NCBI RefSeq assembly: GCF_000971395.1
Contig: NZ_BBME01000017.1
Location: forward strand, 1 to 64,000
DNA: 64,000 bases
DNA from: Demequina iriomotensis
GTDB taxonomy: Bacteria > Actinomycetota > Actinomycetes > Actinomycetales > Demequinaceae
Reading direction: 5' to 3'
Part shown: positions 1 through 64,000 of the stretch, one piece after another
Numbering within the stretch: the stretch's first letter is position 1
Layout: each line of letters starts with the position of its first letter
Position numbers and translations under genes: made by a program
The notes under the pieces: generated by a model
What the model saw: the letters and a program-made list of their open reading frames with translations, nothing else
Databases searched by the model: none
What the model was told of the DNA's origin: nothing

Positions 1-1044
1 CTCGTCGTTGATCGCGGTCGCGACGGTCCGTCGGAACATGTGCGGCGTGACCCCGGTGATGCCGGCACGCTCGAGCACCATCCGGAACTGACGGCGCACG
101 TTGTTCGTGGTCAGCGGCGTCCCGTCGCGCGTGCAGAACAGCAGCGCGTCGAGCGAGTGGTCCTCCAACCGCGCCAGCCGACGCCGTACGGCCTCGGCGG
201 TGAACGACGGGATCGCCACAGTCCTCACGGACCTCGCCGTCTTCGGGTGGTCCTGCCGCTTCGTCGGCTCACCATGGAGGCTGACGATGGTCCCGGCGAT
301 GCGGATCGATGGCGTCGCGCTCGTCACGTCGACATCGCGGCGACGGATGGCCAGCACCTCGCCGATGCGGGCGGAGGTGCCGAGCATGACCTCGACGATC
401 GCGCCGAGCTGCCCGTCCGGCCGCGGGCCGGAGTACGAGCCGCCCATCTCCCAGGAGGCGATCGCCGCGCGCACCGCGTTGACCTCGGTGGCCGTCAACG
501 CGTTCGGTCGCGACGCGGGGCGGCGCAGCGGGGAGACGTGAGCCATGGGATTGCGCGGCAGCACCTCGTGTCGCACCGCCAGCTCGAGCGCGAGCCGGAG
601 CACCGCCCGTGCGTGCTTGGCGCGGCTGTAGCTCTGCCTCGCAAGGACTTTGAGGTACTGGTCGCAACGAGCAACCCCGATCTCTCTCAGCGTGAGGCCC
701 TCGAACACCGGCAGCACGAGCGTGCGCATGTCTCGCTCGTACAGCTCCAATGTGCGCTTCGAGATCCGCCCCTCGAGCTCGAGGTCCTCGAGCCAATACG
801 CGACCAAGTCCGGGAAGGGGCTGTCGGGCGACAGGACCGAGCTGGCGGGCTGGAACAGGCTCCGAATGGCGAGCTTGGCCTTCAATGCCTGCTCGGCCTG
901 GCTACGCGTGTTGGCGGTGGCCTGCACCAGCCGGCTCTTGCCATCCCAGTCGCGGTAGCGCGTCCGCGCGACCACGCGCCCGCGGGGCGCCTCGAGGTAG
1001 GCGATGTCGCCAAACGTGCCGATGGTCAGTCGCGCGCGTGCCAC
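1..1044 (-). CDS. int: Tyrosine-recombinase integrase (C-terminus cut by window edge)
   Basis: Site-specific recombinase of the phage/mobile-island type. It is open for 348 codons and runs off the left edge, so the catalytic tyrosine is not seen. The GTG start at 1044 has a strong Shine-Dalgarno (GGAGGTGA) just before it. Residues about 75-165 resemble a core-binding, SAM-like domain. The catalytic domain follows, with the first Arg in TSARIGEV (R226) and the H-x-x-R box in TPHMFRRT (H335, R338). It begins 4 bases after the stop of an excisionase-like gene, and both lie on the 3' side of a tRNA-Pro. That is the usual layout of an element integrated into a tRNA gene. Family call is firm; target site is inferred. 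Confidence 0.9.
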   Translation of the reverse strand, partial: MARARLTIGTFGDIAYLEAPRGRVVARTRYRDWDGKSRLVQATANTRSQAEQALKAKLAIRSLFQPASSVLSPDSPFPDLVAYWLEDLELEGRISKRTLELYERDMRTLVLPVFEGLTLREIGVARCDQYLKVLARQSYSRAKHARAVLRLALELAVRHEVLPRNPMAHVSPLRRPASRPNALTATEVNAVRAAIASWEMGGSYSGPRPDGQLGAIVEVMLGTSARIGEVLAIRRRDVDVTSATPSIRIAGTIVSLHGEPTKRQDHPKTARSVRTVAIPSFTAEAVRRRLARLEDHSLDALLFCTRDGTPLTTNNVRRQFRMVLERAGITGVTPHMFRRTVATAINDE

Positions 1045-1048
1045 GGTG

Positions 1049-1279
1049 TCACCTCCCCTCCGCAGGAGAGGCATCGCGCTGCTGCTCGACCCAGGTCCGC
1101 ACATCGGAGACGGAGAACTTCAGGTGCTTGCCGAAGCGGTACCCGCGCGGTCCGACACCTCGAGTGCGCCAGTCGTACACGGTGGAGACCGGCACGCCCA
1201 GGTATGCGGCCAGCTCGCTCACGTCGAGCAGAGGCTCGAGGCCCCAGGCGTTGTCCACAGTGCGGTGTTCGGCGCTCAT
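1049..1279 (-). CDS. Excisionase-like MerR-type helix-turn-helix protein
   Basis: Small (76 aa) DNA-binding protein of the excisionase/MerR-HTH class. These proteins direct integrase toward excision or regulate the element. The HTH is visible at about residues 17-45 (LLDVSELAAYLGVPVSTVYDW), followed by a wing-like segment (YRFGKHLKFSVSDVRTWV). I chose the ATG at 1279 because it gives the usual length; the frame is open further upstream to 1381, but those residues look non-coding. No clear ribosome site precedes it. It sits directly upstream of int, same strand, with a 4-base gap, so the two are probably co-transcribed. Confidence 0.75.
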   Translation of the reverse strand: MSAEHRTVDNAWGLEPLLDVSELAAYLGVPVSTVYDWRTRGVGPRGYRFGKHLKFSVSDVRTWVEQQRDASPAEGR

Positions 1280-1396
1280 GCCGCATAGGTGCGGAGCGCG
1301 CACCCCAGGCGTCCGGGACCGACCGGCACCAACGCGTCCCTGCCGGAGAGCATCCAGCGGAGGGCGCCTCAGCGAACCCAAAGTGATGAGTATGTG

Positions 1397-1409
1397 ATGA
1401 CCGGGTCAT
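1397..1409. promoter_or_regulatory. Perfect 13-base palindrome upstream of the xis/int genes
   Basis: ATGACCGGGTCAT is a perfect odd palindrome, embedded in a longer imperfect one (GTG...CAC). It lies between tRNA-Pro and the excisionase-like gene. It could be an operator for the element's own regulator or an arm-type recombinase site. This is inferred from symmetry only. Confidence 0.3.
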
Positions 1410-1421
1410 GTCACTCCATGC

Positions 1422-1457
1422 AAAAAGTCCTGGCAACCCGTGAGTTACCAGGACTTT
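1422..1457 (-). terminator. Rho-independent terminator of tRNA-Pro
   Basis: Stem arms AAAGTCCTGG (1424-1433) and CCAGGACTTT (1448-1457) are perfectly complementary, with a further 3-base extension after one mismatch. On the minus strand the stem ends in a T run (positions 1426-1422). It lies 15 bases past the 3' end of tRNA-Pro. Confidence 0.75.
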
Positions 1458-1471
1458 CCGCTTGCTACACG

Positions 1472-1545
1472 TCGGGCTGACAGGATTTGAACCTGCGACC
1501 CCCTGACCCCCAGTCAGGTGCGCTACCAAGCTGCGCCACAGCCCG
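1472..1545 (-). tRNA. tRNA-Pro (anticodon GGG)
   Basis: A 74-base cloverleaf can be folded. The acceptor stem is CGGGCTG (1545-1539) pairing with CAGCCCG (1479-1473), and the discriminator is A at 1472. The anticodon stem CCTGA/TCAGG encloses loop CTGGGGG with anticodon GGG, and the T-loop is TTCAAAT. CCA is not encoded. Its 3' end points toward the integrase, so it is the likely attachment target of the element at the left edge. Confidence 0.93.
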
Positions 1546-1666
1546 TGACAGCCCGATAACTATATCGGACTCCGGGAGCCTCCAAGACCACTTTCGGCCT
1601 CCCGAGCCCAAGATCCGCCCGGATAACGTGGTGACGCCTGGCACGCGCCACGCGCGAAGGTGCTCG

Positions 1667-1676
1667 CGCATCGTCC
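1667..1676 (-). repeat. Copy of the iterated decamer GGACGATGCG (intergenic)
   Basis: CGCATCGTCC on the plus strand, 33 bases before the monooxygenase start. One of at least 20 exact copies in the window. This one is outside genes, so its presence is not a codon effect. Confidence 0.7.
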
Positions 1677-1708
1677 CTGCTCTCCCCTAGTCTCTGACCG
1701 ACTGCTCA

Positions 1709-3004
1709 ATGACGAGGAGAGACGTGCTCGACACCGCCATCATCGGCGCCGGCCCTGCGGGCCTCGCCGCCGCCCACGCCCTCAAGCAGCGCGGGCTGCC
1801 CTACACCCACCTCGAGCGCTACACGGCGCCCGGCGGGCTGTGGAACATCGACGCCCCCGGCAGCCCCATGTACGAGTCCGCACACTTCATCTCCTCGCGG
1901 ACCATGTCGGGGTTCCCGTCCTACCCCATGCCGGACGACTACCCCGACTACCCCGACCACCGCCAGATCCTCGCCTACCTCCAGGGCTTCGCGCGGGACA
2001 ACCACCTCGACCAGCAGATCGAGTACGGCACCGAGGTTGAGCGCGTCGAGCGCCTCGAGGACGGCTACCGGCTCACGAGGCAGGACGGCCGCACCACCGA
2101 GCACGCGCACATCGTCATCGCGTCCGGCGTCCAGTGGATCCCCAACGTGATCGACCTCCCGGGCACGTACGCCGGCGAGGTCCGCCACACCGTGACCTAC
2201 CGCAGCGCCAAGGAACTCGAAGGCAGAAGGGTCCTGGTGGTCGGCGCGGGCAACTCCGGCGCCGACATCGCGTGCGACGCCGCGCGCAGCGCCGAGCACG
2301 CCGCCATCAGCCTGCGCCGCGGCTACCACTTCATCCCCAAGCACGTGTTCGGGAAGCCCTCGGACGTGTTCGCGGACGAGGGCCCGACCATGCCGATGTG
2401 GCTCGAGCAGCGTGTCTTCGGTGTCCTGCTCCGCGTCCTCAACGGCGACCTCACTCGGCTGGGCCTGCAGAAGCCGGACCACAAGGTCTTCGAGACGCAC
2501 CCGCTCATGAACACCCAGCTGCTCCACCACCTGGGCCACGGCGACATCACCGCGCGGCCCGGGATCGCCACCACGAGCGGCACCACGGTCGCCTTCACCG
2601 ACGGCACCACCGAGGACGTGGACCTCATCCTGCTCGCGACCGGCTACCACCACGCCGTCCCCTACGCGCAGGACCTGGTCGGCGACGGCCCGCACCCCGA
2701 CTTCTACCTCACGGCCTTCTCCCGCCACGCGGGCCTGTACGGCCTGGGCTTCGTCGAGACGAACGGCGCCGCCTACGTGCTGATGGAGCAGCTCGCCCAG
2801 ATGATCGCGCAGCACATCGAGGACCGCGGCGCACGCCCCGACCGGTGGCTCGAGTTCGAAAACCTCATCGCGACCGACCAGCCTGACCTCACCCGCGGGA
2901 TCCGCTTCGTCGACTCGCCCCGCCACGCGGGCTACGTCGACGGCGTCGCGATCACCCGCTACCTCCACAAGACGGCCAAGCGCATGGGCTGGACCATCCC
3001 GTGA
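1709..3004 (+). CDS. Flavin-containing monooxygenase (FMO/Baeyer-Villiger type)
   Basis: FAD- and NADPH-dependent monooxygenase, 431 aa from the ATG at 1709. The FAD-binding motif is GAGPAGLAA near residue 13. A second Rossmann motif, VVGAGNSGADIA (about residue 178), should bind NADPH, and LLATGYHHAVPY near residue 310 is the usual ATG-type motif. A GTG at 1724 is the better start on ribosome-site grounds, because AGGAGA lies 4 bases before it; it would remove 5 residues. The stop overlaps the start of the next gene (GTGA), so it is translationally coupled to a short-chain dehydrogenase. The pair could oxidise a ketone or aldehyde substrate, which cannot be named from sequence. Confidence 0.85.
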   Translation: MTRRDVLDTAIIGAGPAGLAAAHALKQRGLPYTHLERYTAPGGLWNIDAPGSPMYESAHFISSRTMSGFPSYPMPDDYPDYPDHRQILAYLQGFARDNHLDQQIEYGTEVERVERLEDGYRLTRQDGRTTEHAHIVIASGVQWIPNVIDLPGTYAGEVRHTVTYRSAKELEGRRVLVVGAGNSGADIACDAARSAEHAAISLRRGYHFIPKHVFGKPSDVFADEGPTMPMWLEQRVFGVLLRVLNGDLTRLGLQKPDHKVFETHPLMNTQLLHHLGHGDITARPGIATTSGTTVAFTDGTTEDVDLILLATGYHHAVPYAQDLVGDGPHPDFYLTAFSRHAGLYGLGFVETNGAAYVLMEQLAQMIAQHIEDRGARPDRWLEFENLIATDQPDLTRGIRFVDSPRHAGYVDGVAITRYLHKTAKRMGWTIP

Positions 3005-3888
3005 GCCGCGCCCCCTTCGACCTCGCGGACCGCGTCGTGGTGGTCACCGGCGGCGCCGGCGGCATCGGGCGCGCCTTCAGCGCGCTTGCCGCCGCGCGCG
3101 GCGCGCGCATCGTCGTCGTGGACCTGCGGGACGATGCGGCCCTCGCGGCCGTCGACCGCCTCCCCGGCGGCGCCGCTCGCCACAGCGCCGAGGTGGGCGA
3201 CCTCGCCGAACGTGAGACGGCGGAGGCGATCGTCGCGCGGATCGGCGATCGCCATGGCCGCATCGACGTGCTGGTCAACAACGCCGGCATGACCAGCGCC
3301 GACCGCTTCGACACGCGCAGCGTCGAGAGCATCGAGCGCGAGCTCGCGGTCAACCTCACGGCTCCCCTGGTGCTCACGCGCCTCGCGGTGCCGCTGCTGC
3401 GCGCCTCCGACGACCCACGGGTGATCACGACCGTGTCGCTCGGCGGCATCTTCCCGCTCGGCGAGACGCCCATCTACACCGCGAGCAAGTTCGGGCTCCG
3501 CGGCGCGATGCTGTCGATCGCGCTCGACCTGCGCGACAAGGGCATCACCGTGAGCTCGGTGCTGCCCTCGGCGACGGACACGCGCATGCTGCGCCAGGAG
3601 GCGCTCGACGGCGGCAACTCCCTGCAGTTCCAGGACCCGCCGCAGTCCCCGGCGCACGTGGCCGCGACCATGATCGGCCTGCTCGACCGCCCCCGCCTCG
3701 AGGCCTACCCGCGTCCGAGCGAGTCCTGGCTGGTCCGCGCCGCGATGCTCGTGCCCGGGGCGCTCCCGCGCCTCATGCCGCTGTTCCGCGGCAAGGGCGA
3801 GCGCGGGCAGGCCCGCTACATCCGAGGGCTGCGCGAGCGCGGCCTGGTGCGGACCGTCGACGGGATCGAGATCGCGGTCGACGACTGA
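3001..3888 (+). CDS. Short-chain dehydrogenase/reductase
   Basis: NAD(P)-dependent oxidoreductase of the classical SDR family, 295 aa. The cofactor motif TGGAGGIG is at about residues 17-24 and NNAG near residue 95. Active-site Ser sits in TVSLGG and Tyr-x-x-x-Lys in YTASK near residue 160. The GTG start overlaps the monooxygenase stop by 4 bases, which implies one transcript and related chemistry. The acidic residue after the second beta strand (VVDLRD) suggests NAD(H) rather than NADP(H). It converges with the diguanylate cyclase gene, with only 7 bases between the stops and no visible terminator. Confidence 0.85.
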   Translation: MSRAPFDLADRVVVVTGGAGGIGRAFSALAAARGARIVVVDLRDDAALAAVDRLPGGAARHSAEVGDLAERETAEAIVARIGDRHGRIDVLVNNAGMTSADRFDTRSVESIERELAVNLTAPLVLTRLAVPLLRASDDPRVITTVSLGGIFPLGETPIYTASKFGLRGAMLSIALDLRDKGITVSSVLPSATDTRMLRQEALDGGNSLQFQDPPQSPAHVAATMIGLLDRPRLEAYPRPSESWLVRAAMLVPGALPRLMPLFRGKGERGQARYIRGLRERGLVRTVDGIEIAVDD

Positions 3889-3895
3889 CGCGGGC

Positions 3896-5056
3896 TCAGC
3901 GCGACGCGGCGCCTGTCGAGGGCTCAGGGGCGCGGTACACGATCGCGGCGTCCCGCCCGGCACGCTTCGCCTGGTAGAGGGCGTCGTCGGCGCGCGCGAG
4001 CAGCAGGGACAGGCTCAGCCCACGCGTGGCGCCCGCGACGCCGTGGCTGGCCGTCGGCGCGGCGAAGCGCTCGCACGTCATCGACGCGACGTAGTCCCGG
4101 GTGACCTCGCGCGCGATCGCGGCGGCGTCCTCGGGCGAGGTGCCGACGAGCACCATGACGAACTCATCCCCGCCGATCCGGCCCAGCACGTCGTCCGGGC
4201 CGAGCGCGACGCGCCAGGCACGCGCGAACTCCACCAGCGCGCGGTCCCCCTCGGCGTGACCGCGGGTGTCGTTCACCCGCTTGAAGTGATCGAGGTCCGC
4301 GATCACCACGGAGCCCTCGGCACCGTCGGCGAGGGCGCGCTCCGCGCGCACCAGCAGCTCGCCCCGGTTGAGCACCCCCGTGAGGTGGTCCGTGGTCGCG
4401 CGGCGCTCGAGCTCGACCCTGGATCGCGCGTCGCCCAGCTGCGCGACCGCCAGCGTCACGGTCGCGGTGCTCGCCATCTGGATGAGCGCGGTCACCCCGC
4501 TGCCGGTCATCGACGTGAACGCCGCCCCCTCGGGTCCCTGGAGGAAGTAGAGGACCCACCGCAGCGTGTAGAACACGGTGAGCACCGTCGCCGTGATGGC
4601 GATGGTCCGCACCTCGGTGCTTCCCGCCCGCTCGCGATGATGCCAGAGCTCGTCGGCCGCCGCCCCGGAGCAGGCACCCAACGCGATGAGCATGTAGCCG
4701 CCACCCGCCCAGGCGTTGACCGCGGGATCCTCGAGGAGCGTGGAGACGCCGCCACCGGCGACCACCGTCGCCAGCAGCCACCACGGCACGCGCGCGCCAC
4801 GCACCCGCCGCGCAGTCGCGATCATGAGGGTGCCGCCCAGCACCGCGGCCATGTTCGCGAGCGGCGCGGTGTACCGCTGCGCCGGCGTCCCGTCGCCCAG
4901 GAACAGCAGCGTGCCGAGCGTGAAGGCGACGAGCGCGCCGAGCCATGCGGCCGCGACCGAGCCCGCGCCGTCGCGGCGCGCCACGAAGCCGGTGTAGATC
5001 ATCGCCAGGAGCACGAGCACGGCGAGCGCGACGCGCATGCTCAGCGCGTCGATCAC
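3896..5056 (-). CDS. Membrane diguanylate cyclase (GGDEF), paralogue B
   Basis: Probable synthase of cyclic di-GMP, 386 aa. Residues 1-210 hold about six hydrophobic segments, and a GGDEF domain follows (about 220-380). The signature DLDHFKRVND is near 255, and an intact GGDEF motif is at 295-299. The product-inhibition I-site (RxxD just before GGDEF) is absent, with GPDD in its place. The GTG start at 5056 overlaps the stop of the upstream paralogue (GTGA). The two proteins share topology and motif spacing and look like a tandem duplication. Confidence 0.87.
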   Translation of the reverse strand: MIDALSMRVALAVLVLLAMIYTGFVARRDGAGSVAAAWLGALVAFTLGTLLFLGDGTPAQRYTAPLANMAAVLGGTLMIATARRVRGARVPWWLLATVVAGGGVSTLLEDPAVNAWAGGGYMLIALGACSGAAADELWHHRERAGSTEVRTIAITATVLTVFYTLRWVLYFLQGPEGAAFTSMTGSGVTALIQMASTATVTLAVAQLGDARSRVELERRATTDHLTGVLNRGELLVRAERALADGAEGSVVIADLDHFKRVNDTRGHAEGDRALVEFARAWRVALGPDDVLGRIGGDEFVMVLVGTSPEDAAAIAREVTRDYVASMTCERFAAPTASHGVAGATRGLSLSLLLARADDALYQAKRAGRDAAIVYRAPEPSTGAASR

Positions 5057-6249
5057 AGCGCCTCTCCCGCCGCCTGCGCGAGCGGGCGCCCGTACACGCG
5101 CATCGTGCCGCCGCCGGCGGCCTTGGCCTCGTACAGCGCCATGTCGGCACGCCCGAGGAGCACCTCGGGGCTCGTCCGCGGCTCGACGGCCGCCAGCCCG
5201 TAGCTCGCGGCCGGCACGAGCGTGACGTGATCCGCCGCGGCCGCATCGAGCAGCGGCGGCACCGCGCCCACCCGTGCCCGCGCGCCGTCGAGCCCGACCG
5301 CGGACAGCAGGAGCACGAACTCGTCGCCGCCCAGGCGCCCGAAGACGTCCGCCGGTCCGAGCAGCCCGCCCCACGCCTCGGTGAAGGCGACCAGGGCCCG
5401 GTCGCCCGCGCCGTGCCCCCACCTGTCGTTGATCTCCTTGAAGCCGTCGAGGTCGCACATCACGATCACGTCGCCCGCCACGGGCTCCGCCGCCAGCCGC
5501 GACTCGAGCCGGCTCATGAGCTCGCCGCGCGAGAGCACCCCCGTGAGGTGATCGGTGGTCGCCCGGCGCTCGAGCCGGTCCCGCCGCCGCAGCTCGCCGA
5601 GCGAGCCCAGCGAGAACGTGACGGCGGCGACCCCGCCGATCTGCACGAGCCCGGTGAGGGCCATGCCCGCCGACGTGCCGAAGACCGAGTCGTCGCGCCC
5701 CTCGAGCAGCACCGAGACCCAGCGCGCGAGGTAGAGCGCGGCGAGGACCTCGGCCGCGAGCGTGAACGCCGTGAACGCTCGCGCCTCGACGCGCCTCGTG
5801 GTGAGGCGGTCCGGGCCGAGCGCGCGCAGCGCCGACCACGTCTCGGCGGCGATCAGCCCGTAGGCGCCCGCGAGCACCGCGAACATGAACGTCGAACCCG
5901 CCCACGCATCGTCCATCGGGCGCTCGACGGCCGCGCTCGCCACGGTGCCGACGAGCGCGAATGCGCTCGCGACCCACGGCGGCGTCCGTCCGCGGATGGC
6001 GCGCACCGCGTACAGCACGCACAGCACCGAGGCCACCCCGATCGCGTTGCCCACGGGCACGGTGAGCCACTGCACCGGGGTGCCGTTGCCGAGGTCGAAC
6101 GCGAGGCTCGCCACGGTGAGCCCCAGCGCGGCGCCCCACCAGCGCGGCGCGGACGAGGTCCATACGCGCGCGACGGTGCCGACGACGTGGAAGAGCGACA
6201 GCGCGACCACCACGGCGAGCGCGACCCGCACGCTCGTGGGATCGATCAT
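5053..6249 (-). CDS. Membrane diguanylate cyclase (GGDEF), paralogue A
   Basis: First gene of a two-gene unit, 398 aa. About six membrane segments (residues 5-215) precede a C-terminal GGDEF domain. The nucleotide-binding part DLDGFKEIND is near 267 and the active-site motif GGDEF at 307-311. As in its paralogue, the RxxD inhibitory site is missing (GPAD instead), so feedback by c-di-GMP through that site is unlikely. The ATG at 6249 is preceded almost directly by a near-palindrome (6253-6270) that covers the region where a ribosome or repressor would bind. A possible target is the PgaC-like glycosyltransferase at 22445-23767, by analogy with c-di-GMP control of PNAG synthesis. Confidence 0.88.
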   Translation of the reverse strand: MIDPTSVRVALAVVVALSLFHVVGTVARVWTSSAPRWWGAALGLTVASLAFDLGNGTPVQWLTVPVGNAIGVASVLCVLYAVRAIRGRTPPWVASAFALVGTVASAAVERPMDDAWAGSTFMFAVLAGAYGLIAAETWSALRALGPDRLTTRRVEARAFTAFTLAAEVLAALYLARWVSVLLEGRDDSVFGTSAGMALTGLVQIGGVAAVTFSLGSLGELRRRDRLERRATTDHLTGVLSRGELMSRLESRLAAEPVAGDVIVMCDLDGFKEINDRWGHGAGDRALVAFTEAWGGLLGPADVFGRLGGDEFVLLLSAVGLDGARARVGAVPPLLDAAAADHVTLVPAASYGLAAVEPRTSPEVLLGRADMALYEAKAAGGGTMRVYGRPLAQAAGEAL

Positions 6250-6252
6250 GGC

Positions 6253-6270
6253 GACACCCTAGGGGGTGTC
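6253..6270. promoter_or_regulatory. Near-palindrome at the 5' edge of the diguanylate cyclase pair
   Basis: GACACCC (6253-6259) and GGGTGTC (6264-6270) are perfect inverted arms around TAGG, 3 bases upstream of the ATG at 6249. It could be an operator, or in the mRNA a small hairpin that hides the G-rich ribosome site. Symmetry is seen; function is inferred. Confidence 0.4.
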
Positions 6271-6375
6271 CTCACGCGCGCGAACCGCACTGTGGGGAAC
6301 CCCACACGGGCTCAACCCGACGCTCGATCCGTCGATGGGCACGTCCCCGGCGACGGACGTCCGAACGCCTACTCT

Positions 6376-7377
6376 ATGAGCATGGCTCGCGTTCTCATCA
6401 CCGCCCTCGAACCGCTGCCGGGCACCGTCGGCGACGGCTCCGCCGACGCCGCCCGGATCCTCGCCGAGACGTGGCAGGGCTCCGCAGAGATCGTCGCGCG
6501 GGACCTGGCCCCGGCGTACACCGAGGCGTCGCGGCGCCTGCGCGCCTCCGTCGCCAAGCACCTGCCCGACGCGGTGATCCTCGTGGCGACTCACGAGGGC
6601 GCGAGCGGCGTCGCGATCGAGCGTCTCGCGGTCAACCTGGACGATGCTCGGGTGGCCGATGCGCACGGCTCCCAGCCTGTCGACGCACCGGTGGTCGCCG
6701 GCGCGCCGGCGGGGCTGTGGACCACGCTTCCCGCCCGCGAGATCCTCGAGGCGCTCGAGGCGCGCAGCCTGCCGGCGACGCTGTCGGTCAACGCCGGGAG
6801 CGGCCTCGCGAACCACGTGTTCTACGTCCTCCAGCGCGAGCTCGCCGAATGGGGCGTCCCGAGCGGACTGGTGCGGCTCCCGCCCACCGTCGCAAGCGCC
6901 TCGGGCGCCCTCACGCTTCCGGTCGAGGTGCTCGCCGAGGCGCTCCGCACGGTGGTCGAGACCGTCATGGGCGAGCAGCCGGCGCCGGCGCAGCCCGTCG
7001 CCGCCGAGCCCGCGTTCGACCCCGAGGCGACCCAGCCGTTCCTCATGCCGATCCAGGAGCCCATCGCCGAGCCGGTGCCGGAGCGCGCACCCGCCGCGGC
7101 GCCCCTCACCGTCGCGCCGACTCTCGCCCCTCGCGAGCCGGCCTCCCTCCCTCCCGCGGCCGGACGCCCCGAGGCGCCGCCCGCCCCCGCGCTCGTGCCG
7201 CCGTGGGAGCCTACGTCCGGCGAGGTGCCGGCCTATCAGCCGCAGGTGGCCGCACCCGAGCGTCCGGCGCCCGCGGCGCAGGAGCCGACGGCCAAGGACC
7301 CCGCGAAGGCACCCGACAAAAGCGCCCCGCGCCACCCCACGTGGGATGAGATCATCTCCGGCAAGCACTCCGGCTGA
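6376..7377 (+). CDS. Pyroglutamyl-peptidase I homologue with a lost active site and a Pro/Ala-rich tail
   Basis: Residues 1-205 match the C15 (pyrrolidone-carboxyl peptidase) fold. VLITALEPL is equivalent to the family's VLxTGFxPF, and IERLAVNLDDAR carries the conserved Glu (E82). The nucleophile position reads GLANH (A145) instead of VCNH, and the catalytic His position reads VRLPP (R167), so it should not cleave peptides. A low-complexity Pro/Ala/Glu tail follows (about 205-315), ending in a short conserved-looking PTWDEIISGK segment. Start is ATG 6376 or ATG 6382; neither has a good ribosome site. It sits 19 bases before a deaminase gene. Likely a binding or scaffold protein; function unknown. 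Confidence 0.75.
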   Translation: MSMARVLITALEPLPGTVGDGSADAARILAETWQGSAEIVARDLAPAYTEASRRLRASVAKHLPDAVILVATHEGASGVAIERLAVNLDDARVADAHGSQPVDAPVVAGAPAGLWTTLPAREILEALEARSLPATLSVNAGSGLANHVFYVLQRELAEWGVPSGLVRLPPTVASASGALTLPVEVLAEALRTVVETVMGEQPAPAQPVAAEPAFDPEATQPFLMPIQEPIAEPVPERAPAAAPLTVAPTLAPREPASLPPAAGRPEAPPAPALVPPWEPTSGEVPAYQPQVAAPERPAPAAQEPTAKDPAKAPDKSAPRHPTWDEIISGKHSG

Positions 7378-7396
7378 CCCGCTACCAGGAGGTTCG

Positions 7397-8005
7397 ATGG
7401 CCCACGGGCTCGCGACGAGCGTCACCCTGTCCCTGCCCGCATGGCTCGTCGAGTCGATCCCCGGGTTGCCCGAGGCGCTTCCCACGCACGAGTCGCAGAT
7501 GGCGCTCGTGCATCGTCTCGCCGATCGCAACTGGCGCGAGGGCGGCGGCGGGCCGTTCGCGGCGATCGTCGTCGACGCGGTGACCGGCGAGCTCGTGTCG
7601 GTGGGCGTCAACGTGGTCCTGGGCACCGGCGTGAGCGCCGGCCACGCCGAGGTGATGGCGCTCACGCTCGCGCAGCAGCGGCTCGGGGTGTGGGACCTGG
7701 GCGCCGAGCGCGACCTCGCGCTCGTGGTCAACTGGCGGCCATGCGTCCAGTGCTACGGCGCCACGCTGTGGTCCGGCGTGCGCCACCTGGTGGTCGCCGG
7801 CGAGGGACCCGAGCTCGAGCGCCTTACGCGCTTCGACGAGGGCCCCGTGGTCGCGGACTGGGCGCAGCAGTTCGAGGCGCGCGGCATCGCCGTCACCTCC
7901 GACGTGCTGCGCGAGGAGGCGCTGGCGGTGTACCGCGCGTACGGGCAGTCCGCGGCGACGGTCTACAACGCGCGGGGCGCGGGCCCCATCGAGCACACGC
8001 CGTAG
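7397..8005 (+). CDS. Cytidine/deoxycytidylate-type zinc deaminase
   Basis: Zinc-dependent nucleoside or base deaminase of the CDA superfamily, 202 aa. The zinc and proton-shuttle motif HAE is in SAGHAEVMAL near residue 83, and the second zinc motif PCVQC is near 115. A perfect AGGAGG lies 4-5 bases before the ATG at 7397. A 35-residue N-terminal extension precedes the catalytic core, and the C-terminus extends beyond the minimal fold, so the substrate may not be cytidine; guanine or a modified base are alternatives. It is co-directional with the dead peptidase homologue and converges with the MFS gene (9 bases apart). Confidence 0.8.
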   Translation: MAHGLATSVTLSLPAWLVESIPGLPEALPTHESQMALVHRLADRNWREGGGGPFAAIVVDAVTGELVSVGVNVVLGTGVSAGHAEVMALTLAQQRLGVWDLGAERDLALVVNWRPCVQCYGATLWSGVRHLVVAGEGPELERLTRFDEGPVVADWAQQFEARGIAVTSDVLREEALAVYRAYGQSAATVYNARGAGPIEHTP

Positions 8006-8014
8006 CCCGCGCGC

Positions 8015-9364
8015 TCAGCGCACCGGGAGCTTGACGAACAGCATGCTCACGAACCCGGCGAGGATCACGGAGATGATGCCGAGCACCCCCCAGATCGTGT
8101 CGTGGGTGATCTGGATCGCTAGCCACCACATCGCCGGCGCGAGGAACGAGACGGCGCGGCCGGTGGTCGCGTACAGGCCGAAGATCTCGCCCTGCTTGCC
8201 GGCGGGGCTGATCCGCGCCAGGAGCGAGCGCGACGCGGACTGCACGGGGCCCACGAAGAGGCACAGCACCAGCCCCGCGACCCAGAACACCACCGTGCCG
8301 TACGGCTCGAGGAACGCGACGGCGAGTCCGGCCACCACCATGCCGCCGAGCGACCACAGGATCAGGCGGCGCGCGCCGAAGCGGTCGTCGAGCAGCCCCG
8401 ACGCCATCGTCGCCACGCCGGCCACCAGGTTCGCGGCGACGCCGAAGTACATCACCTGCGCGGTCGAGAATCCGTACGCGGCGGACGCGATGATCGCGCC
8501 GAATGTGAACACGCCCGCGAGGCCGTCGCGGTAGATCGCGCTCGACAGCAGGAACCAGAGCGTGTGCCGCTCCTCGCGCCACAGCCGCACCAGGTCGCGC
8601 CACAGCCGTGCGTAGCCGCCGAGCAGCGACACCGCCGCCCGGCCCGTGCCGGGCGCCTCCGGGACGTAGCGGAACAGCGGCCACGCGAACGCGACCGTCC
8701 ACAGCGCACAGCCGACCGCGATGAGGCGGTACGCCATGCCGTTGGAGGTGTCCATCCCGAACCAGTCGGCCTCGCTCAGCAGCACCACCACGACGAGCGC
8801 GACGATGCCGCCCGTGTAGCCGAAGCCCCATCCGAGGCCCGAGACGCGACCCATCGTGCGTGGCGTGGTGACCTGTGTGATGAGCGCGTTGTAGTGGACG
8901 CCGCCGATCTCGGAGAAGATCGAGCCCACCGCGATCAGCCCGGCGCCGAGCACGAAGTACGCGGGCGCCGCCTCGACGAAGTACAGCGCGGCCATGCACA
9001 GCACCAGCAGCCCCGTGCACCACGCGAGCGACCGCTTGCGGCGCCCCGACGTGTCGGCGCGCTGGCCGATGACGGGGGCGAGCAGCGCGATCACCACCGC
9101 GGCGAGCGTCATCGCGAGCCCGAAGCTGCCCGAGAGGTCCGCCTTCGCGGCCTCGTACGCCGGGTCATCCTCCCCGAGCGCCACGACGGCCGGGTCCATG
9201 AACGAGTCGGACACCAGGTAGACGGCGGCGAACACGAACGTGATGATGACGGAGTTGTAGGGCTGGGTCGCCCAGTCCCACAGCGCCCACGCGAACACGC
9301 GGCCCCGGGGGATGCTGCGCTCGGAGGCGGCGGGCCCCGTCGACGTCGTCGTCTCGGAAGTCAT
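8015..9364 (-). CDS. MFS transporter, UMF1/Atg22-like family
   Basis: Integral membrane transporter of 449 aa with about twelve hydrophobic helices. The N-terminal WALWDWATQPYNSVIITFVF segment is typical of the UMF1 (Atg22-like) MFS family, whose bacterial members are poorly characterised and whose yeast relative moves amino acids out of vacuoles. The inter-domain loop carries RADTSGRRKR, the family version of the MFS basic loop. I placed the start at ATG 9364; the reading frame extends to 9592 but the extra residues look non-coding. It is divergent from the hydrolase operon at 9456. Substrate cannot be assigned. Confidence 0.82.
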   Translation of the reverse strand: MTSETTTSTGPAASERSIPRGRVFAWALWDWATQPYNSVIITFVFAAVYLVSDSFMDPAVVALGEDDPAYEAAKADLSGSFGLAMTLAAVVIALLAPVIGQRADTSGRRKRSLAWCTGLLVLCMAALYFVEAAPAYFVLGAGLIAVGSIFSEIGGVHYNALITQVTTPRTMGRVSGLGWGFGYTGGIVALVVVVLLSEADWFGMDTSNGMAYRLIAVGCALWTVAFAWPLFRYVPEAPGTGRAAVSLLGGYARLWRDLVRLWREERHTLWFLLSSAIYRDGLAGVFTFGAIIASAAYGFSTAQVMYFGVAANLVAGVATMASGLLDDRFGARRLILWSLGGMVVAGLAVAFLEPYGTVVFWVAGLVLCLFVGPVQSASRSLLARISPAGKQGEIFGLYATTGRAVSFLAPAMWWLAIQITHDTIWGVLGIISVILAGFVSMLFVKLPVR

Positions 9365-9455
9365 GGGCCAAGAGTGCCCGCCCCCGATGAATGATGCGCG
9401 ACCAACACGCGAACGCGGCGTGAACGATGCGCGTGAAGGTGGCACGATCGAGGCT

Positions 9456-10382
9456 ATGGACCGGCATGAGACCTGGGAGGACGATGCGCTCGCCGGCTTC
9501 GAGCGCCGTCCCGTCGGCGCCGCGACGCTCGTGCGGGCGAGCGACGCGCCCGCCTCGCCCGTGGGCGTGGCGCTGCACGTGCACGGGTACAACGACTACT
9601 TCTTCCAGTCCCACCTGGCCCGCTTCTTCACCGACCGCGGGCTGCTCTTCCACGCGGTCGACCTGCGCCGCGCGGGACGCTCGCTGCGCGAGGGCGACGT
9701 CCCGCACCTCATCGACGACATCGCCGAGCTGGGCGAGGACCTCACCGCCGCGGCCGACGCGATCGCCGGCGCCCACCCCGGCCTCCCCCTGGTGGTCCAC
9801 GCCCACTCGACCGGCGGGCTCGCGGCGGCGGTGTGGGCGTCGGACGCTCTCCACCCCGCCCTCGCAGGGCTGGCGCTCGACAGCCCGTACTTCGCCCGCC
9901 GGGGTACGCGCAGCCAGCGCATCGGCCTGCGCGCCGTCCCGCTGCTCGCGCGGGCGCGTCCGCACATGGTGGTGCACGACGCCCCCTCGCACTACGCCGC
10001 TCACCTGCTCACCGACGCGGGAGGGGCCTGGGGGTTCGATGTCGCCTTGAAGAACCCCGCCGGCGTCCCCGTGCGCGCCGCGTGGCTCGCCGCCGCGCTC
10101 GCCGCGCAGTCCCGCGTCGCGCGCGGGCTGGACATCCGCGTGCCGGTGCTCCTCGCACGCGCCCACTCCTCCGGCCCGGACTCCCCCGACAACCCCCTGC
10201 TGGGCCTCCAGGACACGGTGGTCGACGTGGCGGCCATCGCGCGCCTCGCGCCTCGACTCGGTGCCCGCGTGACGGAGGCCGTCATCACCGGCGGGGTCCA
10301 TGACCTGTCGCTCTCATCACCCGTTCCCCGCGCGGCCTACCTGCGTGCCGTCGCATCCTGGCTCGAGGAGGTGCTCGCATGA
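9456..10382 (+). CDS. Alpha/beta hydrolase (lysophospholipase-like)
   Basis: Serine hydrolase of the alpha/beta-hydrolase fold, 308 aa, in the monoglyceride lipase/lysophospholipase group. The oxyanion region is LHVHGYNDYF near residue 33. The nucleophile elbow is AHSTGG near residue 108, and the catalytic His is likely the one in TGGVHDLSLS near the C-terminus. It has no signal peptide. The ATG at 9456 has only a weak ribosome site. Its stop overlaps the start of the glycerophosphodiesterase gene (ATGA). That coupling suggests lipid turnover: deacylation first, then cleavage of the glycerophosphodiester. Confidence 0.8.
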   Translation: MDRHETWEDDALAGFERRPVGAATLVRASDAPASPVGVALHVHGYNDYFFQSHLARFFTDRGLLFHAVDLRRAGRSLREGDVPHLIDDIAELGEDLTAAADAIAGAHPGLPLVVHAHSTGGLAAAVWASDALHPALAGLALDSPYFARRGTRSQRIGLRAVPLLARARPHMVVHDAPSHYAAHLLTDAGGAWGFDVALKNPAGVPVRAAWLAAALAAQSRVARGLDIRVPVLLARAHSSGPDSPDNPLLGLQDTVVDVAAIARLAPRLGARVTEAVITGGVHDLSLSSPVPRAAYLRAVASWLEEVLA

Positions 10383-11149
10383 CCGCACGCCCCACCCACC
10401 CCTACTTCGACGTGCCCTTCACCGCGCTCGCCCATCGCGGCTTCTCGCGCGACGGGCTCGAGAACTCGATGGCGGCCTTCCAGGCGGCCGTGGACCTGGG
10501 CTTCCGCTACCTGGAGACCGACGGTCACGGCACCGCCGACGGGGTCGCGGTCGCGCTGCACGATGCGTCGCTGGACCGGACCACGGACGCCGAGGGCGAG
10601 GTGGCGGAGCTGCCGTGGGAGACCGTGAGGCGTGCCCGCATCGGCGGCGTCGAGCCGGTGCCCCTGCTCGAGGACGTCCTCGGCACCTGGCCCGACGTCC
10701 GGGTGAACATCGACGTCAAGGCCGAGTCCGGCATCGTGCCCATCGCCGAGGCGATCGAGCGCACGGGCGCTCACGACCGCGTGTGCGTGGCATCGTTCTC
10801 CGCGCAGCGTCGCGAGGCGACGGTGGCGCGCCTGAGCCGCCCCGTCGCGACGTCGGCGGGCACCAGCGAGGCGGCGCGCTTCTTTGTCGGCGGCCTGCTG
10901 GGGCTCGGGACCCTGCGCTCCCTGCGCGGCGTCGACGGCCTGCAGATCCCCTGGCGGGTCGGCGTGGTCCCGGTCCTCGCGCAGCGCCACATCCGCCTCG
11001 CCCACCAGGCCGGCAAGGTGGTCCACGTGTGGACCGTCAACCGGCGCGAGGAGATGGAATCGCTGATCGACGCCGGGGTCGACGGCATCGTGTCCGACCG
11101 CGCCGACCTGCTGCGCAAGGTCCTCGAGGCACGGGGCATGTGGCGATGA
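10379..11149 (+). CDS. Glycerophosphodiester phosphodiesterase
   Basis: Splits glycerophosphodiesters to glycerol-3-phosphate and an alcohol in a metal-dependent TIM barrel. At 256 aa it is full length for the cytoplasmic form, with no signal peptide. The catalytic HRG is near residue 20 (LAHRGF). It is followed by LENSMAAF, the metal ligands in ETDGH near residue 44, and the second catalytic His in ALHDASLDRTT near residue 61. Both ends overlap neighbours by 4 bases (ATGA), making a tightly coupled three-gene unit with the hydrolase before it and a DUF1801 protein after it. Confidence 0.9.
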   Translation: MTARPTHPYFDVPFTALAHRGFSRDGLENSMAAFQAAVDLGFRYLETDGHGTADGVAVALHDASLDRTTDAEGEVAELPWETVRRARIGGVEPVPLLEDVLGTWPDVRVNIDVKAESGIVPIAEAIERTGAHDRVCVASFSAQRREATVARLSRPVATSAGTSEAARFFVGGLLGLGTLRSLRGVDGLQIPWRVGVVPVLAQRHIRLAHQAGKVVHVWTVNRREEMESLIDAGVDGIVSDRADLLRKVLEARGMWR

Positions 11150-11559
11150 GCAAGACGCAGCCCACGGACGTGCCCGTCGAGGCCTTCGTCACGGCCGTCC
11201 AGCCCGACCGCCGCCGCGAGGAGGCCGAGCGCGTGGTCGCGCTCGTCACCGCGGTCACCGGCGTCGAGCCCGTGATGTGGGGGCCGTCGATCATCGGCTG
11301 GGGCACGATGCACTACCGCTACGCGACTGGACGGGAGGGCGACTGGATGGCGGTCGGCTTCTCACCGCGCAAGGCGCAGCTCACGTTCTACGGGCTCAAG
11401 GACACCCCGGAGGGCGAGGGCCTGCTGTCAGGTCTCGGCCCGCACACCACGGGCGCTGGCTGCGTGTACGTCAAGCGCCTCGACGCGATCGATCTCGAGG
11501 TGCTCGAGGACCTGGTGGAGATCGCCTTCACCCGCGGCGACTACGACGCCCTCGCCTGA
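11146..11559 (+). CDS. DUF1801 (YdhG-like) protein
   Basis: Small soluble protein (137 aa) of the DUF1801/YdhG family, whose function is not established. The family core is visible as EPVMWGPSIIGWGTMHYRY near residue 40 and MAVGFSPRKAQLTFY near residue 66. Its ATG overlaps the phosphodiesterase stop (ATGA), so it is made from the same transcript. Nothing in the sequence shows catalytic residues. It may be a ligand-binding accessory to the lipid-turnover genes, but that is context only. Confidence 0.78.
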   Translation: MSKTQPTDVPVEAFVTAVQPDRRREEAERVVALVTAVTGVEPVMWGPSIIGWGTMHYRYATGREGDWMAVGFSPRKAQLTFYGLKDTPEGEGLLSGLGPHTTGAGCVYVKRLDAIDLEVLEDLVEIAFTRGDYDALA

Positions 11560-11588
11560 CGCGTCCCACGTCGGCGCGACTCCGCGGA

Positions 11589-11686
11589 CGGCCCGTATGT
11601 CGGACCGCCGACGCGCGGCTCCGAGCTGTGTGCCGGTGCCGGCCCGTGTGACGGTCCGATGCGCGATCGGACCGACATACGGGCCG
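11589..11686. repeat. Large intergenic palindrome between convergent genes
   Basis: Arms at 11589-11607 and 11668-11686 are 19 bases long with a single mismatch (core CGGCCCGTATGTCGG and its complement), separated by 60 bases. It fills the gap between the convergent DUF1801 and der genes. It may act as a bidirectional terminator or be a mobile palindromic element. The sequence is unrelated to the repeat at 26083/29460, but the size is similar. Confidence 0.7.
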
Positions 11687-11705
11687 GCGGTCGCCAGCCG
11701 TCCGC

Positions 11706-13187
11706 CTACTTCTTGCGGCCTCGCTTCTCGCGCACGCGCACCGAGATCTGGATCGGGGTGCCCTCGAAGCCGAAGTTCTCGCGCAGGCGGCGCTCGATGA
11801 AGCGGCGGTACTGAGGGTCCAGGAAGCCCGAGGTGAAGATGACGAACCGCGGCGGACGCGTCGCGGCCTGCGTCGCGAACAGGATCTTGGGCTGCTTGCC
11901 GCCGCGGACCGGGTGCGGGTGCTCCGCGACCAGCTCGCCGAGGAACGAGTTGAGCCGTCCAGTCGAGATGCGCTGGTCCCAGCTGGACAGCGCGAGGTCG
12001 ATCGCGGGGAGCAGCCGGTTGGTGTGCCAGCCGGTCTTCGCGGACAGGTTCACGCGCGGCACCCACTGGTGCTGCACCATGTCCTTCTCGATGGACCGCT
12101 CAAGCAGGAAGCGCTCGTCCTCGCCCACGAGGTCCCACTTGTTGAACACGAAGATCACGGCACGGCCGGCGTCGGTCGCCTGGGAGATGACGCGCAGGTC
12201 CTGGTCGGTCAGCGGCACCGAGCCGTCGAGCAGCACGAGGGCGACCTCGGCACGCTCGATCGCGGTCTGCGTGCGCAGCGACGCGTAGAAGTCGGCGCCC
12301 TTGGACATGTGGACGCGGCGGCGGATGCCGGCGGTGTCCACGAGCATCCACGTGCGGCCGCCGATCTCGACCAGCTCGTCGACGGGGTCGCGGGTGGTGC
12401 CCGCGAGCTCGTTCACCACGACGCGCTCGGACCCGGCGAGCTTGTTGAGCAGCGAGGACTTGCCCACGTTCGGGCGGCCGATGAGGGCGATCCGCCGCGG
12501 CGCGTCCTGGTCGACCTCGACCTGGTGCATCTCGGTCGGCAGGATCGCCATCGCGGCGTCGAGCAGGTCGCCCGTGCCGCGGCCGTGCAGCGCGGACACC
12601 GGGTACGGCTCGCCTAGCCCCAGGTTCCACAGCGCGGCGGCCTCGAGCTCGCCCTGCGGGCCGTCCACCTTGTTCGCGGCGAGCACCACGGGCTTGCCCG
12701 ACTGGCGCAGCAGCTTGACCACCTGCTCGTCGGTCGCGGTCGCGCCCACCATGGCGTCGACGACGAAGAGCACGGCGTCGGCCATCTCGATCCCGGCCTC
12801 GGCGGCCTGCGCCACCGAGAGGTCGATGCCGGTGACGTTCTTCTCCCAGCCGCCCGTGTCGAGCAGCGTGAAGTCGCGACCCGCCCACTCCGCCTTGTAG
12901 GCCACGCGGTCGCGCGTCACGCCGGGCTTGTCCTCGACCACCGCGAGGCGCTTGCCGATGATGCGGTTCACCAGCGTCGACTTGCCCACGTTCGGGCGGC
13001 CGATGATCGCGAGGACCGGCAGCGCCTCCTCGGTCTCGGGCAGCGGCTCGCCCGTGAGCTCGGCGAGGTCCTCGGGGGTGAGGTCGTACTCGTCGAGGCC
13101 CGCGCGCAGCGCGGCCTCGCGGATCTCGTCGAGCGACTCGGGCGCGTCCGACTCGTGGGGCGCCGGAAGCGGCTGCTCGTCCGTCAT
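11706..13187 (-). CDS. der: Ribosome-assembly GTPase Der (EngA)
   Basis: Essential double-GTPase that assists maturation of the 50S ribosomal subunit, 493 aa. An acidic N-terminal extension of about 55 residues precedes the first G domain (GRPNVGKST, about 63-71; DTGGWE; NKVD). The second G domain has its own GRPNVGKSS near 238, DTAG and NKWD. A C-terminal KH-like domain ends in [17 protein letters not shown] lies before the ATG at 13187. The start overlaps the end of the acyltransferase gene, so der is the last gene of a long minus-strand housekeeping run. Confidence 0.97.
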
Positions 13188-13882
13188 GCAAGGTCCTTCT
13201 GTTGGCGCGCCTCACGGCGCGGGTCGTCGAGCGGAAGCTCGAGGTCTGTCGTGTCAAGGGTACGGGTCACCTGGTCGCGAAGCGCCTCCGCGAGCCGCTC
13301 GGCAGCCCACGCCTGCTTCGCACGGCCTCCCCGGACATCGTCCGGAGGCGTGAGCACCCGCGGCTCCCCGAAGGCCACGAGGAGCCTGCGGCCGGGGCGG
13401 GGCCAGATGTTCACGGACTCCCCCGTGCGGCGCGAGCCGATGATGGCGGTGGGCACCACCGGGGCGCCCGACTGGATCGCGAGCCACGCCGCGCCGCCGT
13501 GGACGGCCTCCGCGGTGCCGACGCCGCGCGTGCCCTCGGGGAACACGCCGATGACGTCGCCGCGGCGCAGGACCGCGAGGCCCTGCGCGAGCGCCTCACG
13601 CCCGGAGCCCTCGACGGTGATCTGCTGCGCGGCCCGGAGGATGGCACCGAGCGCACCGGTCATCATGCCCGCGCGGATGAGGAAGTGCGAGCCGCGCGGG
13701 ATCACGCCGTGGACCACGGGGCCGTCGATGAGGCCCACGTGGTTGCACACCACGATCGCCGCGCCGGCGCTCGGGACGTGCCCGCGCCCGCGCACCTCGG
13801 TGCGCCACAGCACGCGCGCAAGGAACCGGCCGACCCAGCGGGACCAGCGCGGCCCCCACCGGCTCGGGACGGATGCGGTCAC
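13184..13882 (-). CDS. plsC: 1-acyl-sn-glycerol-3-phosphate acyltransferase
   Basis: Transfers an acyl chain to lysophosphatidic acid in phospholipid synthesis; membrane-associated, 232 aa. The acyltransferase box NH-x4-D is seen as NHVGLID near residue 48, and the substrate-binding box FPEGTRG near residue 115. The GTG start at 13882 overlaps the cmk stop (GTGA), and its stop overlaps the der start. The cmk-plsC-der order is common in actinobacteria and other bacteria. A related acyltransferase specificity cannot be excluded. Confidence 0.9.
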
Positions 13883-14610
13883 TCGTTCCCCGCGGTCTCG
13901 GCGGACGATGCCTCGGTGGCCTCGTCCGCATCGTCCCCACGCACCTCGGCGACCAGGTCGAGCACGGCCTGGACGGCCTCCTCGATGGTGAGCTCGGAGG
14001 TGTCCAGCGTGTGGACCCCGTCCGCCGCGGTGTGGAACTGCACCACGGTGGAGTCCTTCTTGTCGCGGCCCAGCACGGCCTCGCGGACCGTGGCGAGGTC
14101 GGCGCCCTCGCCCGCGCGACGCGCGACGCGGATCTCCTCGTCGGCCGTCATGAGGATGCGCACGTCAGCGTCGGGCGCGATCACGGTGGTGATGTCGCGC
14201 CCCTCGGCGACGATGCCGCGCCCCTCGGAGTACCCGCCCTCGAGCTCCCCGGCGATGATGTCGCGCTGCCACTGCCCCAGCGCGGCGCGCGCCTCGAGGT
14301 TGGTGGCGACCTTGGACACGGTGAGCGCGACGGAGTCGGTGCGGATGAGCGCGCTCACGTCCTCGTCCTCGAGCACCACGCGCGGGTTGCGCGGGTCGAG
14401 CACGAGCGTGACGTTCATGGTCTCGACCACGGCGGCGACGTCGGACTCCTGGGCGAGGTCGACGCCCTCCCGCATGCACCACAGGGTCGCCACGCGGTAC
14501 GTGGCGCCCGTGTCGAAGTACGCGAGGCCCAGGCGGCGCGCGACCTCCCTCGCGACGGTGGACTTGCCGGTCCCCGCGGGACCGTCGATGGCGATGGACA
14601 CTCCGGTCAT
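13879..14610 (-). CDS. cmk: Cytidylate kinase
   Basis: Phosphorylates CMP and dCMP to the diphosphates, 243 aa. The Walker A loop is DGPAGTGKST near residue 9. The CMP-binding region follows with YFDTGATYR near 31, and the family motif VAEGRDITTVI near 130. An acidic C-terminal tail ([18 protein letters not shown]) extends beyond the usual length. The ATG at 14610 overlaps the tyrA stop (ATGA). A copy of the decamer lies in the tail-coding region (13927-13936). Confidence 0.95.
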   Translation of the reverse strand: MTGVSIAIDGPAGTGKSTVAREVARRLGLAYFDTGATYRVATLWCMREGVDLAQESDVAAVVETMNVTLVLDPRNPRVVLEDEDVSALIRTDSVALTVSKVATNLEARAALGQWQRDIIAGELEGGYSEGRGIVAEGRDITTVIAPDADVRILMTADEEIRVARRAGEGADLATVREAVLGRDKKDSTVVQFHTAADGVHTLDTSELTIEEAVQAVLDLVAEVRGDDADEATEASSAETAGNE

Positions 14611-15653
14611 GAGGCGGCGATCTCCCAACCCTGACGCTCGAGCGCGGCGACCAGGTCGCCGGCGCGCGAGGGCAGCACGTAGAGCGTCGTCAGGCCCACC
14701 GGCTGCCGCGGCGAGTGCTCGATGGCGATGTCCTCGACGTTGACGTCCACCTCGGCCGTGTGCGACAGGAGACGCAGCAGCTGACCGGGGGTGTCGGGGA
14801 CGATGACGGTGACCGGCGCCCAGTCGCGCGTCGCCCCGCCGTGCTTGCCGGGGATGCGCGCGACCTCGAAGCGGCCGCGGTCGATGAGGTCGGTGAGGGC
14901 CTCGCCGATGTCGTCGGCCTCCCTCACCTCCTCGAGGTCGTCGATGATGTGGCCGAGCGTCTCGACCAGGTGCGAGCGGTTCATCCGCGCGATGTCGGCC
15001 CACATGCCGGGCAGCGAGGCGGCGATGCGCGTGACGTCGCGCAGCCCCTGACCCGCGAGGGCCACATCGTCCGCGTCGAGGATGCCCAGCGCCGCGGCGA
15101 CGGCCGACGCCGCGACCTGGGGCGCGTGCGAGACCCGGGCGACCGCCGCATCGTGCGCCGCCGCGTCCATCGTCACCACGTCGCACTGCAGCGCGGCGGG
15201 CACCTGCGTGACGAGCGCGACGGCCTCCGCCGTGGCGCCGTTGGGGCACAGCACCCACGGGCGCGCCTTGAACAGGTCGCCCTGGGCGCCCAGGCCGCCG
15301 GAGACCTCGCGGCCCGCCATCGGATGCGAGCCGACGTAGCGGGACGATGCGCCGGTCGCCTCCGCGGCGGCGGCGATGGGCGCCTTCACGCTCGCGACGT
15401 CCGTCACCACGGCGTCCGCGTAGCGGCCGAGGGCGGCGGCCACGACGGCCGGCGCCGCCGACGGCGGGACCGCGACGATGACCAGGGCGGGCGCATCGTC
15501 GCCGGGCGCGCCGCCGGCGCCGATCGAGCGCGCGAGCGCCTGCGCCTCGGCGTCGTTGTCCTCGATGGTGACGTCCCAGCCCTCGGTGCTCAGGCCGATG
15601 CCGACGCTCGCGCCGATGAGGCCGGCGCCGATGATGTGCGTGCGGGGTGACAT
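14607..15653 (-). CDS. tyrA: Prephenate dehydrogenase with ACT domain
   Basis: NAD-dependent step of tyrosine synthesis, 348 aa. The N-terminal dinucleotide motif GAGLIGASVG is at residues 9-18. The substrate-binding GSHPMAGRE with its catalytic His is near 113-121, and the helical dehydrogenase domain runs to about 265. A C-terminal ACT domain (about 278-345, VTVIVPDTPGQLLRLLSHTAE) should sense an amino acid, presumably tyrosine. Chorismate mutase is encoded just upstream, 7 bases from this start, so the chorismate-to-hydroxyphenylpyruvate route is made from one transcript. Its stop overlaps the cmk start. Confidence 0.93.
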   Translation of the reverse strand: MSPRTHIIGAGLIGASVGIGLSTEGWDVTIEDNDAEAQALARSIGAGGAPGDDAPALVIVAVPPSAAPAVVAAALGRYADAVVTDVASVKAPIAAAAEATGASSRYVGSHPMAGREVSGGLGAQGDLFKARPWVLCPNGATAEAVALVTQVPAALQCDVVTMDAAAHDAAVARVSHAPQVAASAVAAALGILDADDVALAGQGLRDVTRIAASLPGMWADIARMNRSHLVETLGHIIDDLEEVREADDIGEALTDLIDRGRFEVARIPGKHGGATRDWAPVTVIVPDTPGQLLRLLSHTAEVDVNVEDIAIEHSPRQPVGLTTLYVLPSRAGDLVAALERQGWEIAAS

Positions 15654-15660
15654 GGCGCTC

Positions 15661-16023
15661 CTACTGCGCGAGGTCGCGACGCAGGCTCACCGCGCCGCGC
15701 AGGTACACGTGCGAGATCTCCTCGCGCGGGCGCTCGAGCTGCGCGTGCATCATGACGCGCACCACCAGCGGGAGCGCGCCCGGGACCGCCATCTCCTGCG
15801 CGCACATGAGCGGCACGGCGCCGAAGCCCATGCGGCGCGCGGCGGCGGCCGGGAAATCGCTGACGATGTCGGGCGTGCACGTGAAGATCACCGAGATCAG
15901 GTCGTCGGTGGTGAGGGAGTTCTCCCGCATGAGCGCCTCGACCAGCTCGGTGGTGCGCTCGTGCAGGTGGTCCTTCTCGTCACGGTCCAGGGTGATGGCG
16001 CCACGGATCGCACGGATTGTCAT
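15661..16023 (-). CDS. aroH: Chorismate mutase, AroH type
   Basis: Converts chorismate to prephenate; 120 aa, the normal length of the monofunctional trimeric AroH class rather than the helical AroQ class. Family signatures are the N-terminal TIRAIRGAIT, LISVIFTCTPDI near residue 47 and ARRMGFGAVPLMCAQEM near residue 65. The C-terminal Arg is in HVYLRGAVSLR. ATG 16023 gives the family N-terminus; an in-frame ATG 9 bases earlier is the alternative. It feeds prephenate to the dehydrogenase encoded next. Confidence 0.93.
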   Translation of the reverse strand: MTIRAIRGAITLDRDEKDHLHERTTELVEALMRENSLTTDDLISVIFTCTPDIVSDFPAAAARRMGFGAVPLMCAQEMAVPGALPLVVRVMMHAQLERPREEISHVYLRGAVSLRRDLAQ

Positions 16024-16072
16024 GGCGACCATCGTATCGGTCGCGGGACCACCCGCCGGGCGCCGGCCCCTG

Positions 16073-16822
16073 CTACATGCCCGCGATGTCCATGAGGCGA
16101 CCGACCTCGCCCGGGGACAGCTCGCGCAGCTCGCCCGGCGCCATGGTGCCCAGGCGGATGGGGCCGAACTGCGTGCGCACCAGCTCGAGCACGGGATGCC
16201 CGACCTTGTCGAACATGCGGCGGACGATGCGGTTGCGGCCCTCGTGCAGCTCGACCTGGACCAGGGACGAATCCTTGGCGACGTCCAGCACGGTGCACGC
16301 GGTGGCGCGCACCGGGCCGTCGTCGAGGTCCACGCCCTGCTTGAGCTGGGTGGGGATGTGCTTGGACACCCGCCCCCTCACCTTCGCGACGTAGACCTTG
16401 GAGACGCCGTGCGTGGGGTGCGCGAGGCGGTTCGCGAGCTCGCCGTCGTTGGTGAGCAGCAGCAGGCCGGTGGTCTCGGCATCCAGGCGGCCCACGTGGA
16501 ACAGCCGCTCGTCGTACTGCTTCACGAACTGGTCGAGCGCCGGGCGCCCCTGCGGGTCGCTCATGGTCGACACGACGCCGAACGGCTTGTTGAGCACCAC
16601 CGTGACGTGGCCCGCCGCGACCGAGATGCGCTCGCCGTCGACGGCGATCACCACCTCGTCGGGATCGACGCGCACGCCCAGCTGGTCGACCACCTCGCCG
16701 TCGACCGTGACGCGGCCGCGCTCGATGAGCTCCTCGCACTTGCGTCGCGAGCCGACGCCGGCGGACGCCAGCACCTTCTGGAGGCGGATGCCCTCGGGGC
16801 GGTGGATCTCGAGATCGGCCAT
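16073..16822 (-). CDS. rluB: 23S rRNA pseudouridine synthase, RluB/RsuA family
   Basis: Isomerises a uridine in 23S rRNA to pseudouridine, 249 aa. An S4 RNA-binding domain (about 10-70: IRLQKVLASAGVGSRRKCEELI) precedes the catalytic domain. The nucleophilic Asp is in HVGRLDAETTGLLLLTNDG near residue 116, and EGRNRIVRRMF is near 200. Start and stop overlap with scpB by one base (TGATG). rluB after scpAB is a conserved bacterial order, which supports RluB over RsuA or RluF. Confidence 0.93.
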   Translation of the reverse strand: MADLEIHRPEGIRLQKVLASAGVGSRRKCEELIERGRVTVDGEVVDQLGVRVDPDEVVIAVDGERISVAAGHVTVVLNKPFGVVSTMSDPQGRPALDQFVKQYDERLFHVGRLDAETTGLLLLTNDGELANRLAHPTHGVSKVYVAKVRGRVSKHIPTQLKQGVDLDDGPVRATACTVLDVAKDSSLVQVELHEGRNRIVRRMFDKVGHPVLELVRTQFGPIRLGTMAPGELRELSPGEVGRLMDIAGM

Positions 16823-17367
16823 CAGCGGCCCTCCCCATCGATGTCGGCAAGATCGGGCAGGTACGGGGCGAGCGGCGGGAGGTCGTCCAAGGTCGACATC
16901 CCCATGCGCTCGAGGAACTCGGTGGACGTGCCGTACAGGACGGCGCCGCCCAGCTCCCCGACCTCGGTGACGAGCCCGCGCGCGGCGAGCGTCTTCATCA
17001 CCGAGTCGACGTTGACGCCGCGCACCTGGGAGACCTGGCCACGGGTGACGGGCTGGCGGTACGCGACCACCGCGAGGGTCTCGAGCGCGGCCTGGGACAG
17101 GCGCGCGGACTGCCCGTCAACGATGAACCGGCCCACCACGTCGGCGAACAGCCGCGACGAGTAGATGCGCCAGCCGCCGTCGACCTCGCGCAGCTCGAAG
17201 CCGCGCGGCGCCTCGGGGTCCGCGTACTCGTCGCGCAGCGCGAGCAGCGCGCCCTCGACCTCGCCGAGCGGGACCTCGAGCGCCGCCGCGAGCTCGGCGG
17301 CGGGCACCGGCTCGTCGACCACCATGAGCACCGCCTCGAGCGCCCCTCGGAGCGTCACCTCGTTCAC
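16822..17367 (-). CDS. scpB: Segregation and condensation protein ScpB
   Basis: Winged-helix (kite) subunit that joins SMC and ScpA in the condensin complex for chromosome segregation, 181 aa. The first winged helix occupies about residues 5-70. The second starts near 85 with the family signature LSQAALETLAVVAYRQPVTRGQV and ends at VGELGGAVLYGTSTEFLE. The GTG start overlaps the scpA stop (GTGA). smc itself is not in the window. Confidence 0.95.
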   Translation of the reverse strand: MNEVTLRGALEAVLMVVDEPVPAAELAAALEVPLGEVEGALLALRDEYADPEAPRGFELREVDGGWRIYSSRLFADVVGRFIVDGQSARLSQAALETLAVVAYRQPVTRGQVSQVRGVNVDSVMKTLAARGLVTEVGELGGAVLYGTSTEFLERMGMSTLDDLPPLAPYLPDLADIDGEGR

Positions 17368-18221
17368 GTCGTCTCCCCGTCCTCCGCCGCCAGGCCCGCG
17401 GCCTGCGAGGCGACGCCCAGCGCATCGTCCTCATCGAACTCCGCGGACACCTCGACCGCGGAGTCGCCGCCGGTCCAACGGACCGTCAGCTCGCCGAGGG
17501 AGCGTACCTGGTCGAAGGCGACCACGGCCTCCCGGAACAGCTCGAGCAGCGCGAGGAAGCGTGCGACCACCACGGCGGTGCTGCCCGCGTCGCGCGTGAG
17601 CGAGCGGAACGACACCGCGCCCTCGCGCTGGAGGCGCGTGGTGATGACCACGGCCTGCTCGCGCACGCTCACGGCGGGGTTGTGGAGGTGGGCGATGCTC
17701 ACGGTGGGCACGGCCTTGGGCTGGAGCGCGTGCGCCGCGAGCTGCGCGAGCATCTCCGGCGTCACGGTCCACACGAGCTCGGGCAGCAGCATCGCGAACT
17801 GCGGCTCCAGCGGAACGTCGCGCGGGACGCGACGGGGCGCGGCGAGCATCGTCTCGAAGGCCGCCGCCGCCTGCTTGAACGCGCGGTACTGGAGCAGCCG
17901 GGCGAAGAGGAGGTCGCGGGCCTCGAGCAGCTCGAGGTCCTCGACGTCGTCGACCTCGCCCTGCGGAAGCAGGCGCGCCGCCTTGAGGTCGAGCAGCGTC
18001 GCCGCGACCACCAGGAACTCGGAGGCCTGCGAGAGGTCCCAGTCGCCCTCGCGCGACGCGATGGTGGCGAGGAACTCGTCCGTGACGCGCGCGAGCGAGA
18101 CCTCGGTGATCTCGAGCTGATGCTTGGAGATCAGGCTCAGCAGCAGGTCGAACGGGCCCTCGAAGTTGTCGAGGTGGACCTCGAAGCCCCGCGGGGCGCC
18201 CTCGACCGCCTGCTCGGTCAC
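17364..18221 (-). CDS. scpA: Segregation and condensation protein ScpA
   Basis: Kleisin subunit that bridges the SMC heads, 285 aa. The N-terminal kleisin signature is FEVHLDNFEGPFDLLLSLI (about 13-31), followed by DEFLVVAATLLDLKAARLLP-like sequence near 75. A winged helix closes the protein (about 205-265: FRSLTRDAGSTAVVVARFLALLELF). I used the GTG at 18221, one base after the parA stop; the longer open frame upstream lies inside parA. The acidic C-terminal end includes a decamer copy (17421-17430). Confidence 0.94.
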   Translation of the reverse strand: MTEQAVEGAPRGFEVHLDNFEGPFDLLLSLISKHQLEITEVSLARVTDEFLATIASREGDWDLSQASEFLVVAATLLDLKAARLLPQGEVDDVEDLELLEARDLLFARLLQYRAFKQAAAAFETMLAAPRRVPRDVPLEPQFAMLLPELVWTVTPEMLAQLAAHALQPKAVPTVSIAHLHNPAVSVREQAVVITTRLQREGAVSFRSLTRDAGSTAVVVARFLALLELFREAVVAFDQVRSLGELTVRWTGGDSAVEVSAEFDEDDALGVASQAAGLAAEDGETT

Positions 18222-18222
18222 G

Positions 18223-19038
18223 CTACGCGGCGACCCCGCGCGCCACGAGCTCGCGCGCGAGCTGACGGTAGGCCTCGGCGCCGGCGTGCGCGGGGGCGAA
18301 CGACGTGATGGGCTCGGCCGCGACGGTGGCATCGGGGAACTTCACGGTGCGGTGGATCATCGTGTCGGTGACCCGGTCGCCGAACGCGTCGCGCACGCGC
18401 TCGACCACCTCCTGCGCGTGCAGGGTGCGGCCGTCGTACAGCGTGGGGACGATCGCGTCGATGGTGAGGCGCGTGTTGAGACGGTCCTGCACCTTGTTGA
18501 TGGTGTCGACCAGGAGCTTGACGCCGCGCATCGCGAAGTACTCGGACGCGAGCGGGATCACCACGCCGTGCGCCGCGACGAGCGCGTTGACAGTGAGCAG
18601 GCCGAGCGACGGCTGGCAGTCGATGAGGATCGCGTCGTAGTCGTCGAGGACCGGGCGCAGCGCACGCGCGAGGGCGCTCTCGCGCGCCACCTCGCCGACC
18701 AGCTGGACCTCGGCCGCCGAGAGGTCGATGTTCGCGGGCAGGAGGTCGAGCCCCGGCACCTTGGTCTCGAGGATGACCTCGCGCGTCGAGACGCCCGTCT
18801 CCATGAGGAGGTCGTAGACCGTGCGGTCGAGCGCGTCGGCGTTGATCCCGAGGCCCGCGGAGGCCGCGCCCTGGGGGTCGAAGTCGATGAGGAGGACCTT
18901 GCGCCCGTACTCCGCGAGGGCCGCGGCGAGGTTGACCGACGTGGTCGTCTTTCCCACGCCGCCCTTCTGGTTGCACAGCGCGACGACGCGCGCGGGACCG
19001 TGGCTGGGAAGGGGCTCGGGTGCAGGGAACTCGGTCAC
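18223..19038 (-). CDS. parA: ParA-family chromosome-partition ATPase
   Basis: Walker-type ATPase of 271 aa, related to Soj/ParA. The deviant Walker A KGGVGKTTT is near residue 26, the switch region DFDPQGAAS near 52, and IDCQPSLGLLT near 137. It is encoded directly before scpA, the usual place for the non-ori ParA of actinobacteria, and no parB is present. A role with ScpAB in segregation is inferred from the operon. The GTG at 19038 follows the xerD stop by 32 bases. Confidence 0.88.
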   Translation of the reverse strand: MTEFPAPEPLPSHGPARVVALCNQKGGVGKTTTSVNLAAALAEYGRKVLLIDFDPQGAASAGLGINADALDRTVYDLLMETGVSTREVILETKVPGLDLLPANIDLSAAEVQLVGEVARESALARALRPVLDDYDAILIDCQPSLGLLTVNALVAAHGVVIPLASEYFAMRGVKLLVDTINKVQDRLNTRLTIDAIVPTLYDGRTLHAQEVVERVRDAFGDRVTDTMIHRTVKFPDATVAAEPITSFAPAHAGAEAYRQLARELVARGVAA

Positions 19039-19070
19039 GCGCCAACCTTACCGCCCGGCGAGGACGGTCC

Positions 19071-19988
19071 TCAGCGGGCGCGCGGGTGCGTGGCGGCATA
19101 CACCTCGCGCAGCGTGTCGCGGGTCACGAGCGTGTAGATCTGGGTGGTCGTGACGGACGCATGGCCCAGCAGCTCCTGCACCACGCGGACGTCCGCGCCG
19201 CCGTTGAGCAGGTGCGTCGCGAACGAGTGACGGAGGGTGTGCGGCGAGACGTCGTCGACCCCCGCGCGCTCGGCCGCCGAGCGGAGGATCGCCCACGCGG
19301 ACTGTCGCGACAGCCGGCCGCCGCGCGTGTTGAGGAACAGCGCCGCGGTGCCAGCGCCCGCCTGCGCGTACGGCGCGCGGGCACGCACCAGGTAGGCCTC
19401 GAGCGCCTCGACGGCGTAGCCGCCGACCGGGACGATGCGCTCCTTGCGTCCCTTGCCGCGGAGCAGCACGGCCTCCTCCCCCGCCGCGAGCTCGACGTCG
19501 TCGACGTCGAGGCCGACGGCCTCCGAGATGCGGGCGCCCGTGGCGTAGACGAGCTCGAGCAGCGCGCGGTCCCTCAGCGGGGCGAGCCCGTCGCCAGCGC
19601 CGGCCTGGCCCAGGATGCGGGCGACCTCGTCGGTGCTGATCGCCTTGGGCAGGCGCTTGGGGATCGCGCGCGGCTTGACCTGGGCCGACGGATCGGCCTG
19701 GGTCCAGCCCTCGAGCACCGCGAACCGATGCCAGCCGCGCACCGCGACCACGGTGCGGGAAGCCGATGCGGGGGCCAGGGCCCGGCCCCCGTCCTCGCCC
19801 GAGCTGACGGCCTGGGCGAACGCGGCGACGTCCTCCCTCGCGACCTCGGCGAGATCGTCGAGACCGCGCGAGCCCAGGAAGGAGACGTAGCGGTCGAGGT
19901 CGCGGCGGTACGCGGCGACGGTGTTCGGGCTCAGCCCGCGCTCCACGGCGACGTGCGCCAGATAGGCGTCACGCTGCCGCGTCAGCAT
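19071..19988 (-). CDS. xerD: Tyrosine recombinase XerD
   Basis: Resolves chromosome dimers at dif; 305 aa, the normal XerD length. The N-terminal SAM-like domain covers about 1-105. The catalytic residues are complete: Arg in ATGARISEA near 163, Lys in [11 protein letters not shown], the [10 protein letters not shown] box near 250, His in [10 protein letters not shown] and the Tyr nucleophile in TQIYT. It lies in the xerD-parA-scpA-scpB order typical of actinobacteria. It is housekeeping and unlike the element integrase at the left edge. Confidence 0.94.
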
Positions 19989-19990
19989 CC

Positions 19991-20944
19991 TCAGCGGACC
20001 GCGAGGACGTCGGTGAGGAAGGGATCGACCATGATCGCGGCGAACACGATCGACAGGTACGTGATCGACGCGTGGAACAGGCGCATCTCCTTGAGCCGCT
20101 CCTCGCCGCGGCTGGAGCGCAGGTAGAGCGACACGCAGCCCCACAGGAACCACGCGCCGGCGGCGGCAGCCGCGGCGACGTAGACCCACGTCATGCCCGC
20201 GACCCACGCGAGCGCGAGGCTCGTCGCGACCATCGCGGCGGCGTAGCCGACCATCTCGATCGCGACCTTGCGCACGGGCGCGACCACGGGGAGCATCGGC
20301 ACGCGGGCCTGCTCGTAGTCGCCCTTGAACTTCATCGACAGCGGCCAGTAGTGCGGCGGCGTCCAGAAGAAGATGATGAGGAACAGCAGGAACGGCGTCC
20401 AGGACAGCTCCTGCGTGACGGCCGCCCAGCCGATCAGCACCGGCATGCAGCCCGCCATGCCGCCCCACACGATGTTCTGCGCGGTGCGGCGCTTGAGGAT
20501 CATCGTGTAGACCACGGCGTAGCCGAAGATCGCGACCACGTTGAGGACGGCGGCGAGCGGCGAGCCGACCACGAGCCAGAACCACAGGGTCGAGACCACG
20601 GACAGCACCCACGCGAAGATGAGCGCGCCGCGCGGCGACGCCGCGCCGGTGACGAGCGGGCGCCGGCGCGTGCGCTTCATCACCGCGTCGATGTCGCGGT
20701 CGAGGTAGCTGTTGAACACCTGCGCGCCGCCCGCCGAGAGCGCACCGCCCACGAGGGTGCCCACCAGGAGCCCCAGCGACGGCCAGCCGTCGGCGGCGAG
20801 CACCATGGTCGGGATGGTGGTGACGAGCAGCAGCTCGATGATCCGCGGCTTGGTCAGCGCGACGTACGCGCGCACCACCGACGCCACCGAGCGGGAGGCC
20901 GCGGCGGGCGCGGCGGCATGGGCCTCGGTGGTGGCGATCGGCAT
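19991..20944 (-). CDS. ctaB: Protoheme IX farnesyltransferase
   Basis: UbiA-family integral membrane prenyltransferase that makes heme O for cytochrome oxidase, 317 aa with about nine helices. The first Asp-rich motif is [15 protein letters not shown] near 92. The second conserved loop is [15 protein letters not shown] near 202, preceded by [11 protein letters not shown] chose ATG 20944; a GTG at 21001 is in frame. A TACACT -10-like hexamer ends 6 bases before the ATG, which would fit a leaderless transcript and favours the shorter form. No other cytochrome oxidase gene is nearby. It ends 2 bases before xerD begins. Confidence 0.92.
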
Positions 20945-20997
20945 GCGGACAAGTGTAGCCGCGCGGACCGGGACCAGGGTCCGTGGCGCGGGGACGC

Positions 20998-21939
20998 TCA
21001 CCCGGTCGGATGAAGCCCGACCCGCTCGCTCCAGGTGTCGACCGTGGCGTCCTCGATCGTCAGCTCGTAGACCGCCTCGAGGGCCGCCTCCTCCTCGGTC
21101 ATGCCGTCGCTGAAGCCGGGCACGCGCGCGTCGAAGAGCGCGGCCACGTCTGCGAACGCGACCTCGGCGCGCCGGATGCTCGCCCGCGTGCTCGTGATGG
21201 TCGCGCCGGCGTCCGTCGGGACCGTCACCACGGCGATGCGGCCCGTGTCGAGCTCACCCTCCTTGGTCCCCTGCGGCGAGCGCGTCACGTACCAGGTGCC
21301 GGGACGGTCGGTGGTGACGAAGCGCATGAGCCGGCTCACGGGCTGGCCGTCGTCGTCCACGCTCGAGAGCACCAGGACCGACGCACGGCTCGCGACGTCC
21401 GCGAAGAGCGCCGCCGCCCGGTCCGCGAAGATGTCGCCCTTGCGACGGCTCGTCTCCTTGGCGTACGCGAGCGCCTCGCCCACCGAGTCGAAGCGGCCCG
21501 TCTCGATGAAGGAGAGGATCTGAGGGACGTACGCCGCGACGTCCTCGTCACGGTAGTAGAACTCGAGCCACCGGCGCCCCGCGTGCAGGTCGCCGCTGTA
21601 CTTGTCGCGGAGCCGCTGCGCCTTGCGCGCCACCAGCCGCCGGCCCCACGGGCGTCGCAGCAGCTCGCGGCCCGCCGTCACCCCGAGCGCGCCGGCGACG
21701 GCCACGCTCACGAGCCCCAGCAGCCACCACGCGGGACGCGTGGGGAAGGTCGACACCGCCGCCGCGTAGAGCGCGACGTCGAGCACCACCACCGCCGCGA
21801 CCACGGCCGCGACGACGAGCGTCTCGTAGCGCTTGAGCTCGAACTGCATCGAGGATGTCGCGCGCTGGCGTCGCTTGAGATGGAGCTGGCGCTGCTCCAT
21901 CTCCGCGACGACGGCCTGGTCCTCCCGAGACAGCGCCAT
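20998..21939 (-). CDS. Membrane protein with C-terminal pyridoxamine-oxidase-like flavin domain
   Basis: 313 aa, unusual architecture. A charged N-terminal stretch (1-30) is followed by two hydrophobic helices (about 35-57 and 65-88) and a basic linker. The second half (about 165-290) resembles the FMN-binding split barrel of general-stress/pyridoxamine-oxidase proteins: [30 protein letters not shown] and [15 protein letters not shown]. It starts one base inside the stop of the PgaD-like gene (TGATG) and is last in the glycosyltransferase operon. Flavin binding is inferred and the role is unknown. It may tether a redox or sensor domain to a polysaccharide synthase. Confidence 0.65.
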
Positions 21940-22448
21940 CAGTCCACCCCGTAGGTGCGGTAGCGGCTGCGCAGCTCGTAGGTCTCGATGTCGCTGTGGC
22001 CCTCGACGCGGATCGCCCGCTGCGCGTGGCGCAGCTCCTCGGGGCCGAACTTCTCGGCGTACCAGTCGCCCGCGAGCTCGAGCCGGAGCGCCAGGCGCTC
22101 CTCGTCGTACGTGGTGATGCGCGCGCGGCGCTTCGCCTGCACGCGGTCGACGATGTGCAGGACGAGGAAAAAGACCAGGTAGAACACGAGGATCAGCGCG
22201 AGGAAGCTCAGCGCGACCTCCCAGATGACGAAGCCCTCGTGGTAGCCCCACCACCCCCGGTCCGGATCGTCGCGGTAGTAGAGCGAGGACGCGGTGATGA
22301 CGATCGGCAGCAGCGCGAGGATCCAGGTCGCCACCACCGCGAGCAGCTGCCCGACGGGTCGCAGGCTGCGCCAGCGGGTGAAGAACCAGTCGACGGTCAC
22401 CTCTCTCTCGTCGACCGTGTGCAACCTGTAGTCGCGACCCTCGGTCAT
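21939..22448 (-). CDS. Small two-helix membrane protein, possible PgaD-like partner
   Basis: 169 aa with two membrane helices (about 31-53 and 70-97) and a soluble, Arg-rich C-terminal part that contains no motif I recognise. It lies between and overlaps both neighbours: ATGA with the glycosyltransferase stop and TGATG with the flavin-domain gene. In PNAG systems, the processive glycosyltransferase PgaC works with the two-helix protein PgaD. Size, topology and position fit that role, but sequence similarity is not evident, so the assignment is by context. Confidence 0.5.
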   Translation of the reverse strand: MTEGRDYRLHTVDEREVTVDWFFTRWRSLRPVGQLLAVVATWILALLPIVITASSLYYRDDPDRGWWGYHEGFVIWEVALSFLALILVFYLVFFLVLHIVDRVQAKRRARITTYDEERLALRLELAGDWYAEKFGPEELRHAQRAIRVEGHSDIETYELRSRYRTYGVD

Positions 22449-23767
22449 GACGTCCCTCCCGGCGTCTCGTGAGGTTGTTGGAGGCTGGACGATCGCTCCG
22501 GGGACTTCCACGTCCCGCCGTCGCGCTGGGACCACGTCTTCGCGAGCGACGGGATGAGCTCCCAGGCGACGGTCCAGGTGTTCACCATCCAGTAGCCGAG
22601 CAGGTAGAGCGGACCGAACGCCACGTACTTGAGGGTCCTCCCCCGATCGTTGTAGAGCGAGGCGAGCGTGAGCTGGGCCAGCCCGATCACCATCTGCAGG
22701 GAGACGAAGATGCCGGCCATGTACCAGGTGTGCCAGAACCTCTCCCAGTCGCCGGAGACGGCGAAGAAACCCTGGGTGAGGAGGAAGATCGCGAGGGTGA
22801 TCCAGTAGATCAGGCTCCACACCACCGAGATCGTGTAGTCCGCGACCACCGGCATCATGCGGAAGTTCCGCAGCGGATGCTTGAGAAGCTTGGGCCCCTT
22901 GCTCGCGAGCACGCGGACGCCGCCCGCCGACCACCGATGCCGCTGCTTCACCAGCGAGCGCAGCTGCTCGGGGACGTCGAGGAAGAACCTGATGTGGGGC
23001 GCGAACGTCGCCCGCCACCCGGCGGTCTGCATGTCCCACGCGATCGCGATGTCCTCCGTGGGCTGCTCGGCATGCCACCCGCCGATGTCGAGCACCGCCT
23101 GCCGGCGGTACATCGTGTTGGCGCCGGAGAAGGCGAACAGCGCGCCGTAGGCGAGCTGGCCGCGCTTGATGAGGCCGATGATGGAGTTGAGCTCGTTCTG
23201 CTGCGCCTCGGCGGTCAGCGTGGTGCGGTTGGCCGCGAGCATGTTGCCCGTCACGGCCCCCAGGTTGTGCCCGCCCTCGCGCTCGAAGTAGCTGAGGTAC
23301 TGCCAGATCGCGTCCGGGTTGGGCTTGGTGTCGGCGTCGTTGCAGAGCAGGAAGTCGCCCTTGGCGTACGCGAGCGCGCAGTTGAGGCCGTGGGCCTTGC
23401 CGCGGTTGTTGACGATGGTGACGGTCCGCAGGTTGTCGAACTCCTCCTGAAGCGCGACGAGGATCTCCGCCGTCCGGTCGGTCGAGGCGTCGTCGACCAC
23501 CATGATCTCGTACCTGTCCGGCGGATAGTTGAGGGTCCCCACGAGGTAGCGGATGGTGCCCTCGATCGACGCCTCCTCGTTGTGCGCCGGGATCAGGATC
23601 GTGACGAACGGCTCGCCGTGCTCGAGGGGCCGGGGCCTGTCACGCCTCTCCGACAGCACGCGGTAGTAGAAGCTCGACACCAGGAAGCCGAGGCCGCCGA
23701 CGATCGGGTACGACACGAGGATGAAGATGAGCAGCAGCTCGAACCATCCGCCGGGCGTCTCCGGCAT
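22445..23767 (-). CDS. Processive family-2 glycosyltransferase, PgaC/IcaA-like
   Basis: Membrane synthase of a beta-linked polysaccharide, 440 aa. An N-terminal helix (about 9-32) precedes the GT-A domain. DDAST is near 95, DAD (metal binding) near 146, TED (catalytic base) near 240 and the processivity motif Q-x-x-RW (KQRHRW) near 281. Three or four helices follow. These motifs fit poly-N-acetylglucosamine or related synthases rather than simple transferases. GGGGAGG precedes the ATG at 23767. It leads an operon with two small membrane proteins. The actual polymer cannot be told; no deacetylase or exporter gene is nearby. Confidence 0.82.
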   Translation of the reverse strand: MPETPGGWFELLLIFILVSYPIVGGLGFLVSSFYYRVLSERRDRPRPLEHGEPFVTILIPAHNEEASIEGTIRYLVGTLNYPPDRYEIMVVDDASTDRTAEILVALQEEFDNLRTVTIVNNRGKAHGLNCALAYAKGDFLLCNDADTKPNPDAIWQYLSYFEREGGHNLGAVTGNMLAANRTTLTAEAQQNELNSIIGLIKRGQLAYGALFAFSGANTMYRRQAVLDIGGWHAEQPTEDIAIAWDMQTAGWRATFAPHIRFFLDVPEQLRSLVKQRHRWSAGGVRVLASKGPKLLKHPLRNFRMMPVVADYTISVVWSLIYWITLAIFLLTQGFFAVSGDWERFWHTWYMAGIFVSLQMVIGLAQLTLASLYNDRGRTLKYVAFGPLYLLGYWMVNTWTVAWELIPSLAKTWSQRDGGTWKSPERSSSLQQPHETPGGTS

Positions 23768-23941
23768 GCGGGCCTCCCCGATCGGTGTCCTTGTCCCCTC
23801 CGTTCGACGGTAACCCCGCATCGGCGCCGCCACACCGCGACCTCGGTCCCAGGGCGGATCAACGCAATGTGAACGTCCTACAAAGCTATGACGCACAGGT
23901 AGGCTGGCCCGCGTACCCGCCAACAGTCGAGGGAGACACCT

Positions 23942-26005
23942 GTGACCATCAACTGGACCGACACGGACCGTCGCGCAGTCGACACGCTTCGCGTCCTCGC
24001 CGCCGACGCCGTCGAGAAGGTCGGCAACGGCCATCCCGGCACCGCGATCTCGCTGGCGCCCGCCGCGTACCTGCTCTTCCAGAACGTCATGCGCCACGAC
24101 CCGTCCGACTCGCACTGGCTGGGTCGCGACCGGTTCGTGCTGTCCGCCGGCCACTCGTCGCTGACGCTCTACCTCCAGCTCTTCGCCTCGGGCTACAACC
24201 TGGGCCTCGACGACCTCAAGGCGCTGCGCACCGAGGGCTCGCTCACCCCGGGCCACCCCGAGTACGGCCACACCGACGGCGTCGAGATCACCACCGGCCC
24301 GCTGGGCACCGGCATCGCCTCCTCCGTGGGCATGGCTATGGCGGCCCGCCGCGAGCGCGGCCTGCTCGACCCCGACGCGGCCCCCGGCACCTCGCCGTTC
24401 GACCACTTCGTCTACGTCATCGCCGGCGACGGCTGCCTCCAGGAGGGCGTGGCGCACGAGGCCTCGGCCCTCGCCGGCACGCAGGAGCTGGGCAACCTCA
24501 TCGTCATCTGGGACGACAACAAGATCTCGATCGAGCACGAGACCGACATCTCGTTCACCGAGGACGTGCTCGGCCGCTACGAGGCCTACGGCTGGCACAC
24601 CCAGTCCGTCTCGTGGGTCAAGGACGGCGGCTACGAGGAGGACCCGCAGGCCCTCTTCGACGCGATCGAGGCCGCGAAGGCCGAGACCGGCAAGCCCTCG
24701 ATCATCGCGCTGTCGACCATCATCGGCTGGCCGTCGCCCACCAAGCAGAACTCGGGCGGCGTGCACGGCTCGGCGCTCGGCGCCGCCGAGGTCGCGGGCC
24801 TCAAGGAGGTGCTCGGCTTCGACCCCGAGCAGTCCTTCGCGGTCGAGCCCGAGGTCCTCGCCCACATGCACCAGGTCAAGGAGCGCGGCCAGGCCGCCCA
24901 CTCCGAGTGGAACGCCCAGTTCTCGCGCTGGGAGGCCGAGAACCCCGAGCGCGCCGCGCTGCTGTCGCGCCTGGTCACCCGCTCCCTCCCCGAGGGCTGG
25001 GACGATGCGCTGCCCACCTTCGAGCCCGGCGCCAAGGTCGCGACGCGCGCCGCGTCCGGCAAGGTGCTCACGGCGCTCGCGCCCGTGCTGCCCGAGCTGT
25101 GGGGCGGCTCGGCCGACCTGGCCGGCTCGAACAACACCACGATGGACGGCGAGCCCTCGTTCCTCCCGCCGCGCCGCTCGACCCACTCGTACCCCGACGG
25201 CCAGTGGTACGGCCGCACGCTGCACTTCGGCATCCGCGAGTTCGGCATGGGCGCGATCATGAACGGCATCACGCTGCACGGCCTGACCCGCGTGTACGGC
25301 GGCACCTTCCTGGTGTTCTCCGACTACATGCGCGCCTCGGTCCGTCTCGCCGCGCTCATGCAGATCCCCACCACGTTCGTGTGGACGCACGACTCGGTGG
25401 GCCTGGGCGAGGACGGCCCGACGCACCAGCCCATCGAGCACGTCGCGACGCTCCGCGCGATCCCCGGCCTCGACGTGATCCGCCCCGCGGACGCGAACGA
25501 GACGGCGGCGGCGTGGAAGGCGATCCTCGAGACCACGGACCGCCCCTCGGCGATCATCCTGTCGCGTCAGAACCTCCCGGTCCTCGAGGGCACCTCGACC
25601 GAGGGCGTCCTCAAGGGCGCGTACGTGCTCGCGGGCGCCGACGAGGACGCCGACGTGGTCATCATCGCCACCGGCTCGGAGGTCTCGGTGGCCGTCGAGG
25701 CGCGCGAGCTCCTTGCGGCCGACGGCGTCAAGGCCCGCGTGGTCTCCATGCCGTCGCGTGAGCGCTTCGCCCGCCAGGACGCCGAGTACCGCGAGAGCGT
25801 GCTTCCCGCCGCCCTCAAGGCGCGCGTGTCCGTCGAGGCCGGCTCGGCCCTCGGCTGGCGCGAGGTCGTCGGCGACGCGGGTCGCACCGTGTCGGTCGAC
25901 CACTTCGGCGAGTCCGCGGACGGCGCGCTGCTGCTCAAGAAGTACGGCTTCAACGCGGAGAACGTCGCCGCGGTCGCCCGCGAGTCGATCGCGGCCGCTG
26001 GCTGA
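23942..26005 (+). CDS. tkt: Transketolase
   Basis: Thiamine-diphosphate enzyme of the pentose phosphate pathway, 687 aa, full length. The N-terminal His is in VGNGHPGTAISLAP near 27. The TPP/metal motif is AGDGCLQEG...IWDDN near 160-187, and HFGIREFGMGA carries the catalytic Glu near 426. The GTG start at 23942 follows GAGGGA. The usual actinobacterial order is tkt-tal-pgi/zwf-opcA-pgl; here transaldolase is missing and a palindromic repeat lies before zwf. A decamer copy begins at the stop codon boundary (26006). Confidence 0.97.
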   Translation: MTINWTDTDRRAVDTLRVLAADAVEKVGNGHPGTAISLAPAAYLLFQNVMRHDPSDSHWLGRDRFVLSAGHSSLTLYLQLFASGYNLGLDDLKALRTEGSLTPGHPEYGHTDGVEITTGPLGTGIASSVGMAMAARRERGLLDPDAAPGTSPFDHFVYVIAGDGCLQEGVAHEASALAGTQELGNLIVIWDDNKISIEHETDISFTEDVLGRYEAYGWHTQSVSWVKDGGYEEDPQALFDAIEAAKAETGKPSIIALSTIIGWPSPTKQNSGGVHGSALGAAEVAGLKEVLGFDPEQSFAVEPEVLAHMHQVKERGQAAHSEWNAQFSRWEAENPERAALLSRLVTRSLPEGWDDALPTFEPGAKVATRAASGKVLTALAPVLPELWGGSADLAGSNNTTMDGEPSFLPPRRSTHSYPDGQWYGRTLHFGIREFGMGAIMNGITLHGLTRVYGGTFLVFSDYMRASVRLAALMQIPTTFVWTHDSVGLGEDGPTHQPIEHVATLRAIPGLDVIRPADANETAAAWKAILETTDRPSAIILSRQNLPVLEGTSTEGVLKGAYVLAGADEDADVVIIATGSEVSVAVEARELLAADGVKARVVSMPSRERFARQDAEYRESVLPAALKARVSVEAGSALGWREVVGDAGRTVSVDHFGESADGALLLKKYGFNAENVAAVARESIAAAG

Positions 26006-26015
26006 CGCATCGTCC
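26006..26015 (-). repeat. Copy of the iterated decamer directly after tkt
   Basis: CGCATCGTCC starts at the base after the tkt stop codon and ends 5 bases before the terminator stem. It is intergenic, so it is not explained by codon choice. Confidence 0.7.
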
Positions 26016-26020
26016 CTACC

Positions 26021-26056
26021 GGAAGGGGGTCTCGGCTGCGGCCGAGGCCCCCTTCC
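26021..26056 (+). terminator. Terminator hairpin of tkt
   Basis: Two 16-base arms (26021-26036 and 26041-26056) pair with one G-U wobble around the loop TGCG, 15 bases past the stop. No T run follows, as is common in high-GC genomes. Confidence 0.8.
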
Positions 26057-26082
26057 GCGTCCCACCCCTCCCCCCGCCGCCC

Positions 26083-26177
26083 GACACTGACAACGGAGTT
26101 CGAGGCGACACGCCGTGGACTCGGGCACGATGCGCCGGTCACGCCGGCGTGTCGGGCCGGATTCCGTTGTGGCTGTC
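26083..26177. repeat. Palindromic intergenic repeat, copy 1
   Basis: About 95 bases of nested inverted repeat. The outer arms (26083-26102 and 26158-26177) share GACA and ACAACGGA. The inner arms CGACACGCCG/CGGCGTGTCG (26106-26115 and 26145-26154) are perfect. C-rich and G-rich flanks (from about 26062, to about 26189) extend the symmetry. The left half is nearly identical to the copy at 29460-29553. The two copies bracket zwf-opcA-pgl. Confidence 0.85.
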
Positions 26178-26286
26178 AGGGAGGGTGGGCGTCTCACCAG
26201 GTGGCGCCCGCGCATCGTGCCGTCGCCATAGGATGGCCGGAGCATCGCTGCCGCCCCTTCGATGTCCCCCCTGGAAGGTCTCTCGA

Positions 26287-27804
26287 GTGAACAATCCCTT
26301 GCGCGACCCGCGCGACCGTCGCCTGCCCCGCATCGCCGGCTCCTGCGGCCTCGTCATGTTCGGTGTGACGGGCGACCTCGCCCGCAAGAAGCTCATGCCG
26401 GCCGTGTACGACCTCGCGAACCGCGGCCTCCTGCCCCCGGCCTTCGCGCTGACCGGCTTCGCCCGGCGCGACTGGGACGAGCAGGACTTCGCGCAGGTGG
26501 TGCACGACTCGGTCAAGAAGTACGCGCGCACGCCGTTCCGCGAGGAGACGTGGCGCCAGCTGTCCGAGGGCATCCGCTTCGTCCAGGGCACGTTCGACGA
26601 CCCGGAGGCGTTCGCACGGCTGCGCGAGACCGTGGAGACGCTCGACCGGGAGCGCGGCACGGGTGGCAACCACGCCTTCTACCTCTCGATCCCGCCGTCG
26701 GCGTTCCCCCAGGTCATCACGCAGCTGCGCGAGTCGGGCCTGTCCGCGCCGCGGGAGGACACGTGGCGCCGCGTGGTCATCGAGAAGCCCTTCGGGCACA
26801 ACCTCGAGTCCGCGGAGCAGCTGGACGCCGTCGTGTCCGAGGTGTTCCCGCCCGACTCGGTGTTCCGCATCGACCACTACCTGGGCAAGGAGACCGTCCA
26901 GAACCTGCTGGCGATCCGCTTCGCGAACCAGCTGTTCGAGCCCGTGTGGAACTCGCAGTACGTCGACCACGTGCAGATCACCATGGCCGAGGACATCGGC
27001 ATCGGCTCGCGCGCGGGCTACTTCGACGGCATCGGCACCGCACGCGACGTCATCCAGAACCACCTGCTCCAGCTCTTCGCGCTCACCGCGATGGAGGAGC
27101 CCGCGTCCTTCGAGGCCGACGACCTCCGCATGGAGAAGGAGAAGGTGCTCCGCTCCGTGGTCCTCCCTGACGACCTGGGCGAGGGCACGGCGCGCGGCCA
27201 GTACGCCGCGGGCTGGCGCGGCGGCGAGCAGGTGGGCGGCTTCCTCGACGAGGACGGCATCTCCCCCGACTCGATCACCGAGACCTACGCCGCGATCCGC
27301 CTCGACGTGCCCAACCGACGCTGGGCCGGCACCCCGTTCTACCTGCGCGCGGGCAAGCGTCTGGGCCGCCGCGTCACCGAGATCGCGCTGGTGTTCAAGA
27401 AGGCGCCTTCGCCGTACTTCCAGGAGATCAGCGGCTCCGACGTGGGCACCAACGCGCTCGTGATCCGTGTCCAGCCCGACGAGGGCGTGACGCTGCGCTT
27501 CGGCTCCAAGGTGCCGGGCACGGCCATGGAGGTCCGCGACGTGACGATGGACTTCGCGTACGGCAACGCGTTCACCGAGAGCTCGCCCGAGGCGTACGAG
27601 CGACTCATCCTCGACGTCCTCCTGGGCGACCCGCCGCTGTTCCCCCGTCAGGAGGAGGTGGCGCTGTCCTGGAAGATCCTCGACCCCATCACCGAGTTCT
27701 GGGAGACCCAAGGCCAGCCCGAGCCGTACCGCTCGGGCACCTGGGGCCCGCCCGGGTCCGACGAGATGATGGCCCGCGACGGACGCGTCTGGAGGCGCCC
27801 ATGA
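26287..27804 (+). CDS. zwf: Glucose-6-phosphate 1-dehydrogenase
   Basis: Oxidises glucose-6-phosphate to 6-phosphogluconolactone with NADP(+); 505 aa, normal length. The cofactor motif is FGVTGDLARKKLMP near residue 25, EKPFGHN near 170 and the active-site RIDHYLGKE near 197. I chose GTG 26287, preceded by GGAAGG at a good distance and giving the expected N-terminus; the open frame upstream covers the repeat and is not coding. It is the first gene of zwf-opcA-pgl with ATGA and GTGA overlaps. Confidence 0.96.
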   Translation: MNNPLRDPRDRRLPRIAGSCGLVMFGVTGDLARKKLMPAVYDLANRGLLPPAFALTGFARRDWDEQDFAQVVHDSVKKYARTPFREETWRQLSEGIRFVQGTFDDPEAFARLRETVETLDRERGTGGNHAFYLSIPPSAFPQVITQLRESGLSAPREDTWRRVVIEKPFGHNLESAEQLDAVVSEVFPPDSVFRIDHYLGKETVQNLLAIRFANQLFEPVWNSQYVDHVQITMAEDIGIGSRAGYFDGIGTARDVIQNHLLQLFALTAMEEPASFEADDLRMEKEKVLRSVVLPDDLGEGTARGQYAAGWRGGEQVGGFLDEDGISPDSITETYAAIRLDVPNRRWAGTPFYLRAGKRLGRRVTEIALVFKKAPSPYFQEISGSDVGTNALVIRVQPDEGVTLRFGSKVPGTAMEVRDVTMDFAYGNAFTESSPEAYERLILDVLLGDPPLFPRQEEVALSWKILDPITEFWETQGQPEPYRSGTWGPPGSDEMMARDGRVWRRP

Positions 27805-28721
27805 TCATCGAGCTGCCCGACACCACCACCGGCGCGATCAACAAGCGCCTGGTCGACTCGCGCAAGGACGGCGGCGTCATCACGCTCGCGCGCGTCATGA
27901 CGCTCGTCATCGACGCGACCGACGCCGATGCGGAGCAGGCGATCGCGACCGCGAACGTCGCCTCACGCGAGCACCCGTGCCGCATCATCGTCATCTCCCC
28001 GGGGAGCGCCCCCGAGGCGCGCCTCGACGCGGAGATCCGCGTCGGCGGCGACGCCGGCGCGTCCGAGGTGGTGGTCCTGCGACCGTCCGGCGACCAGATC
28101 GGCCACGACGACACGCTCGTGACGCCGCTGCTGCTGCCCGACGCGCCCATCGTGGTGTGGTGGCCCGCGGGAGTGCCCTCGGACCTCGGTCAGCGCGCGC
28201 TCGGCCGCATGGCGCAGCGCCGGATCACCGACACCAAGGGCGAGGCGGACCCCGCCGGCGTGCTGCTGGGCCTGTCCCACTGCTACCGCCCGGGCGACAC
28301 GGATCTCGCGTGGACGCGCCTCACGCGGTGGCGCGCGCTCATGGCCGCGGCGCTCGACCAGGTCAAGGTGCCCGAGGTCACGCTCGCTCGCCTGCACGGA
28401 GACACCAACAGCCCGTCGATCCTGCTGCTCGGCGCGTGGTTGCGCCACACGCTCGGCTGCGAGATCGAGGCGACGTACGACGACTCGGTCGCCGCGCTCG
28501 AGAACGTGGTCCTCGAGACGCCGTCCGGCCCGATCGAGATCTCCCGTCCCGACGGCCACAACGCGACCATCCGCCAGCCCGGGCAGCCCGACCACCAGAT
28601 CGCGCTGCCCGCGCGCTCGCTCGAGGAGGCGCTGGCCGAGGAGCTGCGCCGCCTCGACGCGGACGCCGTCTACGGCGAGGTGCTCGCGGCCTTCGCGACC
28701 GACACCGCGGTCCCGCTGTGA
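27801..28721 (+). CDS. opcA: Glucose-6-phosphate dehydrogenase assembly protein OpcA
   Basis: Accessory protein needed for assembly and activity of G6P dehydrogenase, redox-linked in cyanobacteria and conserved in actinobacteria; 306 aa. Conserved segments include LPDTTTGAINKRL at the N-terminus, HPCRIIVISPG near 54, PIVVWWPAGVPS near 116 and LARLHGDTNSPSILLLGAWL near 197. It overlaps both zwf (ATGA) and pgl (GTGA), so the three products are made together. Confidence 0.95.
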   Translation: MIIELPDTTTGAINKRLVDSRKDGGVITLARVMTLVIDATDADAEQAIATANVASREHPCRIIVISPGSAPEARLDAEIRVGGDAGASEVVVLRPSGDQIGHDDTLVTPLLLPDAPIVVWWPAGVPSDLGQRALGRMAQRRITDTKGEADPAGVLLGLSHCYRPGDTDLAWTRLTRWRALMAAALDQVKVPEVTLARLHGDTNSPSILLLGAWLRHTLGCEIEATYDDSVAALENVVLETPSGPIEISRPDGHNATIRQPGQPDHQIALPARSLEEALAEELRRLDADAVYGEVLAAFATDTAVPL

Positions 28722-29440
28722 CCGGGAACGCACGCGTGGTGGTCCACGCGGACGCCGCCGCGCTTTCGGAGGCGACGGCAGCGCGGCTGCTGCTCGCCCT
28801 CGTCGACACGCTGTCGACGCAGGCGCGCGCGGATGTGGTCCTCACGGGCGGCACGGTCGGCATCGCGACGCTCGCGGCGGCGTCGCGCTCGCCGTTGGCC
28901 GCCTCGATCGACTGGACCAGCGTCCACGTGTGGTGGGGCGACGAGCGCTTCGTCCCCGCCGGCGACTCCGACCGCAACGAGGGCCAGGCGCAGGCCGCGC
29001 TGCTCGCGGGCCTGCCGCTGCCCGAGGAAAACATCCACCGGATGGGAGCGTCCTCCGCCTTCCCGACCGCCGAGGACGCCGCCGCCGCCTACGCCGCGGA
29101 TATCGCCGACGCTGGCACGCCCGCATGGGACGTGCTCATGCTCGGCATGGGTCCCGACGGCCACGTCGCCTCGCTGTTCCCCGGGCACGCCGGCTACGAG
29201 GCGCGGGGCGGGGAGGCGATCGCGGTGCACGACTCCCCCAAGCCGCCGCCCACGCGCGTGTCCCTCACCCTCGACAGCATCGTCCGCGCGAAGCGCGTGT
29301 GGGTGGTCGCGGCGGGCGCCGCGAAGGCCGAGGTGGTCGCCCGGTCGCTCCATGGCGACCTCACGCTGCCCGCCGCCGCGGTCCGCGGGACCTCTGAGAC
29401 GCTGTGGCTGGTCGACGCGGAGGCGGTCGCAACCGTCTGA
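28718..29440 (+). CDS. pgl: 6-phosphogluconolactonase
   Basis: Hydrolyses 6-phosphogluconolactone, the second step of the oxidative pentose phosphate pathway; 240 aa. Motifs are LTGGTVG near 42, VWWGDERFVPAGDSDRNEGQA near 69, and LMLGMGPDGHVASLFPGH near 137 with the active-site His. The GTG start overlaps the opcA stop. It is the last gene of the operon, with the second palindromic repeat 19 bases past its stop. 6-phosphogluconate dehydrogenase is not in the window. Confidence 0.95.
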   Translation: MTGNARVVVHADAAALSEATAARLLLALVDTLSTQARADVVLTGGTVGIATLAAASRSPLAASIDWTSVHVWWGDERFVPAGDSDRNEGQAQAALLAGLPLPEENIHRMGASSAFPTAEDAAAAYAADIADAGTPAWDVLMLGMGPDGHVASLFPGHAGYEARGGEAIAVHDSPKPPPTRVSLTLDSIVRAKRVWVVAAGAAKAEVVARSLHGDLTLPAAAVRGTSETLWLVDAEAVATV

Positions 29441-29459
29441 CCCGCCCTCCCCCGCGCGC

Positions 29460-29553
29460 GACACTGCCAACGGAATCGAAGGCGACACGCCGGCCACCGG
29501 CCCGTTTCGGGGCCCGTCACCGGCGTGTCGCGCTGAGATCCGTTGCCGGTGTC
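29460..29553. repeat. Palindromic intergenic repeat, copy 2
   Basis: The perfect 11-base inner arms are CGACACGCCGG (29483-29493) and its complement (29520-29530). The outer arms start GACACTG-CCAACGGA and end with TCCGTTG...GTGTC. Its left half matches copy 1 (26083-26115) almost base for base, and the loops differ. It lies between the convergent pgl and SelW-like genes and may also end transcription there. Confidence 0.85.
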
Positions 29554-29567
29554 AGCGGGGGGTGGGG

Positions 29568-29849
29568 TCAGTGGCGCTTGCCCATGAGCAGGTCGCGGCC
29601 CTCGGCGTCCACGCCCTCGCGCACCGGCAGCTTCTCCCGCACCGTCGCGACGATGCCCTCGATGTCGAACTCCGCGGGCTTCGCGTAGATCTCCTCGCCG
29701 TCCGCACGGAACGTGAACACGCCCTTGCGGCCCGTCTTCAGGGTCACGCCGGCGAGCGCGTTGCCGAACTCCTCCAGCAGGCGCGTCTGGGCGGCGGTCG
29801 CCTTCGGCAGGTAGCCGCACGGCACGCAGTACTCGATCTCGATCTGCAT
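29568..29849 (-). CDS. Rdx/SelT-SelW-SelH family thioredoxin-like protein
   Basis: Small redox protein of 93 aa, the cysteine form of the selenoprotein W family. The redox motif C-x-x-C is C8-V-P-C11 at the end of the first strand (IEIEYCVPCGY), the position where selenocysteine occurs in eukaryotic relatives. The rest follows the family fold (TGRKGVFTFRADGEEIYAK). GGAGAAG precedes the ATG at 29849. A role in thiol redox balance is inferred from the family; its position beside the NADPH-generating genes is suggestive only. Confidence 0.88.
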   Translation of the reverse strand: MQIEIEYCVPCGYLPKATAAQTRLLEEFGNALAGVTLKTGRKGVFTFRADGEEIYAKPAEFDIEGIVATVREKLPVREGVDAEGRDLLMGKRH

Positions 29850-29932
29850 CTTCTCTCCTTCAGCTCGGGGACCCGGGTCCCACTCTCTCCTACGCACGGG
29901 CGTCCTCGCGCATTCCCCGCCCAGCGACGCGA

Positions 29933-29965
29933 CAGGGCCGGCCCCCATGTGGGAGACCGGCCCTG
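29933..29965 (-). terminator. Terminator hairpin of rbpA
   Basis: CAGGGCCGG (29933-29941) pairs perfectly with CCGGCCCTG (29957-29965), 12 bases past the rbpA stop on the minus strand. It closes the gap-to-rbpA gene series. Confidence 0.65.
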
Positions 29966-29977
29966 GCGAGGCGTTCT

Positions 29978-30340
29978 CTACTCCGCGACCGCGAGGTCGC
30001 CGCGACGCGCCCGCAACGCGGCGAGCGCCTCGTCGAGGAGCTCCTTGCCCTCGTCGTCGGAGCGACGCTCCTTCACGTACGCGAGGTGCGTCTTGTACGG
30101 CTCGTTGCGGATCGGCTCCGGAGGGTTCTCCGGGTCCAGCCCGCCGGGGAGCCCGCAGCGCGGGCAGTCCCACTCGACGGGGATCTCCTGGTCGTCACCG
30201 ACCGCGAAGCTCGGCGAGGTGATGTGACCCCTCGCGCAGTAGTACGAGACGACCTGACGAGGCGCGGACTCGCCGCGCTCGTCCTCTCCCATAGGCCCAG
30301 CGCCGACGCGCGAGCCTCGGATGGCGTTGCCCCCTGCCAT
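29978..30340 (-). CDS. rbpA: RNA polymerase-binding protein RbpA
   Basis: Actinobacteria-specific activator that binds the principal sigma factor and RNA polymerase and stabilises open complexes; 120 aa. The family core is YYCARGHITSPSFA near 33. A zinc-binding pair DCPRCG follows near 58, with the basic linker and the C-terminal sigma-interacting part (RNEPYKTHLAYVKERRSDDEG) near 77-97. It is 18 bases past the secG stop, in the order tpiA-secG-rbpA. It is a strong lineage marker. Confidence 0.96.
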   Translation of the reverse strand: MAGGNAIRGSRVGAGPMGEDERGESAPRQVVSYYCARGHITSPSFAVGDDQEIPVEWDCPRCGLPGGLDPENPPEPIRNEPYKTHLAYVKERRSDDEGKELLDEALAALRARRGDLAVAE

Positions 30341-30358
30341 GGGTGCGACCTCCGTTGC

Positions 30359-30604
30359 TTAGATCGAGAACCGGGACACGAGGCCCAGCAGGACCACGAC
30401 CGCACCCCAGGCGATGGCGAGGCCCCACGTGATGCGCGTGAGGTTCCGCTCACCCACGGCAGACGACTGCACGCCTGACGCGAGGCCGCCGCCGAACATG
30501 TCGGTGATGCCGCCGCCACGGCCACGGTGCACGAGCACCAGGGCGATGATCAGCAGCGAGGTCACGACGAGCATGACCCACAGGATGGTCTCGAGGATGT
30601 CCAC
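30359..30604 (-). CDS. secG: Preprotein translocase subunit SecG
   Basis: Accessory subunit of the SecYEG channel, 81 aa. Two membrane helices (about 3-24 and 57-77) flank the conserved loop RGRGGGITDMFGGG. The GTG at 30604 has GGGAGAA before it and gives the usual SecG length; a longer open frame upstream is not supported. The tpiA-secG order is widely conserved in actinobacteria. Confidence 0.94.
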   Translation of the reverse strand: MDILETILWVMLVVTSLLIIALVLVHRGRGGGITDMFGGGLASGVQSSAVGERNLTRITWGLAIAWGAVVVLLGLVSRFSI

Positions 30605-30650
30605 GGTTCTCCCAGATGATGGATTGCGCTCACAAGGATACGCGACGAAC

Positions 30651-30690
30651 ACGGCGGGACCGGCCCGATTCCGGACCGGCCCCGCCGTTG
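30651..30690 (-). terminator. Possible terminator or attenuator after tpiA
   Basis: The arms ACGGCGGGACCGG and CCGGCCCCGCCGT (with one mismatch) form a long GC-rich hairpin between the tpiA stop and secG. It may reduce rather than abolish read-through into secG. Confidence 0.6.
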
Positions 30691-30703
30691 TCGCGAATGT
30701 CGC

Positions 30704-31492
30704 TTACGCGACGTTGTGCTGCTTGAAGCGCGCGATCTTGGAGAACTCCTCCGGGTCGAGCGACGCACCGCCGACGAGCCCGCCGTCGACGTCGGGCTCG
30801 GCCATGAGCTGCGCGATCGACGAGGACTTCACCGAGCCGCCGTAGAGGACGCGGACGCCGTCCGCGAGCTCGGCGTCGTAGAGCTCCGCGATGCGGCCAC
30901 GGATGGCCGCGCAGACCTCCTGCGCGTCCGCCGGGGTCGCGACCTCGCCGGTGCCGATGGCCCAGACGGGCTCGTACGCGATGACGACGTCCTTGGCCTT
31001 GTCGGCGGGCAGGCCCTCGAGCGCGCCGTCGACCTGCGCGAGCGTGTACTCGACGTGCGTGCCCTCCTTGCGGATGTCGAGGCCCTCGCCCACGCACACG
31101 ATCGGCACGATGCCGTGCTCGAACGCCGCCTTGGTCTTGGTCGCCACGACCTCATCGGTCTCGCCGTGGTACTGGCGGCGCTCCGAGTGGCCCACGGCCA
31201 CGTAGGAGACGCCCAGCTTCGACAGCTGGGTGCCCGACACCTCGCCGGTGTAGGCGCCCGAGACGTGCGCGGAGATGTCCTGCGCGCCGTACTTGAGCTC
31301 GAGCTGGTCGGCGTCGACGAGCGTCTGCACCGAGCGCAGCGACGTGAACGACGGCAGCACGGCGACCTCGACCTCGGAGAAGTCGTGCTTGGCGTCGCGG
31401 AGCAGCCACGCGAGCTTCTGGACGGTGTGCGTCGCCTCGAGGTGGTCGAGGTTGAGCTTCCAGTTGCCCGCGATCAGGGGGGTACGTGCCAT
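30704..31492 (-). CDS. tpiA: Triose-phosphate isomerase
   Basis: Interconverts dihydroxyacetone phosphate and glyceraldehyde-3-phosphate; 262 aa TIM barrel. The catalytic Lys is in AGNWKLN near 11, His in VAVGHSERR near 99, and Glu in [11 protein letters not shown] near 170. The phosphate loop is YGGSVKSSS near 217. It starts 5 bases after the pgk stop, so gap-pgk-tpiA forms one glycolytic series. The product dihydroxyacetone phosphate is the substrate of the methylglyoxal synthase encoded at 57773. Confidence 0.97.
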
Positions 31493-31497
31493 GGGTA

Positions 31498-32688
31498 TCA
31501 GTCCTCCAGAACGGCGAGGCCCGGCAGGACCTTGCCCTCGAGCAGCTCGAGCGACGCGCCGCCGCCCGTCGAGATGTGGCCGAAGCCGGCCTCGTCGAAG
31601 CCGAGCAGGCGCACGGCCGCGGCCGAGTCGCCGCCGCCGACGACAGAGAAGCCGTCGGAGTCGATCATCGCCTGAGCGACGGCCTTGGTGCCGGCCGCGA
31701 AGGCCTCCATCTCGAACACGCCCATGGGGCCGTTCCAGACGATGGTCTTGGCGTCGGCGAGCTTGGACGCGAACAGCGCGGCCGAGTCGGGGCCGATGTC
31801 CAGGCCCATGCGGTCCGCCGGGATGGCGTCCGCGGCGACCACGAGCGCATCGGCGTCCGCGGCGAACTTGTCCGCGGCGACGATGTCGGTCGGGAGCACG
31901 ATCTCGACGCCGTTCTCCTCCGCCGTCGTGAGGTAGCCCTTGACGGTGTCGATCTGGTCGGCCTCGAGGAGCGAGGTGCCGACCTCGTAGCCCTTGGCCG
32001 CGAGGAAGGTGAAGACCATGCCGCCGCCGATGAGCAGGCGGTCCGCCTTGGTCAGCAGGTTCGCGATGACGCCGAGCTTGTCGGAGACCTTCGAGCCGCC
32101 GAGCACCACGGCATAGGGACGCGCGGGGTCGGTCACGGCCTTGCCCAGCGACACGACCTCCTTCTCGACCAGCGTGCCGGCGGCGGCGGGAAGCACCTGA
32201 GCGACGTCGTAGACCGACGCCTGCTTGCGGTGGACCACGCCGAAGCCGTCCGAGACGAACGCGTCGGCGAACGCGGCGAGCTCCGCGGCGAGCGCCTGGC
32301 GCTCCTCGTCGACCTTCGAGGTCTCGCGCGCGTCGAAGCGCACGTTCTCGAGCATGGCCACCTGGCCGGGCTCGAGCGCGTCGGTGACGGCCTTGGCCGA
32401 CGGACCGACCAGGTCCTCGGCGAGCGTCACGGGCTTGCCGAGCAGCTCCGCGAGGCGGGCCGCGGCGGGCGCGAGCGAGTACTTGGCCTCCGGCTCGCCC
32501 TTGGGGCGGCCGAGGTGCGCGGTGACGATGACCGCGGCGCCGGCGTCGAGCAGCTTCTGGATGGTGGGCACCGAGGCGCGCACGCGGCCGTCGTCGGTGA
32601 TGGTGGTGCCGTCGAGCGGGACGTTGAGGTCCGAGCGGACCAGCACCTTCTTGCCGCTGAGGTCACCCAGCGAGTCGATGGTCTTCAT
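31498..32688 (-). CDS. pgk: Phosphoglycerate kinase
   Basis: ATP-generating step of lower glycolysis, 396 aa, two-domain hinge kinase. The N-domain substrate site is [10 protein letters not shown] near 20, with HLGRPKG near 58. The nucleotide site [11 protein letters not shown] is near 193, and the C-terminal [10 protein letters not shown] near 353. AGGAAC lies before the ATG at 32688. A strong hairpin separates it from gap, so it may also have its own promoter in that 106-base gap. Confidence 0.97.
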
Positions 32689-32736
32689 CAGTGTTCCTGT
32701 CCTAGATGAGCGGAAGGGAGAAGCGAGGGTGACGCG

Positions 32737-32774
32737 ACGACGGCCGCACACGTCAGAGCGTGCGCGGCCGTCGT
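32737..32774 (-). terminator. Hairpin between gap and pgk
   Basis: 16-base arms (32737-32752 and 32759-32774) pair with one mismatch around TCAGAG, 20 bases past the gap stop. Such a hairpin can lower expression of downstream genes relative to gap or stabilise the gap mRNA. Confidence 0.7.
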
Positions 32775-32794
32775 TGCGTTCACATCGGGAGTGC

Positions 32795-33862
<1,068 letters not shown>

Positions 33863-33971
33863 CTACGTGCGCCGGACGCCGCTCGGGAGCGGGCCACTGC
33901 TGATGAGCCTACAACGATTCTCGGGACCGTCCCAGCGGACAGAAGTCCCAGGTGAGACCGTTCACAGGCCG

Positions 33972-34955
33972 CTATTCGTCGTCCAGGAGCTCCTGGTTGA
34001 TGCCGGCCTCCGTGTCCGGGATCCCCAGCTCCTCCGCGCGCTTGTCGGCGGTGGCGAGCAGACGCCGGATGCGTCCCGCCACGGCGTCCTTGGTGAGCGG
34101 CGGGTCGGCCAGCTTGCCCAGCTCCTCGAGCGAGGCCTCGCGGTTGGCGAGGCGCAGCTCGCCCGCCTCGCGCAGGTGCTCCGGGAGATCGTCGCCGAGG
34201 ATCTCGAAGGCCCGCGCGACCCGCGCGCCCGCCGCGACCGCGGCCCGCGCGCTCCTGCGCAGGTTCGCGTCGTCGAAGTTCGCGAGCCGGTTCGCGGTGC
34301 CGCGTACCTCGCGCCGGGTGCGCTTCTCCTCCCACGCCAGCACCGACTCGTGCGCGCCGAGACGCGTGAGCAGCGCGGCGATCGCGTCGCCGTCGCGGAT
34401 CACCACGCGGTCCACGCCGCGCACCTCGCGCGACTTCGCGCCGATGCCGAGCCGGCGGGCGGCGCCGACGAGCGCAAGGGCCGCCTCGGGGCCGGGCGAC
34501 GTCACCTCGAGCGCGGACGAGCGGCCCGGCTCCGTGAGCGAGCCGTGCGCGAGGAACGCGCCGCGCCACGCGGCGACGGTGTCCTCGATCGCGCCGCCGA
34601 CCACATGCGGCGGGAGGCCGCGGACCGGCCGCCCGCGGTGGTCGAGCAGACCGGTCTGGCGCGCGAGCGACTCGCCCTCCTTGACCACGCGGACCACGTA
34701 GCGGTTGCCCTTCTTGAGCCCGCCCCCCGACACGACGATGATCTCCGACCCGAGCCCGTAGGCCTCGTGGATGAACCCGCGCAGGCGGCGCGCGGCGGCG
34801 GCCGTGTCGAGCTCGGCCTCGATGACGATCCGTCCGGAGACGATGTGCAGACCGCCCGCGAATCGGAGGGTCGCCGCGATCTCCGCCTTGCGTGCGGAGA
34901 CCTTCTCGAGCGGGACCCGTGCGAGCTCGTCCTTCACCTGTGCCGTCAAAGCCAT
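33972..34955 (-). CDS. whiA: DNA-binding protein WhiA
   Basis: Regulator with a homing-endonuclease-like LAGLIDADG fold and a C-terminal helix-turn-helix, 327 aa. It controls sporulation genes in Streptomyces and cell-cycle functions elsewhere. The N-terminus [11 protein letters not shown] is family-typical. [14 protein letters not shown] near 135 belongs to the LAGLIDADG-like core. The C-terminal HTH shows [22 protein letters not shown] near 280. ATG 34955 is used; ATG 34967 is an alternative 12 bases earlier. It is downstream of yvcK and rapZ, the conserved trio. Confidence 0.95.
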
Positions 34956-34975
34956 GGCGACAATCATGGCATCAC

Positions 34976-35923
34976 TCACCGGACCCGCGCGCCGCCGCTC
35001 CTCACCCATGCGATGAGCGCCTCGTACTGCTCGCGGAGCCGCTCGACGTCGTGCCGGTCCAGCGTCCCCCGCTCGCGCATCGGCGCGGCCACGTACCGTG
35101 CGCCCCACTCCTCGACGCACACCCGGAGCGCCGTATCGTCCTCCGACGCGTCCACGAGCACCACCGCCGGGCAGAACCCGGGCGCCGCGGCGCGCAGAGC
35201 CGCGATGTCGTCCGCCCGGTCCGTGCCCGCGGTCTCCTCGTCCTCGTCCGCGATGTTGAGGGTGAGGATCGTGCGCGGACCCGCCTCGACGAGCGCCGCC
35301 GCGACGCGCGGCACCAGGAAGTGCGTGAGGACCGACGTGTACCAGCTGCCGGGCCCCAGGATCACGGCGTCGGCCTCCGCGATCGCCTCGAGCGTGGCGG
35401 CGGGCACTGCCGGATCCGGCGGCTCGATCGCGAGCGACCGCACCCGACCCGGCGCGGTGGCGACGGCGACCTGCCCGACCACGCGGATCGCGCCGTCCTC
35501 GCAGTCGACCTCGGCGCTCACCGTGATCGGCTCGGTCGACACGGGCAGCACGCGGCCCTCGCACCGCAGCAGCCGGGCGACCCAGTCGAGCCCCTCGACG
35601 ATGCCGCCGGTACGGTCCCAGATCCCCGCGATCAGAAGGTTGCCGACCGCGTGGCCGTCGAGCGGGCCGCCGGTGGCGAAGCGCCACTGGAGAACGTCGC
35701 GCCACGTGCGTCCCCACTCGGTGTCCTCGCACAGCGCCGACAGCGCCATGCGCAGGTCGCCGGGCGGAGGCACGGGCATCTCGGCGCGGATGCGGCCGGA
35801 CGAGCCGCCGTCGTCGGCGACCGTCACCACCGCCGTCAACACCTCGCACGCGCCTCGCAGCGCCGTGAGCGACGCGTAGAGCCCGTGGCCGCCGCCGAGC
35901 GCGGCCACCTGCGGGCCCGTCAT
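34976..35923 (-). CDS. yvcK: Gluconeogenesis factor YvcK (CofD-like)
   Basis: Nucleotide-sugar-binding regulator of the CofD/UPF0052 family, 315 aa. In Bacillus it is needed on gluconeogenic carbon sources and for cell-wall homeostasis. Motifs are [12 protein letters not shown] at the N-terminus, [15 protein letters not shown] near 32, and [16 protein letters not shown] near 190. The ATG overlaps the rapZ stop (ATGA). It ends 20 bases before the whiA start used here. Confidence 0.94.
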
Positions 35924-36840
35924 CGCCGCTCCCGGTCCCGATGGGTGACGCGCACCTGGTAGCCGCGCTCCTGGAGGACGCGCGCGAGCTCCTCGGCGAT
36001 CGCGACGGAACGATGCTTGCCTCCGGTGCAGCCGACGCCGATGGTGACCGAGTGCTTGTCGTGGGCACGGTAGCGGTCCAGCACCCCGGCGATGACCGCG
36101 GCGTAGCCGTCGACGAACTCGGCGGCGCCGTCCGACGCGAGCACGAAGTCGCGCACGGGCGCGTCGAGCCCGGTGAGGGGGCGCAGCTCGGGCTGCCAGT
36201 GCGGGTTCTCGAGGAAGCGGACGTCGGCGACGAAGTCGGCGTCGTGCGGCGCGCCGTTCTTGAAGCCGAACGACTGCACGTTGACCTGGAGGGGACGCTC
36301 CCCCTCCCCCGCGACCTCGGTCATGACGTCGCGGAGCTGATGCACGTTGAGCCGCGACGTGTCGACCACCTCGGTCGCGCGCTCGCGCACGGCCGCCAGC
36401 GCGGTGCGCTCGCGCGCGATCCCCTCGAGGATGGTGCCGTCGCCCTGCAGCGGATGGGGTCGGCGCGCCTCCTCGAAGCGGCGCACCAGGGTCGCGTCCG
36501 ACGCGTCGAGGAACACCAGCCGCACCGCGATCCCGCGCGCCTCCAGATCGTCCAGCACCGCCTCGACGTCCTGGAAGAAGTGGCCGCCCCGGACGTCGAC
36601 CACCGCGGCCAACCGCTCGTAGCGGCCCCGGCCCACCATCTCGACCAGGCCGGCGAGCAGCTGCGGCGGGAGGTTGTCCACCACGTACCAGCCGAGGTCG
36701 GCCAGCGCCGCCGCGGCGCGCGTGCGCCCGGCGCCCGACATCCCGGTGAGCACCATCACCTCGGCGTCGATGCCCGTGACATCGAAGATGGGCCGGGCGA
36801 TGCCCGAGGGGTACGTGACCGGAGGGACCTCTTCCATCAT
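35920..36840 (-). CDS. rapZ: RNase adapter / nucleotide-binding protein RapZ
   Basis: P-loop protein of the RapZ family, 306 aa. In E. coli it senses glucosamine-6-phosphate and guides RNase E to small RNAs; in actinobacteria its targets are unknown. The P-loop is [10 protein letters not shown] near 33, [10 protein letters not shown] near 53, and the conserved C-terminal domain has [21 protein letters not shown] near 205 and [10 protein letters not shown] near 270. Start is ATG 36840 (MM); it overlaps the uvrC stop (ATGA). Confidence 0.94.
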
Positions 36841-38720
36841 GACTCCAGCATGCCAGCCTGTCCGTGGAGGGCCTGGTAGACAGTCCGCGCCGTGCCGTCG
36901 CCGACCCCGGGCACCAGCGCGATCTGCTCGATCGACGCCTCCTTCAGGCGCGCGAGGGAGCCGAAGTGGGTGAGCAGGGCCTTCGCCCGGCCCGGGCCGA
37001 CCCCCGGCACCTCGTCGAGCTGCGACACCTTCATCGCCTTGGTCCGCTTGGCGCGGTGGTGCTTGATCGCGAACCGGTGCGCCTCGTCGCGCACCCGCTG
37101 GAGGAGGTACAGCGCCTCGGAGCCGCGCGGAAGGATGACCGGGAAGTCGTCGCCCGGGACCCACACCTCCTCGAGGCGCTTCGCGAGGCCGACCACCGCG
37201 ATGTCGGGCACCCCGACCTCGTCAAGCGTGCGACGTGCAGCGTTGACCTGCGGCAGGCCGCCGTCGACCACCACGAGCTGGGGCGGATACGCGAACCGCG
37301 CGCTCTCGCGCTCCTCCGGAGGCAGCTGCGATTCCTCGAGGTAGCGCCGGAAGCGCCGCGACAGGACCTCGTGCATCGCCGCCGTGTCGTCCACCGCATC
37401 GGCGATCGAGAACTGGCGGTACTCGGGCTTGCGCGCGATCGCGTCCTCGAAGACCACCATCGAGCCGACCTGGTTGGTGCCCTGCGTGTGGGAGATGTCG
37501 TAGCACTCGATGCGCAGCGGCGCCTCGGAGAGCCCGAGCGCCTCCTGCAGCTCCTGAAGCGCGGCCGAGCGCGTCGTGAGGTCCGAGGCGCGCTTGAGCC
37601 GATGCTGCTCGAGCACCTGGACCGCGTTGCCGTGCCCGGTGGTCGCCAGCTCGGCCTTCTTGCCGCGCGCCGGCACGCGCATCGTCACCTTGGACCCGCG
37701 CAGCCCGCCGAGCCACTCGGTGAGGCTCGCGGCGTCCTCCGGCAGGTGCGGCACGAGCACCTCGGGCGGCACCTCCTCCGCGTCGGCGGCGCCGTACGCC
37801 TCCTCGAGCAGGCGGCTCACCATGCCCGGCGCGTCGAGCGGCTCGGGCTTGTCGACCACCCAGCCGCGCTCGCCGGCGATGCGGCCGTCGCGCACGTGGA
37901 ACACGTGCGCCGCCGCCTCGAGCTCGTCGTCCTCCAGGGAGAAGATGTCCGTGTCGACGCCGGGGTCGAGCACGATCGCGTTGCGCGCCATCACCGCGTC
38001 GAGCGCGCGCAGGCGGTCGCGCGCTCGCGCCGCCGCCTCGAAGTCCTCGCGCTCGGCGGCCGCGCGCATCGTCGCCGTGAGGTCGCGCACCAGCGGCTTC
38101 GCGTCGCCGGCGAGCACCTGGCACACGCGCTCCGCGAGGTCGCGATGGTCCTCCGGGGAGATGCGGCCCACGCAGGGCGCGGCGCACTTGTCGATGTAGC
38201 CCAGGAGGCACGGCCTCCCCTGGCGCTCCGCCTTGCGGAACACGCCAGGCGCGCACGTGCGGACCGGCAGGGCGGTGAGCAGCGTGTCGACGGTCTCGCG
38301 GATCGCCCAGGCCTTGGCGTACGGGCCGAAGTACCGCACACCCTTCTTGCGCTCGCCGCGCATCACCTGGATCCGCGGGAACGTCTCGTTGAGCGTGACC
38401 GCGAGGTACGGGTACGACTTGTCGTCGCGGAAGACCACGTTGAAGCGTGGGTCGTACTGCTTGATCCACGTGTGCTCGAGGATGAGCGCCTCGACCTCGT
38501 TGCGCACGACCGTCCACTCGACGGACGATGCGGTGGTCACCATGGCGCGCGTGCGCGGGTGGAGCTGCGCCGGGTCCTGGAAGTAGTTCGCGAGCCGCGC
38601 CCGGAGGCTCTTCGCCTTGCCCACGTACACCACCCGCCCGTGCGGGTCCCGGAACCGGTACACGCCCGGCTGGGTCGGGATGGTGCCCGCGGCCGGGCGG
38701 TACGAGGCGGGGTCGGTCAC
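36837..38720 (-). CDS. uvrC: Excinuclease ABC subunit C
   Basis: Dual-incision nuclease of nucleotide excision repair, 627 aa. The N-terminal GIY-YIG domain (about 14-95; [19 protein letters not shown]) makes the 3' cut. A UVR motif near 205-235 binds UvrB. The RNase H-like domain ([13 protein letters not shown] near 470) makes the 5' cut, and tandem helix-hairpin-helix motifs close the protein. The GTG start is 16 bases past the uvrA stop. No SOS box is seen directly upstream, so induction would come through uvrA read-through. Confidence 0.96.
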
Positions 38721-38736
38721 GTCGCCAGCCTACGGA

Positions 38737-41577
38737 TCACACGGGCGCGGGCGTGCCGAGGATCTCCGCGAGGAACGTGCCGGTGTGGGACTCCTCCACG
38801 CCCGCCACGTGCTCCGGGGTGCCCTCCGCGATCACCATGCCGCCGCCCGAGCCGCCCTCCGGGCCCATGTCGATCACCCAGTCCGAGGACTTGATGACGT
38901 CGAGGTTGTGCTCGATGACGATGACCGTGTTGCCCTTCTCGACCAGCCCCTGCAGGACGCCGAGCAGCTTGCGCACGTCCTCGAAGTGCAGACCCGTGGT
39001 GGGCTCGTCGAGCACGTACACGGTGCGGCCCGTCGAGCGCCGCTGGAGCTCGGACGCGAGCTTGACGCGCTGCGCCTCGCCGCCGGAGAGCGTCGGCGCG
39101 GGCTGGCCGAGCCGCACGTAGCCGAGCCCCACGTCGACGAGCGTCGTGAGGTGCCGCGCGATCGCGGGGATCGCCTCGAAGAAGTGCGCGGCCTCCGAGA
39201 TCGGCATGTCGAGCACGTCGGCCACGTTCTTGCCCTTGAACCGCACCTCGAGCGTCTCGCGGTTGTAGCGGGCGCCCTTGCACACTTCGCACGGGACGTA
39301 CACGTCGGGAAGGAAGTTCATCTCGATCTTGAGCGTGCCGTCGCCCGAGCACGCCTCGCATCGTCCGCCCTTGACGTTGAACGAGAACCGCCCCGGGCCG
39401 TAGCCGCGGACCTTCGCCTCCTGCGTGTCCGCGAAGAGCTTGCGGACCTTGTCCCACACGCCGGTGTAGGTCGCGGGGTTCGAGCGCGGCGTGCGGCCGA
39501 TGGGCCCCTGGTCCACGTGCACGATCTTGTCGAGCTGGTCCACGCCCGTGATGCGCGTGTGGCGGCCCGCGACCTGGCGGGCGCCGTTGAGGGTGTTCGC
39601 GAGGCTCGTGTAGAGGATCGAGTTCACCAGCGTCGACTTGCCCGAGCCGCTCACCCCGGTGACGGCGGTCAGCACCCCGAGCGGGAACTGCACGTCGATG
39701 CCGCGCAGGTTGTGCTCGCGTGCGCCCACGACGGTCACGTGACGCTGGGGGTCGACGGGCCGGCGGGACTCGGGCAGCTCGATGCTGCGCCGGCCGGACA
39801 CGTAGGCGCCCGTGACCGAGCGCTCGTTGACCAGCAGCTCCTCGTACGTGCCGGAGTGGACCACCTCGCCGCCGTGCTCGCCCGCGCCCGGGCCGATGTC
39901 GACCAACCAGTCGGCGGTGCGGATGGTGTCCTCGTCGTGCTCGACCACGATGAGCGTGTTGCCCAGGTCGCGCAGGCGCGTCAGGGTGTCGATGAGGCGG
40001 CGGTTGTCGCGCTGGTGGAGCCCGATGCTGGGCTCGTCGAGCACGTAGAGCACGCCGACCAGCCCGCTGCCGATCTGCGTGGCGAGCCGAATGCGCTGCG
40101 CCTCGCCGCCGCTGAGCGTGCCCGCCGCGCGTGCCAGCGTGAGGTAGTCGAGCCCGACGTCGAGCAGGAAGCCCAGCCGCGCGTCGATCTCCTTGAGCAC
40201 CTGCACCGCGATGTGCCGCCCGCGCTCGTCGAGCTCGGCCGACAGCAGGAAGTCCCGCGCGTCGGCGATCGACAGCTCGCAGACCTCGGCGATCGACTTG
40301 TCGCCGATGGTCACCGAGAGTACCTCGGGCTTGAGGCGGGCGCCGCGGCACACGGGGCACGGGACCTCGCGCATGTACGACTCGTACTTCTCGCGCGAGT
40401 ACTCCGACTCCGTCTGGCCGTGCAGGCGCTCGATCCACGTGATCACGCCCTCGAAGCCCGTGGTGTACTGCCGCTCGCGGCCGTAGCGGTTCCGGAACTT
40501 CACGTGAACCTTGTAGTCCTTGCCCGTGAGGATCGCCGCCTGCGCCTCCTTCGGGAGGTCCTTCCAGGGCGCGTGCATCGAGAAGCCCAGGTCGTCCGCC
40601 AGCGCCGTGAGCGTCCGCCCGAAGTAGTCGGAGGACGTGGCCGCCCACGGAGCGACGGCGCCCTCGAGCAGCGACAGGTCGCGGTCGGGGATCACCAGGT
40701 CGGGGTCGACCTCGAGCTTGATGCCGATGCCCGTGCACTGCGGGCACGCGCCGTAGGGCGCGTTGAACGAGAAGGTGCGCGGCTCCATCTCCTCCAGCGT
40801 GAGCACGTGATCGTTGGGGCACGCGCGCTTCTCGGAGTAGCGGCGCGGCTCCATGTCGCCGTCGACGGGGTCGATGACCACGAGCCCGTCCGCGATGCGC
40901 AGCGCCGTCTCGACCGAGTCGGTGAGGCGCTGGCGGACGCCGTCGCGCGCGACCAGGCGGTCCACGACCACCTCGATGTCGTGCTTGAGCTTCTTCTCGA
41001 GCTGCGGCGGGTCCGTCAGCTGGACCGTCTCGCCGTCGACGCGGGCGCGCGCGAAACCCTGCTGCTGCAGGTCCTCGAACAGGTCCTGGTACTCGCCCTT
41101 GCGTCCGCGGATCACCGGCGCGAGCACCTGGTAGCGCGTGCCCTCGGGCAGCGCGAGCACCGAGTCGACGATCTGCTGCGGCGTCTGCGCCTGGATGACC
41201 TCGCCGCACACCGGGCAGTGCGGCGTGCCGACGCGCGCGAACAGCAGGCGGAGGTAGTCGTAGACCTCCGTGATGGTGCCCACGGTCGAGCGCGGGTTGC
41301 GGTTGGTCGACTTCTGATCGATCGACACCGCCGGGCTGAGGCCCTCGATGAAGTCGACGTCGGGCTTGTCCATCTGGCCCAGGAACTGGCGCGCGTACGC
41401 GCTCAGCGATTCGACGTAGCGACGCTGGCCCTCGGCGAAGATCGTGTCGAACGCGAGCGAGGACTTGCCGGACCCGGAGAGCCCGGAGAAGACGATGAGG
41501 GCGTCGCGCGGGAGGTCGAGGTCGACACCCTTGAGGTTGTGCTCACGCGCACCGCGGACGAGGAGACGGTCGTTCAC
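38737..41577 (-). CDS. uvrA: Excinuclease ABC subunit A
   Basis: Damage-recognition ATPase of excision repair, 946 aa, full length. Two ABC modules carry Walker A loops ([14 protein letters not shown] near 31; [13 protein letters not shown] near 644) and two signatures (LSGGEAQRI and LSGGEAQRV). Three zinc-binding clusters are visible, including [19 protein letters not shown] and CEACSGDG...CEVCKGARY. The start is GTG 41577 with a weak ribosome site. A perfect SOS palindrome lies 25 bases upstream (41602-41619). Confidence 0.97.
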
Positions 41578-41601
41578 CCGGCCATGCTACGCGGAAATCG
41601 C

Positions 41602-41619
41602 TTCGAACACACGTTCGAA
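41602..41619. promoter_or_regulatory. LexA/SOS box upstream of uvrA
   Basis: TTCGAACACACGTTCGAA is an 18-base palindrome that matches the actinobacterial LexA site (TCGAAC-N4-GTTCGA) exactly. It sits between the divergent uvrA and YciI-like genes, close enough to repress uvrA directly and perhaps both. Confidence 0.9.
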
Positions 41620-41671
41620 GCCGCGTGTCGTGCTCGCGCCCCGCGCCGCCCCGATCGGGCAGGATGGCCGC

Positions 41672-41956
41672 ATGAGCCTCTACGCGATCCACTACGCCTA
41701 CGACCACCGCGCCGCCGAGCGCGACGAGCTGCGCCCGGAGCACCGCGCCTGGCTGCTCGGCCTCGCCGAGCAAGGCGTCGCCAAGGTGTTCGGCCGCTAT
41801 GAGGACGCCGGCCAGCCGGGCGCCCTGCTCGTGTTCGAGGCCGAGAGCGCCGAGGCCGTCGAGAGCCTGCTCGCGCAGGACCCCTACCAGGACGCCGGGC
41901 TGGTCACCGGCTGCTCGGTGCGCGTCTGGCCCGCGGCCGGCCCCTGGACCGCCTGA
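41672..41956 (+). CDS. YciI-family protein
   Basis: Small ferredoxin-like alpha/beta-barrel protein (94 aa) of the YciI/muconolactone-isomerase-like family. The conserved His-Asp pair of the family may correspond to YAYDHRAAERDELRPEHRAWL near residues 8-28, and the later strand LLVFEAESAEAVESLLAQDPYQDAGL is typical. The reaction is unknown for most members. It is divergent from uvrA across the SOS box and converges with terC (16 bases). SOS control is possible but unproven. Confidence 0.85.
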   Translation: MSLYAIHYAYDHRAAERDELRPEHRAWLLGLAEQGVAKVFGRYEDAGQPGALLVFEAESAEAVESLLAQDPYQDAGLVTGCSVRVWPAAGPWTA

Positions 41957-41972
41957 GCGTCGCGCCGCCGCG

Positions 41973-42998
41973 TCAGCGCTCGGGCGCGTCCTCGTGCCGC
42001 TGATGGTGGTCGCGCGGCAGCTCCTCGCCCGTCCGCGCCGACACGACGACCGACACCAGCGCGGCACCGCCGATGGCGACGACGATGACGGCGAGCGACA
42101 TCCACGTGGGGATCTCCGGCGCCCACGCGACCGGCTCCCCGCCGTTGATGAACGGCAGCGAGTTCTCGTGCAGCGCGCTCAGCACCAGCTTGATCCCGAT
42201 GAACGCGAGCACCACCGAGAGCCCGTAGGACAGGTAGACGAGCCGGCGCAGCAACCCCTCGACCACGAAGAACAGCTGGCGCAGGCCCATGAGGGCGAAG
42301 GCGTTCGCGGTGAACACGATGTACGGGTCGTCGGTCAGGCCGAAGATCGCCGGGATCGAGTCGAGCGCGAAGAGCACGTCGGTGGTGCCGATCGCGATCA
42401 TCACCATGAGCAGCGGCGTCACCAGACGCCTGCCGTGCTCCTTCACCACGACGGCGCCGCCGCGGTATCCATCGGTCGCGGGCAGGAACCGCCGCGCGAG
42501 GGCCACGAGTGCGGTCTCCTTGTACTCGACCTCGCCCTCCTCGGCACCGCCCTCGCGCGCGACGCTCACGGCGGTCCACAGCAGGAAGAAGCCGAACAGG
42601 TAGAAGACCCACGAGAACGCATGGAGCGCGGCGGCGCCCGCGGCGATGAAGAGGCCGCGCAGCACGAGCGCGAGCACCACCCCGAACAGGAGCACGCGCT
42701 GGCGATATCGCGGCGGCACCTGGAAGCGCGCGAGGATCACCAGGAACACGAAGAGGTTGTCGACGGACAACGACCACTCGGTGACGTAGCCCGCGAAGAA
42801 CTCGACGCCCTTGTCCGCGCCGGCCCACCCGATCATCGTGACGCCGAACACCACCGCGAGGCCCACGTAGAACAGGGTCCAGCGCACGGACTCCTTGAAC
42901 GAAGGCTCGTGCGGGCGGCGCACCACCACGAGGAAGTCGAAGGCGACGACCGCGAGGACGCCAAGGATGGTCACCAGCCAGACGGTCGTCGATTCCAC
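41973..42998 (-). CDS. TerC-family integral membrane protein
   Basis: 341 aa with about eight membrane helices. The two Asp-containing TerC signatures are present: EWSLSVDNLFVF near 74 and FALDSIPAIFGLT near 212. TerC-family proteins are linked to tellurite resistance and, in several bacteria, to manganese export or metalation of secreted enzymes. The start is GTG 42998 with a poor ribosome site. No ter operon or manganese riboswitch is visible, so metal homeostasis is a family-based guess. The C-terminal tail is His-rich (RDHHQRHEDAPER). Confidence 0.9.
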   Translation of the reverse strand: MESTTVWLVTILGVLAVVAFDFLVVVRRPHEPSFKESVRWTLFYVGLAVVFGVTMIGWAGADKGVEFFAGYVTEWSLSVDNLFVFLVILARFQVPPRYRQRVLLFGVVLALVLRGLFIAAGAAALHAFSWVFYLFGFFLLWTAVSVAREGGAEEGEVEYKETALVALARRFLPATDGYRGGAVVVKEHGRRLVTPLLMVMIAIGTTDVLFALDSIPAIFGLTDDPYIVFTANAFALMGLRQLFFVVEGLLRRLVYLSYGLSVVLAFIGIKLVLSALHENSLPFINGGEPVAWAPEIPTWMSLAVIVVAIGGAALVSVVVSARTGEELPRDHHQRHEDAPER

Positions 42999-43010
42999 CG
43001 GATCATCGTA

Positions 43011-43030
43011 GTGGCGCGGGCGCGCGCCAC
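43011..43030 (-). terminator. Terminator hairpin of uvrB
   Basis: GTGGCGCG (43011-43018) pairs perfectly with CGCGCCAC (43023-43030) around a 4-base loop, 5 bases past the uvrB stop on the minus strand. Confidence 0.55.
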
Positions 43031-43035
43031 CCGCC

Positions 43036-45099
43036 TCAGCCGGCGTTGATCATCTGCCGGAGCTCCTTCTTGAGCTCCCCGATCTCGTCGCGCAGCCGCG
43101 CCGCGATCTCGAATTTGAGCTCGGCCGCCGCCTCCTTCATCTGGGCCGACAGATCCTCGATCAGCTGCGACAGCTCCTCCGCGGGGCGCTGGGCCAGCAG
43201 CGCGTGCTTGCCGCTACCGCCCGGTGTCGGAGCCTTCTTCGCCTGCTCGAGCGCATCGGCGGTGTCGGCCTCCTCGCGCGCCAGCATCTCGGTGATGTCG
43301 CCGATGCGCTTGCGCAGCGGCTGCGGATCGATCCCGTTCGCCTCGTTGTACGCGACCTGCATCTCGCGACGCCGGTTGGTCTCGTCGATCGCGGAGGCCA
43401 TCGAGTCCGTGATCGAGTCCGCGTACATGTGGACCTCGCCCGACACGTTGCGCGCGGCGCGGCCGATGGTCTGGATGAGCGACGTCCCCGAGCGCAGGAA
43501 GCCCTCCTTGTCGGCGTCCAGGATCGACACGAGCGACACCTCGGGCAGGTCGAGGCCCTCGCGCAGCAGGTTGATGCCCACGAGGACGTCGTAGCGGCCC
43601 ATGCGCAGCTCGCGGAGCAGCTCGACGCGGCGCAGGGTGTCGACGTCCGAGTGCAGGTACTCGACCCGCACGCCGCGATCGCCCAGGTACTCGGTGAGGT
43701 CCTCGGCCATCTTCTTGGTGAGGGTGGTGACCAGGACGCGCTCGTCCTTGTCGACGCGCTGCCGGATGCACTCGAGGAGGTCGTCGATCTGACCCTCCGT
43801 GGGCTTCACCACCACCTTCGGATCCACGAGGCCCGTGGGACGGATGATCTGCTCCACCACGCCGTCGGCCCGCTCGAGCTCGTACTTGCCCGGCGTCGCC
43901 GAGAGATACACCGTCTGACCCACGCGCTGCTGGAACTCGCCCCACTTGAGCGGGCGGTTGTCCATCGCCGAGGGCAGACGGAAGCCGTGCTCGACCAGGG
44001 TGCGCTTGCGCGACGTGTCCCCCTCGAACATCGCGCCGATCTGCGGCACCGTCACGTGCGACTCGTCGATCACCAGCAGGAAGTCGTCCGGGAAGTAGTC
44101 GAGCAGCGTGTGCGGCGGCGTGCCGGCCTCGCGCTGCTCGATGTGCCGCGAGTAGTTCTCGATCCCCGAGCACGTGCCGACCGAGCGCATCATCTCCAGG
44201 TCGAAGGTGGTGCGCATCTTCAGCCGCTGCGCCTCGAGCAGCTTGTTCTGCCTCTCGAGCTCCTGCAGCCGCTCCCCCAGCTCGAGCTCGATGGTCCGGA
44301 CCGCGGCGTTCATGCGCTGCTCGCTCGCGACGTAGTGGGACGCGGGGAACAGATGCACCTGGGTGCGCTTCTCCACCACCTGCCCGGTGAGGGGGTGCAA
44401 GGTGTAGAGCGCCTCGACCTCGTCCCCGAACATCTCGATGCGGATCGCCAGCTCCTCGTACACCGGGATGATCTCGATGGTGTCGCCGCGGACCCGGAAG
44501 GTTCCGCGCGTGAAGGCGAGGTCGTTGCGGGAGTACTGCATCTGCACGAACTCCCGCAGCAGCGAGTCGCGGTCCACCACGTCGCCCACCGCGAGCGTGA
44601 CCATCCCCTGGATGTACTCCTCGGGGGTGCCCAGGCCGTAGATGCATGAGACCGACGACACCACGATCACGTCGCGTCGCGTGAGCAGCGAGTTGGTGGC
44701 CGAGTAGCGCAGGCGCTCGACCTCCTCGTTGATGGACGAGTCCTTCTCGATGAAGGTGTCCGTCTGCGGCACGTACGCCTCGGGCTGGTAGTAGTCGTAG
44801 TACGAGACGAAGTACTCGACGGCGTTGTTCGGCAGCAGGTCGCGGAACTCGTTGGCCAGCTGCGCGGCGAGCGTCTTGTTGTGCGCCATCACGAGCGTGG
44901 GTCGCTGGAGACGCTCGACGAGCCACGCCGTGGTGGCGGACTTGCCCGTGCCCGTGGCGCCCAGCAGCACCACGTCCTGCTCGCCCGCCTGGATCCGCCT
45001 CGCGAGCTCGTCGATCGCCTTCGGCTGGTCGCCCGAGGGCTGGTACTCGGAGATCACCTGGAACGGTGCCTCGCTGCGGCGGAGGTCGGGGCTGCTCAT
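43036..45099 (-). CDS. uvrB: Excinuclease ABC subunit B
   Basis: Helicase-like damage-verification subunit, 687 aa. The Walker A is [14 protein letters not shown] near 45. The beta-hairpin region [12 protein letters not shown] is near 100, DESH box near 345 and RAARN motif VI near 550. A C-terminal UVR domain (about 645-683: [28 protein letters not shown]) binds UvrC. The ATG at 45099 gives the family N-terminus. It follows coaE by 61 bases. No SOS palindrome like that of uvrA is visible upstream. Confidence 0.97.
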
Positions 45100-45160
45100 G
45101 CGACTACGGTACGCCGGGGCTCCGACAGCGGGTCGCGAGCGATGCCGCCCTCGGCGCGGG

Positions 45161-45754
45161 TCAGCGCGGCACGTGCAACGCCCAGAACGCGTCGACCTGG
45201 GCGTCCAGGTCGTCCACGCGGCCCGAGCCGTCGAGCACCACGTCGGCGATGGCCTCGCGCTCGAGGTCCGACGCCTGCGCGCGGATCCGGGCCGCCGCAT
45301 CGGCCGCCGTCATGCCCCGCGACTCCACCATGCGCCGCACCCGGAGCTCCTCGGGCGCCGCGACGGTCACCACGAGGTCGAAGTCCCGCCCCTGACCGCT
45401 CTCGACCAGCAGCGGGATGTCGTGCACCACCACGCTCGCGCCGTCGCGTCGCGCCTGACGGTCGGCCGCGGCACCCATCGCGATGACGTACGGGTGGACG
45501 ATCGCGTTGAGACGCTCCCGCGCGTGAGGGTCCTGGAACACGATGCGCGCGAGCGCGGGCCGGTCCAGCGCGCCGTCGGCGATCACGCGGTCGCCGAACT
45601 CGGAGACGATGTCGACCAGCGCCGCGGACCCGGGCTCGACCGCCCGGCGTGCCAGCACATCGTGATCGATGACGTGGGCCCCGAGCGCGCCGAAGCGCGC
45701 GGAGGCGGTGGATTTGCCCGAGGCGATGCCGCCCGTGAGGCCGATGCGTAGCAC
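45161..45754 (-). CDS. coaE: Dephospho-CoA kinase
   Basis: Last step of coenzyme A synthesis, 197 aa. The P-loop is [13 protein letters not shown] at residues 4-16 and [14 protein letters not shown] near 29. The conserved PLLVESG ([12 protein letters not shown]) is near 112, and a lid region follows with [10 protein letters not shown]. The GTG at 45754 is used; an in-frame start 36 bases earlier is less likely. It is located between rpsA and uvrB, the usual actinobacterial order, and separated from rpsA by a strong terminator. Confidence 0.94.
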
Positions 45755-45804
45755 GGGTGAAGTCTCACACGCCCGGGCGCGCGCCGCCAACCAGCCCGGA
45801 CGCG

Positions 45805-45840
45805 ACGAAGGCCGCCACCCCGAGGGGTGACGGCCTTCGT
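45805..45840 (-). terminator. Terminator hairpin of rpsA
   Basis: Arms starting ACGAAGGCC (45805) and ending GGCCTTCGT (45840) fold almost completely, including CCACCCC/GGGGTG near the loop. It starts 12 bases past the rpsA stop. Confidence 0.85.
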
Positions 45841-45851
45841 ACGGGAACCGC

Positions 45852-47339
45852 TTAGTTGCCGGTGAGCTTCTCGCGAAGCGCGGCGAGACGCTCGTCCGAG
45901 GCGAGCGTGCCCATGTCGGCCGACTCGTCGTGCGACGAGTACGACGCGGGGGCGTCGCCCTTGCGGCCGCCCTTGCGCGGCGCGGACGCGGCCGGAGCGG
46001 CCGTCTCGGCCTCGACGGCCGCGGCGTCCTGCTTGGCGACGAACGCCTTGTGCGCCTCCCAGCGCTCGTGCGCCTTGGCGTACTCGGCCTCCCAGGCCTC
46101 GCGCTTCTCCTCGAAGCCCTCGCGCCACTCCTGCGTCTCCGGGTCGAAGCCCTCGGGGTAGACGTAGTTGCCCTTGGCGTCGTACTCGGCGGTCATGCCG
46201 TACAGCGCGGGGTCGAAGTCCTCGCCCTGCGGGTCGACACCCTCGTTGGCCTGCTTGATGGACAGCGAGATGCGGCGACGCTCGAGGTCGATGTCGATGA
46301 TCTTGACGAAGACGTCCTCGTCGGCCGACACGACCTGCTCGGGCAGCTCGACGTGGCGGGTCGCCAGCTCCGAGATGTGCACGAGGCCCTCGATGCCCTC
46401 GAAGACGCGCACGAACGCGCCGAACGGGACGAGCTTGGTGACCTTGCCCGGGACGATCTGGCCGATCGCGTGGGTGCGGGCGTAGACCGCCCACGGGTCC
46501 TCCTGGGTCGCCTTGAGCGACAGCGAGACGCGCTCGCGGTCCATCTCGACGGTGAGGACCTCGACCTCGACCTCCTGGCCGACCGAGACGACCTCGGACG
46601 GGTGGTCGATGTGCTTCCACGACAGCTCGGAGACGTGCACGAGGCCGTCCACGCCGCCGAGGTCGACGAACGCACCGAAGTTGACGATCGACGAGACGAC
46701 ACCCTTGCGCTGCTGGCCGGGGGCGAGAGCGGTGAGGAACGACGAGCGCACCTCGGACTGGGTCTGCTCGAGGAACGCACGGCGCGACAGGACCACGTTG
46801 TTGCGGTTCTTGTCGAGCTCGATGATCTTCGCCTCGATCGACTGGCCGATGTAGGGCGCGAGGTCGCGCACACGGCGCATCTCGACGAGCGAGGCGGGAA
46901 GGAAGCCGCGCAGACCGATGTCCACGATGAGGCCACCCTTGACGACCTCGATGACGGTGCCGGAGACGACGCCGTCCTCTTCCTTGATCTTCTCGATCGA
47001 GCCCCACGCGCGCTCGTACTGCGCACGCTTCTTCGAGAGGATCAGGCGACCCTCCTTGTCCTCCTTGGTGAGGACGAGCGCCTCGATGGTGTCGCCGACG
47101 TTGACGACCTCATCCGGGTTGGCGTCGTGGCGGATGGAGAGCTCGCGCGAGGGGATCACACCCTCGGTCTTGTAACCGATGTCGAGGAGGACCTCGTCAC
47201 GGTCGACCTTGACGATGGTGCCCTCAACAAGGTCACCGTCGTCGAAGTTCTTGATGGTCGCGTCGACGGCCGCGAGGAAGTCCTCAGCGGTTCCGATGTC
47301 GTTGACGGCGATGCTGGACTCGGGGGTGGAAACGGACAT
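45852..47339 (-). CDS. rpsA: 30S ribosomal protein S1
   Basis: mRNA-binding ribosomal protein, 495 aa. Four S1 (OB-fold) repeats can be followed: about 35-105, 122-188, 210-278 and 295-365 (each with VxGxVxxxxxxGxxVDLG-like cores such as GVVSSIVNFGAFVDLGGVDG). A mixed, Ala/Glu-rich C-terminal tail follows, ending in LREKLTGN, as in other actinobacterial S1 proteins. The ATG at 47339 has GGAG about 9 bases before it. Confidence 0.96.
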   Translation of the reverse strand: MSVSTPESSIAVNDIGTAEDFLAAVDATIKNFDDGDLVEGTIVKVDRDEVLLDIGYKTEGVIPSRELSIRHDANPDEVVNVGDTIEALVLTKEDKEGRLILSKKRAQYERAWGSIEKIKEEDGVVSGTVIEVVKGGLIVDIGLRGFLPASLVEMRRVRDLAPYIGQSIEAKIIELDKNRNNVVLSRRAFLEQTQSEVRSSFLTALAPGQQRKGVVSSIVNFGAFVDLGGVDGLVHVSELSWKHIDHPSEVVSVGQEVEVEVLTVEMDRERVSLSLKATQEDPWAVYARTHAIGQIVPGKVTKLVPFGAFVRVFEGIEGLVHISELATRHVELPEQVVSADEDVFVKIIDIDLERRRISLSIKQANEGVDPQGEDFDPALYGMTAEYDAKGNYVYPEGFDPETQEWREGFEEKREAWEAEYAKAHERWEAHKAFVAKQDAAAVEAETAAPAASAPRKGGRKGDAPASYSSHDESADMGTLASDERLAALREKLTGN

Positions 47340-47471
47340 TAAGGAATGGCTCCGGTGGACAGGGAATCGAATGGATATGTGCGGCCGGGCACGCGGGCGC
47401 GCCAGACCAACGAACATGCTACCTCGTCGCCCCTGATCGAGGCAATGCGGCGCGCCGCGAGGCGTGCCGGG

Positions 47472-48494
47472 TCAGAGGCCGCGGGCGGCGCTGAGCAGCT
47501 CCTCGGGCACCCACTTGGTCTTGCCCATCATGGTGTCGAAGGGCTCGAGCACGATGTGGTCGCCCTGCAGCGCGGTGAACTTGTGCGACTCGCCCGCGAC
47601 GATGCCGTCGATGGCCGCGACGCCCATGCGGGTGCCGAGCAGGCGGTCGGCCGCGGTCGGGACGCCGCCGCGCTGGGTGTAGCCGAGCACCGTGAGGCGC
47701 GTGGTGAAGCCCGTGGCGGCCTCGATCGCCTTGGTGACCTCGTGGCCGATCGAGCCGGCGATCGGGTTGCCCTTCTCGTCGATCGTCTGCTTGCCCGTCC
47801 AGTGCGAGCCCTCGGCAGGCACGGCGCCCTCGGCGACGGCCACGATCGAGAAGTTCTTGTAGCGGTGACGGTGCTTGATGCGCTTCGCGATGACGTCGAT
47901 GTCGAACGGCTCCTCGGGCGCGAGGATGATGTCCGCTCCGCCCGCGATGCCGGCCGTCACGGCGATCCAGCCGCTGTGGCGGCCCATCAGCTCGACCACC
48001 ATGACGCGGTTGTGCGACTCCGCGGTCGAGTGGAGGCGGTCGATCGCCTCGGTCGCGATCGACACCGCGGTGTCGAAGCCGATCGCCATGTCCGTGCCCA
48101 CCACGTCGTTGTCGATCGTCTTGGGGATGCCGATCACGGGCACACCCAGCGCCTTCGACACCTTGCCGGCCGCCTTGAGGGTGCCGTCGCCGCCGATGCA
48201 GATGAAGCCGTCGAGCTTCTCGTTCTCGAACGTCTCCTGGACGGCCTCCATGCCGCCCTCGACCTTGTGGGGGTGGCAGCGGGCCGTGCCGAGCATCGTG
48301 CCGCCGTGCACCAGGATGCCCGAGACGTCGTCACGCGTCATGGGACGCGCATCGCCGTCGATCACCCCCTGCCAGCCGTTGTTGAACCCGACGATCGAGC
48401 AGCCGAGCTCCGAGGTCCCCCTCTTCACCACCGCCCTGATCGCAGCGTTCAGGCCGGGGCAGTCTCCGCCGCCCGTGAGAAGTCCGATTCGCAT
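47472..48494 (-). CDS. pfkA: 6-phosphofructokinase, PfkA family
   Basis: Phosphorylates fructose-6-phosphate, the committed step of glycolysis; 340 aa. The nucleotide site is TGGGDCPGLNAAIR near 7-20. The phosphoryl-donor positions read GGDGT (Gly, the ATP-type residue) and PKTIDND (Lys, the residue usual in pyrophosphate-dependent forms). MGRHSG and the C-terminal LGYTQRGGVPTAADR are typical. The Gly/Lys mix is, to my knowledge, a group III actinobacterial ATP-PFK pattern, but the donor should be tested. It follows polA by 10 bases on the same strand. Confidence 0.93.
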   Translation of the reverse strand: MRIGLLTGGGDCPGLNAAIRAVVKRGTSELGCSIVGFNNGWQGVIDGDARPMTRDDVSGILVHGGTMLGTARCHPHKVEGGMEAVQETFENEKLDGFICIGGDGTLKAAGKVSKALGVPVIGIPKTIDNDVVGTDMAIGFDTAVSIATEAIDRLHSTAESHNRVMVVELMGRHSGWIAVTAGIAGGADIILAPEEPFDIDVIAKRIKHRHRYKNFSIVAVAEGAVPAEGSHWTGKQTIDEKGNPIAGSIGHEVTKAIEAATGFTTRLTVLGYTQRGGVPTAADRLLGTRMGVAAIDGIVAGESHKFTALQGDHIVLEPFDTMMGKTKWVPEELLSAARGL

Positions 48495-48504
48495 GGCACC
48501 AACC

Positions 48505-51162
48505 CTAGTGTCCGGCGGTGCGCCAGTCACCGCCCGTTCCGACGTTGACATCGAGAGGAACGCTGAGATCGCCTGCGGCGTGCATCTCCTCCCTGAGAAT
48601 GGCCTCGACCGCCGCGCTCTCCTCGGGGGCTGTCTCGACCACGAGCTCATCATGCACCTGAAGTACCTGCCGGGATGCCAGACCTTCGTCCCTCAGGCGG
48701 CGCTCCACCCCGAGCATCGCCCGCTTGATGAGGTCCGCCGCGGAGCCCTGGATCGGGGCGTTGAGCGCGACCCGCTCGGCGATGTCGCGCCGCTGGCGGT
48801 TGGTCGAGGTGAGATCGGGGATGTAGCGCCGGCGACCGAAGATGGTCTCGGTGTACCCGTCCTGCCGGGCCTGGTCCACCACCGCGTCGAGATACTCGCG
48901 CACCCCGCGGAACCGCGCGTAGTAGTCGTCCACGAGCGCCTGCGCCGCGTTCACGGAGATGCCGAGCTGGCGCGACAGCCCGAAGGTCGACAGCCCGTAC
49001 GCGAGCCCGTAGGACATCGCCTTGACGTGCGACCGCATCTCGGGCGTGACGTCCGCGGGCGCCACGCCGTACACCCGCGAGCCCACGAAGCGGTGAAGGT
49101 CCTCCCCCGCCACGAACGCCTCGATGAGCCCCGCGTCGCCTGACAGGTGCGCCATGATGCGCATCTCGATCTGCGAGTAGTCGGCCGTGACCAGCGTCCC
49201 GAACCCCTCGCCCACCACGAAGGCCTCCCTGATCCGGTGCCCCTCGGGCGTGCGGATCGGGATGTTCTGCAGGTTCGGGTCCTTCGAGCTCAGACGGCCC
49301 GTCGCGGCGACCACCTGCGAGAACGTGGTGTGGATGCGGCCGTCGGCGCGCACCGACTGCGCAAGCGTCTCGATGATCTGCGAGAGCTTGGTCGCGTCCC
49401 GATGCGCGAGCAGCGCGGTGAGGAACGGGTGCGGCGCCTTCTCGTTGAGGTCGTGAAGGGACGATGCGTCGGTCGAGTAGCCCGTCTTGATCTTCTTGGT
49501 CTTGGGCATGCCGAGGCGGTCGAACAGCACCTCCTGCAGCTGCTTGGGCGAGCCGAGGTTGACACGGTCGCCGCCCAGCGCGCCGTACGCCTCCTCCGCG
49601 GCGCGATCGGCACGACCGCGCGCCTCGTCGGCGAGCGTGCGGAGATGGGCGGCGTCCACCGCCATGCCCGCATGCTCCATGCGCGCGAGCACGGTCAGCA
49701 GCGGGATCTCGAGCTCGGCGTAGAGGCGCGTCATGCCGCGCTCGTCGACCATGGGGTCGAGGACCGCCGCCAGCGCGCGCACGTGCGCGGCGCGCTCACC
49801 CGCCGCCTCCGCCGCCGAGCCGCCGAGGCCCAGGTCGAGCTCGTCCGCCGCCGCCCCCGCGTCGAGCGAGAGCCCCAGGTGACGCTGGAGGATCTGCTCG
49901 AGCTCGAAGCCGCGCTGATCGGGGTTGACCAGGAATGCGGCGATCTGGGTGTCGCCGACGATGCCCGCGAGCTCCCATCCCCGCGCCTGGAGCGCATGCC
50001 ATCCGTCCTTCGCCGCATGCAGCACCTTGGGGACGTCCGGGTCCGCGAGCCAGGCGGCGAGCGCGCGCTCCTCAACGGCGCTCAGCTGCGCGAGGTCGAC
50101 CCCCCACGCGACGTCAGCGGCCGCGGCGACGCCCAGCGCCCACGCATCGGCCTCCGCTCCCCCCTTGCCCTCCACGTGGAGCGCGACGGGACCCGCCATC
50201 GCGGTGATCGCGGCGACCGCGCCCTCGACGCGCACGACGACCGCGGGGGTGTCGACGGGGTCCGCGGCCCCCGCATCGGCGACGAACGGGAGCAGCCTGT
50301 CGCGCAGCGTCCGGAACTGGAGCGCGTCGCAGACCTCGTGGATCGCGGTGGCGTCCGCGCCCGCGTACTCGAGATCGCCGAGGGGCACGGCCACCTCGAG
50401 GTCGGGAAGGAGGTGGTTGAGCTCGCGATTGAGGCGGACCTGGTCCACGTGGACCCGCAGGCTCTGGCCGGCCTTGCCCGGGACGTCGTCCGCGCTGTCG
50501 AGGATGCCCGGAAGGCCGCCGTAGGTGACGATCCACTTCGCGGCGGTCTTGGGCCCGACGCCCGGCACACCCGGGAGGTTGTCGCTGGTCTCGCCGACCA
50601 GCGCCGCCATGTCGGGGTACTGCTCGGGCCTCACCCCGTACTTCTCCTCCACCGACGCGGGCGTGAAGTGCACGAGGTCCGACACGCCCTTGCGCGGATA
50701 GAGCAGCGTGACGTCGTCGTTGACCAGCTGGATGGTGTCGCGGTCGCCCGACACGACCAGCACGCGCAGCCCGGCCTCCCTGCCGAGCCGGGCGTACGTC
50801 GCGAGCAGGTCGTCCGCCTCGTAGTTGGCCTTGTCGACCGCGGTCACGCGCAGCGCTCCGAGCACCTCCCGGATGAGCGGCACCTGCGGCTCGAACTCGG
50901 GCGGCGTCGCGTCGCGCGTGCCCTTGTACGACGGCAGGCGCTCCGTGCGGAAGGTGCCGCCGGGCAGGTCGAACGCGACCGCGACGTGCGTGGGCTGATG
51001 GTCCTTCATCAGCGTCGCGAGCATCGTGGTGAAGCCGTACACGGCGTTGGTGGGGACGCCCGTCGACGTGGCGAAGTTCTCGACCGGAAGCCCGAAGAAC
51101 GCCCGGAAGGCCATCGACAATCCGTCGACGAGCAGGAGTGTTCCCTTGGTGGATTCGCTCAC
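48505..51162 (-). CDS. polA: DNA polymerase I
   Basis: Repair and Okazaki-fragment polymerase, 885 aa. An N-terminal 5'-3' exonuclease domain (about 1-290; LVDGLSMAFRAFFGLP, VSGDRDTIQL, GVGPKTAAKW) is followed by a degenerate 3'-5' exonuclease domain and a complete family-A polymerase (VTADYSQIEMRIMAHLSGD, the O-helix RRDIAERVALNAPIQGSAADL, QVHDELVVE). In the middle domain the Asp-x-Glu pair is lost (VALHVEGKG), so proofreading is unlikely. The GTG start at 51162 is only 18 bases from the divergent thioesterase start. Confidence 0.96.
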   Translation of the reverse strand: MSESTKGTLLLVDGLSMAFRAFFGLPVENFATSTGVPTNAVYGFTTMLATLMKDHQPTHVAVAFDLPGGTFRTERLPSYKGTRDATPPEFEPQVPLIREVLGALRVTAVDKANYEADDLLATYARLGREAGLRVLVVSGDRDTIQLVNDDVTLLYPRKGVSDLVHFTPASVEEKYGVRPEQYPDMAALVGETSDNLPGVPGVGPKTAAKWIVTYGGLPGILDSADDVPGKAGQSLRVHVDQVRLNRELNHLLPDLEVAVPLGDLEYAGADATAIHEVCDALQFRTLRDRLLPFVADAGAADPVDTPAVVVRVEGAVAAITAMAGPVALHVEGKGGAEADAWALGVAAAADVAWGVDLAQLSAVEERALAAWLADPDVPKVLHAAKDGWHALQARGWELAGIVGDTQIAAFLVNPDQRGFELEQILQRHLGLSLDAGAAADELDLGLGGSAAEAAGERAAHVRALAAVLDPMVDERGMTRLYAELEIPLLTVLARMEHAGMAVDAAHLRTLADEARGRADRAAEEAYGALGGDRVNLGSPKQLQEVLFDRLGMPKTKKIKTGYSTDASSLHDLNEKAPHPFLTALLAHRDATKLSQIIETLAQSVRADGRIHTTFSQVVAATGRLSSKDPNLQNIPIRTPEGHRIREAFVVGEGFGTLVTADYSQIEMRIMAHLSGDAGLIEAFVAGEDLHRFVGSRVYGVAPADVTPEMRSHVKAMSYGLAYGLSTFGLSRQLGISVNAAQALVDDYYARFRGVREYLDAVVDQARQDGYTETIFGRRRYIPDLTSTNRQRRDIAERVALNAPIQGSAADLIKRAMLGVERRLRDEGLASRQVLQVHDELVVETAPEESAAVEAILREEMHAAGDLSVPLDVNVGTGGDWRTAGH

Positions 51163-51180
51163 AGGTGCCAACCTACTTCC

Positions 51181-51600
51181 ATGTCCGACGTCGAGGTCCC
51201 GGTCCCGCACGTGCCCACCGACGGGCTCATCGCCCGGATGGGCATCTCCATTGTGAAGGTCACCCCTGACATCGCCGTAGGGACGATGCCGGTGCACGGG
51301 AACACGCAACCCTACGGCCTCCTCCATGGCGGCGCGTCCGCCGTGCTGGCGGAGACGCTGGGGTCGCTCGCGGCCATGGCGCACGTGCTCACGCTCGACC
51401 CGGACGGGGTGGCCGTGGGCGTCGATCTCAACATCACGCACGTCAAGGGGACCCGCGACGGGCACGTCACCGGCACCGCGACCGCGATCCACCTCGGCCG
51501 CTCCGTCGCGAGCTACCGCATCGTCATCGCCGACCAAAAGGGACAGAACCTGGCGGAGGCCCGGCTGACCTGCGCCTTGCGCGTGGCGCCTGCCACATAG
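51181..51600 (+). CDS. Hotdog-fold thioesterase, PaaI/YbdB type
   Basis: Acyl-CoA or aryl-CoA thioesterase, 139 aa. The hotdog helix signature with the catalytic residues is GNTQPYGLLHGGASAVLAETLGS near 40-62, and GVDLNITHVKG near 80 closes the substrate site. The ATG at 51181 lacks a ribosome site and may be leaderless. It is divergent from polA and lies 54 bases before livH. Substrate unknown; a menaquinone (DHNA-CoA) or phenylacetate role are family possibilities. Confidence 0.88.
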   Translation: MSDVEVPVPHVPTDGLIARMGISIVKVTPDIAVGTMPVHGNTQPYGLLHGGASAVLAETLGSLAAMAHVLTLDPDGVAVGVDLNITHVKGTRDGHVTGTATAIHLGRSVASYRIVIADQKGQNLAEARLTCALRVAPAT

Positions 51601-51654
51601 TCGAAACATGGCTCGGGTAGTTTGACCGCCAACCAGAAACGATGGAGGGGCTAC

Positions 51655-52710
51655 GTGTTGGGAAAACTTGACAGGCGGGTGCTGCTTCGAGCGGTCGCCG
51701 TCTTCCTCGTCGTCGCGGTGGCGATCACCGTGGCGTTGAGCACAGGAGGGTCGGCCGATGCGGCGACCGGCTCGGCCGCCTCCGGCGGCGGGAGCAGCCT
51801 CCTGCTGCAGAACCTCTTCAACGGCATCGTCTTCGGCCTGCTGCTCGCGCTCGCGTCGGTGGGCCTGTCGCTCATCTACGGCACCACGGCGCTGAGCAAC
51901 TTCGCGCATGGCGAGATGGTGACGTTCGGCGCGATGATCACGTACTTCCTCGCGACGCCGCAGGCGGTGACCTTCCCGCTGCTGCCGTTCGAGTTCAAGA
52001 TCAACATGCCGTTCCTGCCCGCGGTGCTCGTCGGCATCGCGATCGCGGTGTTCTTCGGCTGGGTCCAGGACAAGATGATCTGGAGCCAGCTGCGCCGCCG
52101 CCGCGTGGGCATGGTGCAGCAGATGATCGTCTCGATCGGGCTCTCGCTCGCCCTGGTGAACTTCATCCAATGGTGGATGGGCGGTCGCCCGGTGCGCCTC
52201 ACCACGTCGATCGACCCGCGCCACCAGTACGGGCCCATCTCGGTCGGCAACGTCACGCTGATCTCCATGGCGATCGCGATCATCGCGCTCATCGGGGTCG
52301 CGTTCTTCCTGCAGCGCACCCGCCTGGGCCGCGCGACCCGCGCGGTGTCCGACAACCCCGCCCTCGCCTCCGCCTCCGGCATCAAGGTCGACAGCATCAT
52401 CCGCATCGTGTGGATGATGGCGGCCGGCCTCGCGGCGCTCGGCGGCATCCTGCTCGCGCTGTACCAGCAGGGCATCGGCTTCGACGACGGCACCAAGCTG
52501 CTCATGATGATGTTCGCCGCCGTGACGCTGGGAGGCCTCGGCCACCCGTACGGCGCGCTCGTCGGCTCGCTGATCATCGGCATCGTCGCCGAGGTCTCCA
52601 CCGTGTGGCTCGCGCCCGACCTCAAGTTCGCGACCGCGCTCTTCATCCTCATCATCGTCCTGCTGGTGCGCCCGCAGGGCATCCTCGGCCGCGCGGAAAG
52701 GGTGGGCTGA
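51655..52710 (+). CDS. livH: Branched-chain amino-acid ABC transporter permease LivH
   Basis: Inner-membrane permease, 351 aa, of the HAAT family. A first hydrophobic segment (about 8-27) and a Gly/Ser-rich stretch precede the canonical LivH core. This core starts at LLLQNLFNGIVFGLLLALASVGLSLIYG and includes ALSNFAHGEMVTFGAM near 80. The GTG at 51655 is preceded by GGAGGGG; a TTG at 51622 is in frame but has no ribosome site. The N-terminal extra helix is longer than in E. coli LivH. livM starts 2 bases past its stop. Confidence 0.93.
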   Translation: MLGKLDRRVLLRAVAVFLVVAVAITVALSTGGSADAATGSAASGGGSSLLLQNLFNGIVFGLLLALASVGLSLIYGTTALSNFAHGEMVTFGAMITYFLATPQAVTFPLLPFEFKINMPFLPAVLVGIAIAVFFGWVQDKMIWSQLRRRRVGMVQQMIVSIGLSLALVNFIQWWMGGRPVRLTTSIDPRHQYGPISVGNVTLISMAIAIIALIGVAFFLQRTRLGRATRAVSDNPALASASGIKVDSIIRIVWMMAAGLAALGGILLALYQQGIGFDDGTKLLMMMFAAVTLGGLGHPYGALVGSLIIGIVAEVSTVWLAPDLKFATALFILIIVLLVRPQGILGRAERVG

Positions 52711-52712
52711 CC

Positions 52713-53687
52713 ATGGACATCCTCATCCAGGTGCTCACGACGGCGATCGCGCCGTCGACCGCCGCCTTCGCGCTCGCCGCGATCGGCCTCAACTTCCACT
52801 TCGGCCTCACGGGTCTGCTCAACATGGGCCACGCCGGCTTCATGCTCCTGGGCATGTACGGCTTCGCGATCTCGCTGCGCGAGGGCTGGCCGATCTGGCT
52901 CGCCGTGCTCGTCGGGCTCGCCGCGGCCGCGCTGTTCGCGCTGCTGCTCGGCTGGCCGACGCTCAAGCTGCGCGGCGACTACCTCGCGATCGTGACGATC
53001 GCCGCGGCGGAGATGGTCCGCTTCCTCGGACGCTCGCAGAGCCTTGCGGAGCTCACGGGCGCGTCCACCGGCATCCGCGGCTCCGACTTCAAGGCCCCCT
53101 TCGAGGAGCTCTCGCCCTTCGCGGACTCGATGGTCGAGATCGGACCGTTCGCGATGCACGGCACCCGCTCGTCGTCGTGGTGGCTCACGCTCGTCACCTG
53201 GGGCCTGGTGGGCGTGTTCGCCCTCGTGTTCTGGCGCCTGTCGAAGTCCCCGTGGGGTCGCGTCCTCAAGGGCATCCGCGAGGACGAGGACGCCGTCCGC
53301 TCGCTCGGCAAGAACGTCTACTCGTACAAGATGCAGGCGCTGGTCATCGGCGGCGTCATCGGCGCCCTCGCCGGCATGCTGTGGGCGATCGGCAACTCCG
53401 TCCAGCCGGACGCGATGGGGCGCCCCACCACGTTCTGGATCTGGACGCTGCTGCTGCTCGGCGGCGCCGCGACCGTGTTCGGGCCGGTGCTCGGTGCGAT
53501 CCTGTTCTGGTCCGGCCTCACGCTCATCAAGGCGCTCGCCTCGGCGTTCATCCCCTCGGACGTGCTCGCCCCGACGTCGCTCGAGCCGTTCTCGCTCGTG
53601 CTCGTCGGCGTCGCGCTCATGTTCCTCGTGGTGTTCCGCCCGCAGGGCGTCCTCGGCAACAAGAAGGAGCTGGCGTTCAATGGCTGA
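52713..53687 (+). CDS. livM: Branched-chain amino-acid ABC transporter permease LivM
   Basis: Second permease of the Liv system, 324 aa with about nine helices. The family signature FHFGLTGLLNMGHAGFMLLGMYG is near 25-47. LRGDYLAIVTIAAAEMVRF is near 87, and the coupling loop that contacts the ATPases, PWGRVLKGIREDEDAVRSLGKN, is near 180. The end overlaps the livG start by 8 bases. A 35-residue periplasmic loop (about 110-145) is specific to this protein. Confidence 0.93.
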   Translation: MDILIQVLTTAIAPSTAAFALAAIGLNFHFGLTGLLNMGHAGFMLLGMYGFAISLREGWPIWLAVLVGLAAAALFALLLGWPTLKLRGDYLAIVTIAAAEMVRFLGRSQSLAELTGASTGIRGSDFKAPFEELSPFADSMVEIGPFAMHGTRSSSWWLTLVTWGLVGVFALVFWRLSKSPWGRVLKGIREDEDAVRSLGKNVYSYKMQALVIGGVIGALAGMLWAIGNSVQPDAMGRPTTFWIWTLLLLGGAATVFGPVLGAILFWSGLTLIKALASAFIPSDVLAPTSLEPFSLVLVGVALMFLVVFRPQGVLGNKKELAFNG

Positions 53688-54518
53688 CACGGCATTCGAG
53701 ACCGTCGCGCACGAACCCGGCGCGGCGAAGCCCGACGCGATCCTCGTCGCGGACGGCGTGGTACGGCGCTTCGGCGGCCTCACGGCCGTCAACGTGGACC
53801 ACTTCGAGGTCCAGCGCAACACCATCACGGCGCTCATCGGCCCCAACGGCGCCGGCAAGTCGACGTTCTTCAACCTGCTCACCGGCTTCGACATGGCGCA
53901 GGAGGGCTCGGGCGTGTTCAACGGCAAGCCGCTGCGCGGCATGCCGGCGGCGAAGGTCGCGCGGGCGGGCATGGTCCGCACGTTCCAGCTCACCAAGGCG
54001 CTCAGCGGCATGACGGTGATCGAGAACATGCGGCTCGGCGCCCAGGAGCAGCCCGGCGAGAACCTCGCACGGGCGTTCGCGCCGCCGCTATGGCGCGCAC
54101 GGGAGCGCGAGATCACGGAGCAGGCGCACGATCTGCTCCACCGGTTCAAGCTCTACGAGAAGCGCGACGACTACGCGGGCTCCCTCTCGGGCGGCCAGCG
54201 GAAGCTGCTCGAGATGGCGCGTGCGCTCATGTCGAAGCCCACGATGGTGATGCTCGACGAGCCGATGGCGGGCGTCAACCCGGCGCTCACCGAGTCGCTC
54301 CTCGACCACATCGTCGAGCTCAAGGAGGACGGCATGACCGTGCTCTTCGTCGAGCACGACATGCACATGGTGCGCCGCATCTCCGACTGGGTGGTGGTGA
54401 TGGCCGAGGGCCAGATCATCGCCGAGGGGCCCGCGGGCACCGTGATGTCCAACCCGCGTGTCCAGGACGCCTACCTGGGCTCGCACCACGACACCGACCT
54501 GTTCGAGGAGCGTGACGC

Positions 54519-54522
<4 letters not shown>
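53680..54522 (+). CDS. livG: Branched-chain amino-acid ABC transporter ATPase LivG
   Basis: Cytoplasmic ATPase, 280 aa. Walker A GPNGAGKSTFFN is near 53, Q-loop RTFQLTKAL near 101, signature LSGGQRKLLEMARAL near 168, Walker B MVMLDEPMAGVNP near 188 and the switch His in FVEHDMHMV. A 20-residue N-terminal extension precedes the usual start. It overlaps livM by 8 bases and livF by 4 (GTGA). Confidence 0.93.
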
Positions 54523-55247
<725 letters not shown>

Positions 55248-55267
55248 CGCCGCTGCTCTCCGGCTCT

Positions 55268-55300
55268 CGGCCCCGGCTCCCCTCGAGGGGGCCGGGGCCG
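55268..55300 (+). terminator. Terminator hairpin of livHMGF
   Basis: CGGCCCCGG (55268-55276) pairs with CCGGGGCCG (55292-55300), and the stem continues inward through CCCCT/AGGGG. It starts 20 bases past the livF stop. Confidence 0.8.
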
Positions 55301-55321
55301 AACTGCGTCTCGGGGAGGTGG

Positions 55322-55425
55322 GCGATTCCCGATGACGCGTGGGACAGGCGGGGACGATGCGTCGCTTGGGGCAGCCCCATCGGTCGCGCGGTGGCCCACG
55401 CGTCACCTGCGTCCTTGGGAATCGC
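55322..55425. repeat. Large palindrome between convergent livF and livK, with a decamer copy near its centre
   Basis: Nested inverted arms are GCGATTCCC (55322-55330) with GGGAATCGC (55417-55425), and GACGCGTGGG (55334-55343) with its complement (55395-55404). The decamer GGACGATGCG lies near the middle at 55352-55361. It is about 104 bases long, the same scale as the palindromes at 11589, 26083 and 29460, but with different sequence. Each side also has its own terminator, so ending transcription is not its obvious purpose. Confidence 0.7.
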
Positions 55426-55482
55426 GCACGGTCACCGGGGTGCGCGGGGGCCGTCGGGGCGCCGAGCCGCGGCTCGACACGC

Positions 55483-55514
55483 AGAAGGACCCCGGCCGCA
55501 GCCGGGGTCCTTCT
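55483..55514 (-). terminator. Terminator hairpin of livK
   Basis: Perfect 14-base arms (AGAAGGACCCCGGC and its complement) with tetraloop CGCA, 29 bases past the livK stop on the minus strand. Confidence 0.85.
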
Positions 55515-55543
55515 GTGGATTGTCCCTCGTGAGAGAGGCGACC

Positions 55544-56827
55544 TTACTCGGCCGGGACCTCGCCGAAGACGGTGTCGAGGAGCGAGTACGTGTTGTCGTC
55601 ACCGTACTGGTAGACGCCGATGTACGCGCTCGACGGGTCGTTCTTGTCGTTGAACGGGCCGACGCCGGAGACCGCCTGGTAGTTGATCTCCTCGCCATCC
55701 TCGAGCAGCGCGACGCAGTCGGCGAAGCCGGTGCACTCGGTGCCGCCGTTCGCGCCGGAGACCGCCGCGAGGTTCTCGGAGATGGTGGTGCCGTCGACGG
55801 CGCCGCCCTTGACGGCCGCGAGGGCCGCGAGGATCACGGCGTCGTAGGACTCGGCGCCGTACGAGAAGTCGTCCAGCTCGCCGCCCTCGGCGACCGAGGC
55901 GAGACGGCCCTGGAACTCCTCGTCCGGGAAGGCGCCCGGCAGGGTGCCCTTGGCGCCCGCGAGGGTGCCCGGGTCGAAGTCGGCCGAGTAGTCCGACAGG
56001 TTGCCGTCGACGAAGTAGATCTTCGACGCGTCGTAGCCGGCGCCGACGAGCTCGGGGATGATGCCCACGGTCTGGTCGAACGCGATCACGACGACGGCCT
56101 CGGGGTCGGTCGCGAGCAGCGCCTGGACGTCCGAGGCGAAGCTCGAGGCGTCGGGGTCGAACTCCTGACCGGTGGTGCCGTAGGTGAGCGAGCCGCCCTC
56201 GGCCTCCAGGGTGCCCTGGACCACGTCGCGGAGCGAGGTGCCGTAGTCGTCGTTGAAGACGAGGACGCCGACGTTCTTGTAGCCGTCCGCGAGGATGAGG
56301 TTGCCCAGCGCGTTGCCCTGGACGGTGTCCGGCGGAGCGGTGCGGAAGTAGAAGTCCGAGTAGCCGGACAGCGCGGTCGAGGTGTTCGCGCCGGAGATCT
56401 GCACGATGCCGGCGGCCGTGAGGTCGTCGACCACGTTGAGGCTGACGGACGAGGACGCGGCACCGATGACCACGGAGACGCCCTCGCCGATGAGCTGGTC
56501 GATCGACGCCGCCGCGATGTTGGCGTTCGCCGTGTCGGACGAGTCGGTGTGCGAGACGGTGACCTCGGAGCCGAGCACGCCGCCGGCCTCGTTGATCTCC
56601 TGGATCGCCAGATCGACACCGGCGACCTCGGGCGGGCCGAGGAATGCAAGCGTGCCGGTCAGCGGCAGGAGCGAACCGATCTTGAGACCGTCACCCGAGC
56701 CGGAGCCACCCGTCGTCGCGTCGCTGCTCGAGCCCTCGTCGCCGCCGTCGGTCGCGCAGGCCGCGAGCGACAGGGTCGCGACGGCCGCGAAAGCCGCACC
56801 ACGGGCGATGGAGTTCCATCGTGCCAT
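55544..56827 (-). CDS. livK: Branched-chain amino-acid binding lipoprotein LivK
   Basis: Extracytoplasmic receptor of the Liv transporter, 427 aa. A lipoprotein signal (MARWN...LSLAAC, lipidated Cys24) is followed by a Ser/Gly linker and the type I periplasmic binding fold (IGSLLPLTGTLAFLGPPEVAGVDLAIQEIN from about 50). GGGAGGAAG precedes the ATG at 56827; another ATG lies 15 bases earlier. Its gene is convergent with livHMGF rather than within it, so receptor and permease levels can be set separately. Ligand may be Leu/Ile/Val or another small molecule such as urea or amides. Confidence 0.93.
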   Translation of the reverse strand: MARWNSIARGAAFAAVATLSLAACATDGGDEGSSSDATTGGSGSGDGLKIGSLLPLTGTLAFLGPPEVAGVDLAIQEINEAGGVLGSEVTVSHTDSSDTANANIAAASIDQLIGEGVSVVIGAASSSVSLNVVDDLTAAGIVQISGANTSTALSGYSDFYFRTAPPDTVQGNALGNLILADGYKNVGVLVFNDDYGTSLRDVVQGTLEAEGGSLTYGTTGQEFDPDASSFASDVQALLATDPEAVVVIAFDQTVGIIPELVGAGYDASKIYFVDGNLSDYSADFDPGTLAGAKGTLPGAFPDEEFQGRLASVAEGGELDDFSYGAESYDAVILAALAAVKGGAVDGTTISENLAAVSGANGGTECTGFADCVALLEDGEEINYQAVSGVGPFNDKNDPSSAYIGVYQYGDDNTYSLLDTVFGEVPAE

Positions 56828-56845
56828 GTTTCTTCCTCCCACTTC

Positions 56846-56863
56846 GGCGGGGATGATCCCGCC
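56846..56863 (-). promoter_or_regulatory. Leader hairpin just upstream of livK
   Basis: GGCGGG (56846-56851) and CCCGCC (56858-56863) pair about 10 bases before the livK ribosome site. A second hairpin (56876-56896, arms CCGGA...TCCGG) lies further upstream. They could affect mRNA stability or translation; no known riboswitch pattern is seen. Confidence 0.35.
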
Positions 56864-56938
56864 TCGGTCACAGCACCGGAGAGGGAATCCCTCCGGCGGT
56901 AACCGTCACGCTAGCGAAGGAAGATTTCTTGTTCGCGT

Positions 56939-56969
56939 CGTGTCCATCACAATTTCGTGACACAACACG
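56939..56969. promoter_or_regulatory. Possible operator between livK and pdtaR
   Basis: CGTGT (56939-56943) and ACACG (56965-56969) enclose TCAC (56947-56950) and GTGA (56957-56960), giving nested dyad symmetry about 112 bases before the livK start. The AT-rich centre AATTTC is unusual for this genome. A transcription factor of the CRP/FNR or GntR type could bind; this is inferred from symmetry alone. Confidence 0.4.
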
Positions 56970-56990
56970 GCGCGCACAAGGGTGTTTGCG

Positions 56991-57620
56991 CTACTTTCCG
57001 CCCATCTGCTCGATCACGGCCTCCGCAACCTCTCGCATCGTGAGACGGCGATCCATCGACGTCTTCTGGATCCAACGGAACGACTCGGGCTCGTTGAGCT
57101 TCATCTTCTCCATGAGGAGGCCCTTGGCGCGCTCGACCTTCTTGCGCGTCTCCATGCGCTCGTTGATGTCCGCGATCTCGTTCTCGAGCGCACGGATCTC
57201 GACGTAGCGCGAGGCCGCGATCTCGACCGCGGGCAGCAGGTCGCCCGGGGTGAACGGCTTCACCACGTACGCCATGGCGCCCGCGTCGCGCGCGCGCTCC
57301 ACCAGCTCGGTCTGCGAGAACGCCGTGAGCAGCACGACGGGCGCGATGCGCTCCTTCGCGATGAGCTCGGCGGCGGTGATGCCGTCCATCACCGGCATCT
57401 TCACGTCCATGACGACCACGTCGGGCTTGTGCTCGCGGGCGAGCTCGACGCCCTCCTCGCCGTTCGCGCCCTCGCCGACGACGTCGTAGCCGCCCTCGCG
57501 AAGCGTCTCGACGATGTCCATGCGGATGAGCGCTTCATCCTCCGCGACGACCGCGCGACGCGCACGCTTGGGGGCCTGGGTCTGCTGCTCCGCCTGCGGA
57601 GTGTCCTTCTCATCAGTCAC
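56991..57620 (-). CDS. pdtaR: ANTAR-domain response regulator PdtaR
   Basis: Two-component receiver joined to an RNA-binding antitermination (ANTAR) domain, 209 aa. A 20-residue charged leader precedes the receiver domain. The phospho-acceptor Asp is D72 in VVVMDVKMP, with acidic partners in AEDEA and Lys121 in VVKPF. A coiled linker leads to ANTAR (about 150-205; RKKVERAKGLLMEKMKLNEPESF). In mycobacteria PdtaR pairs with the kinase PdtaS, which is not in the window. GTG 57620 is chosen over an earlier GTG/ATG frame that would enter the tRNA gene. Confidence 0.94.
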   Translation of the reverse strand: MTDEKDTPQAEQQTQAPKRARRAVVAEDEALIRMDIVETLREGGYDVVGEGANGEEGVELAREHKPDVVVMDVKMPVMDGITAAELIAKERIAPVVLLTAFSQTELVERARDAGAMAYVVKPFTPGDLLPAVEIAASRYVEIRALENEIADINERMETRKKVERAKGLLMEKMKLNEPESFRWIQKTSMDRRLTMREVAEAVIEQMGGK

Positions 57621-57641
57621 AGGCGCTAGCCTAGTGCCCTC

Positions 57642-57715
57642 GCCCCGGTAGCCCAACTGGCAGAGGCACGCGGCTCAAACCCGCGGTGTTGTGGGTTCGA
57701 ATCCCACCCGGGGTA
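57642..57715 (+). tRNA. tRNA with CAA anticodon (Leu), short variable loop
   Basis: A 74-base cloverleaf folds well. The acceptor GCCCCGG (57642-57648) pairs with CCGGGGT (57708-57714), with a G-U at the first pair, and the discriminator is A. The anticodon stem CGCGG/CCGCG holds loop CTCAAAC (anticodon CAA, codon UUG). The T-arm is GTGGG-TTCGAAT-CCCAC. The variable loop is only 5 bases (GTGTT), whereas bacterial tRNA-Leu normally has a long variable arm. The RNA gene is certain; its amino acid is assigned from the anticodon only. It is divergent from pdtaR. Confidence 0.88.
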
Positions 57716-57772
57716 CTGCACCCCCGCGGCGACGATGCGCGGCCTGGCACCCCGACGTGCCATGCTCGGACC

Positions 57773-58234
57773 GTGACCGAGAAGACGCCTCCCCGCCCGA
57801 TGCACATCGCGCTCGTCGCGCACGACAACAAGAAGGCGGAGCTGCTCGAGTGGGCCTCCTTCAACAAGGGCTCGCTCGCGCCGCACCACCTCTACGCGAC
57901 GGGCACCACCGGCACCATGCTCGAGTACGAGCTGGGGTTCAAGGTCCACCGGTTCCTGTCGGGCCCCGTGGGCGGGGACCAGCAGATCGGCGCGAGGATC
58001 GCCGAGGGCGCGCTCGACATGCTCATCTTCTTCTGGGACCCGCTCGAGCCGCAGCCGCACGATCCGGACGTCAAGGCGCTCCTGCGCCTCGGTGCGCTGT
58101 GGAACATCCCCATCGCGTCCAACGTCGCGACGGCGGACTTCCTCATCTCCTCTCCCCTGTTCCGGGACGGCTACGAGCGCAAGGTGCCGGACCTCGGGCC
58201 GCGCGACTGGGAGGCCATGCGCGACCCGGAGTAG
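57773..58234 (+). CDS. mgsA: Methylglyoxal synthase
   Basis: Converts dihydroxyacetone phosphate to methylglyoxal and phosphate, a bypass used when phosphate is low or sugar phosphate builds up; 153 aa, normal length. Motifs are IALVAHDNKK near 12, YATGTTG near 45, GPVGGDQQIGA near 64, FFWDPLEPQPHDPDVKALLRL near 86 and ASNVATADFLISSP near 114. The GTG at 57773 gives the family N-terminus. It lies 57 bases past the tRNA. No glyoxalase gene is nearby. Confidence 0.95.
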   Translation: MTEKTPPRPMHIALVAHDNKKAELLEWASFNKGSLAPHHLYATGTTGTMLEYELGFKVHRFLSGPVGGDQQIGARIAEGALDMLIFFWDPLEPQPHDPDVKALLRLGALWNIPIASNVATADFLISSPLFRDGYERKVPDLGPRDWEAMRDPE

Positions 58235-58372
58235 GCACCGCCGGGCGACCGATCGTGCGGCGCGGGGCGCAGCTTGTGCGATCGCGCCCCTGGCCACGGA
58301 CCCGGCGGCCCGCGCGCCGCTAGCCTCCGTGAAGCGGCCCCGGTCGGGGCCGCGCACTCGACGAGGAGCACG

Positions 58373-59719
58373 ATGCGCCACCACCGGGCCATGACGGCCA
58401 CCCTCGCCGCGGCGGCGCTCACGCTCACGGCATGCGGCGGCGGCGCATCGTCCGTCGCCTCGTCCGCCGCGCCGCTCGAGGCGACGCTGATCACCCGCGT
58501 CGCCCCGGAGGGGCTCACGGTGGTGGCCGTGGCACTCGAGTACGACCGGGTGCTGTCGCTCGCGCCCGACGGAGCGCAGCCCTCCGACTTCGCGGTCGAG
58601 GTCGAGTTCGACGCCGCCGGCGAGGAGGCGCTGAGCGGCGTGCGCACCGTGACCGCCGTGCGCACCGGTGCCGTGCCGGACGCCGAGGGCGCGCCCGCGG
58701 ACGGGCGCTACGTCATCCTCGAGCTCGAGGCGTCCGAACCGACCGCGGCCGCGTCCTACGTCGACTGGTCGACGACGATCACGCACGGCTACGCGCTCGA
58801 GGAGGGCTACTCCATCTCCCAGGTGGGCGATCTCGAGTCGAGCGACGGGCACGTGGTCGCGGCCTCCGACGCTGCGGTGCCGGTCGCGGACGTCACCCAC
58901 GAGGTGGTCGACGACTTCACGTCCGCCACCTTCGCCAGCGACGCCGGCCCGGCGCTCCCCTACCGCGCTCTCACGCCTGAGACGCCCGCGCCCACGGACG
59001 GCTACCCGCTCGTGGTGACGCTCCACGGCTACGGCGACAGCGGCGACGACAACCTCGGGCAGCTGACCGGGAATCAGATCGCCACCGCGTTCGCCGACGA
59101 GGCGCGGCAACGCACCGGACCCGCATACGTCCTGTCGCCGCAGGCGGATCCCTCCGACCCTGCCAAGGGCGCATGGTGGGACCCGTCGATGCAGGACGCG
59201 GTGGTCGAGCTGATCGAGGACTTCATCGCTTCGCACCCGGACGTCGACGCCTCGCGCGTCTACCTCACCGGGCTGTCGATGGGCTCGTACGGCTCGTGGG
59301 CGATCCTTGAGGACCACGCCGACCTGTTCGCGGGAGCGGTGCTCGTGTGCGGCGGCGGGATCGCCGACGTCGCCGCCGCGGCCGCCGCCCTCACCGAGGT
59401 CCCGATCTGGGCCGTCCACTCCGAGGACGATGCGGTGGTCGCGTACGACGCCGAGGGATCCGACCTGCGCGCGTTCCAGGCGTTCCAGGCGGCGGGCACG
59501 CCGGTCGTGTGGTCCGCCTGGGACGGGCTGCTCCCCGACGCCCGGCAGGAGTCCCTGGCGCGGGACGCCGTCGCGCAGGCGGAGCGGACCGGCAGCACCC
59601 ACCTCTTCACCACGATCGAGGCGGACACGACGCCCGGCTTCAACCACCAGTCGTGGATCCCGACGTACGCCAACGACGTGATCCTGGACTGGCTCCTCGC
59701 CCAGGATCGGGACGGCTGA
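58373..59719 (+). CDS. Lipoprotein esterase/peptidase of the alpha/beta-hydrolase fold (PHB-depolymerase-like)
   Basis: Secreted lipid-anchored hydrolase, 448 aa. The signal peptide ends in LTLTAC (Cys21). Residues about 30-205 form an N-terminal beta-rich domain that I do not recognise. The hydrolase domain begins near 210 (LVVTLHGYGDSG, oxyanion loop). The nucleophile is in GLSMGSYGSW near 302, a likely Asp in VHSEDDAVV near 350 and His near the C-terminus (FNHQSWI). The architecture matches predicted esterases that accompany polysaccharide-degrading enzymes. GAGGAG precedes the ATG. It converges with the GH43-GH51 gene, so a shared role in arabinoxylan breakdown is plausible. Confidence 0.8.
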   Translation: MRHHRAMTATLAAAALTLTACGGGASSVASSAAPLEATLITRVAPEGLTVVAVALEYDRVLSLAPDGAQPSDFAVEVEFDAAGEEALSGVRTVTAVRTGAVPDAEGAPADGRYVILELEASEPTAAASYVDWSTTITHGYALEEGYSISQVGDLESSDGHVVAASDAAVPVADVTHEVVDDFTSATFASDAGPALPYRALTPETPAPTDGYPLVVTLHGYGDSGDDNLGQLTGNQIATAFADEARQRTGPAYVLSPQADPSDPAKGAWWDPSMQDAVVELIEDFIASHPDVDASRVYLTGLSMGSYGSWAILEDHADLFAGAVLVCGGGIADVAAAAAALTEVPIWAVHSEDDAVVAYDAEGSDLRAFQAFQAAGTPVVWSAWDGLLPDARQESLARDAVAQAERTGSTHLFTTIEADTTPGFNHQSWIPTYANDVILDWLLAQDRDG

Positions 59720-59720
59720 G

Positions 59721-59758
59721 CCGGGTGCCGCATCGTGGCCAGACGATGCGGCACCCGG
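59721..59758. terminator. Bidirectional terminator with embedded decamer-like halves
   Basis: Perfect 16-base arms (59721-59736 and 59743-59758) around GGCCAG, one base past the esterase stop and 9 bases before the opposite stop. The arms contain CGCATCGT and ACGATGCG, eight bases of the iterated decamer in inverted arrangement. Confidence 0.9.
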
Positions 59759-59767
59759 GCGGGGCGG

Positions 59768-62700
59768 CTAGGCCTTCGGCTTGGCCGCCTTCGCCTTCGG
59801 CGCATTCACCTCCTCGCCGGGCCGGTGCTGCGGGCACGGGTTGGGCTTGTCCCAGCCCTTCGCACGCAGCTCGAACAGCGCGGTGACCCCGGCGGAGGCG
59901 GGCGCGCCCACCACGGTCGCGGTGACGGCGTAGCACGTGCCCGCCGCCTTCTTATCCGTCTTCCACACGAGGACGAACTGCCCGGATCGCTTGTCGTAGC
60001 GGATGCGCGACGGATCGACGGCCACGCCGTCGCCCGCCTCGGACGGATCGGCGCCGCACGCCATCTCGGCGATGGCGACCTCGACCTGCGACGGATCCGT
60101 GACCGCCTCCCCGCCCAGCTCCGCCGAGAACTTCAGCGGGACCGCGCTGCCGGCCTGGACCACGTTGACGTCTGTCATGTCCACCGGCGGGGCGAATCCC
60201 GTCACCTTCGCCGTGCTGATCCTCAGGAACGTCACCGAGTTGCCCGGGAACGTCCACTCGAACCGTGAGGCGATGCCGTCGACCGTCGAGGTCTCGGGCG
60301 TGACCGGCGTCGAGACGCGGGTGTTGACCGCGGCCTGCTTCGCCACGATCTGCGTCATCTCCGCCGTCGGTGCGACCGCGCGGTCCCCCAGATCGATCGC
60401 CGTGGTCGCGGCGCGTCGCTGCGCGTTGACCACCTTGAGGATGAGGTCGCCCGTCGCATCGTCCTCGGTGAGGACCTGCGCGAACGGCTCCGTCACCGCG
60501 TCGTCGTCGAAGGAACCTTCGAGCACGCCGTCGAGGTACAGGTCCACGTGGGTGCCGCGCACCGAGATGGTGATGGCGTACTCGTGGCCCGTCTCGAGGC
60601 TACGACCCTCCTGCGCGACGAGCGTCTCCTTCGCGCCGTCCGTCGCCTTCTCGATGACGTGACGGGTGTTGTTCCACCCGCCCAGGTTCCACCAGTAGAA
60701 GTTGCCCGAGTCCTTGACCCCGAAGCCGATGAGGAAGCCCTCGGCACCCGAGATCTTGGTGGCCTTGAGGTTGAGGTCGTAGTCCTCCGCGTCGAACGCC
60801 GGCGCGGACACCAGGGTGTTGAGCGCGCTGGTGCTCGACTGGACGTACGCCCCGTCGGTCACCGCCCACGAGCCGATGCCCGCGAGCGAGGTCCAGCCGT
60901 CGGCATCCCCGTCGGAGAAGTCGTCGGCGAGGATCACTCCGCCCTCCGGATCGGTGACGGTGACGTCGTCGTACCGCGCCGCGGTGGCCCACGTGGACAG
61001 GCCCACGGTGCCGCCGATCGGGGTCGGCTCGATGACGTCGCCCGTGGCGTCGGTCGGGACCACCCGGTCGCCCACGTTGTTCATGAAGAGCTTCTGAACC
61101 TCGTAGTCGGCCGAGCCCCACGACTCGTCGTTGTCGAACCAGATCATGTCCGGCGACCACTGGTAGTGGCTCGCGTTGGCGAGCAGCGGCGCGTAGGACG
61201 CCATCTGCACCACGTCCGCGTTGCGCTCGAGACCCGTCATGTAGGCGGCCTCGGACAGCGCGTTGAACCAGCGGTTGTCGAGAGAGGCGTACTCGCCCAC
61301 CCAGACCTTCGGGCCCTCGCGGTCGTACGAGTCGTAGCGATCGTTGTTCTGGAGGAACCAGCTCGGGCTGTTGTAGTAGTGCTCGTCCACCATGTCGACG
61401 TCGTTGGCGACGTTCTGCTCCCAGTGGAGGTCGAACGCGGCGCCCTGGTCGTCGGGACCGGAGTTGCTGATCACCATGACGTCGGGGTAGACGGCCTGGA
61501 TCGCGTCCCGGAACTGCACGAAGTTCGCGATGAACTCCACCGGGTAGTTCTCCTCGTTGCCCACCTCGAGGCGATCCAGCTCGAACGGCTCCGGGTGGCC
61601 CATCGACGCCCGCAGGGCGCCCCACTCGGTGGACGCGTCGCCGCGCGCGAACTCGATGAGGTCGAGCGCGTCCTGGATGTGGCGGTCGAGCAGCTCCTGG
61701 TTGTCCCACTCTCCGGCACGCAGCGACTGACCGCAGCCGTTCATGAGCGCGGGCACCACGGGCACCGGGAGCGCGCCGATGTCCTCGGCGAACTGGAAGT
61801 ACTCGAAGTAGCCCAGGCCGTACGTCTGGTTGTAGCCCCAGAAGTTGGTGTTGGTCGCGCGCTCCTCGACCGGCCCGACCGTGTCCTTCCACTGGTACGA
61901 GCGCGAGCGCTCGTAGTCCGAGTCCTCGTCGTAGCCCAGGTGGCTGTCGACGTTGACGATGCAGCCGCCCGGGAAGCGGATGAAGCCCGGGTTCAGCGCC
62001 TCGATCTTCTCGGCGAGATCCTTGCGCAGGCCGTTGGTGCGGCCCTTGTAGGTGTCCTCGGGGAACAGCGAGACCATGTCGAGCCGCAGCGTCCCGGCGC
62101 CGCCCGCCTGGACGTCGAGCCGCCCGGACGTGGTGGTGGACGATGCGGTGAGCACGCCCGCGTACTTGGCCCAGCCGTCGTCGCCGACGGTGAGCTCGAG
62201 CGTGTCCGAGATCGCCGCGCCGTCCGCGTCCACGAGCGTCACGGTCAGCGGGGTGCCGTCCGGCGCCGTGGTGCGGGCGAACACGGAGAAGTCGTACAGG
62301 TCGCCCTCCTCGAGCGCGACGCCGTCGAAGCCGCCGTTGCGCACGCCGTACGTGCCGCCGTCGGGGTTGTCGAGCGTCACCTGGAGATAGGTGCGGTTGC
62401 GCTCGCCCAGCCGCTCGTCGTCGTTCACGGTGGTGGCCGCGCCCGCTCCGCCGCCCGTCGACGTGGTCGACCACGCGGTCATGCCGGTGTACCCGGCGTT
62501 GTCGATGGGGAGGAACTCGAACGAACGGTTGCGCACGAGCTCGGCGTAGAGGCCGCCGTCCGCCGCCCAGTTGATGTCCTCGAAGAAGACCCCGTACATG
62601 CTGTCGGGGATCTCCGCGCCCGTCGCCGCATCGTCCACCGTGATCGTGTACTCGGCGGGCGCATCGTCCGGGTAGGCCGCCAGCAGCGCCGCCTGCTCGT

Positions 62701-64000
62701 CCGCGGTGATCGGCAGCACCGTGCCGTGACGCGCGCTCGACGGGAGCTGCGCCGACGGCACCGACGTCCAGTCTCCCGACGCGATGTCGGACGTCTCGAA
62801 CAGCATGTAGCCCTCGCCGCCGTGGTAGCTCGGCTGGTCGATCAGCATGTACCAGTGGCCGGGCTGCGCGTTGTCCTCGAACACGGTCGGGCCCTCGCCC
62901 TGCGTGAACGTGCCGCCCCACGGGTTGGGCTCACCCACGCCGATGTGCTCCTTGACCAGCTGCCATCCCTCGGAGTCCTCCGTGGGCAGCGTGCCGGACA
63001 CGGTCGCGGTGAGGTCGGTCGAGCGCTCCTGGCGGACGTCGAACGTCGCCTCGTCCTTGATGAAGCGGTAGTAGGTGTCGCCGTCCTTGACGACGGTCGC
63101 GTCGATCATGCCCCGTCCGGTGCCGCGCTTGACGTCGACCCATTCCTGCGGCTCCGTGAACGTCACGAAGTCGCGGGTGGTGACGTACATCATGCGGTTG
63201 TAGGTGGTCGCGAAGTCGCGGGAGGTGGTGTCGGAGGTCTCGTAGAGGTTCGAGGCCCAGTACACGACGTACTCCCCCGCGTCCTCGTCGTAGTACGCCT
63301 CCGGCGCCCACGTGTTCCCGGCGAGGTCGCTGGACACCACGATGGAGCGCTGGTCGCTCCAGTGGACCAGGTCGGTCGACTCCCACACGTTGAGGCGGCG
63401 GCTGCCGGTCTCCTGGGCTGTGCCGAAGTCGTAGCTGCCGTAGCGGTCGACCATGTTGAGATCCGTCGACAGCATGTAGAAGCGGTCGCCCTCGGGAGAG
63501 CGCATGACGAACGGGTCGCGGATGCCCTGCTCGCCGAGCGTCGACTGCAGCACCGACTCGGCGTTGTTGAGCTCCTTCCACGACGTCGGATCGTCACCCA
63601 CGCTCGTCGCGAAGTAGATCTCCTCGCCCACGGTGCTCGACTCCCCCTCGAAGTACGGGAAGAAGTAGCCCTCGTAGTCGGCGGTCTCCGGCGCCGGCTG
63701 CACCGTGGCGACGAGCACCGCGGTGTCCGTGGCCTCGCCCTTGCTGAGGGTGGCCGTGAGCGTCACCGCGACGGACGATGCGCCGGGCGCGGGGCGCGTG
63801 ACCTCACCGGTGGCGGTGATGACGGCCGCGTCGGAGGTCTCCCACGCGATCGCGCTGCCGTTGACTCCCGCGGTCGGGAGGGTGATGTTGCCCCGCACGT
63901 CGTCGAGGTTCGGGATGGTGAGCGCCGCGAGGTCGGCCGCCACGGCCTCCTCGTCCGTGAGGTCGCCCCGGTACAGCTCCGACACCTGGCTCTCGGAGAG
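59768..64000 (-). CDS. Multidomain GH43-GH51 alpha-L-arabinofuranosidase (N-terminus cut by window edge)
   Basis: Giant, presumably secreted glycosidase; 1410 codons are open and the 5' end lies beyond the window. Numbered from the in-frame GTG at 63985: an atrophied bacterial Ig-like domain (about 15-98); a GH43 five-blade propeller (about 105-445) with Asp157 in GIRDPFV, Asp295 in RGMID and Glu364 in GEGPTVF; and a GH51 module (from about 447) with an inserted carbohydrate-binding region (about 530-640). GH51 acid/base is Glu811 (EVGNEEN) and nucleophile Glu898 (WVGEYAS). A laminin-like/CBM insert (about 1017-1200) and a PxKF domain (VPLKF; about 1270-1385) close it. Both catalytic sites look intact. 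Likely releases arabinose from arabinan or arabinoxylan. Confidence 0.88.
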   Translation of the reverse strand, partial: LSESQVSELYRGDLTDEEAVAADLAALTIPNLDDVRGNITLPTAGVNGSAIAWETSDAAVITATGEVTRPAPGASSVAVTLTATLSKGEATDTAVLVATVQPAPETADYEGYFFPYFEGESSTVGEEIYFATSVGDDPTSWKELNNAESVLQSTLGEQGIRDPFVMRSPEGDRFYMLSTDLNMVDRYGSYDFGTAQETGSRRLNVWESTDLVHWSDQRSIVVSSDLAGNTWAPEAYYDEDAGEYVVYWASNLYETSDTTSRDFATTYNRMMYVTTRDFVTFTEPQEWVDVKRGTGRGMIDATVVKDGDTYYRFIKDEATFDVRQERSTDLTATVSGTLPTEDSEGWQLVKEHIGVGEPNPWGGTFTQGEGPTVFEDNAQPGHWYMLIDQPSYHGGEGYMLFETSDIASGDWTSVPSAQLPSSARHGTVLPITADEQAALLAAYPDDAPAEYTITVDDAATGAEIPDSMYGVFFEDINWAADGGLYAELVRNRSFEFLPIDNAGYTGMTAWSTTSTGGGAGAATTVNDDERLGERNRTYLQVTLDNPDGGTYGVRNGGFDGVALEEGDLYDFSVFARTTAPDGTPLTVTLVDADGAAISDTLELTVGDDGWAKYAGVLTASSTTTSGRLDVQAGGAGTLRLDMVSLFPEDTYKGRTNGLRKDLAEKIEALNPGFIRFPGGCIVNVDSHLGYDEDSDYERSRSYQWKDTVGPVEERATNTNFWGYNQTYGLGYFEYFQFAEDIGALPVPVVPALMNGCGQSLRAGEWDNQELLDRHIQDALDLIEFARGDASTEWGALRASMGHPEPFELDRLEVGNEENYPVEFIANFVQFRDAIQAVYPDVMVISNSGPDDQGAAFDLHWEQNVANDVDMVDEHYYNSPSWFLQNNDRYDSYDREGPKVWVGEYASLDNRWFNALSEAAYMTGLERNADVVQMASYAPLLANASHYQWSPDMIWFDNDESWGSADYEVQKLFMNNVGDRVVPTDATGDVIEPTPIGGTVGLSTWATAARYDDVTVTDPEGGVILADDFSDGDADGWTSLAGIGSWAVTDGAYVQSSTSALNTLVSAPAFDAEDYDLNLKATKISGAEGFLIGFGVKDSGNFYWWNLGGWNNTRHVIEKATDGAKETLVAQEGRSLETGHEYAITISVRGTHVDLYLDGVLEGSFDDDAVTEPFAQVLTEDDATGDLILKVVNAQRRAATTAIDLGDRAVAPTAEMTQIVAKQAAVNTRVSTPVTPETSTVDGIASRFEWTFPGNSVTFLRISTAKVTGFAPPVDMTDVNVVQAGSAVPLKFSAELGGEAVTDPSQVEVAIAEMACGADPSEAGDGVAVDPSRIRYDKRSGQFVLVWKTDKKAAGTCYAVTATVVGAPASAGVTALFELRAKGWDKPNPCPQHRPGEEVNAPKAKAAKPKA

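Follow-up and report, generated by a model that had tools for sequence, protein, structure and literature searches.

A sharply defined, non-polar decamer with clade-specific variants in Demequina: a putative DNA uptake word

A recurrent decamer in the window

The window, a 64-kb stretch of DNA from Demequina iriomotensis, a harmless environmental actinomycete, contains 22 copies of the decamer GGACGATGCG, 12 on the plus strand and 10 on the minus strand, with their intergenic or genic status resting on our own gene calls. Copies in sense orientation and in a frame encoding Asp-Asp-Ala lie at 3129-3138 (plus; CDS 3001-3888, plus), 5905-5914 (minus; CDS 5053-6249, minus), 9479-9488 (plus; CDS 9456-10382, plus), 13927-13936 (minus; CDS 13879-14610, minus), 17421-17430 (minus; CDS 17364-18221, minus), 25000-25009 (plus; CDS 23942-26005, plus) and 59425-59434 (plus; CDS 58373-59719, plus). 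Three more of this kind, all on the minus strand, are in CDS 59768-63985 (minus), at 60455-60464, 62627-62636 and 62660-62669, the last two being 33 bases apart. Antisense copies in an Ala-Ser-Ser frame were found at 15342-15351 (plus; CDS 14607-15653, minus), 38523-38532 (plus; CDS 36837-38720, minus), 49459-49468 (plus; CDS 48505-51114, minus), 58444-58453 (minus; CDS 58373-59719, plus) and, again within CDS 59768-63985 (minus), at 62138-62147 and 63773-63782 (both plus). Two antisense copies are in an Arg-Ile-Val frame, at 16222-16231 (plus; CDS 16073-16822, minus) and 19430-19439 (plus; CDS 19071-19988, minus), and one sense copy is in phase 0, at 39357-39366 (minus; CDS 38737-41577, minus).

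The copies at 1667-1676 (minus), 26006-26015 (minus, abutting the end of CDS 23942-26005) and 55352-55361 (plus) are intergenic, as first proposed. Inverted pieces of the word had also been seen in a hairpin at 59721-59758, which separates convergent genes; its 16-bp perfect arms, around a 6-base loop, do hold two 9-of-10 near copies of GGACGATGCG in inverted orientation. There is no T-run after this hairpin on the plus strand. All 20 copies listed in the original prediction were recovered at their starts and on their strands, but the list had overlooked the plus-strand copies at 16222 and 19430. The core GACGATGC, put at about 30 occurrences, in fact occurs 44 times in the window.

Excess over chance and coding context

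The 22 copies compare with a mean of 0.94 and a largest value of 4 in 100 dinucleotide shuffles of the window. Among window 10-mers with at least eight occurrences, GGACGATGCG had the top order-3 Markov score (22 versus 0.80 expected), and its excess persisted against order 5 (2.65) and order 6 (7.9) models. In the whole genome (3.16 Mb) there are 1324 copies, approximately one per 2.4 kb, and only 3 of the reversed control; the decamer is real, and its excess is stronger than first claimed. Uptake-word systems have hundreds to thousands of copies, far beyond chance, as does GGACGATGCG.

Codon usage, strand, spacing and flanks were analysed in a 364-kb sample of the D. iriomotensis genome (seven contig pieces), which holds 170 exact copies, 129 in CDS and 40 fully intergenic. 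It is barely plausible that a preference for certain codon pairs and dipeptides produced the word as a side effect, even though three reading phases hold most of the 129 genic copies (70 in sense phase 2, 33 in antisense phase 2 and 17 in antisense phase 0). Synonymous shuffling, named beforehand as a refuting test, contradicted this explanation: 200 runs with a global codon pool gave a mean of 11.6 CDS copies (maximum 23), and 200 runs within genes gave 13.3 (maximum 21). It is clear that codon choice does not explain GGACGATGCG in the 364 kb examined. The density of copies is also higher outside genes than inside.

The word was further said to be written with avoided codons, and for most genic copies this is correct. 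In the sample, GAT makes up 730 of 7019 codons for Asp, and GCA 490 of 15508 for Ala. One or other of these rare codons is used in 103 of the 129 genic copies; the claim fails for 17 of the 129, which read Arg-Ile-Val as CGC ATC GTC, in ordinary codons. Asp-Asp-Ala is spelled GACGATGCG in 81 of 112 cases and Ala-Ser-Ser is spelled GCATCGTCC in 35 of 69. Use of rare codons argues against codon-pair preference, as does a shift in the protein sequence itself, with DDA occurring 112 times (71 and 51 for its permutations) and ASS 69 times (32 and 45).

Dialects, polarity and placement

Other members of the genus carry words that differ in spelling but keep this shape: GGCCGATGCG, GGCCGATGCC, GGCCGATGCT and GGACGATGCC, with GCCCGACGCT probably a further one. 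The genus has no fewer than five words, sharing a CGA[T/C]GC core, as judged from whole-genome counts for some genomes and partial samples for others. Their spread largely follows clades in a tree of 11 proteins, an exception being the A word (also that of D. iriomotensis, G000), which occurs in two separated clades. Some genomes are rich in two words (907 and 671 copies in G041; 1081 and 669 in G014). Dialects that follow phylogeny around a fixed core are a feature of uptake-word systems, found here with these exceptions.

Seven genic sites were compared with those of relatives. In D. sediminis, GGACGATGCC replaces GGACGATGCG at three of the seven (9479, 17421 and 25000), and none of 77 aligned cells of the B, C and E genomes has the genome's own word at the seven sites. 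At 16222-16231, GGACGATGCG is also present in six aligned cells from other-dialect or word-less genomes. Conservation of the word exceeds that of neighbouring in-frame positions within the same genes (exact in 31 of 59 cases, versus 65 of 328 for the pooled neighbours). Since relatives mostly have ungapped alignments and ordinary codons at these seven sites, the copies there arose by substitution. This largely contradicts the idea that they are relics of a small repeat that was mobile or replicated, for which high copy number and a sharp consensus might speak but which is barely credible, as the flanks of the 170 copies show no conservation apart from codon periodicity.

The strands of the 170 copies (89 plus, 81 minus) alternate randomly, with 98 sign changes among 163 neighbours and no strand bias within any of the seven contig pieces (p 0.51 to 1.0). 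This agrees with the earlier argument against a polar word such as Chi or KOPS. Short, frequent, non-palindromic words of the Chi type, read by RecBCD, AddAB or AdnAB, steer double-strand break repair and can vary among bacteria, and the density of GGACGATGCG would suit such a recombination hot spot. However, Chi is active in one orientation and skewed along each replichore, whereas no Chi-type orientation bias was found for GGACGATGCG (364 kb, one genome). Known Chi words are under ten bases, shorter than GGACGATGCG, and each re-spelling would require the enzyme and around a thousand sites to change together. A Chi-type role is very unlikely.

Copies are enriched between genes: 40 of 170 are fully intergenic, compared with 9.9% of bases, and their density peaks where two genes converge (9 in 3806 bases versus 129 in 328350 of CDS). 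Seven neighbour pairs lie within 60 bases of each other, four of them opposed, including three intergenic inverted pairs. As a hand estimate from density gives approximately 4.6 such close pairs, a pairing excess is not demonstrated. Spacing is about random (CV 0.97), not somewhat more regular than random as known uptake words are (PMC1626085); we treat regular spacing as a usual rather than a defining trait of such systems. The consensus is sharp: each of the 30 one-mismatch forms occurs 0 to 32 times, and those altered at positions 4 to 10 at most 14 times each. Perfect copies outnumbering single-mismatch ones, lack of orientation bias and a preference for non-coding DNA with opposed close pairs are all traits of uptake words.

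Enrichment between genes, and the occurrence of copies throughout every contig piece read, would also suit a site bound by an intracellular protein, whether for the nucleoid, segregation, occlusion or regulation, and maintained at every position by selection. Against this, exact copies greatly exceed one-mismatch forms, and so strong a consensus is described as unlike that of regulatory protein sites (PMC1626085). Dialects also place their sites differently, as the 77 aligned cells reveal, and a protein site offers no mechanism for repeated re-spelling of around a thousand sites per genome within a genus. Such a site is very unlikely.

A non-palindromic decamer could include a methyltransferase target. 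The possibilities raised at first had included methylation and the avoidance of a related word, to which a restriction target can be added. Methylation and restriction enzymes are not known to read as many as ten fully specified bases, and restriction targets are generally depleted rather than enriched. GGACGATGCG is enriched, with all ten bases specified and one-mismatch forms few; a methylation target also fails to account for about a thousand sites re-spelled several times in one genus. Avoidance would not be expected to yield approximately 116 genic copies above the shuffle means and is not the pattern seen. These explanations are highly improbable. Among the four candidates of the original prediction, an uptake-like signal is strongly favoured: the word is numerous, sharply defined, non-polar, enriched between genes and re-spelled from clade to clade, and pilus, ComEA and ComEC genes are present. 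The other three fit poorly.

Uptake machinery and a candidate receptor

In the D. iriomotensis genome, family models confirmed PilA, PilB, PilT, PilM, ComEA and ComEC; the proposed check for competence genes fits DNA uptake. All five of its pilus and ComEA components that were tested are acidic. A PilT-type ATPase was found in 47 of 47 genomes of the family and ComEC in 46 of 47. As ComEC and PilT, and indeed a type IV pilus with ComEA/ComEC, are encoded in species without a recognised word too, the machinery is not diagnostic.

GGACGATGCG looks like a self-recognition tag for DNA uptake, and we put the probability that it is a DNA uptake word of this species at roughly 0.8; an independently evolved uptake-sequence system in this Gram-positive genus is the most likely reading of the sequence data. 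A surface DNA receptor on a type IVa pilus would prefer word-bearing fragments, pilus retraction would pass the DNA to ComEA and ComEC, and imported fragments would recombine. Word-bearing alleles would be imported more often than word-less ones, and hence the word would spread and persist. This biased import (drive) could keep it even where codon and amino-acid choice is bent. A shift in receptor specificity, slowly followed by the genome, may give rise to dialects, and receptor loss may lead to decay of copies.

To our knowledge, uptake words of this sort have been described in only two bacterial families, Neisseriaceae and Pasteurellaceae, both Gram-negative. Dialects, non-polarity, intergenic enrichment and sharp consensus are hallmarks of the uptake sequences of these families. 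The Neisseriaceae DUS is reported as a 10- to 12-base word with thousands of copies, eight phylogeny-congruent dialects with a fixed core, and inverted pairs near terminators (PMC3630211). Demequina has dialects with a fixed core, inverted pairs and type IV pilus machinery in common with it, but the word differs, as does its core (CGA[T/C]GC rather than CTG), and Demequina is a high-GC Gram-positive actinomycete in which uptake is putative. The Pasteurellaceae USS (Hin and Apl types, in two subclades) is described as non-polar, with strong consensus, non-coding preference, opposed close pairs and a point-mutation origin, and as outlasting recent loss of competence (PMC1626085). The Demequina word resembles it in these traits, but is unrelated in sequence, lacks conserved flanking motifs, is randomly spaced and has at least five forms in one genus rather than two types. 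Transformation with ComEA/ComEC, which Demequina also encodes, is described in another actinomycete, Micrococcus luteus; the available portion of that paper describes no uptake word (PMC6370729). Unlike M. luteus, which has Flp/Tad pili, Demequina has a PilB/PilT/PilM cluster.

The leading candidate for the receptor, held tentatively and the least certain step, is an orphan minor pilin encoded beside metE. In D. iriomotensis this small type IV prepilin (138 aa; G000:C10, L208:8640-9056) adjoins metE, away from the main pilus cluster, and has an N_methyl domain (E 8.4e-9); in 28 genomes it is within 2 kb of metE. ComP, the receptor that reads the Neisseriaceae DUS, is a minor pilin as well, and its gene too is separate from other pilin genes. 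In five of five sister pairs in the tree that differ in the orphan pilin, the member without it has lower summed word density. ComP has a positively charged DNA face (PMC4906244), whereas the C-domain of the orphan pilin is acidic by its pI (4.1-5.1 in 30 of 32; 4.1, and so acidic overall, in D. iriomotensis). Among 9 of the 32 extracted orphan pilins that were scanned, no match to PF16732 (ComP_DUS) was listed at E up to 1, so the pilin is not filed as ComP, and none of 18 distinct proteins scanned exceeded the ComP_DUS cut-off, the cluster PilA being sub-threshold (E 0.0024). Pilin alleles and words do not match cleanly: the A word is common to G003, G005/G022 and G000, whose alleles diverge. 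G001 and G027 have the pilin and no word in 225 and 133 kb, respectively, and seven genomes with 611 to 1079 word copies have no intact pilin at the metE locus.

Taken as a whole, it is likely that sequence-tagged uptake evolved independently in this Gram-positive genus, with at least five decamer dialects around the CGA[T/C]GC core, the tag being recognised at the type IVa pilus, perhaps by the syntenic orphan minor pilin, and with repeated pilin loss followed by tag decay, so that active, switching and decaying systems would occur side by side. If so, this would be a third, unrelated origin of uptake words, in a Gram-positive genus. The main dispute, passive receptor bias versus selected kin recognition, would become testable in new species, with their switches of dialect and apparent losses of a receptor. 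Natural transformability would also be predicted for these environmental actinomycetes, which have been little studied, together with the DNA that they should be given.

Abundance and placement of the decamer

The decamer GGACGATGCG, predicted to occur at least 20 times in the window, was found 22 times (12 plus, 10 minus), and 100 dinucleotide shuffles gave a mean of 0.94. All 20 starts originally listed proved right, and two more, 16222 and 19430, had been overlooked. Among window 10-mers seen at least eight times, it had the top order-3 Markov score (22 vs 0.80); none of its one-mismatch neighbours was seen more than six times. The window is the leading 64 kb of contig C11; the whole D. iriomotensis genome (3,164,437 bases, 27 contigs) contains 680 forward and 644 reverse copies and, as a control, three copies of the pattern read backwards. 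Its place in Demequina agrees with the ScpA protein encoded in the window: among 80 named records kept for that protein, the first 16 (L003-L018) come from Demequina and the one after them from a Demequinaceae MAG. Two stretches of the window, 26016-38522 and 39367-49458 (12.5 and 10.1 kb), lack the exact word; both overlie seemingly highly conserved genes (glycolytic genes, uvrB and rpsA, identified by eye). GCTGCGCGAG was likewise over-represented in the window (14 copies vs 1.8) and was seen again in pieces of Streptomyces and Nocardioides; our guess is that it is a common coding word and not a signal.

Word statistics were obtained from 364 kb of the genome, window included, with genes called by our own simple codon-based script. 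Genes contain 129 of the 170 copies. This genic excess persists under the synonymous-codon control that the original prediction had set as its refutation test, since shuffling from a global pool gave on average 11.6 copies (maximum 23) and shuffling within genes 13.3 (maximum 21), with 200 runs each. A by-product of codon or peptide usage is ruled out by these synonymous shuffles. The word was also said to be written with avoided codons, and for GAT this is borne out: Asp-Asp-Ala is spelled GACGATGCG in 81 of 112 cases, while GAT makes up 730 of 7019 Asp codons. The encoded tripeptides are themselves in excess, Asp-Asp-Ala (DDA) occurring 112 times vs 71 for DAD and 51 for ADD, and Ala-Ser-Ser (ASS) 69 times vs 32 for SAS and 45 for SSA. 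The shuffle, codon and tripeptide excesses together indicate that the word influences codon and protein choice alike.

Fully intergenic copies number 40 of 170 (41 under a looser rule), compared with 9.9% of bases. Convergent intergenic regions are the most word-dense (9 copies in 3806 bases) and genes the least (129 in 328350 bases); tandem intergenic regions hold 19 copies in 16388 bases and divergent ones 12 in 11598. The two strands carry 89 and 81 copies, in random succession along the sequence (98 switches among 163 neighbours), and no strand bias was detected in any contig piece (p 0.51 to 1.0). A polar word is thus unsupported by strand runs. Spacing is also random, with a mean of 2.1 kb and a CV of 0.97. 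Seven neighbouring pairs are less than 60 bases apart, no clear excess over the approximately 4.6 estimated by hand from density; four of the seven are in opposed orientation, three of these four being intergenic.

Dialects and the fate of word sites in relatives

Copies of GGACGATGCG (the A word) were counted in the D. iriomotensis genome and 118 relatives. There are 711 to 1564 in 14 of 43 same-genus relatives, 10 to 235 in the remaining 29 and 1 to 70 in 75 relatives outside the genus. Sampled low-count species revealed different words of the same shape, and whole-genome counts in a search family of 47 genomes (own genome included; 44 in the genus) then agreed. Across these 47, GGCCGATGCC reaches 1118 copies and GGCCGATGCG 1203, while GGACGATGCC, the word of D. 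sediminis, has 611 copies there and GGCCGATGCT has 736 in genome G009. In D. iriomotensis the corresponding numbers are 121, 298, 168 and 28, the last being background because reversed controls reach up to 46 in any genome. One word exceeds 600 copies in 28 of 44 Demequina genomes, and two words can be numerous in one genome (for example, G041 and G014).

Further words emerged from sampled sequence. GCCCGACGCT is common to G008 (36 vs 1.4 expected in 107 kb) and G011 (21 vs 2.7 expected in 188 kb), and its 9-mer GCCCGACGC occurs 70 times vs 19.8 in the same 188 kb of G011. Weak words were seen in 40 kb each of G002 (GCCGACGCTG, 7 vs 0.6) and G032 (GCCGACGCCG, 8 vs 1.0); no clear word was found in 225 kb of G001 or 133 kb of G027. 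The palindrome GGTCGCGACC was enriched in four Demequina pieces (L007, L010, L012 and L016; 6 to 8 vs 0.55 to 1.05, strand-summed). On a FastTree phylogeny built from a 2912-column concatenation of 11 proteins for 42 taxa, three of them outgroups, from which G012 (dropped) and seven family genomes were left out, words are distributed mostly by clade. Exceptions are the A word, which occupies two clades with species lacking it in between, and the genomes in which two words are numerous.

Conservation of copies in relatives, which the original prediction had proposed to check, was seen at seven genic window sites, where the exact word is present in 34 of 71 aligned cells of other A-word genomes. 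Genomes using other dialects (words B, C and E) have their own word in 0 of 77 cells at these sites, and D. sediminis has GGACGATGCC at three of the seven. The A word itself occurs in 4 of 77 B, C or E cells, one of seven in D. sediminis and 3 of 47 word-less or other-word cells; six of the seven such cells outside D. sediminis are at site 16222, where the word encodes Arg-Ile-Val and is made of ordinary codons. In A-clade genomes, 31 of 59 cells keep the word exactly; for stretches shifted in frame within these genes, the figure is 65 of 328 (six shifts pooled). In the reverse comparison, D. sediminis words with orthologs (three sites, 30 cells) correspond to GGACGATGCG in 14 cells and to GGACGATGCC in three. 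These aligned cells indicate that words originate by substitution, outlast their surroundings and are mostly newly sited in each dialect. A mobile repeat is supported neither by these alignments at seven sites nor by the flanks of copies, which show no conservation past codon periodicity in the 364 kb.

Pilus and competence genes, and a candidate receptor

A search for competence genes, suggested at the outset, placed the PilT family above cut-off in all 47 family genomes and ComEC in 46, the sole miss being G004, which is 85% complete. As both are present in word-less species too, they look necessary but are not diagnostic. In the D. iriomotensis pilus locus, family models match PilB, PilT, PilM, PilA and two of three large minor pilins; PilC, PilD, PilN and PilO were assigned by eye and gene order. 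A second PilT is encoded elsewhere in the genome, and ComEA (SLBB plus helix-hairpin-helix) adjoins ComEC. The third large minor pilin (527 aa, L168:3453-5036) matched only a ricin-type beta-trefoil lectin domain (Pfam, E 4.3e-12) and is perhaps a pilus-tip sugar binder.

PilN, PilM, PilD and the large minor pilins of D. iriomotensis are 41 to 66% identical to their counterparts in G017, a distantly related and motif-poor genome, but only 29 to 45%, or no ortholog-like match, to those of G005, which shares the A word. From these identities, the block L168:850-7913 (contig C15) looks to have been horizontally exchanged. Minor pilins of this main cluster are not favoured as receptor of the word because same-word species diverge (31.5% identity to G005 for the 221-aa protein, and no ortholog-like match for the 527-aa and 735-aa proteins) while G017 is nearer (41 to 50%). 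ComEA as a possible receptor was weighed by looking over its matches; the D. iriomotensis protein has a pI of 4.2 from residue 71 on.

Nine genomes were searched for prepilin N-termini, and seven yielded one strong orphan prepilin away from the pilus cluster. Its gene is flanked by an acetyltransferase gene and the 3' end of metE, both neighbours being identified by eye. When the C-domains of these seven were turned into a profile, 28 of the 47 family genomes gave a strong match (E below 1e-25), always less than 2 kb from metE, and a diverged pilin is at the metE locus of four basal genomes (G002, G012, G017 and G032). No orphan pilin was found at the metE locus of G010, G019, G037, G026, G031, G036, G042, G020, G018, G004, G044, G045 or G046. 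G013 has an N-terminal pilin remnant only, and in G006 a contig stops within metE, with a weak profile match at another contig end. The profile also weakly matches longer open frames (approximately 180 to 430 aa) in many family genomes (for example, G000:C19:217836-218096 in D. iriomotensis). In G010, G019 and D. sediminis (G026), which lack the orphan pilin at this locus, ORFs of 236 to 259 aa that look alike by eye lie between the acetyltransferase gene and metE (L247:1311-2084, L248:2236-2946 and L250:2885-3664).

ComEC matches are split over two frames in D. sediminis (L193) and G008 (L204), both single-contig assemblies, and also in the poor assembly G041. In D. sediminis the two-frame ComEC together with the missing orphan pilin suggests that competence may be gone; alternatively, the split in D. 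sediminis and G008 may be a sequencing error.

In the five sister pairs of the tree that differ in the pilin, the pilin-less member is lower in summed density of five words (557 vs 613, 489 vs 560, 366 vs 403, 392 vs 530 and 302 vs 330 per Mb, using rounded genome sizes). That five of five pairs favour a link with the pilin is suggestive only. Pilin alleles are not cleanly sorted by word; two species (G001 and G027) have the pilin without a known word in sampled sequence, and seven genomes with 611 to 1079 word copies are without an intact pilin at the metE locus. Among named species, D. maris and D. silvatica combine the A word with the pilin and D. activiva the C word with it; D. mangrovi and D. 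aestuarii have words, but no intact pilin was found in them. The C-domain is acidic in 30 of 32 pilins (pI 4.1 to 5.1), and no ComP family match was obtained among nine orphan pilins scanned. The orphan pilin is the leading candidate for receptor of the word, with slightly less than an even chance of being so.

An uptake-word reading

Traits of uptake words described in two papers (PMC1626085, PMC3630211) include density, sharp consensus, absence of polarity and intergenic preference, as well as opposed pairs, words that arise by substitution, and types specific to subclades. The Demequina word shows every trait save regular spacing, with opposed pairs in no clear excess. Pasteurellaceae and Neisseriaceae are the two families with uptake words named in a further source (PMC5031613). 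Among the matches listed from open-licence literature, none described an uptake word in any actinomycete by title or abstract start, and a text search for the decamer matched 43 papers, none of the five listed being on bacterial genomes by title. When 20-kb pieces of other actinomycetes were scanned, 27 had an uptake-like 10-mer above the score threshold; several of these resembled shared coding words. Sequence of such a length is too short to show or exclude an uptake word. The simplest account of the sequence patterns is that an uptake-word system evolved independently in this actinomycete genus. Demequina cells would then import DNA and favour DNA that bears their word.
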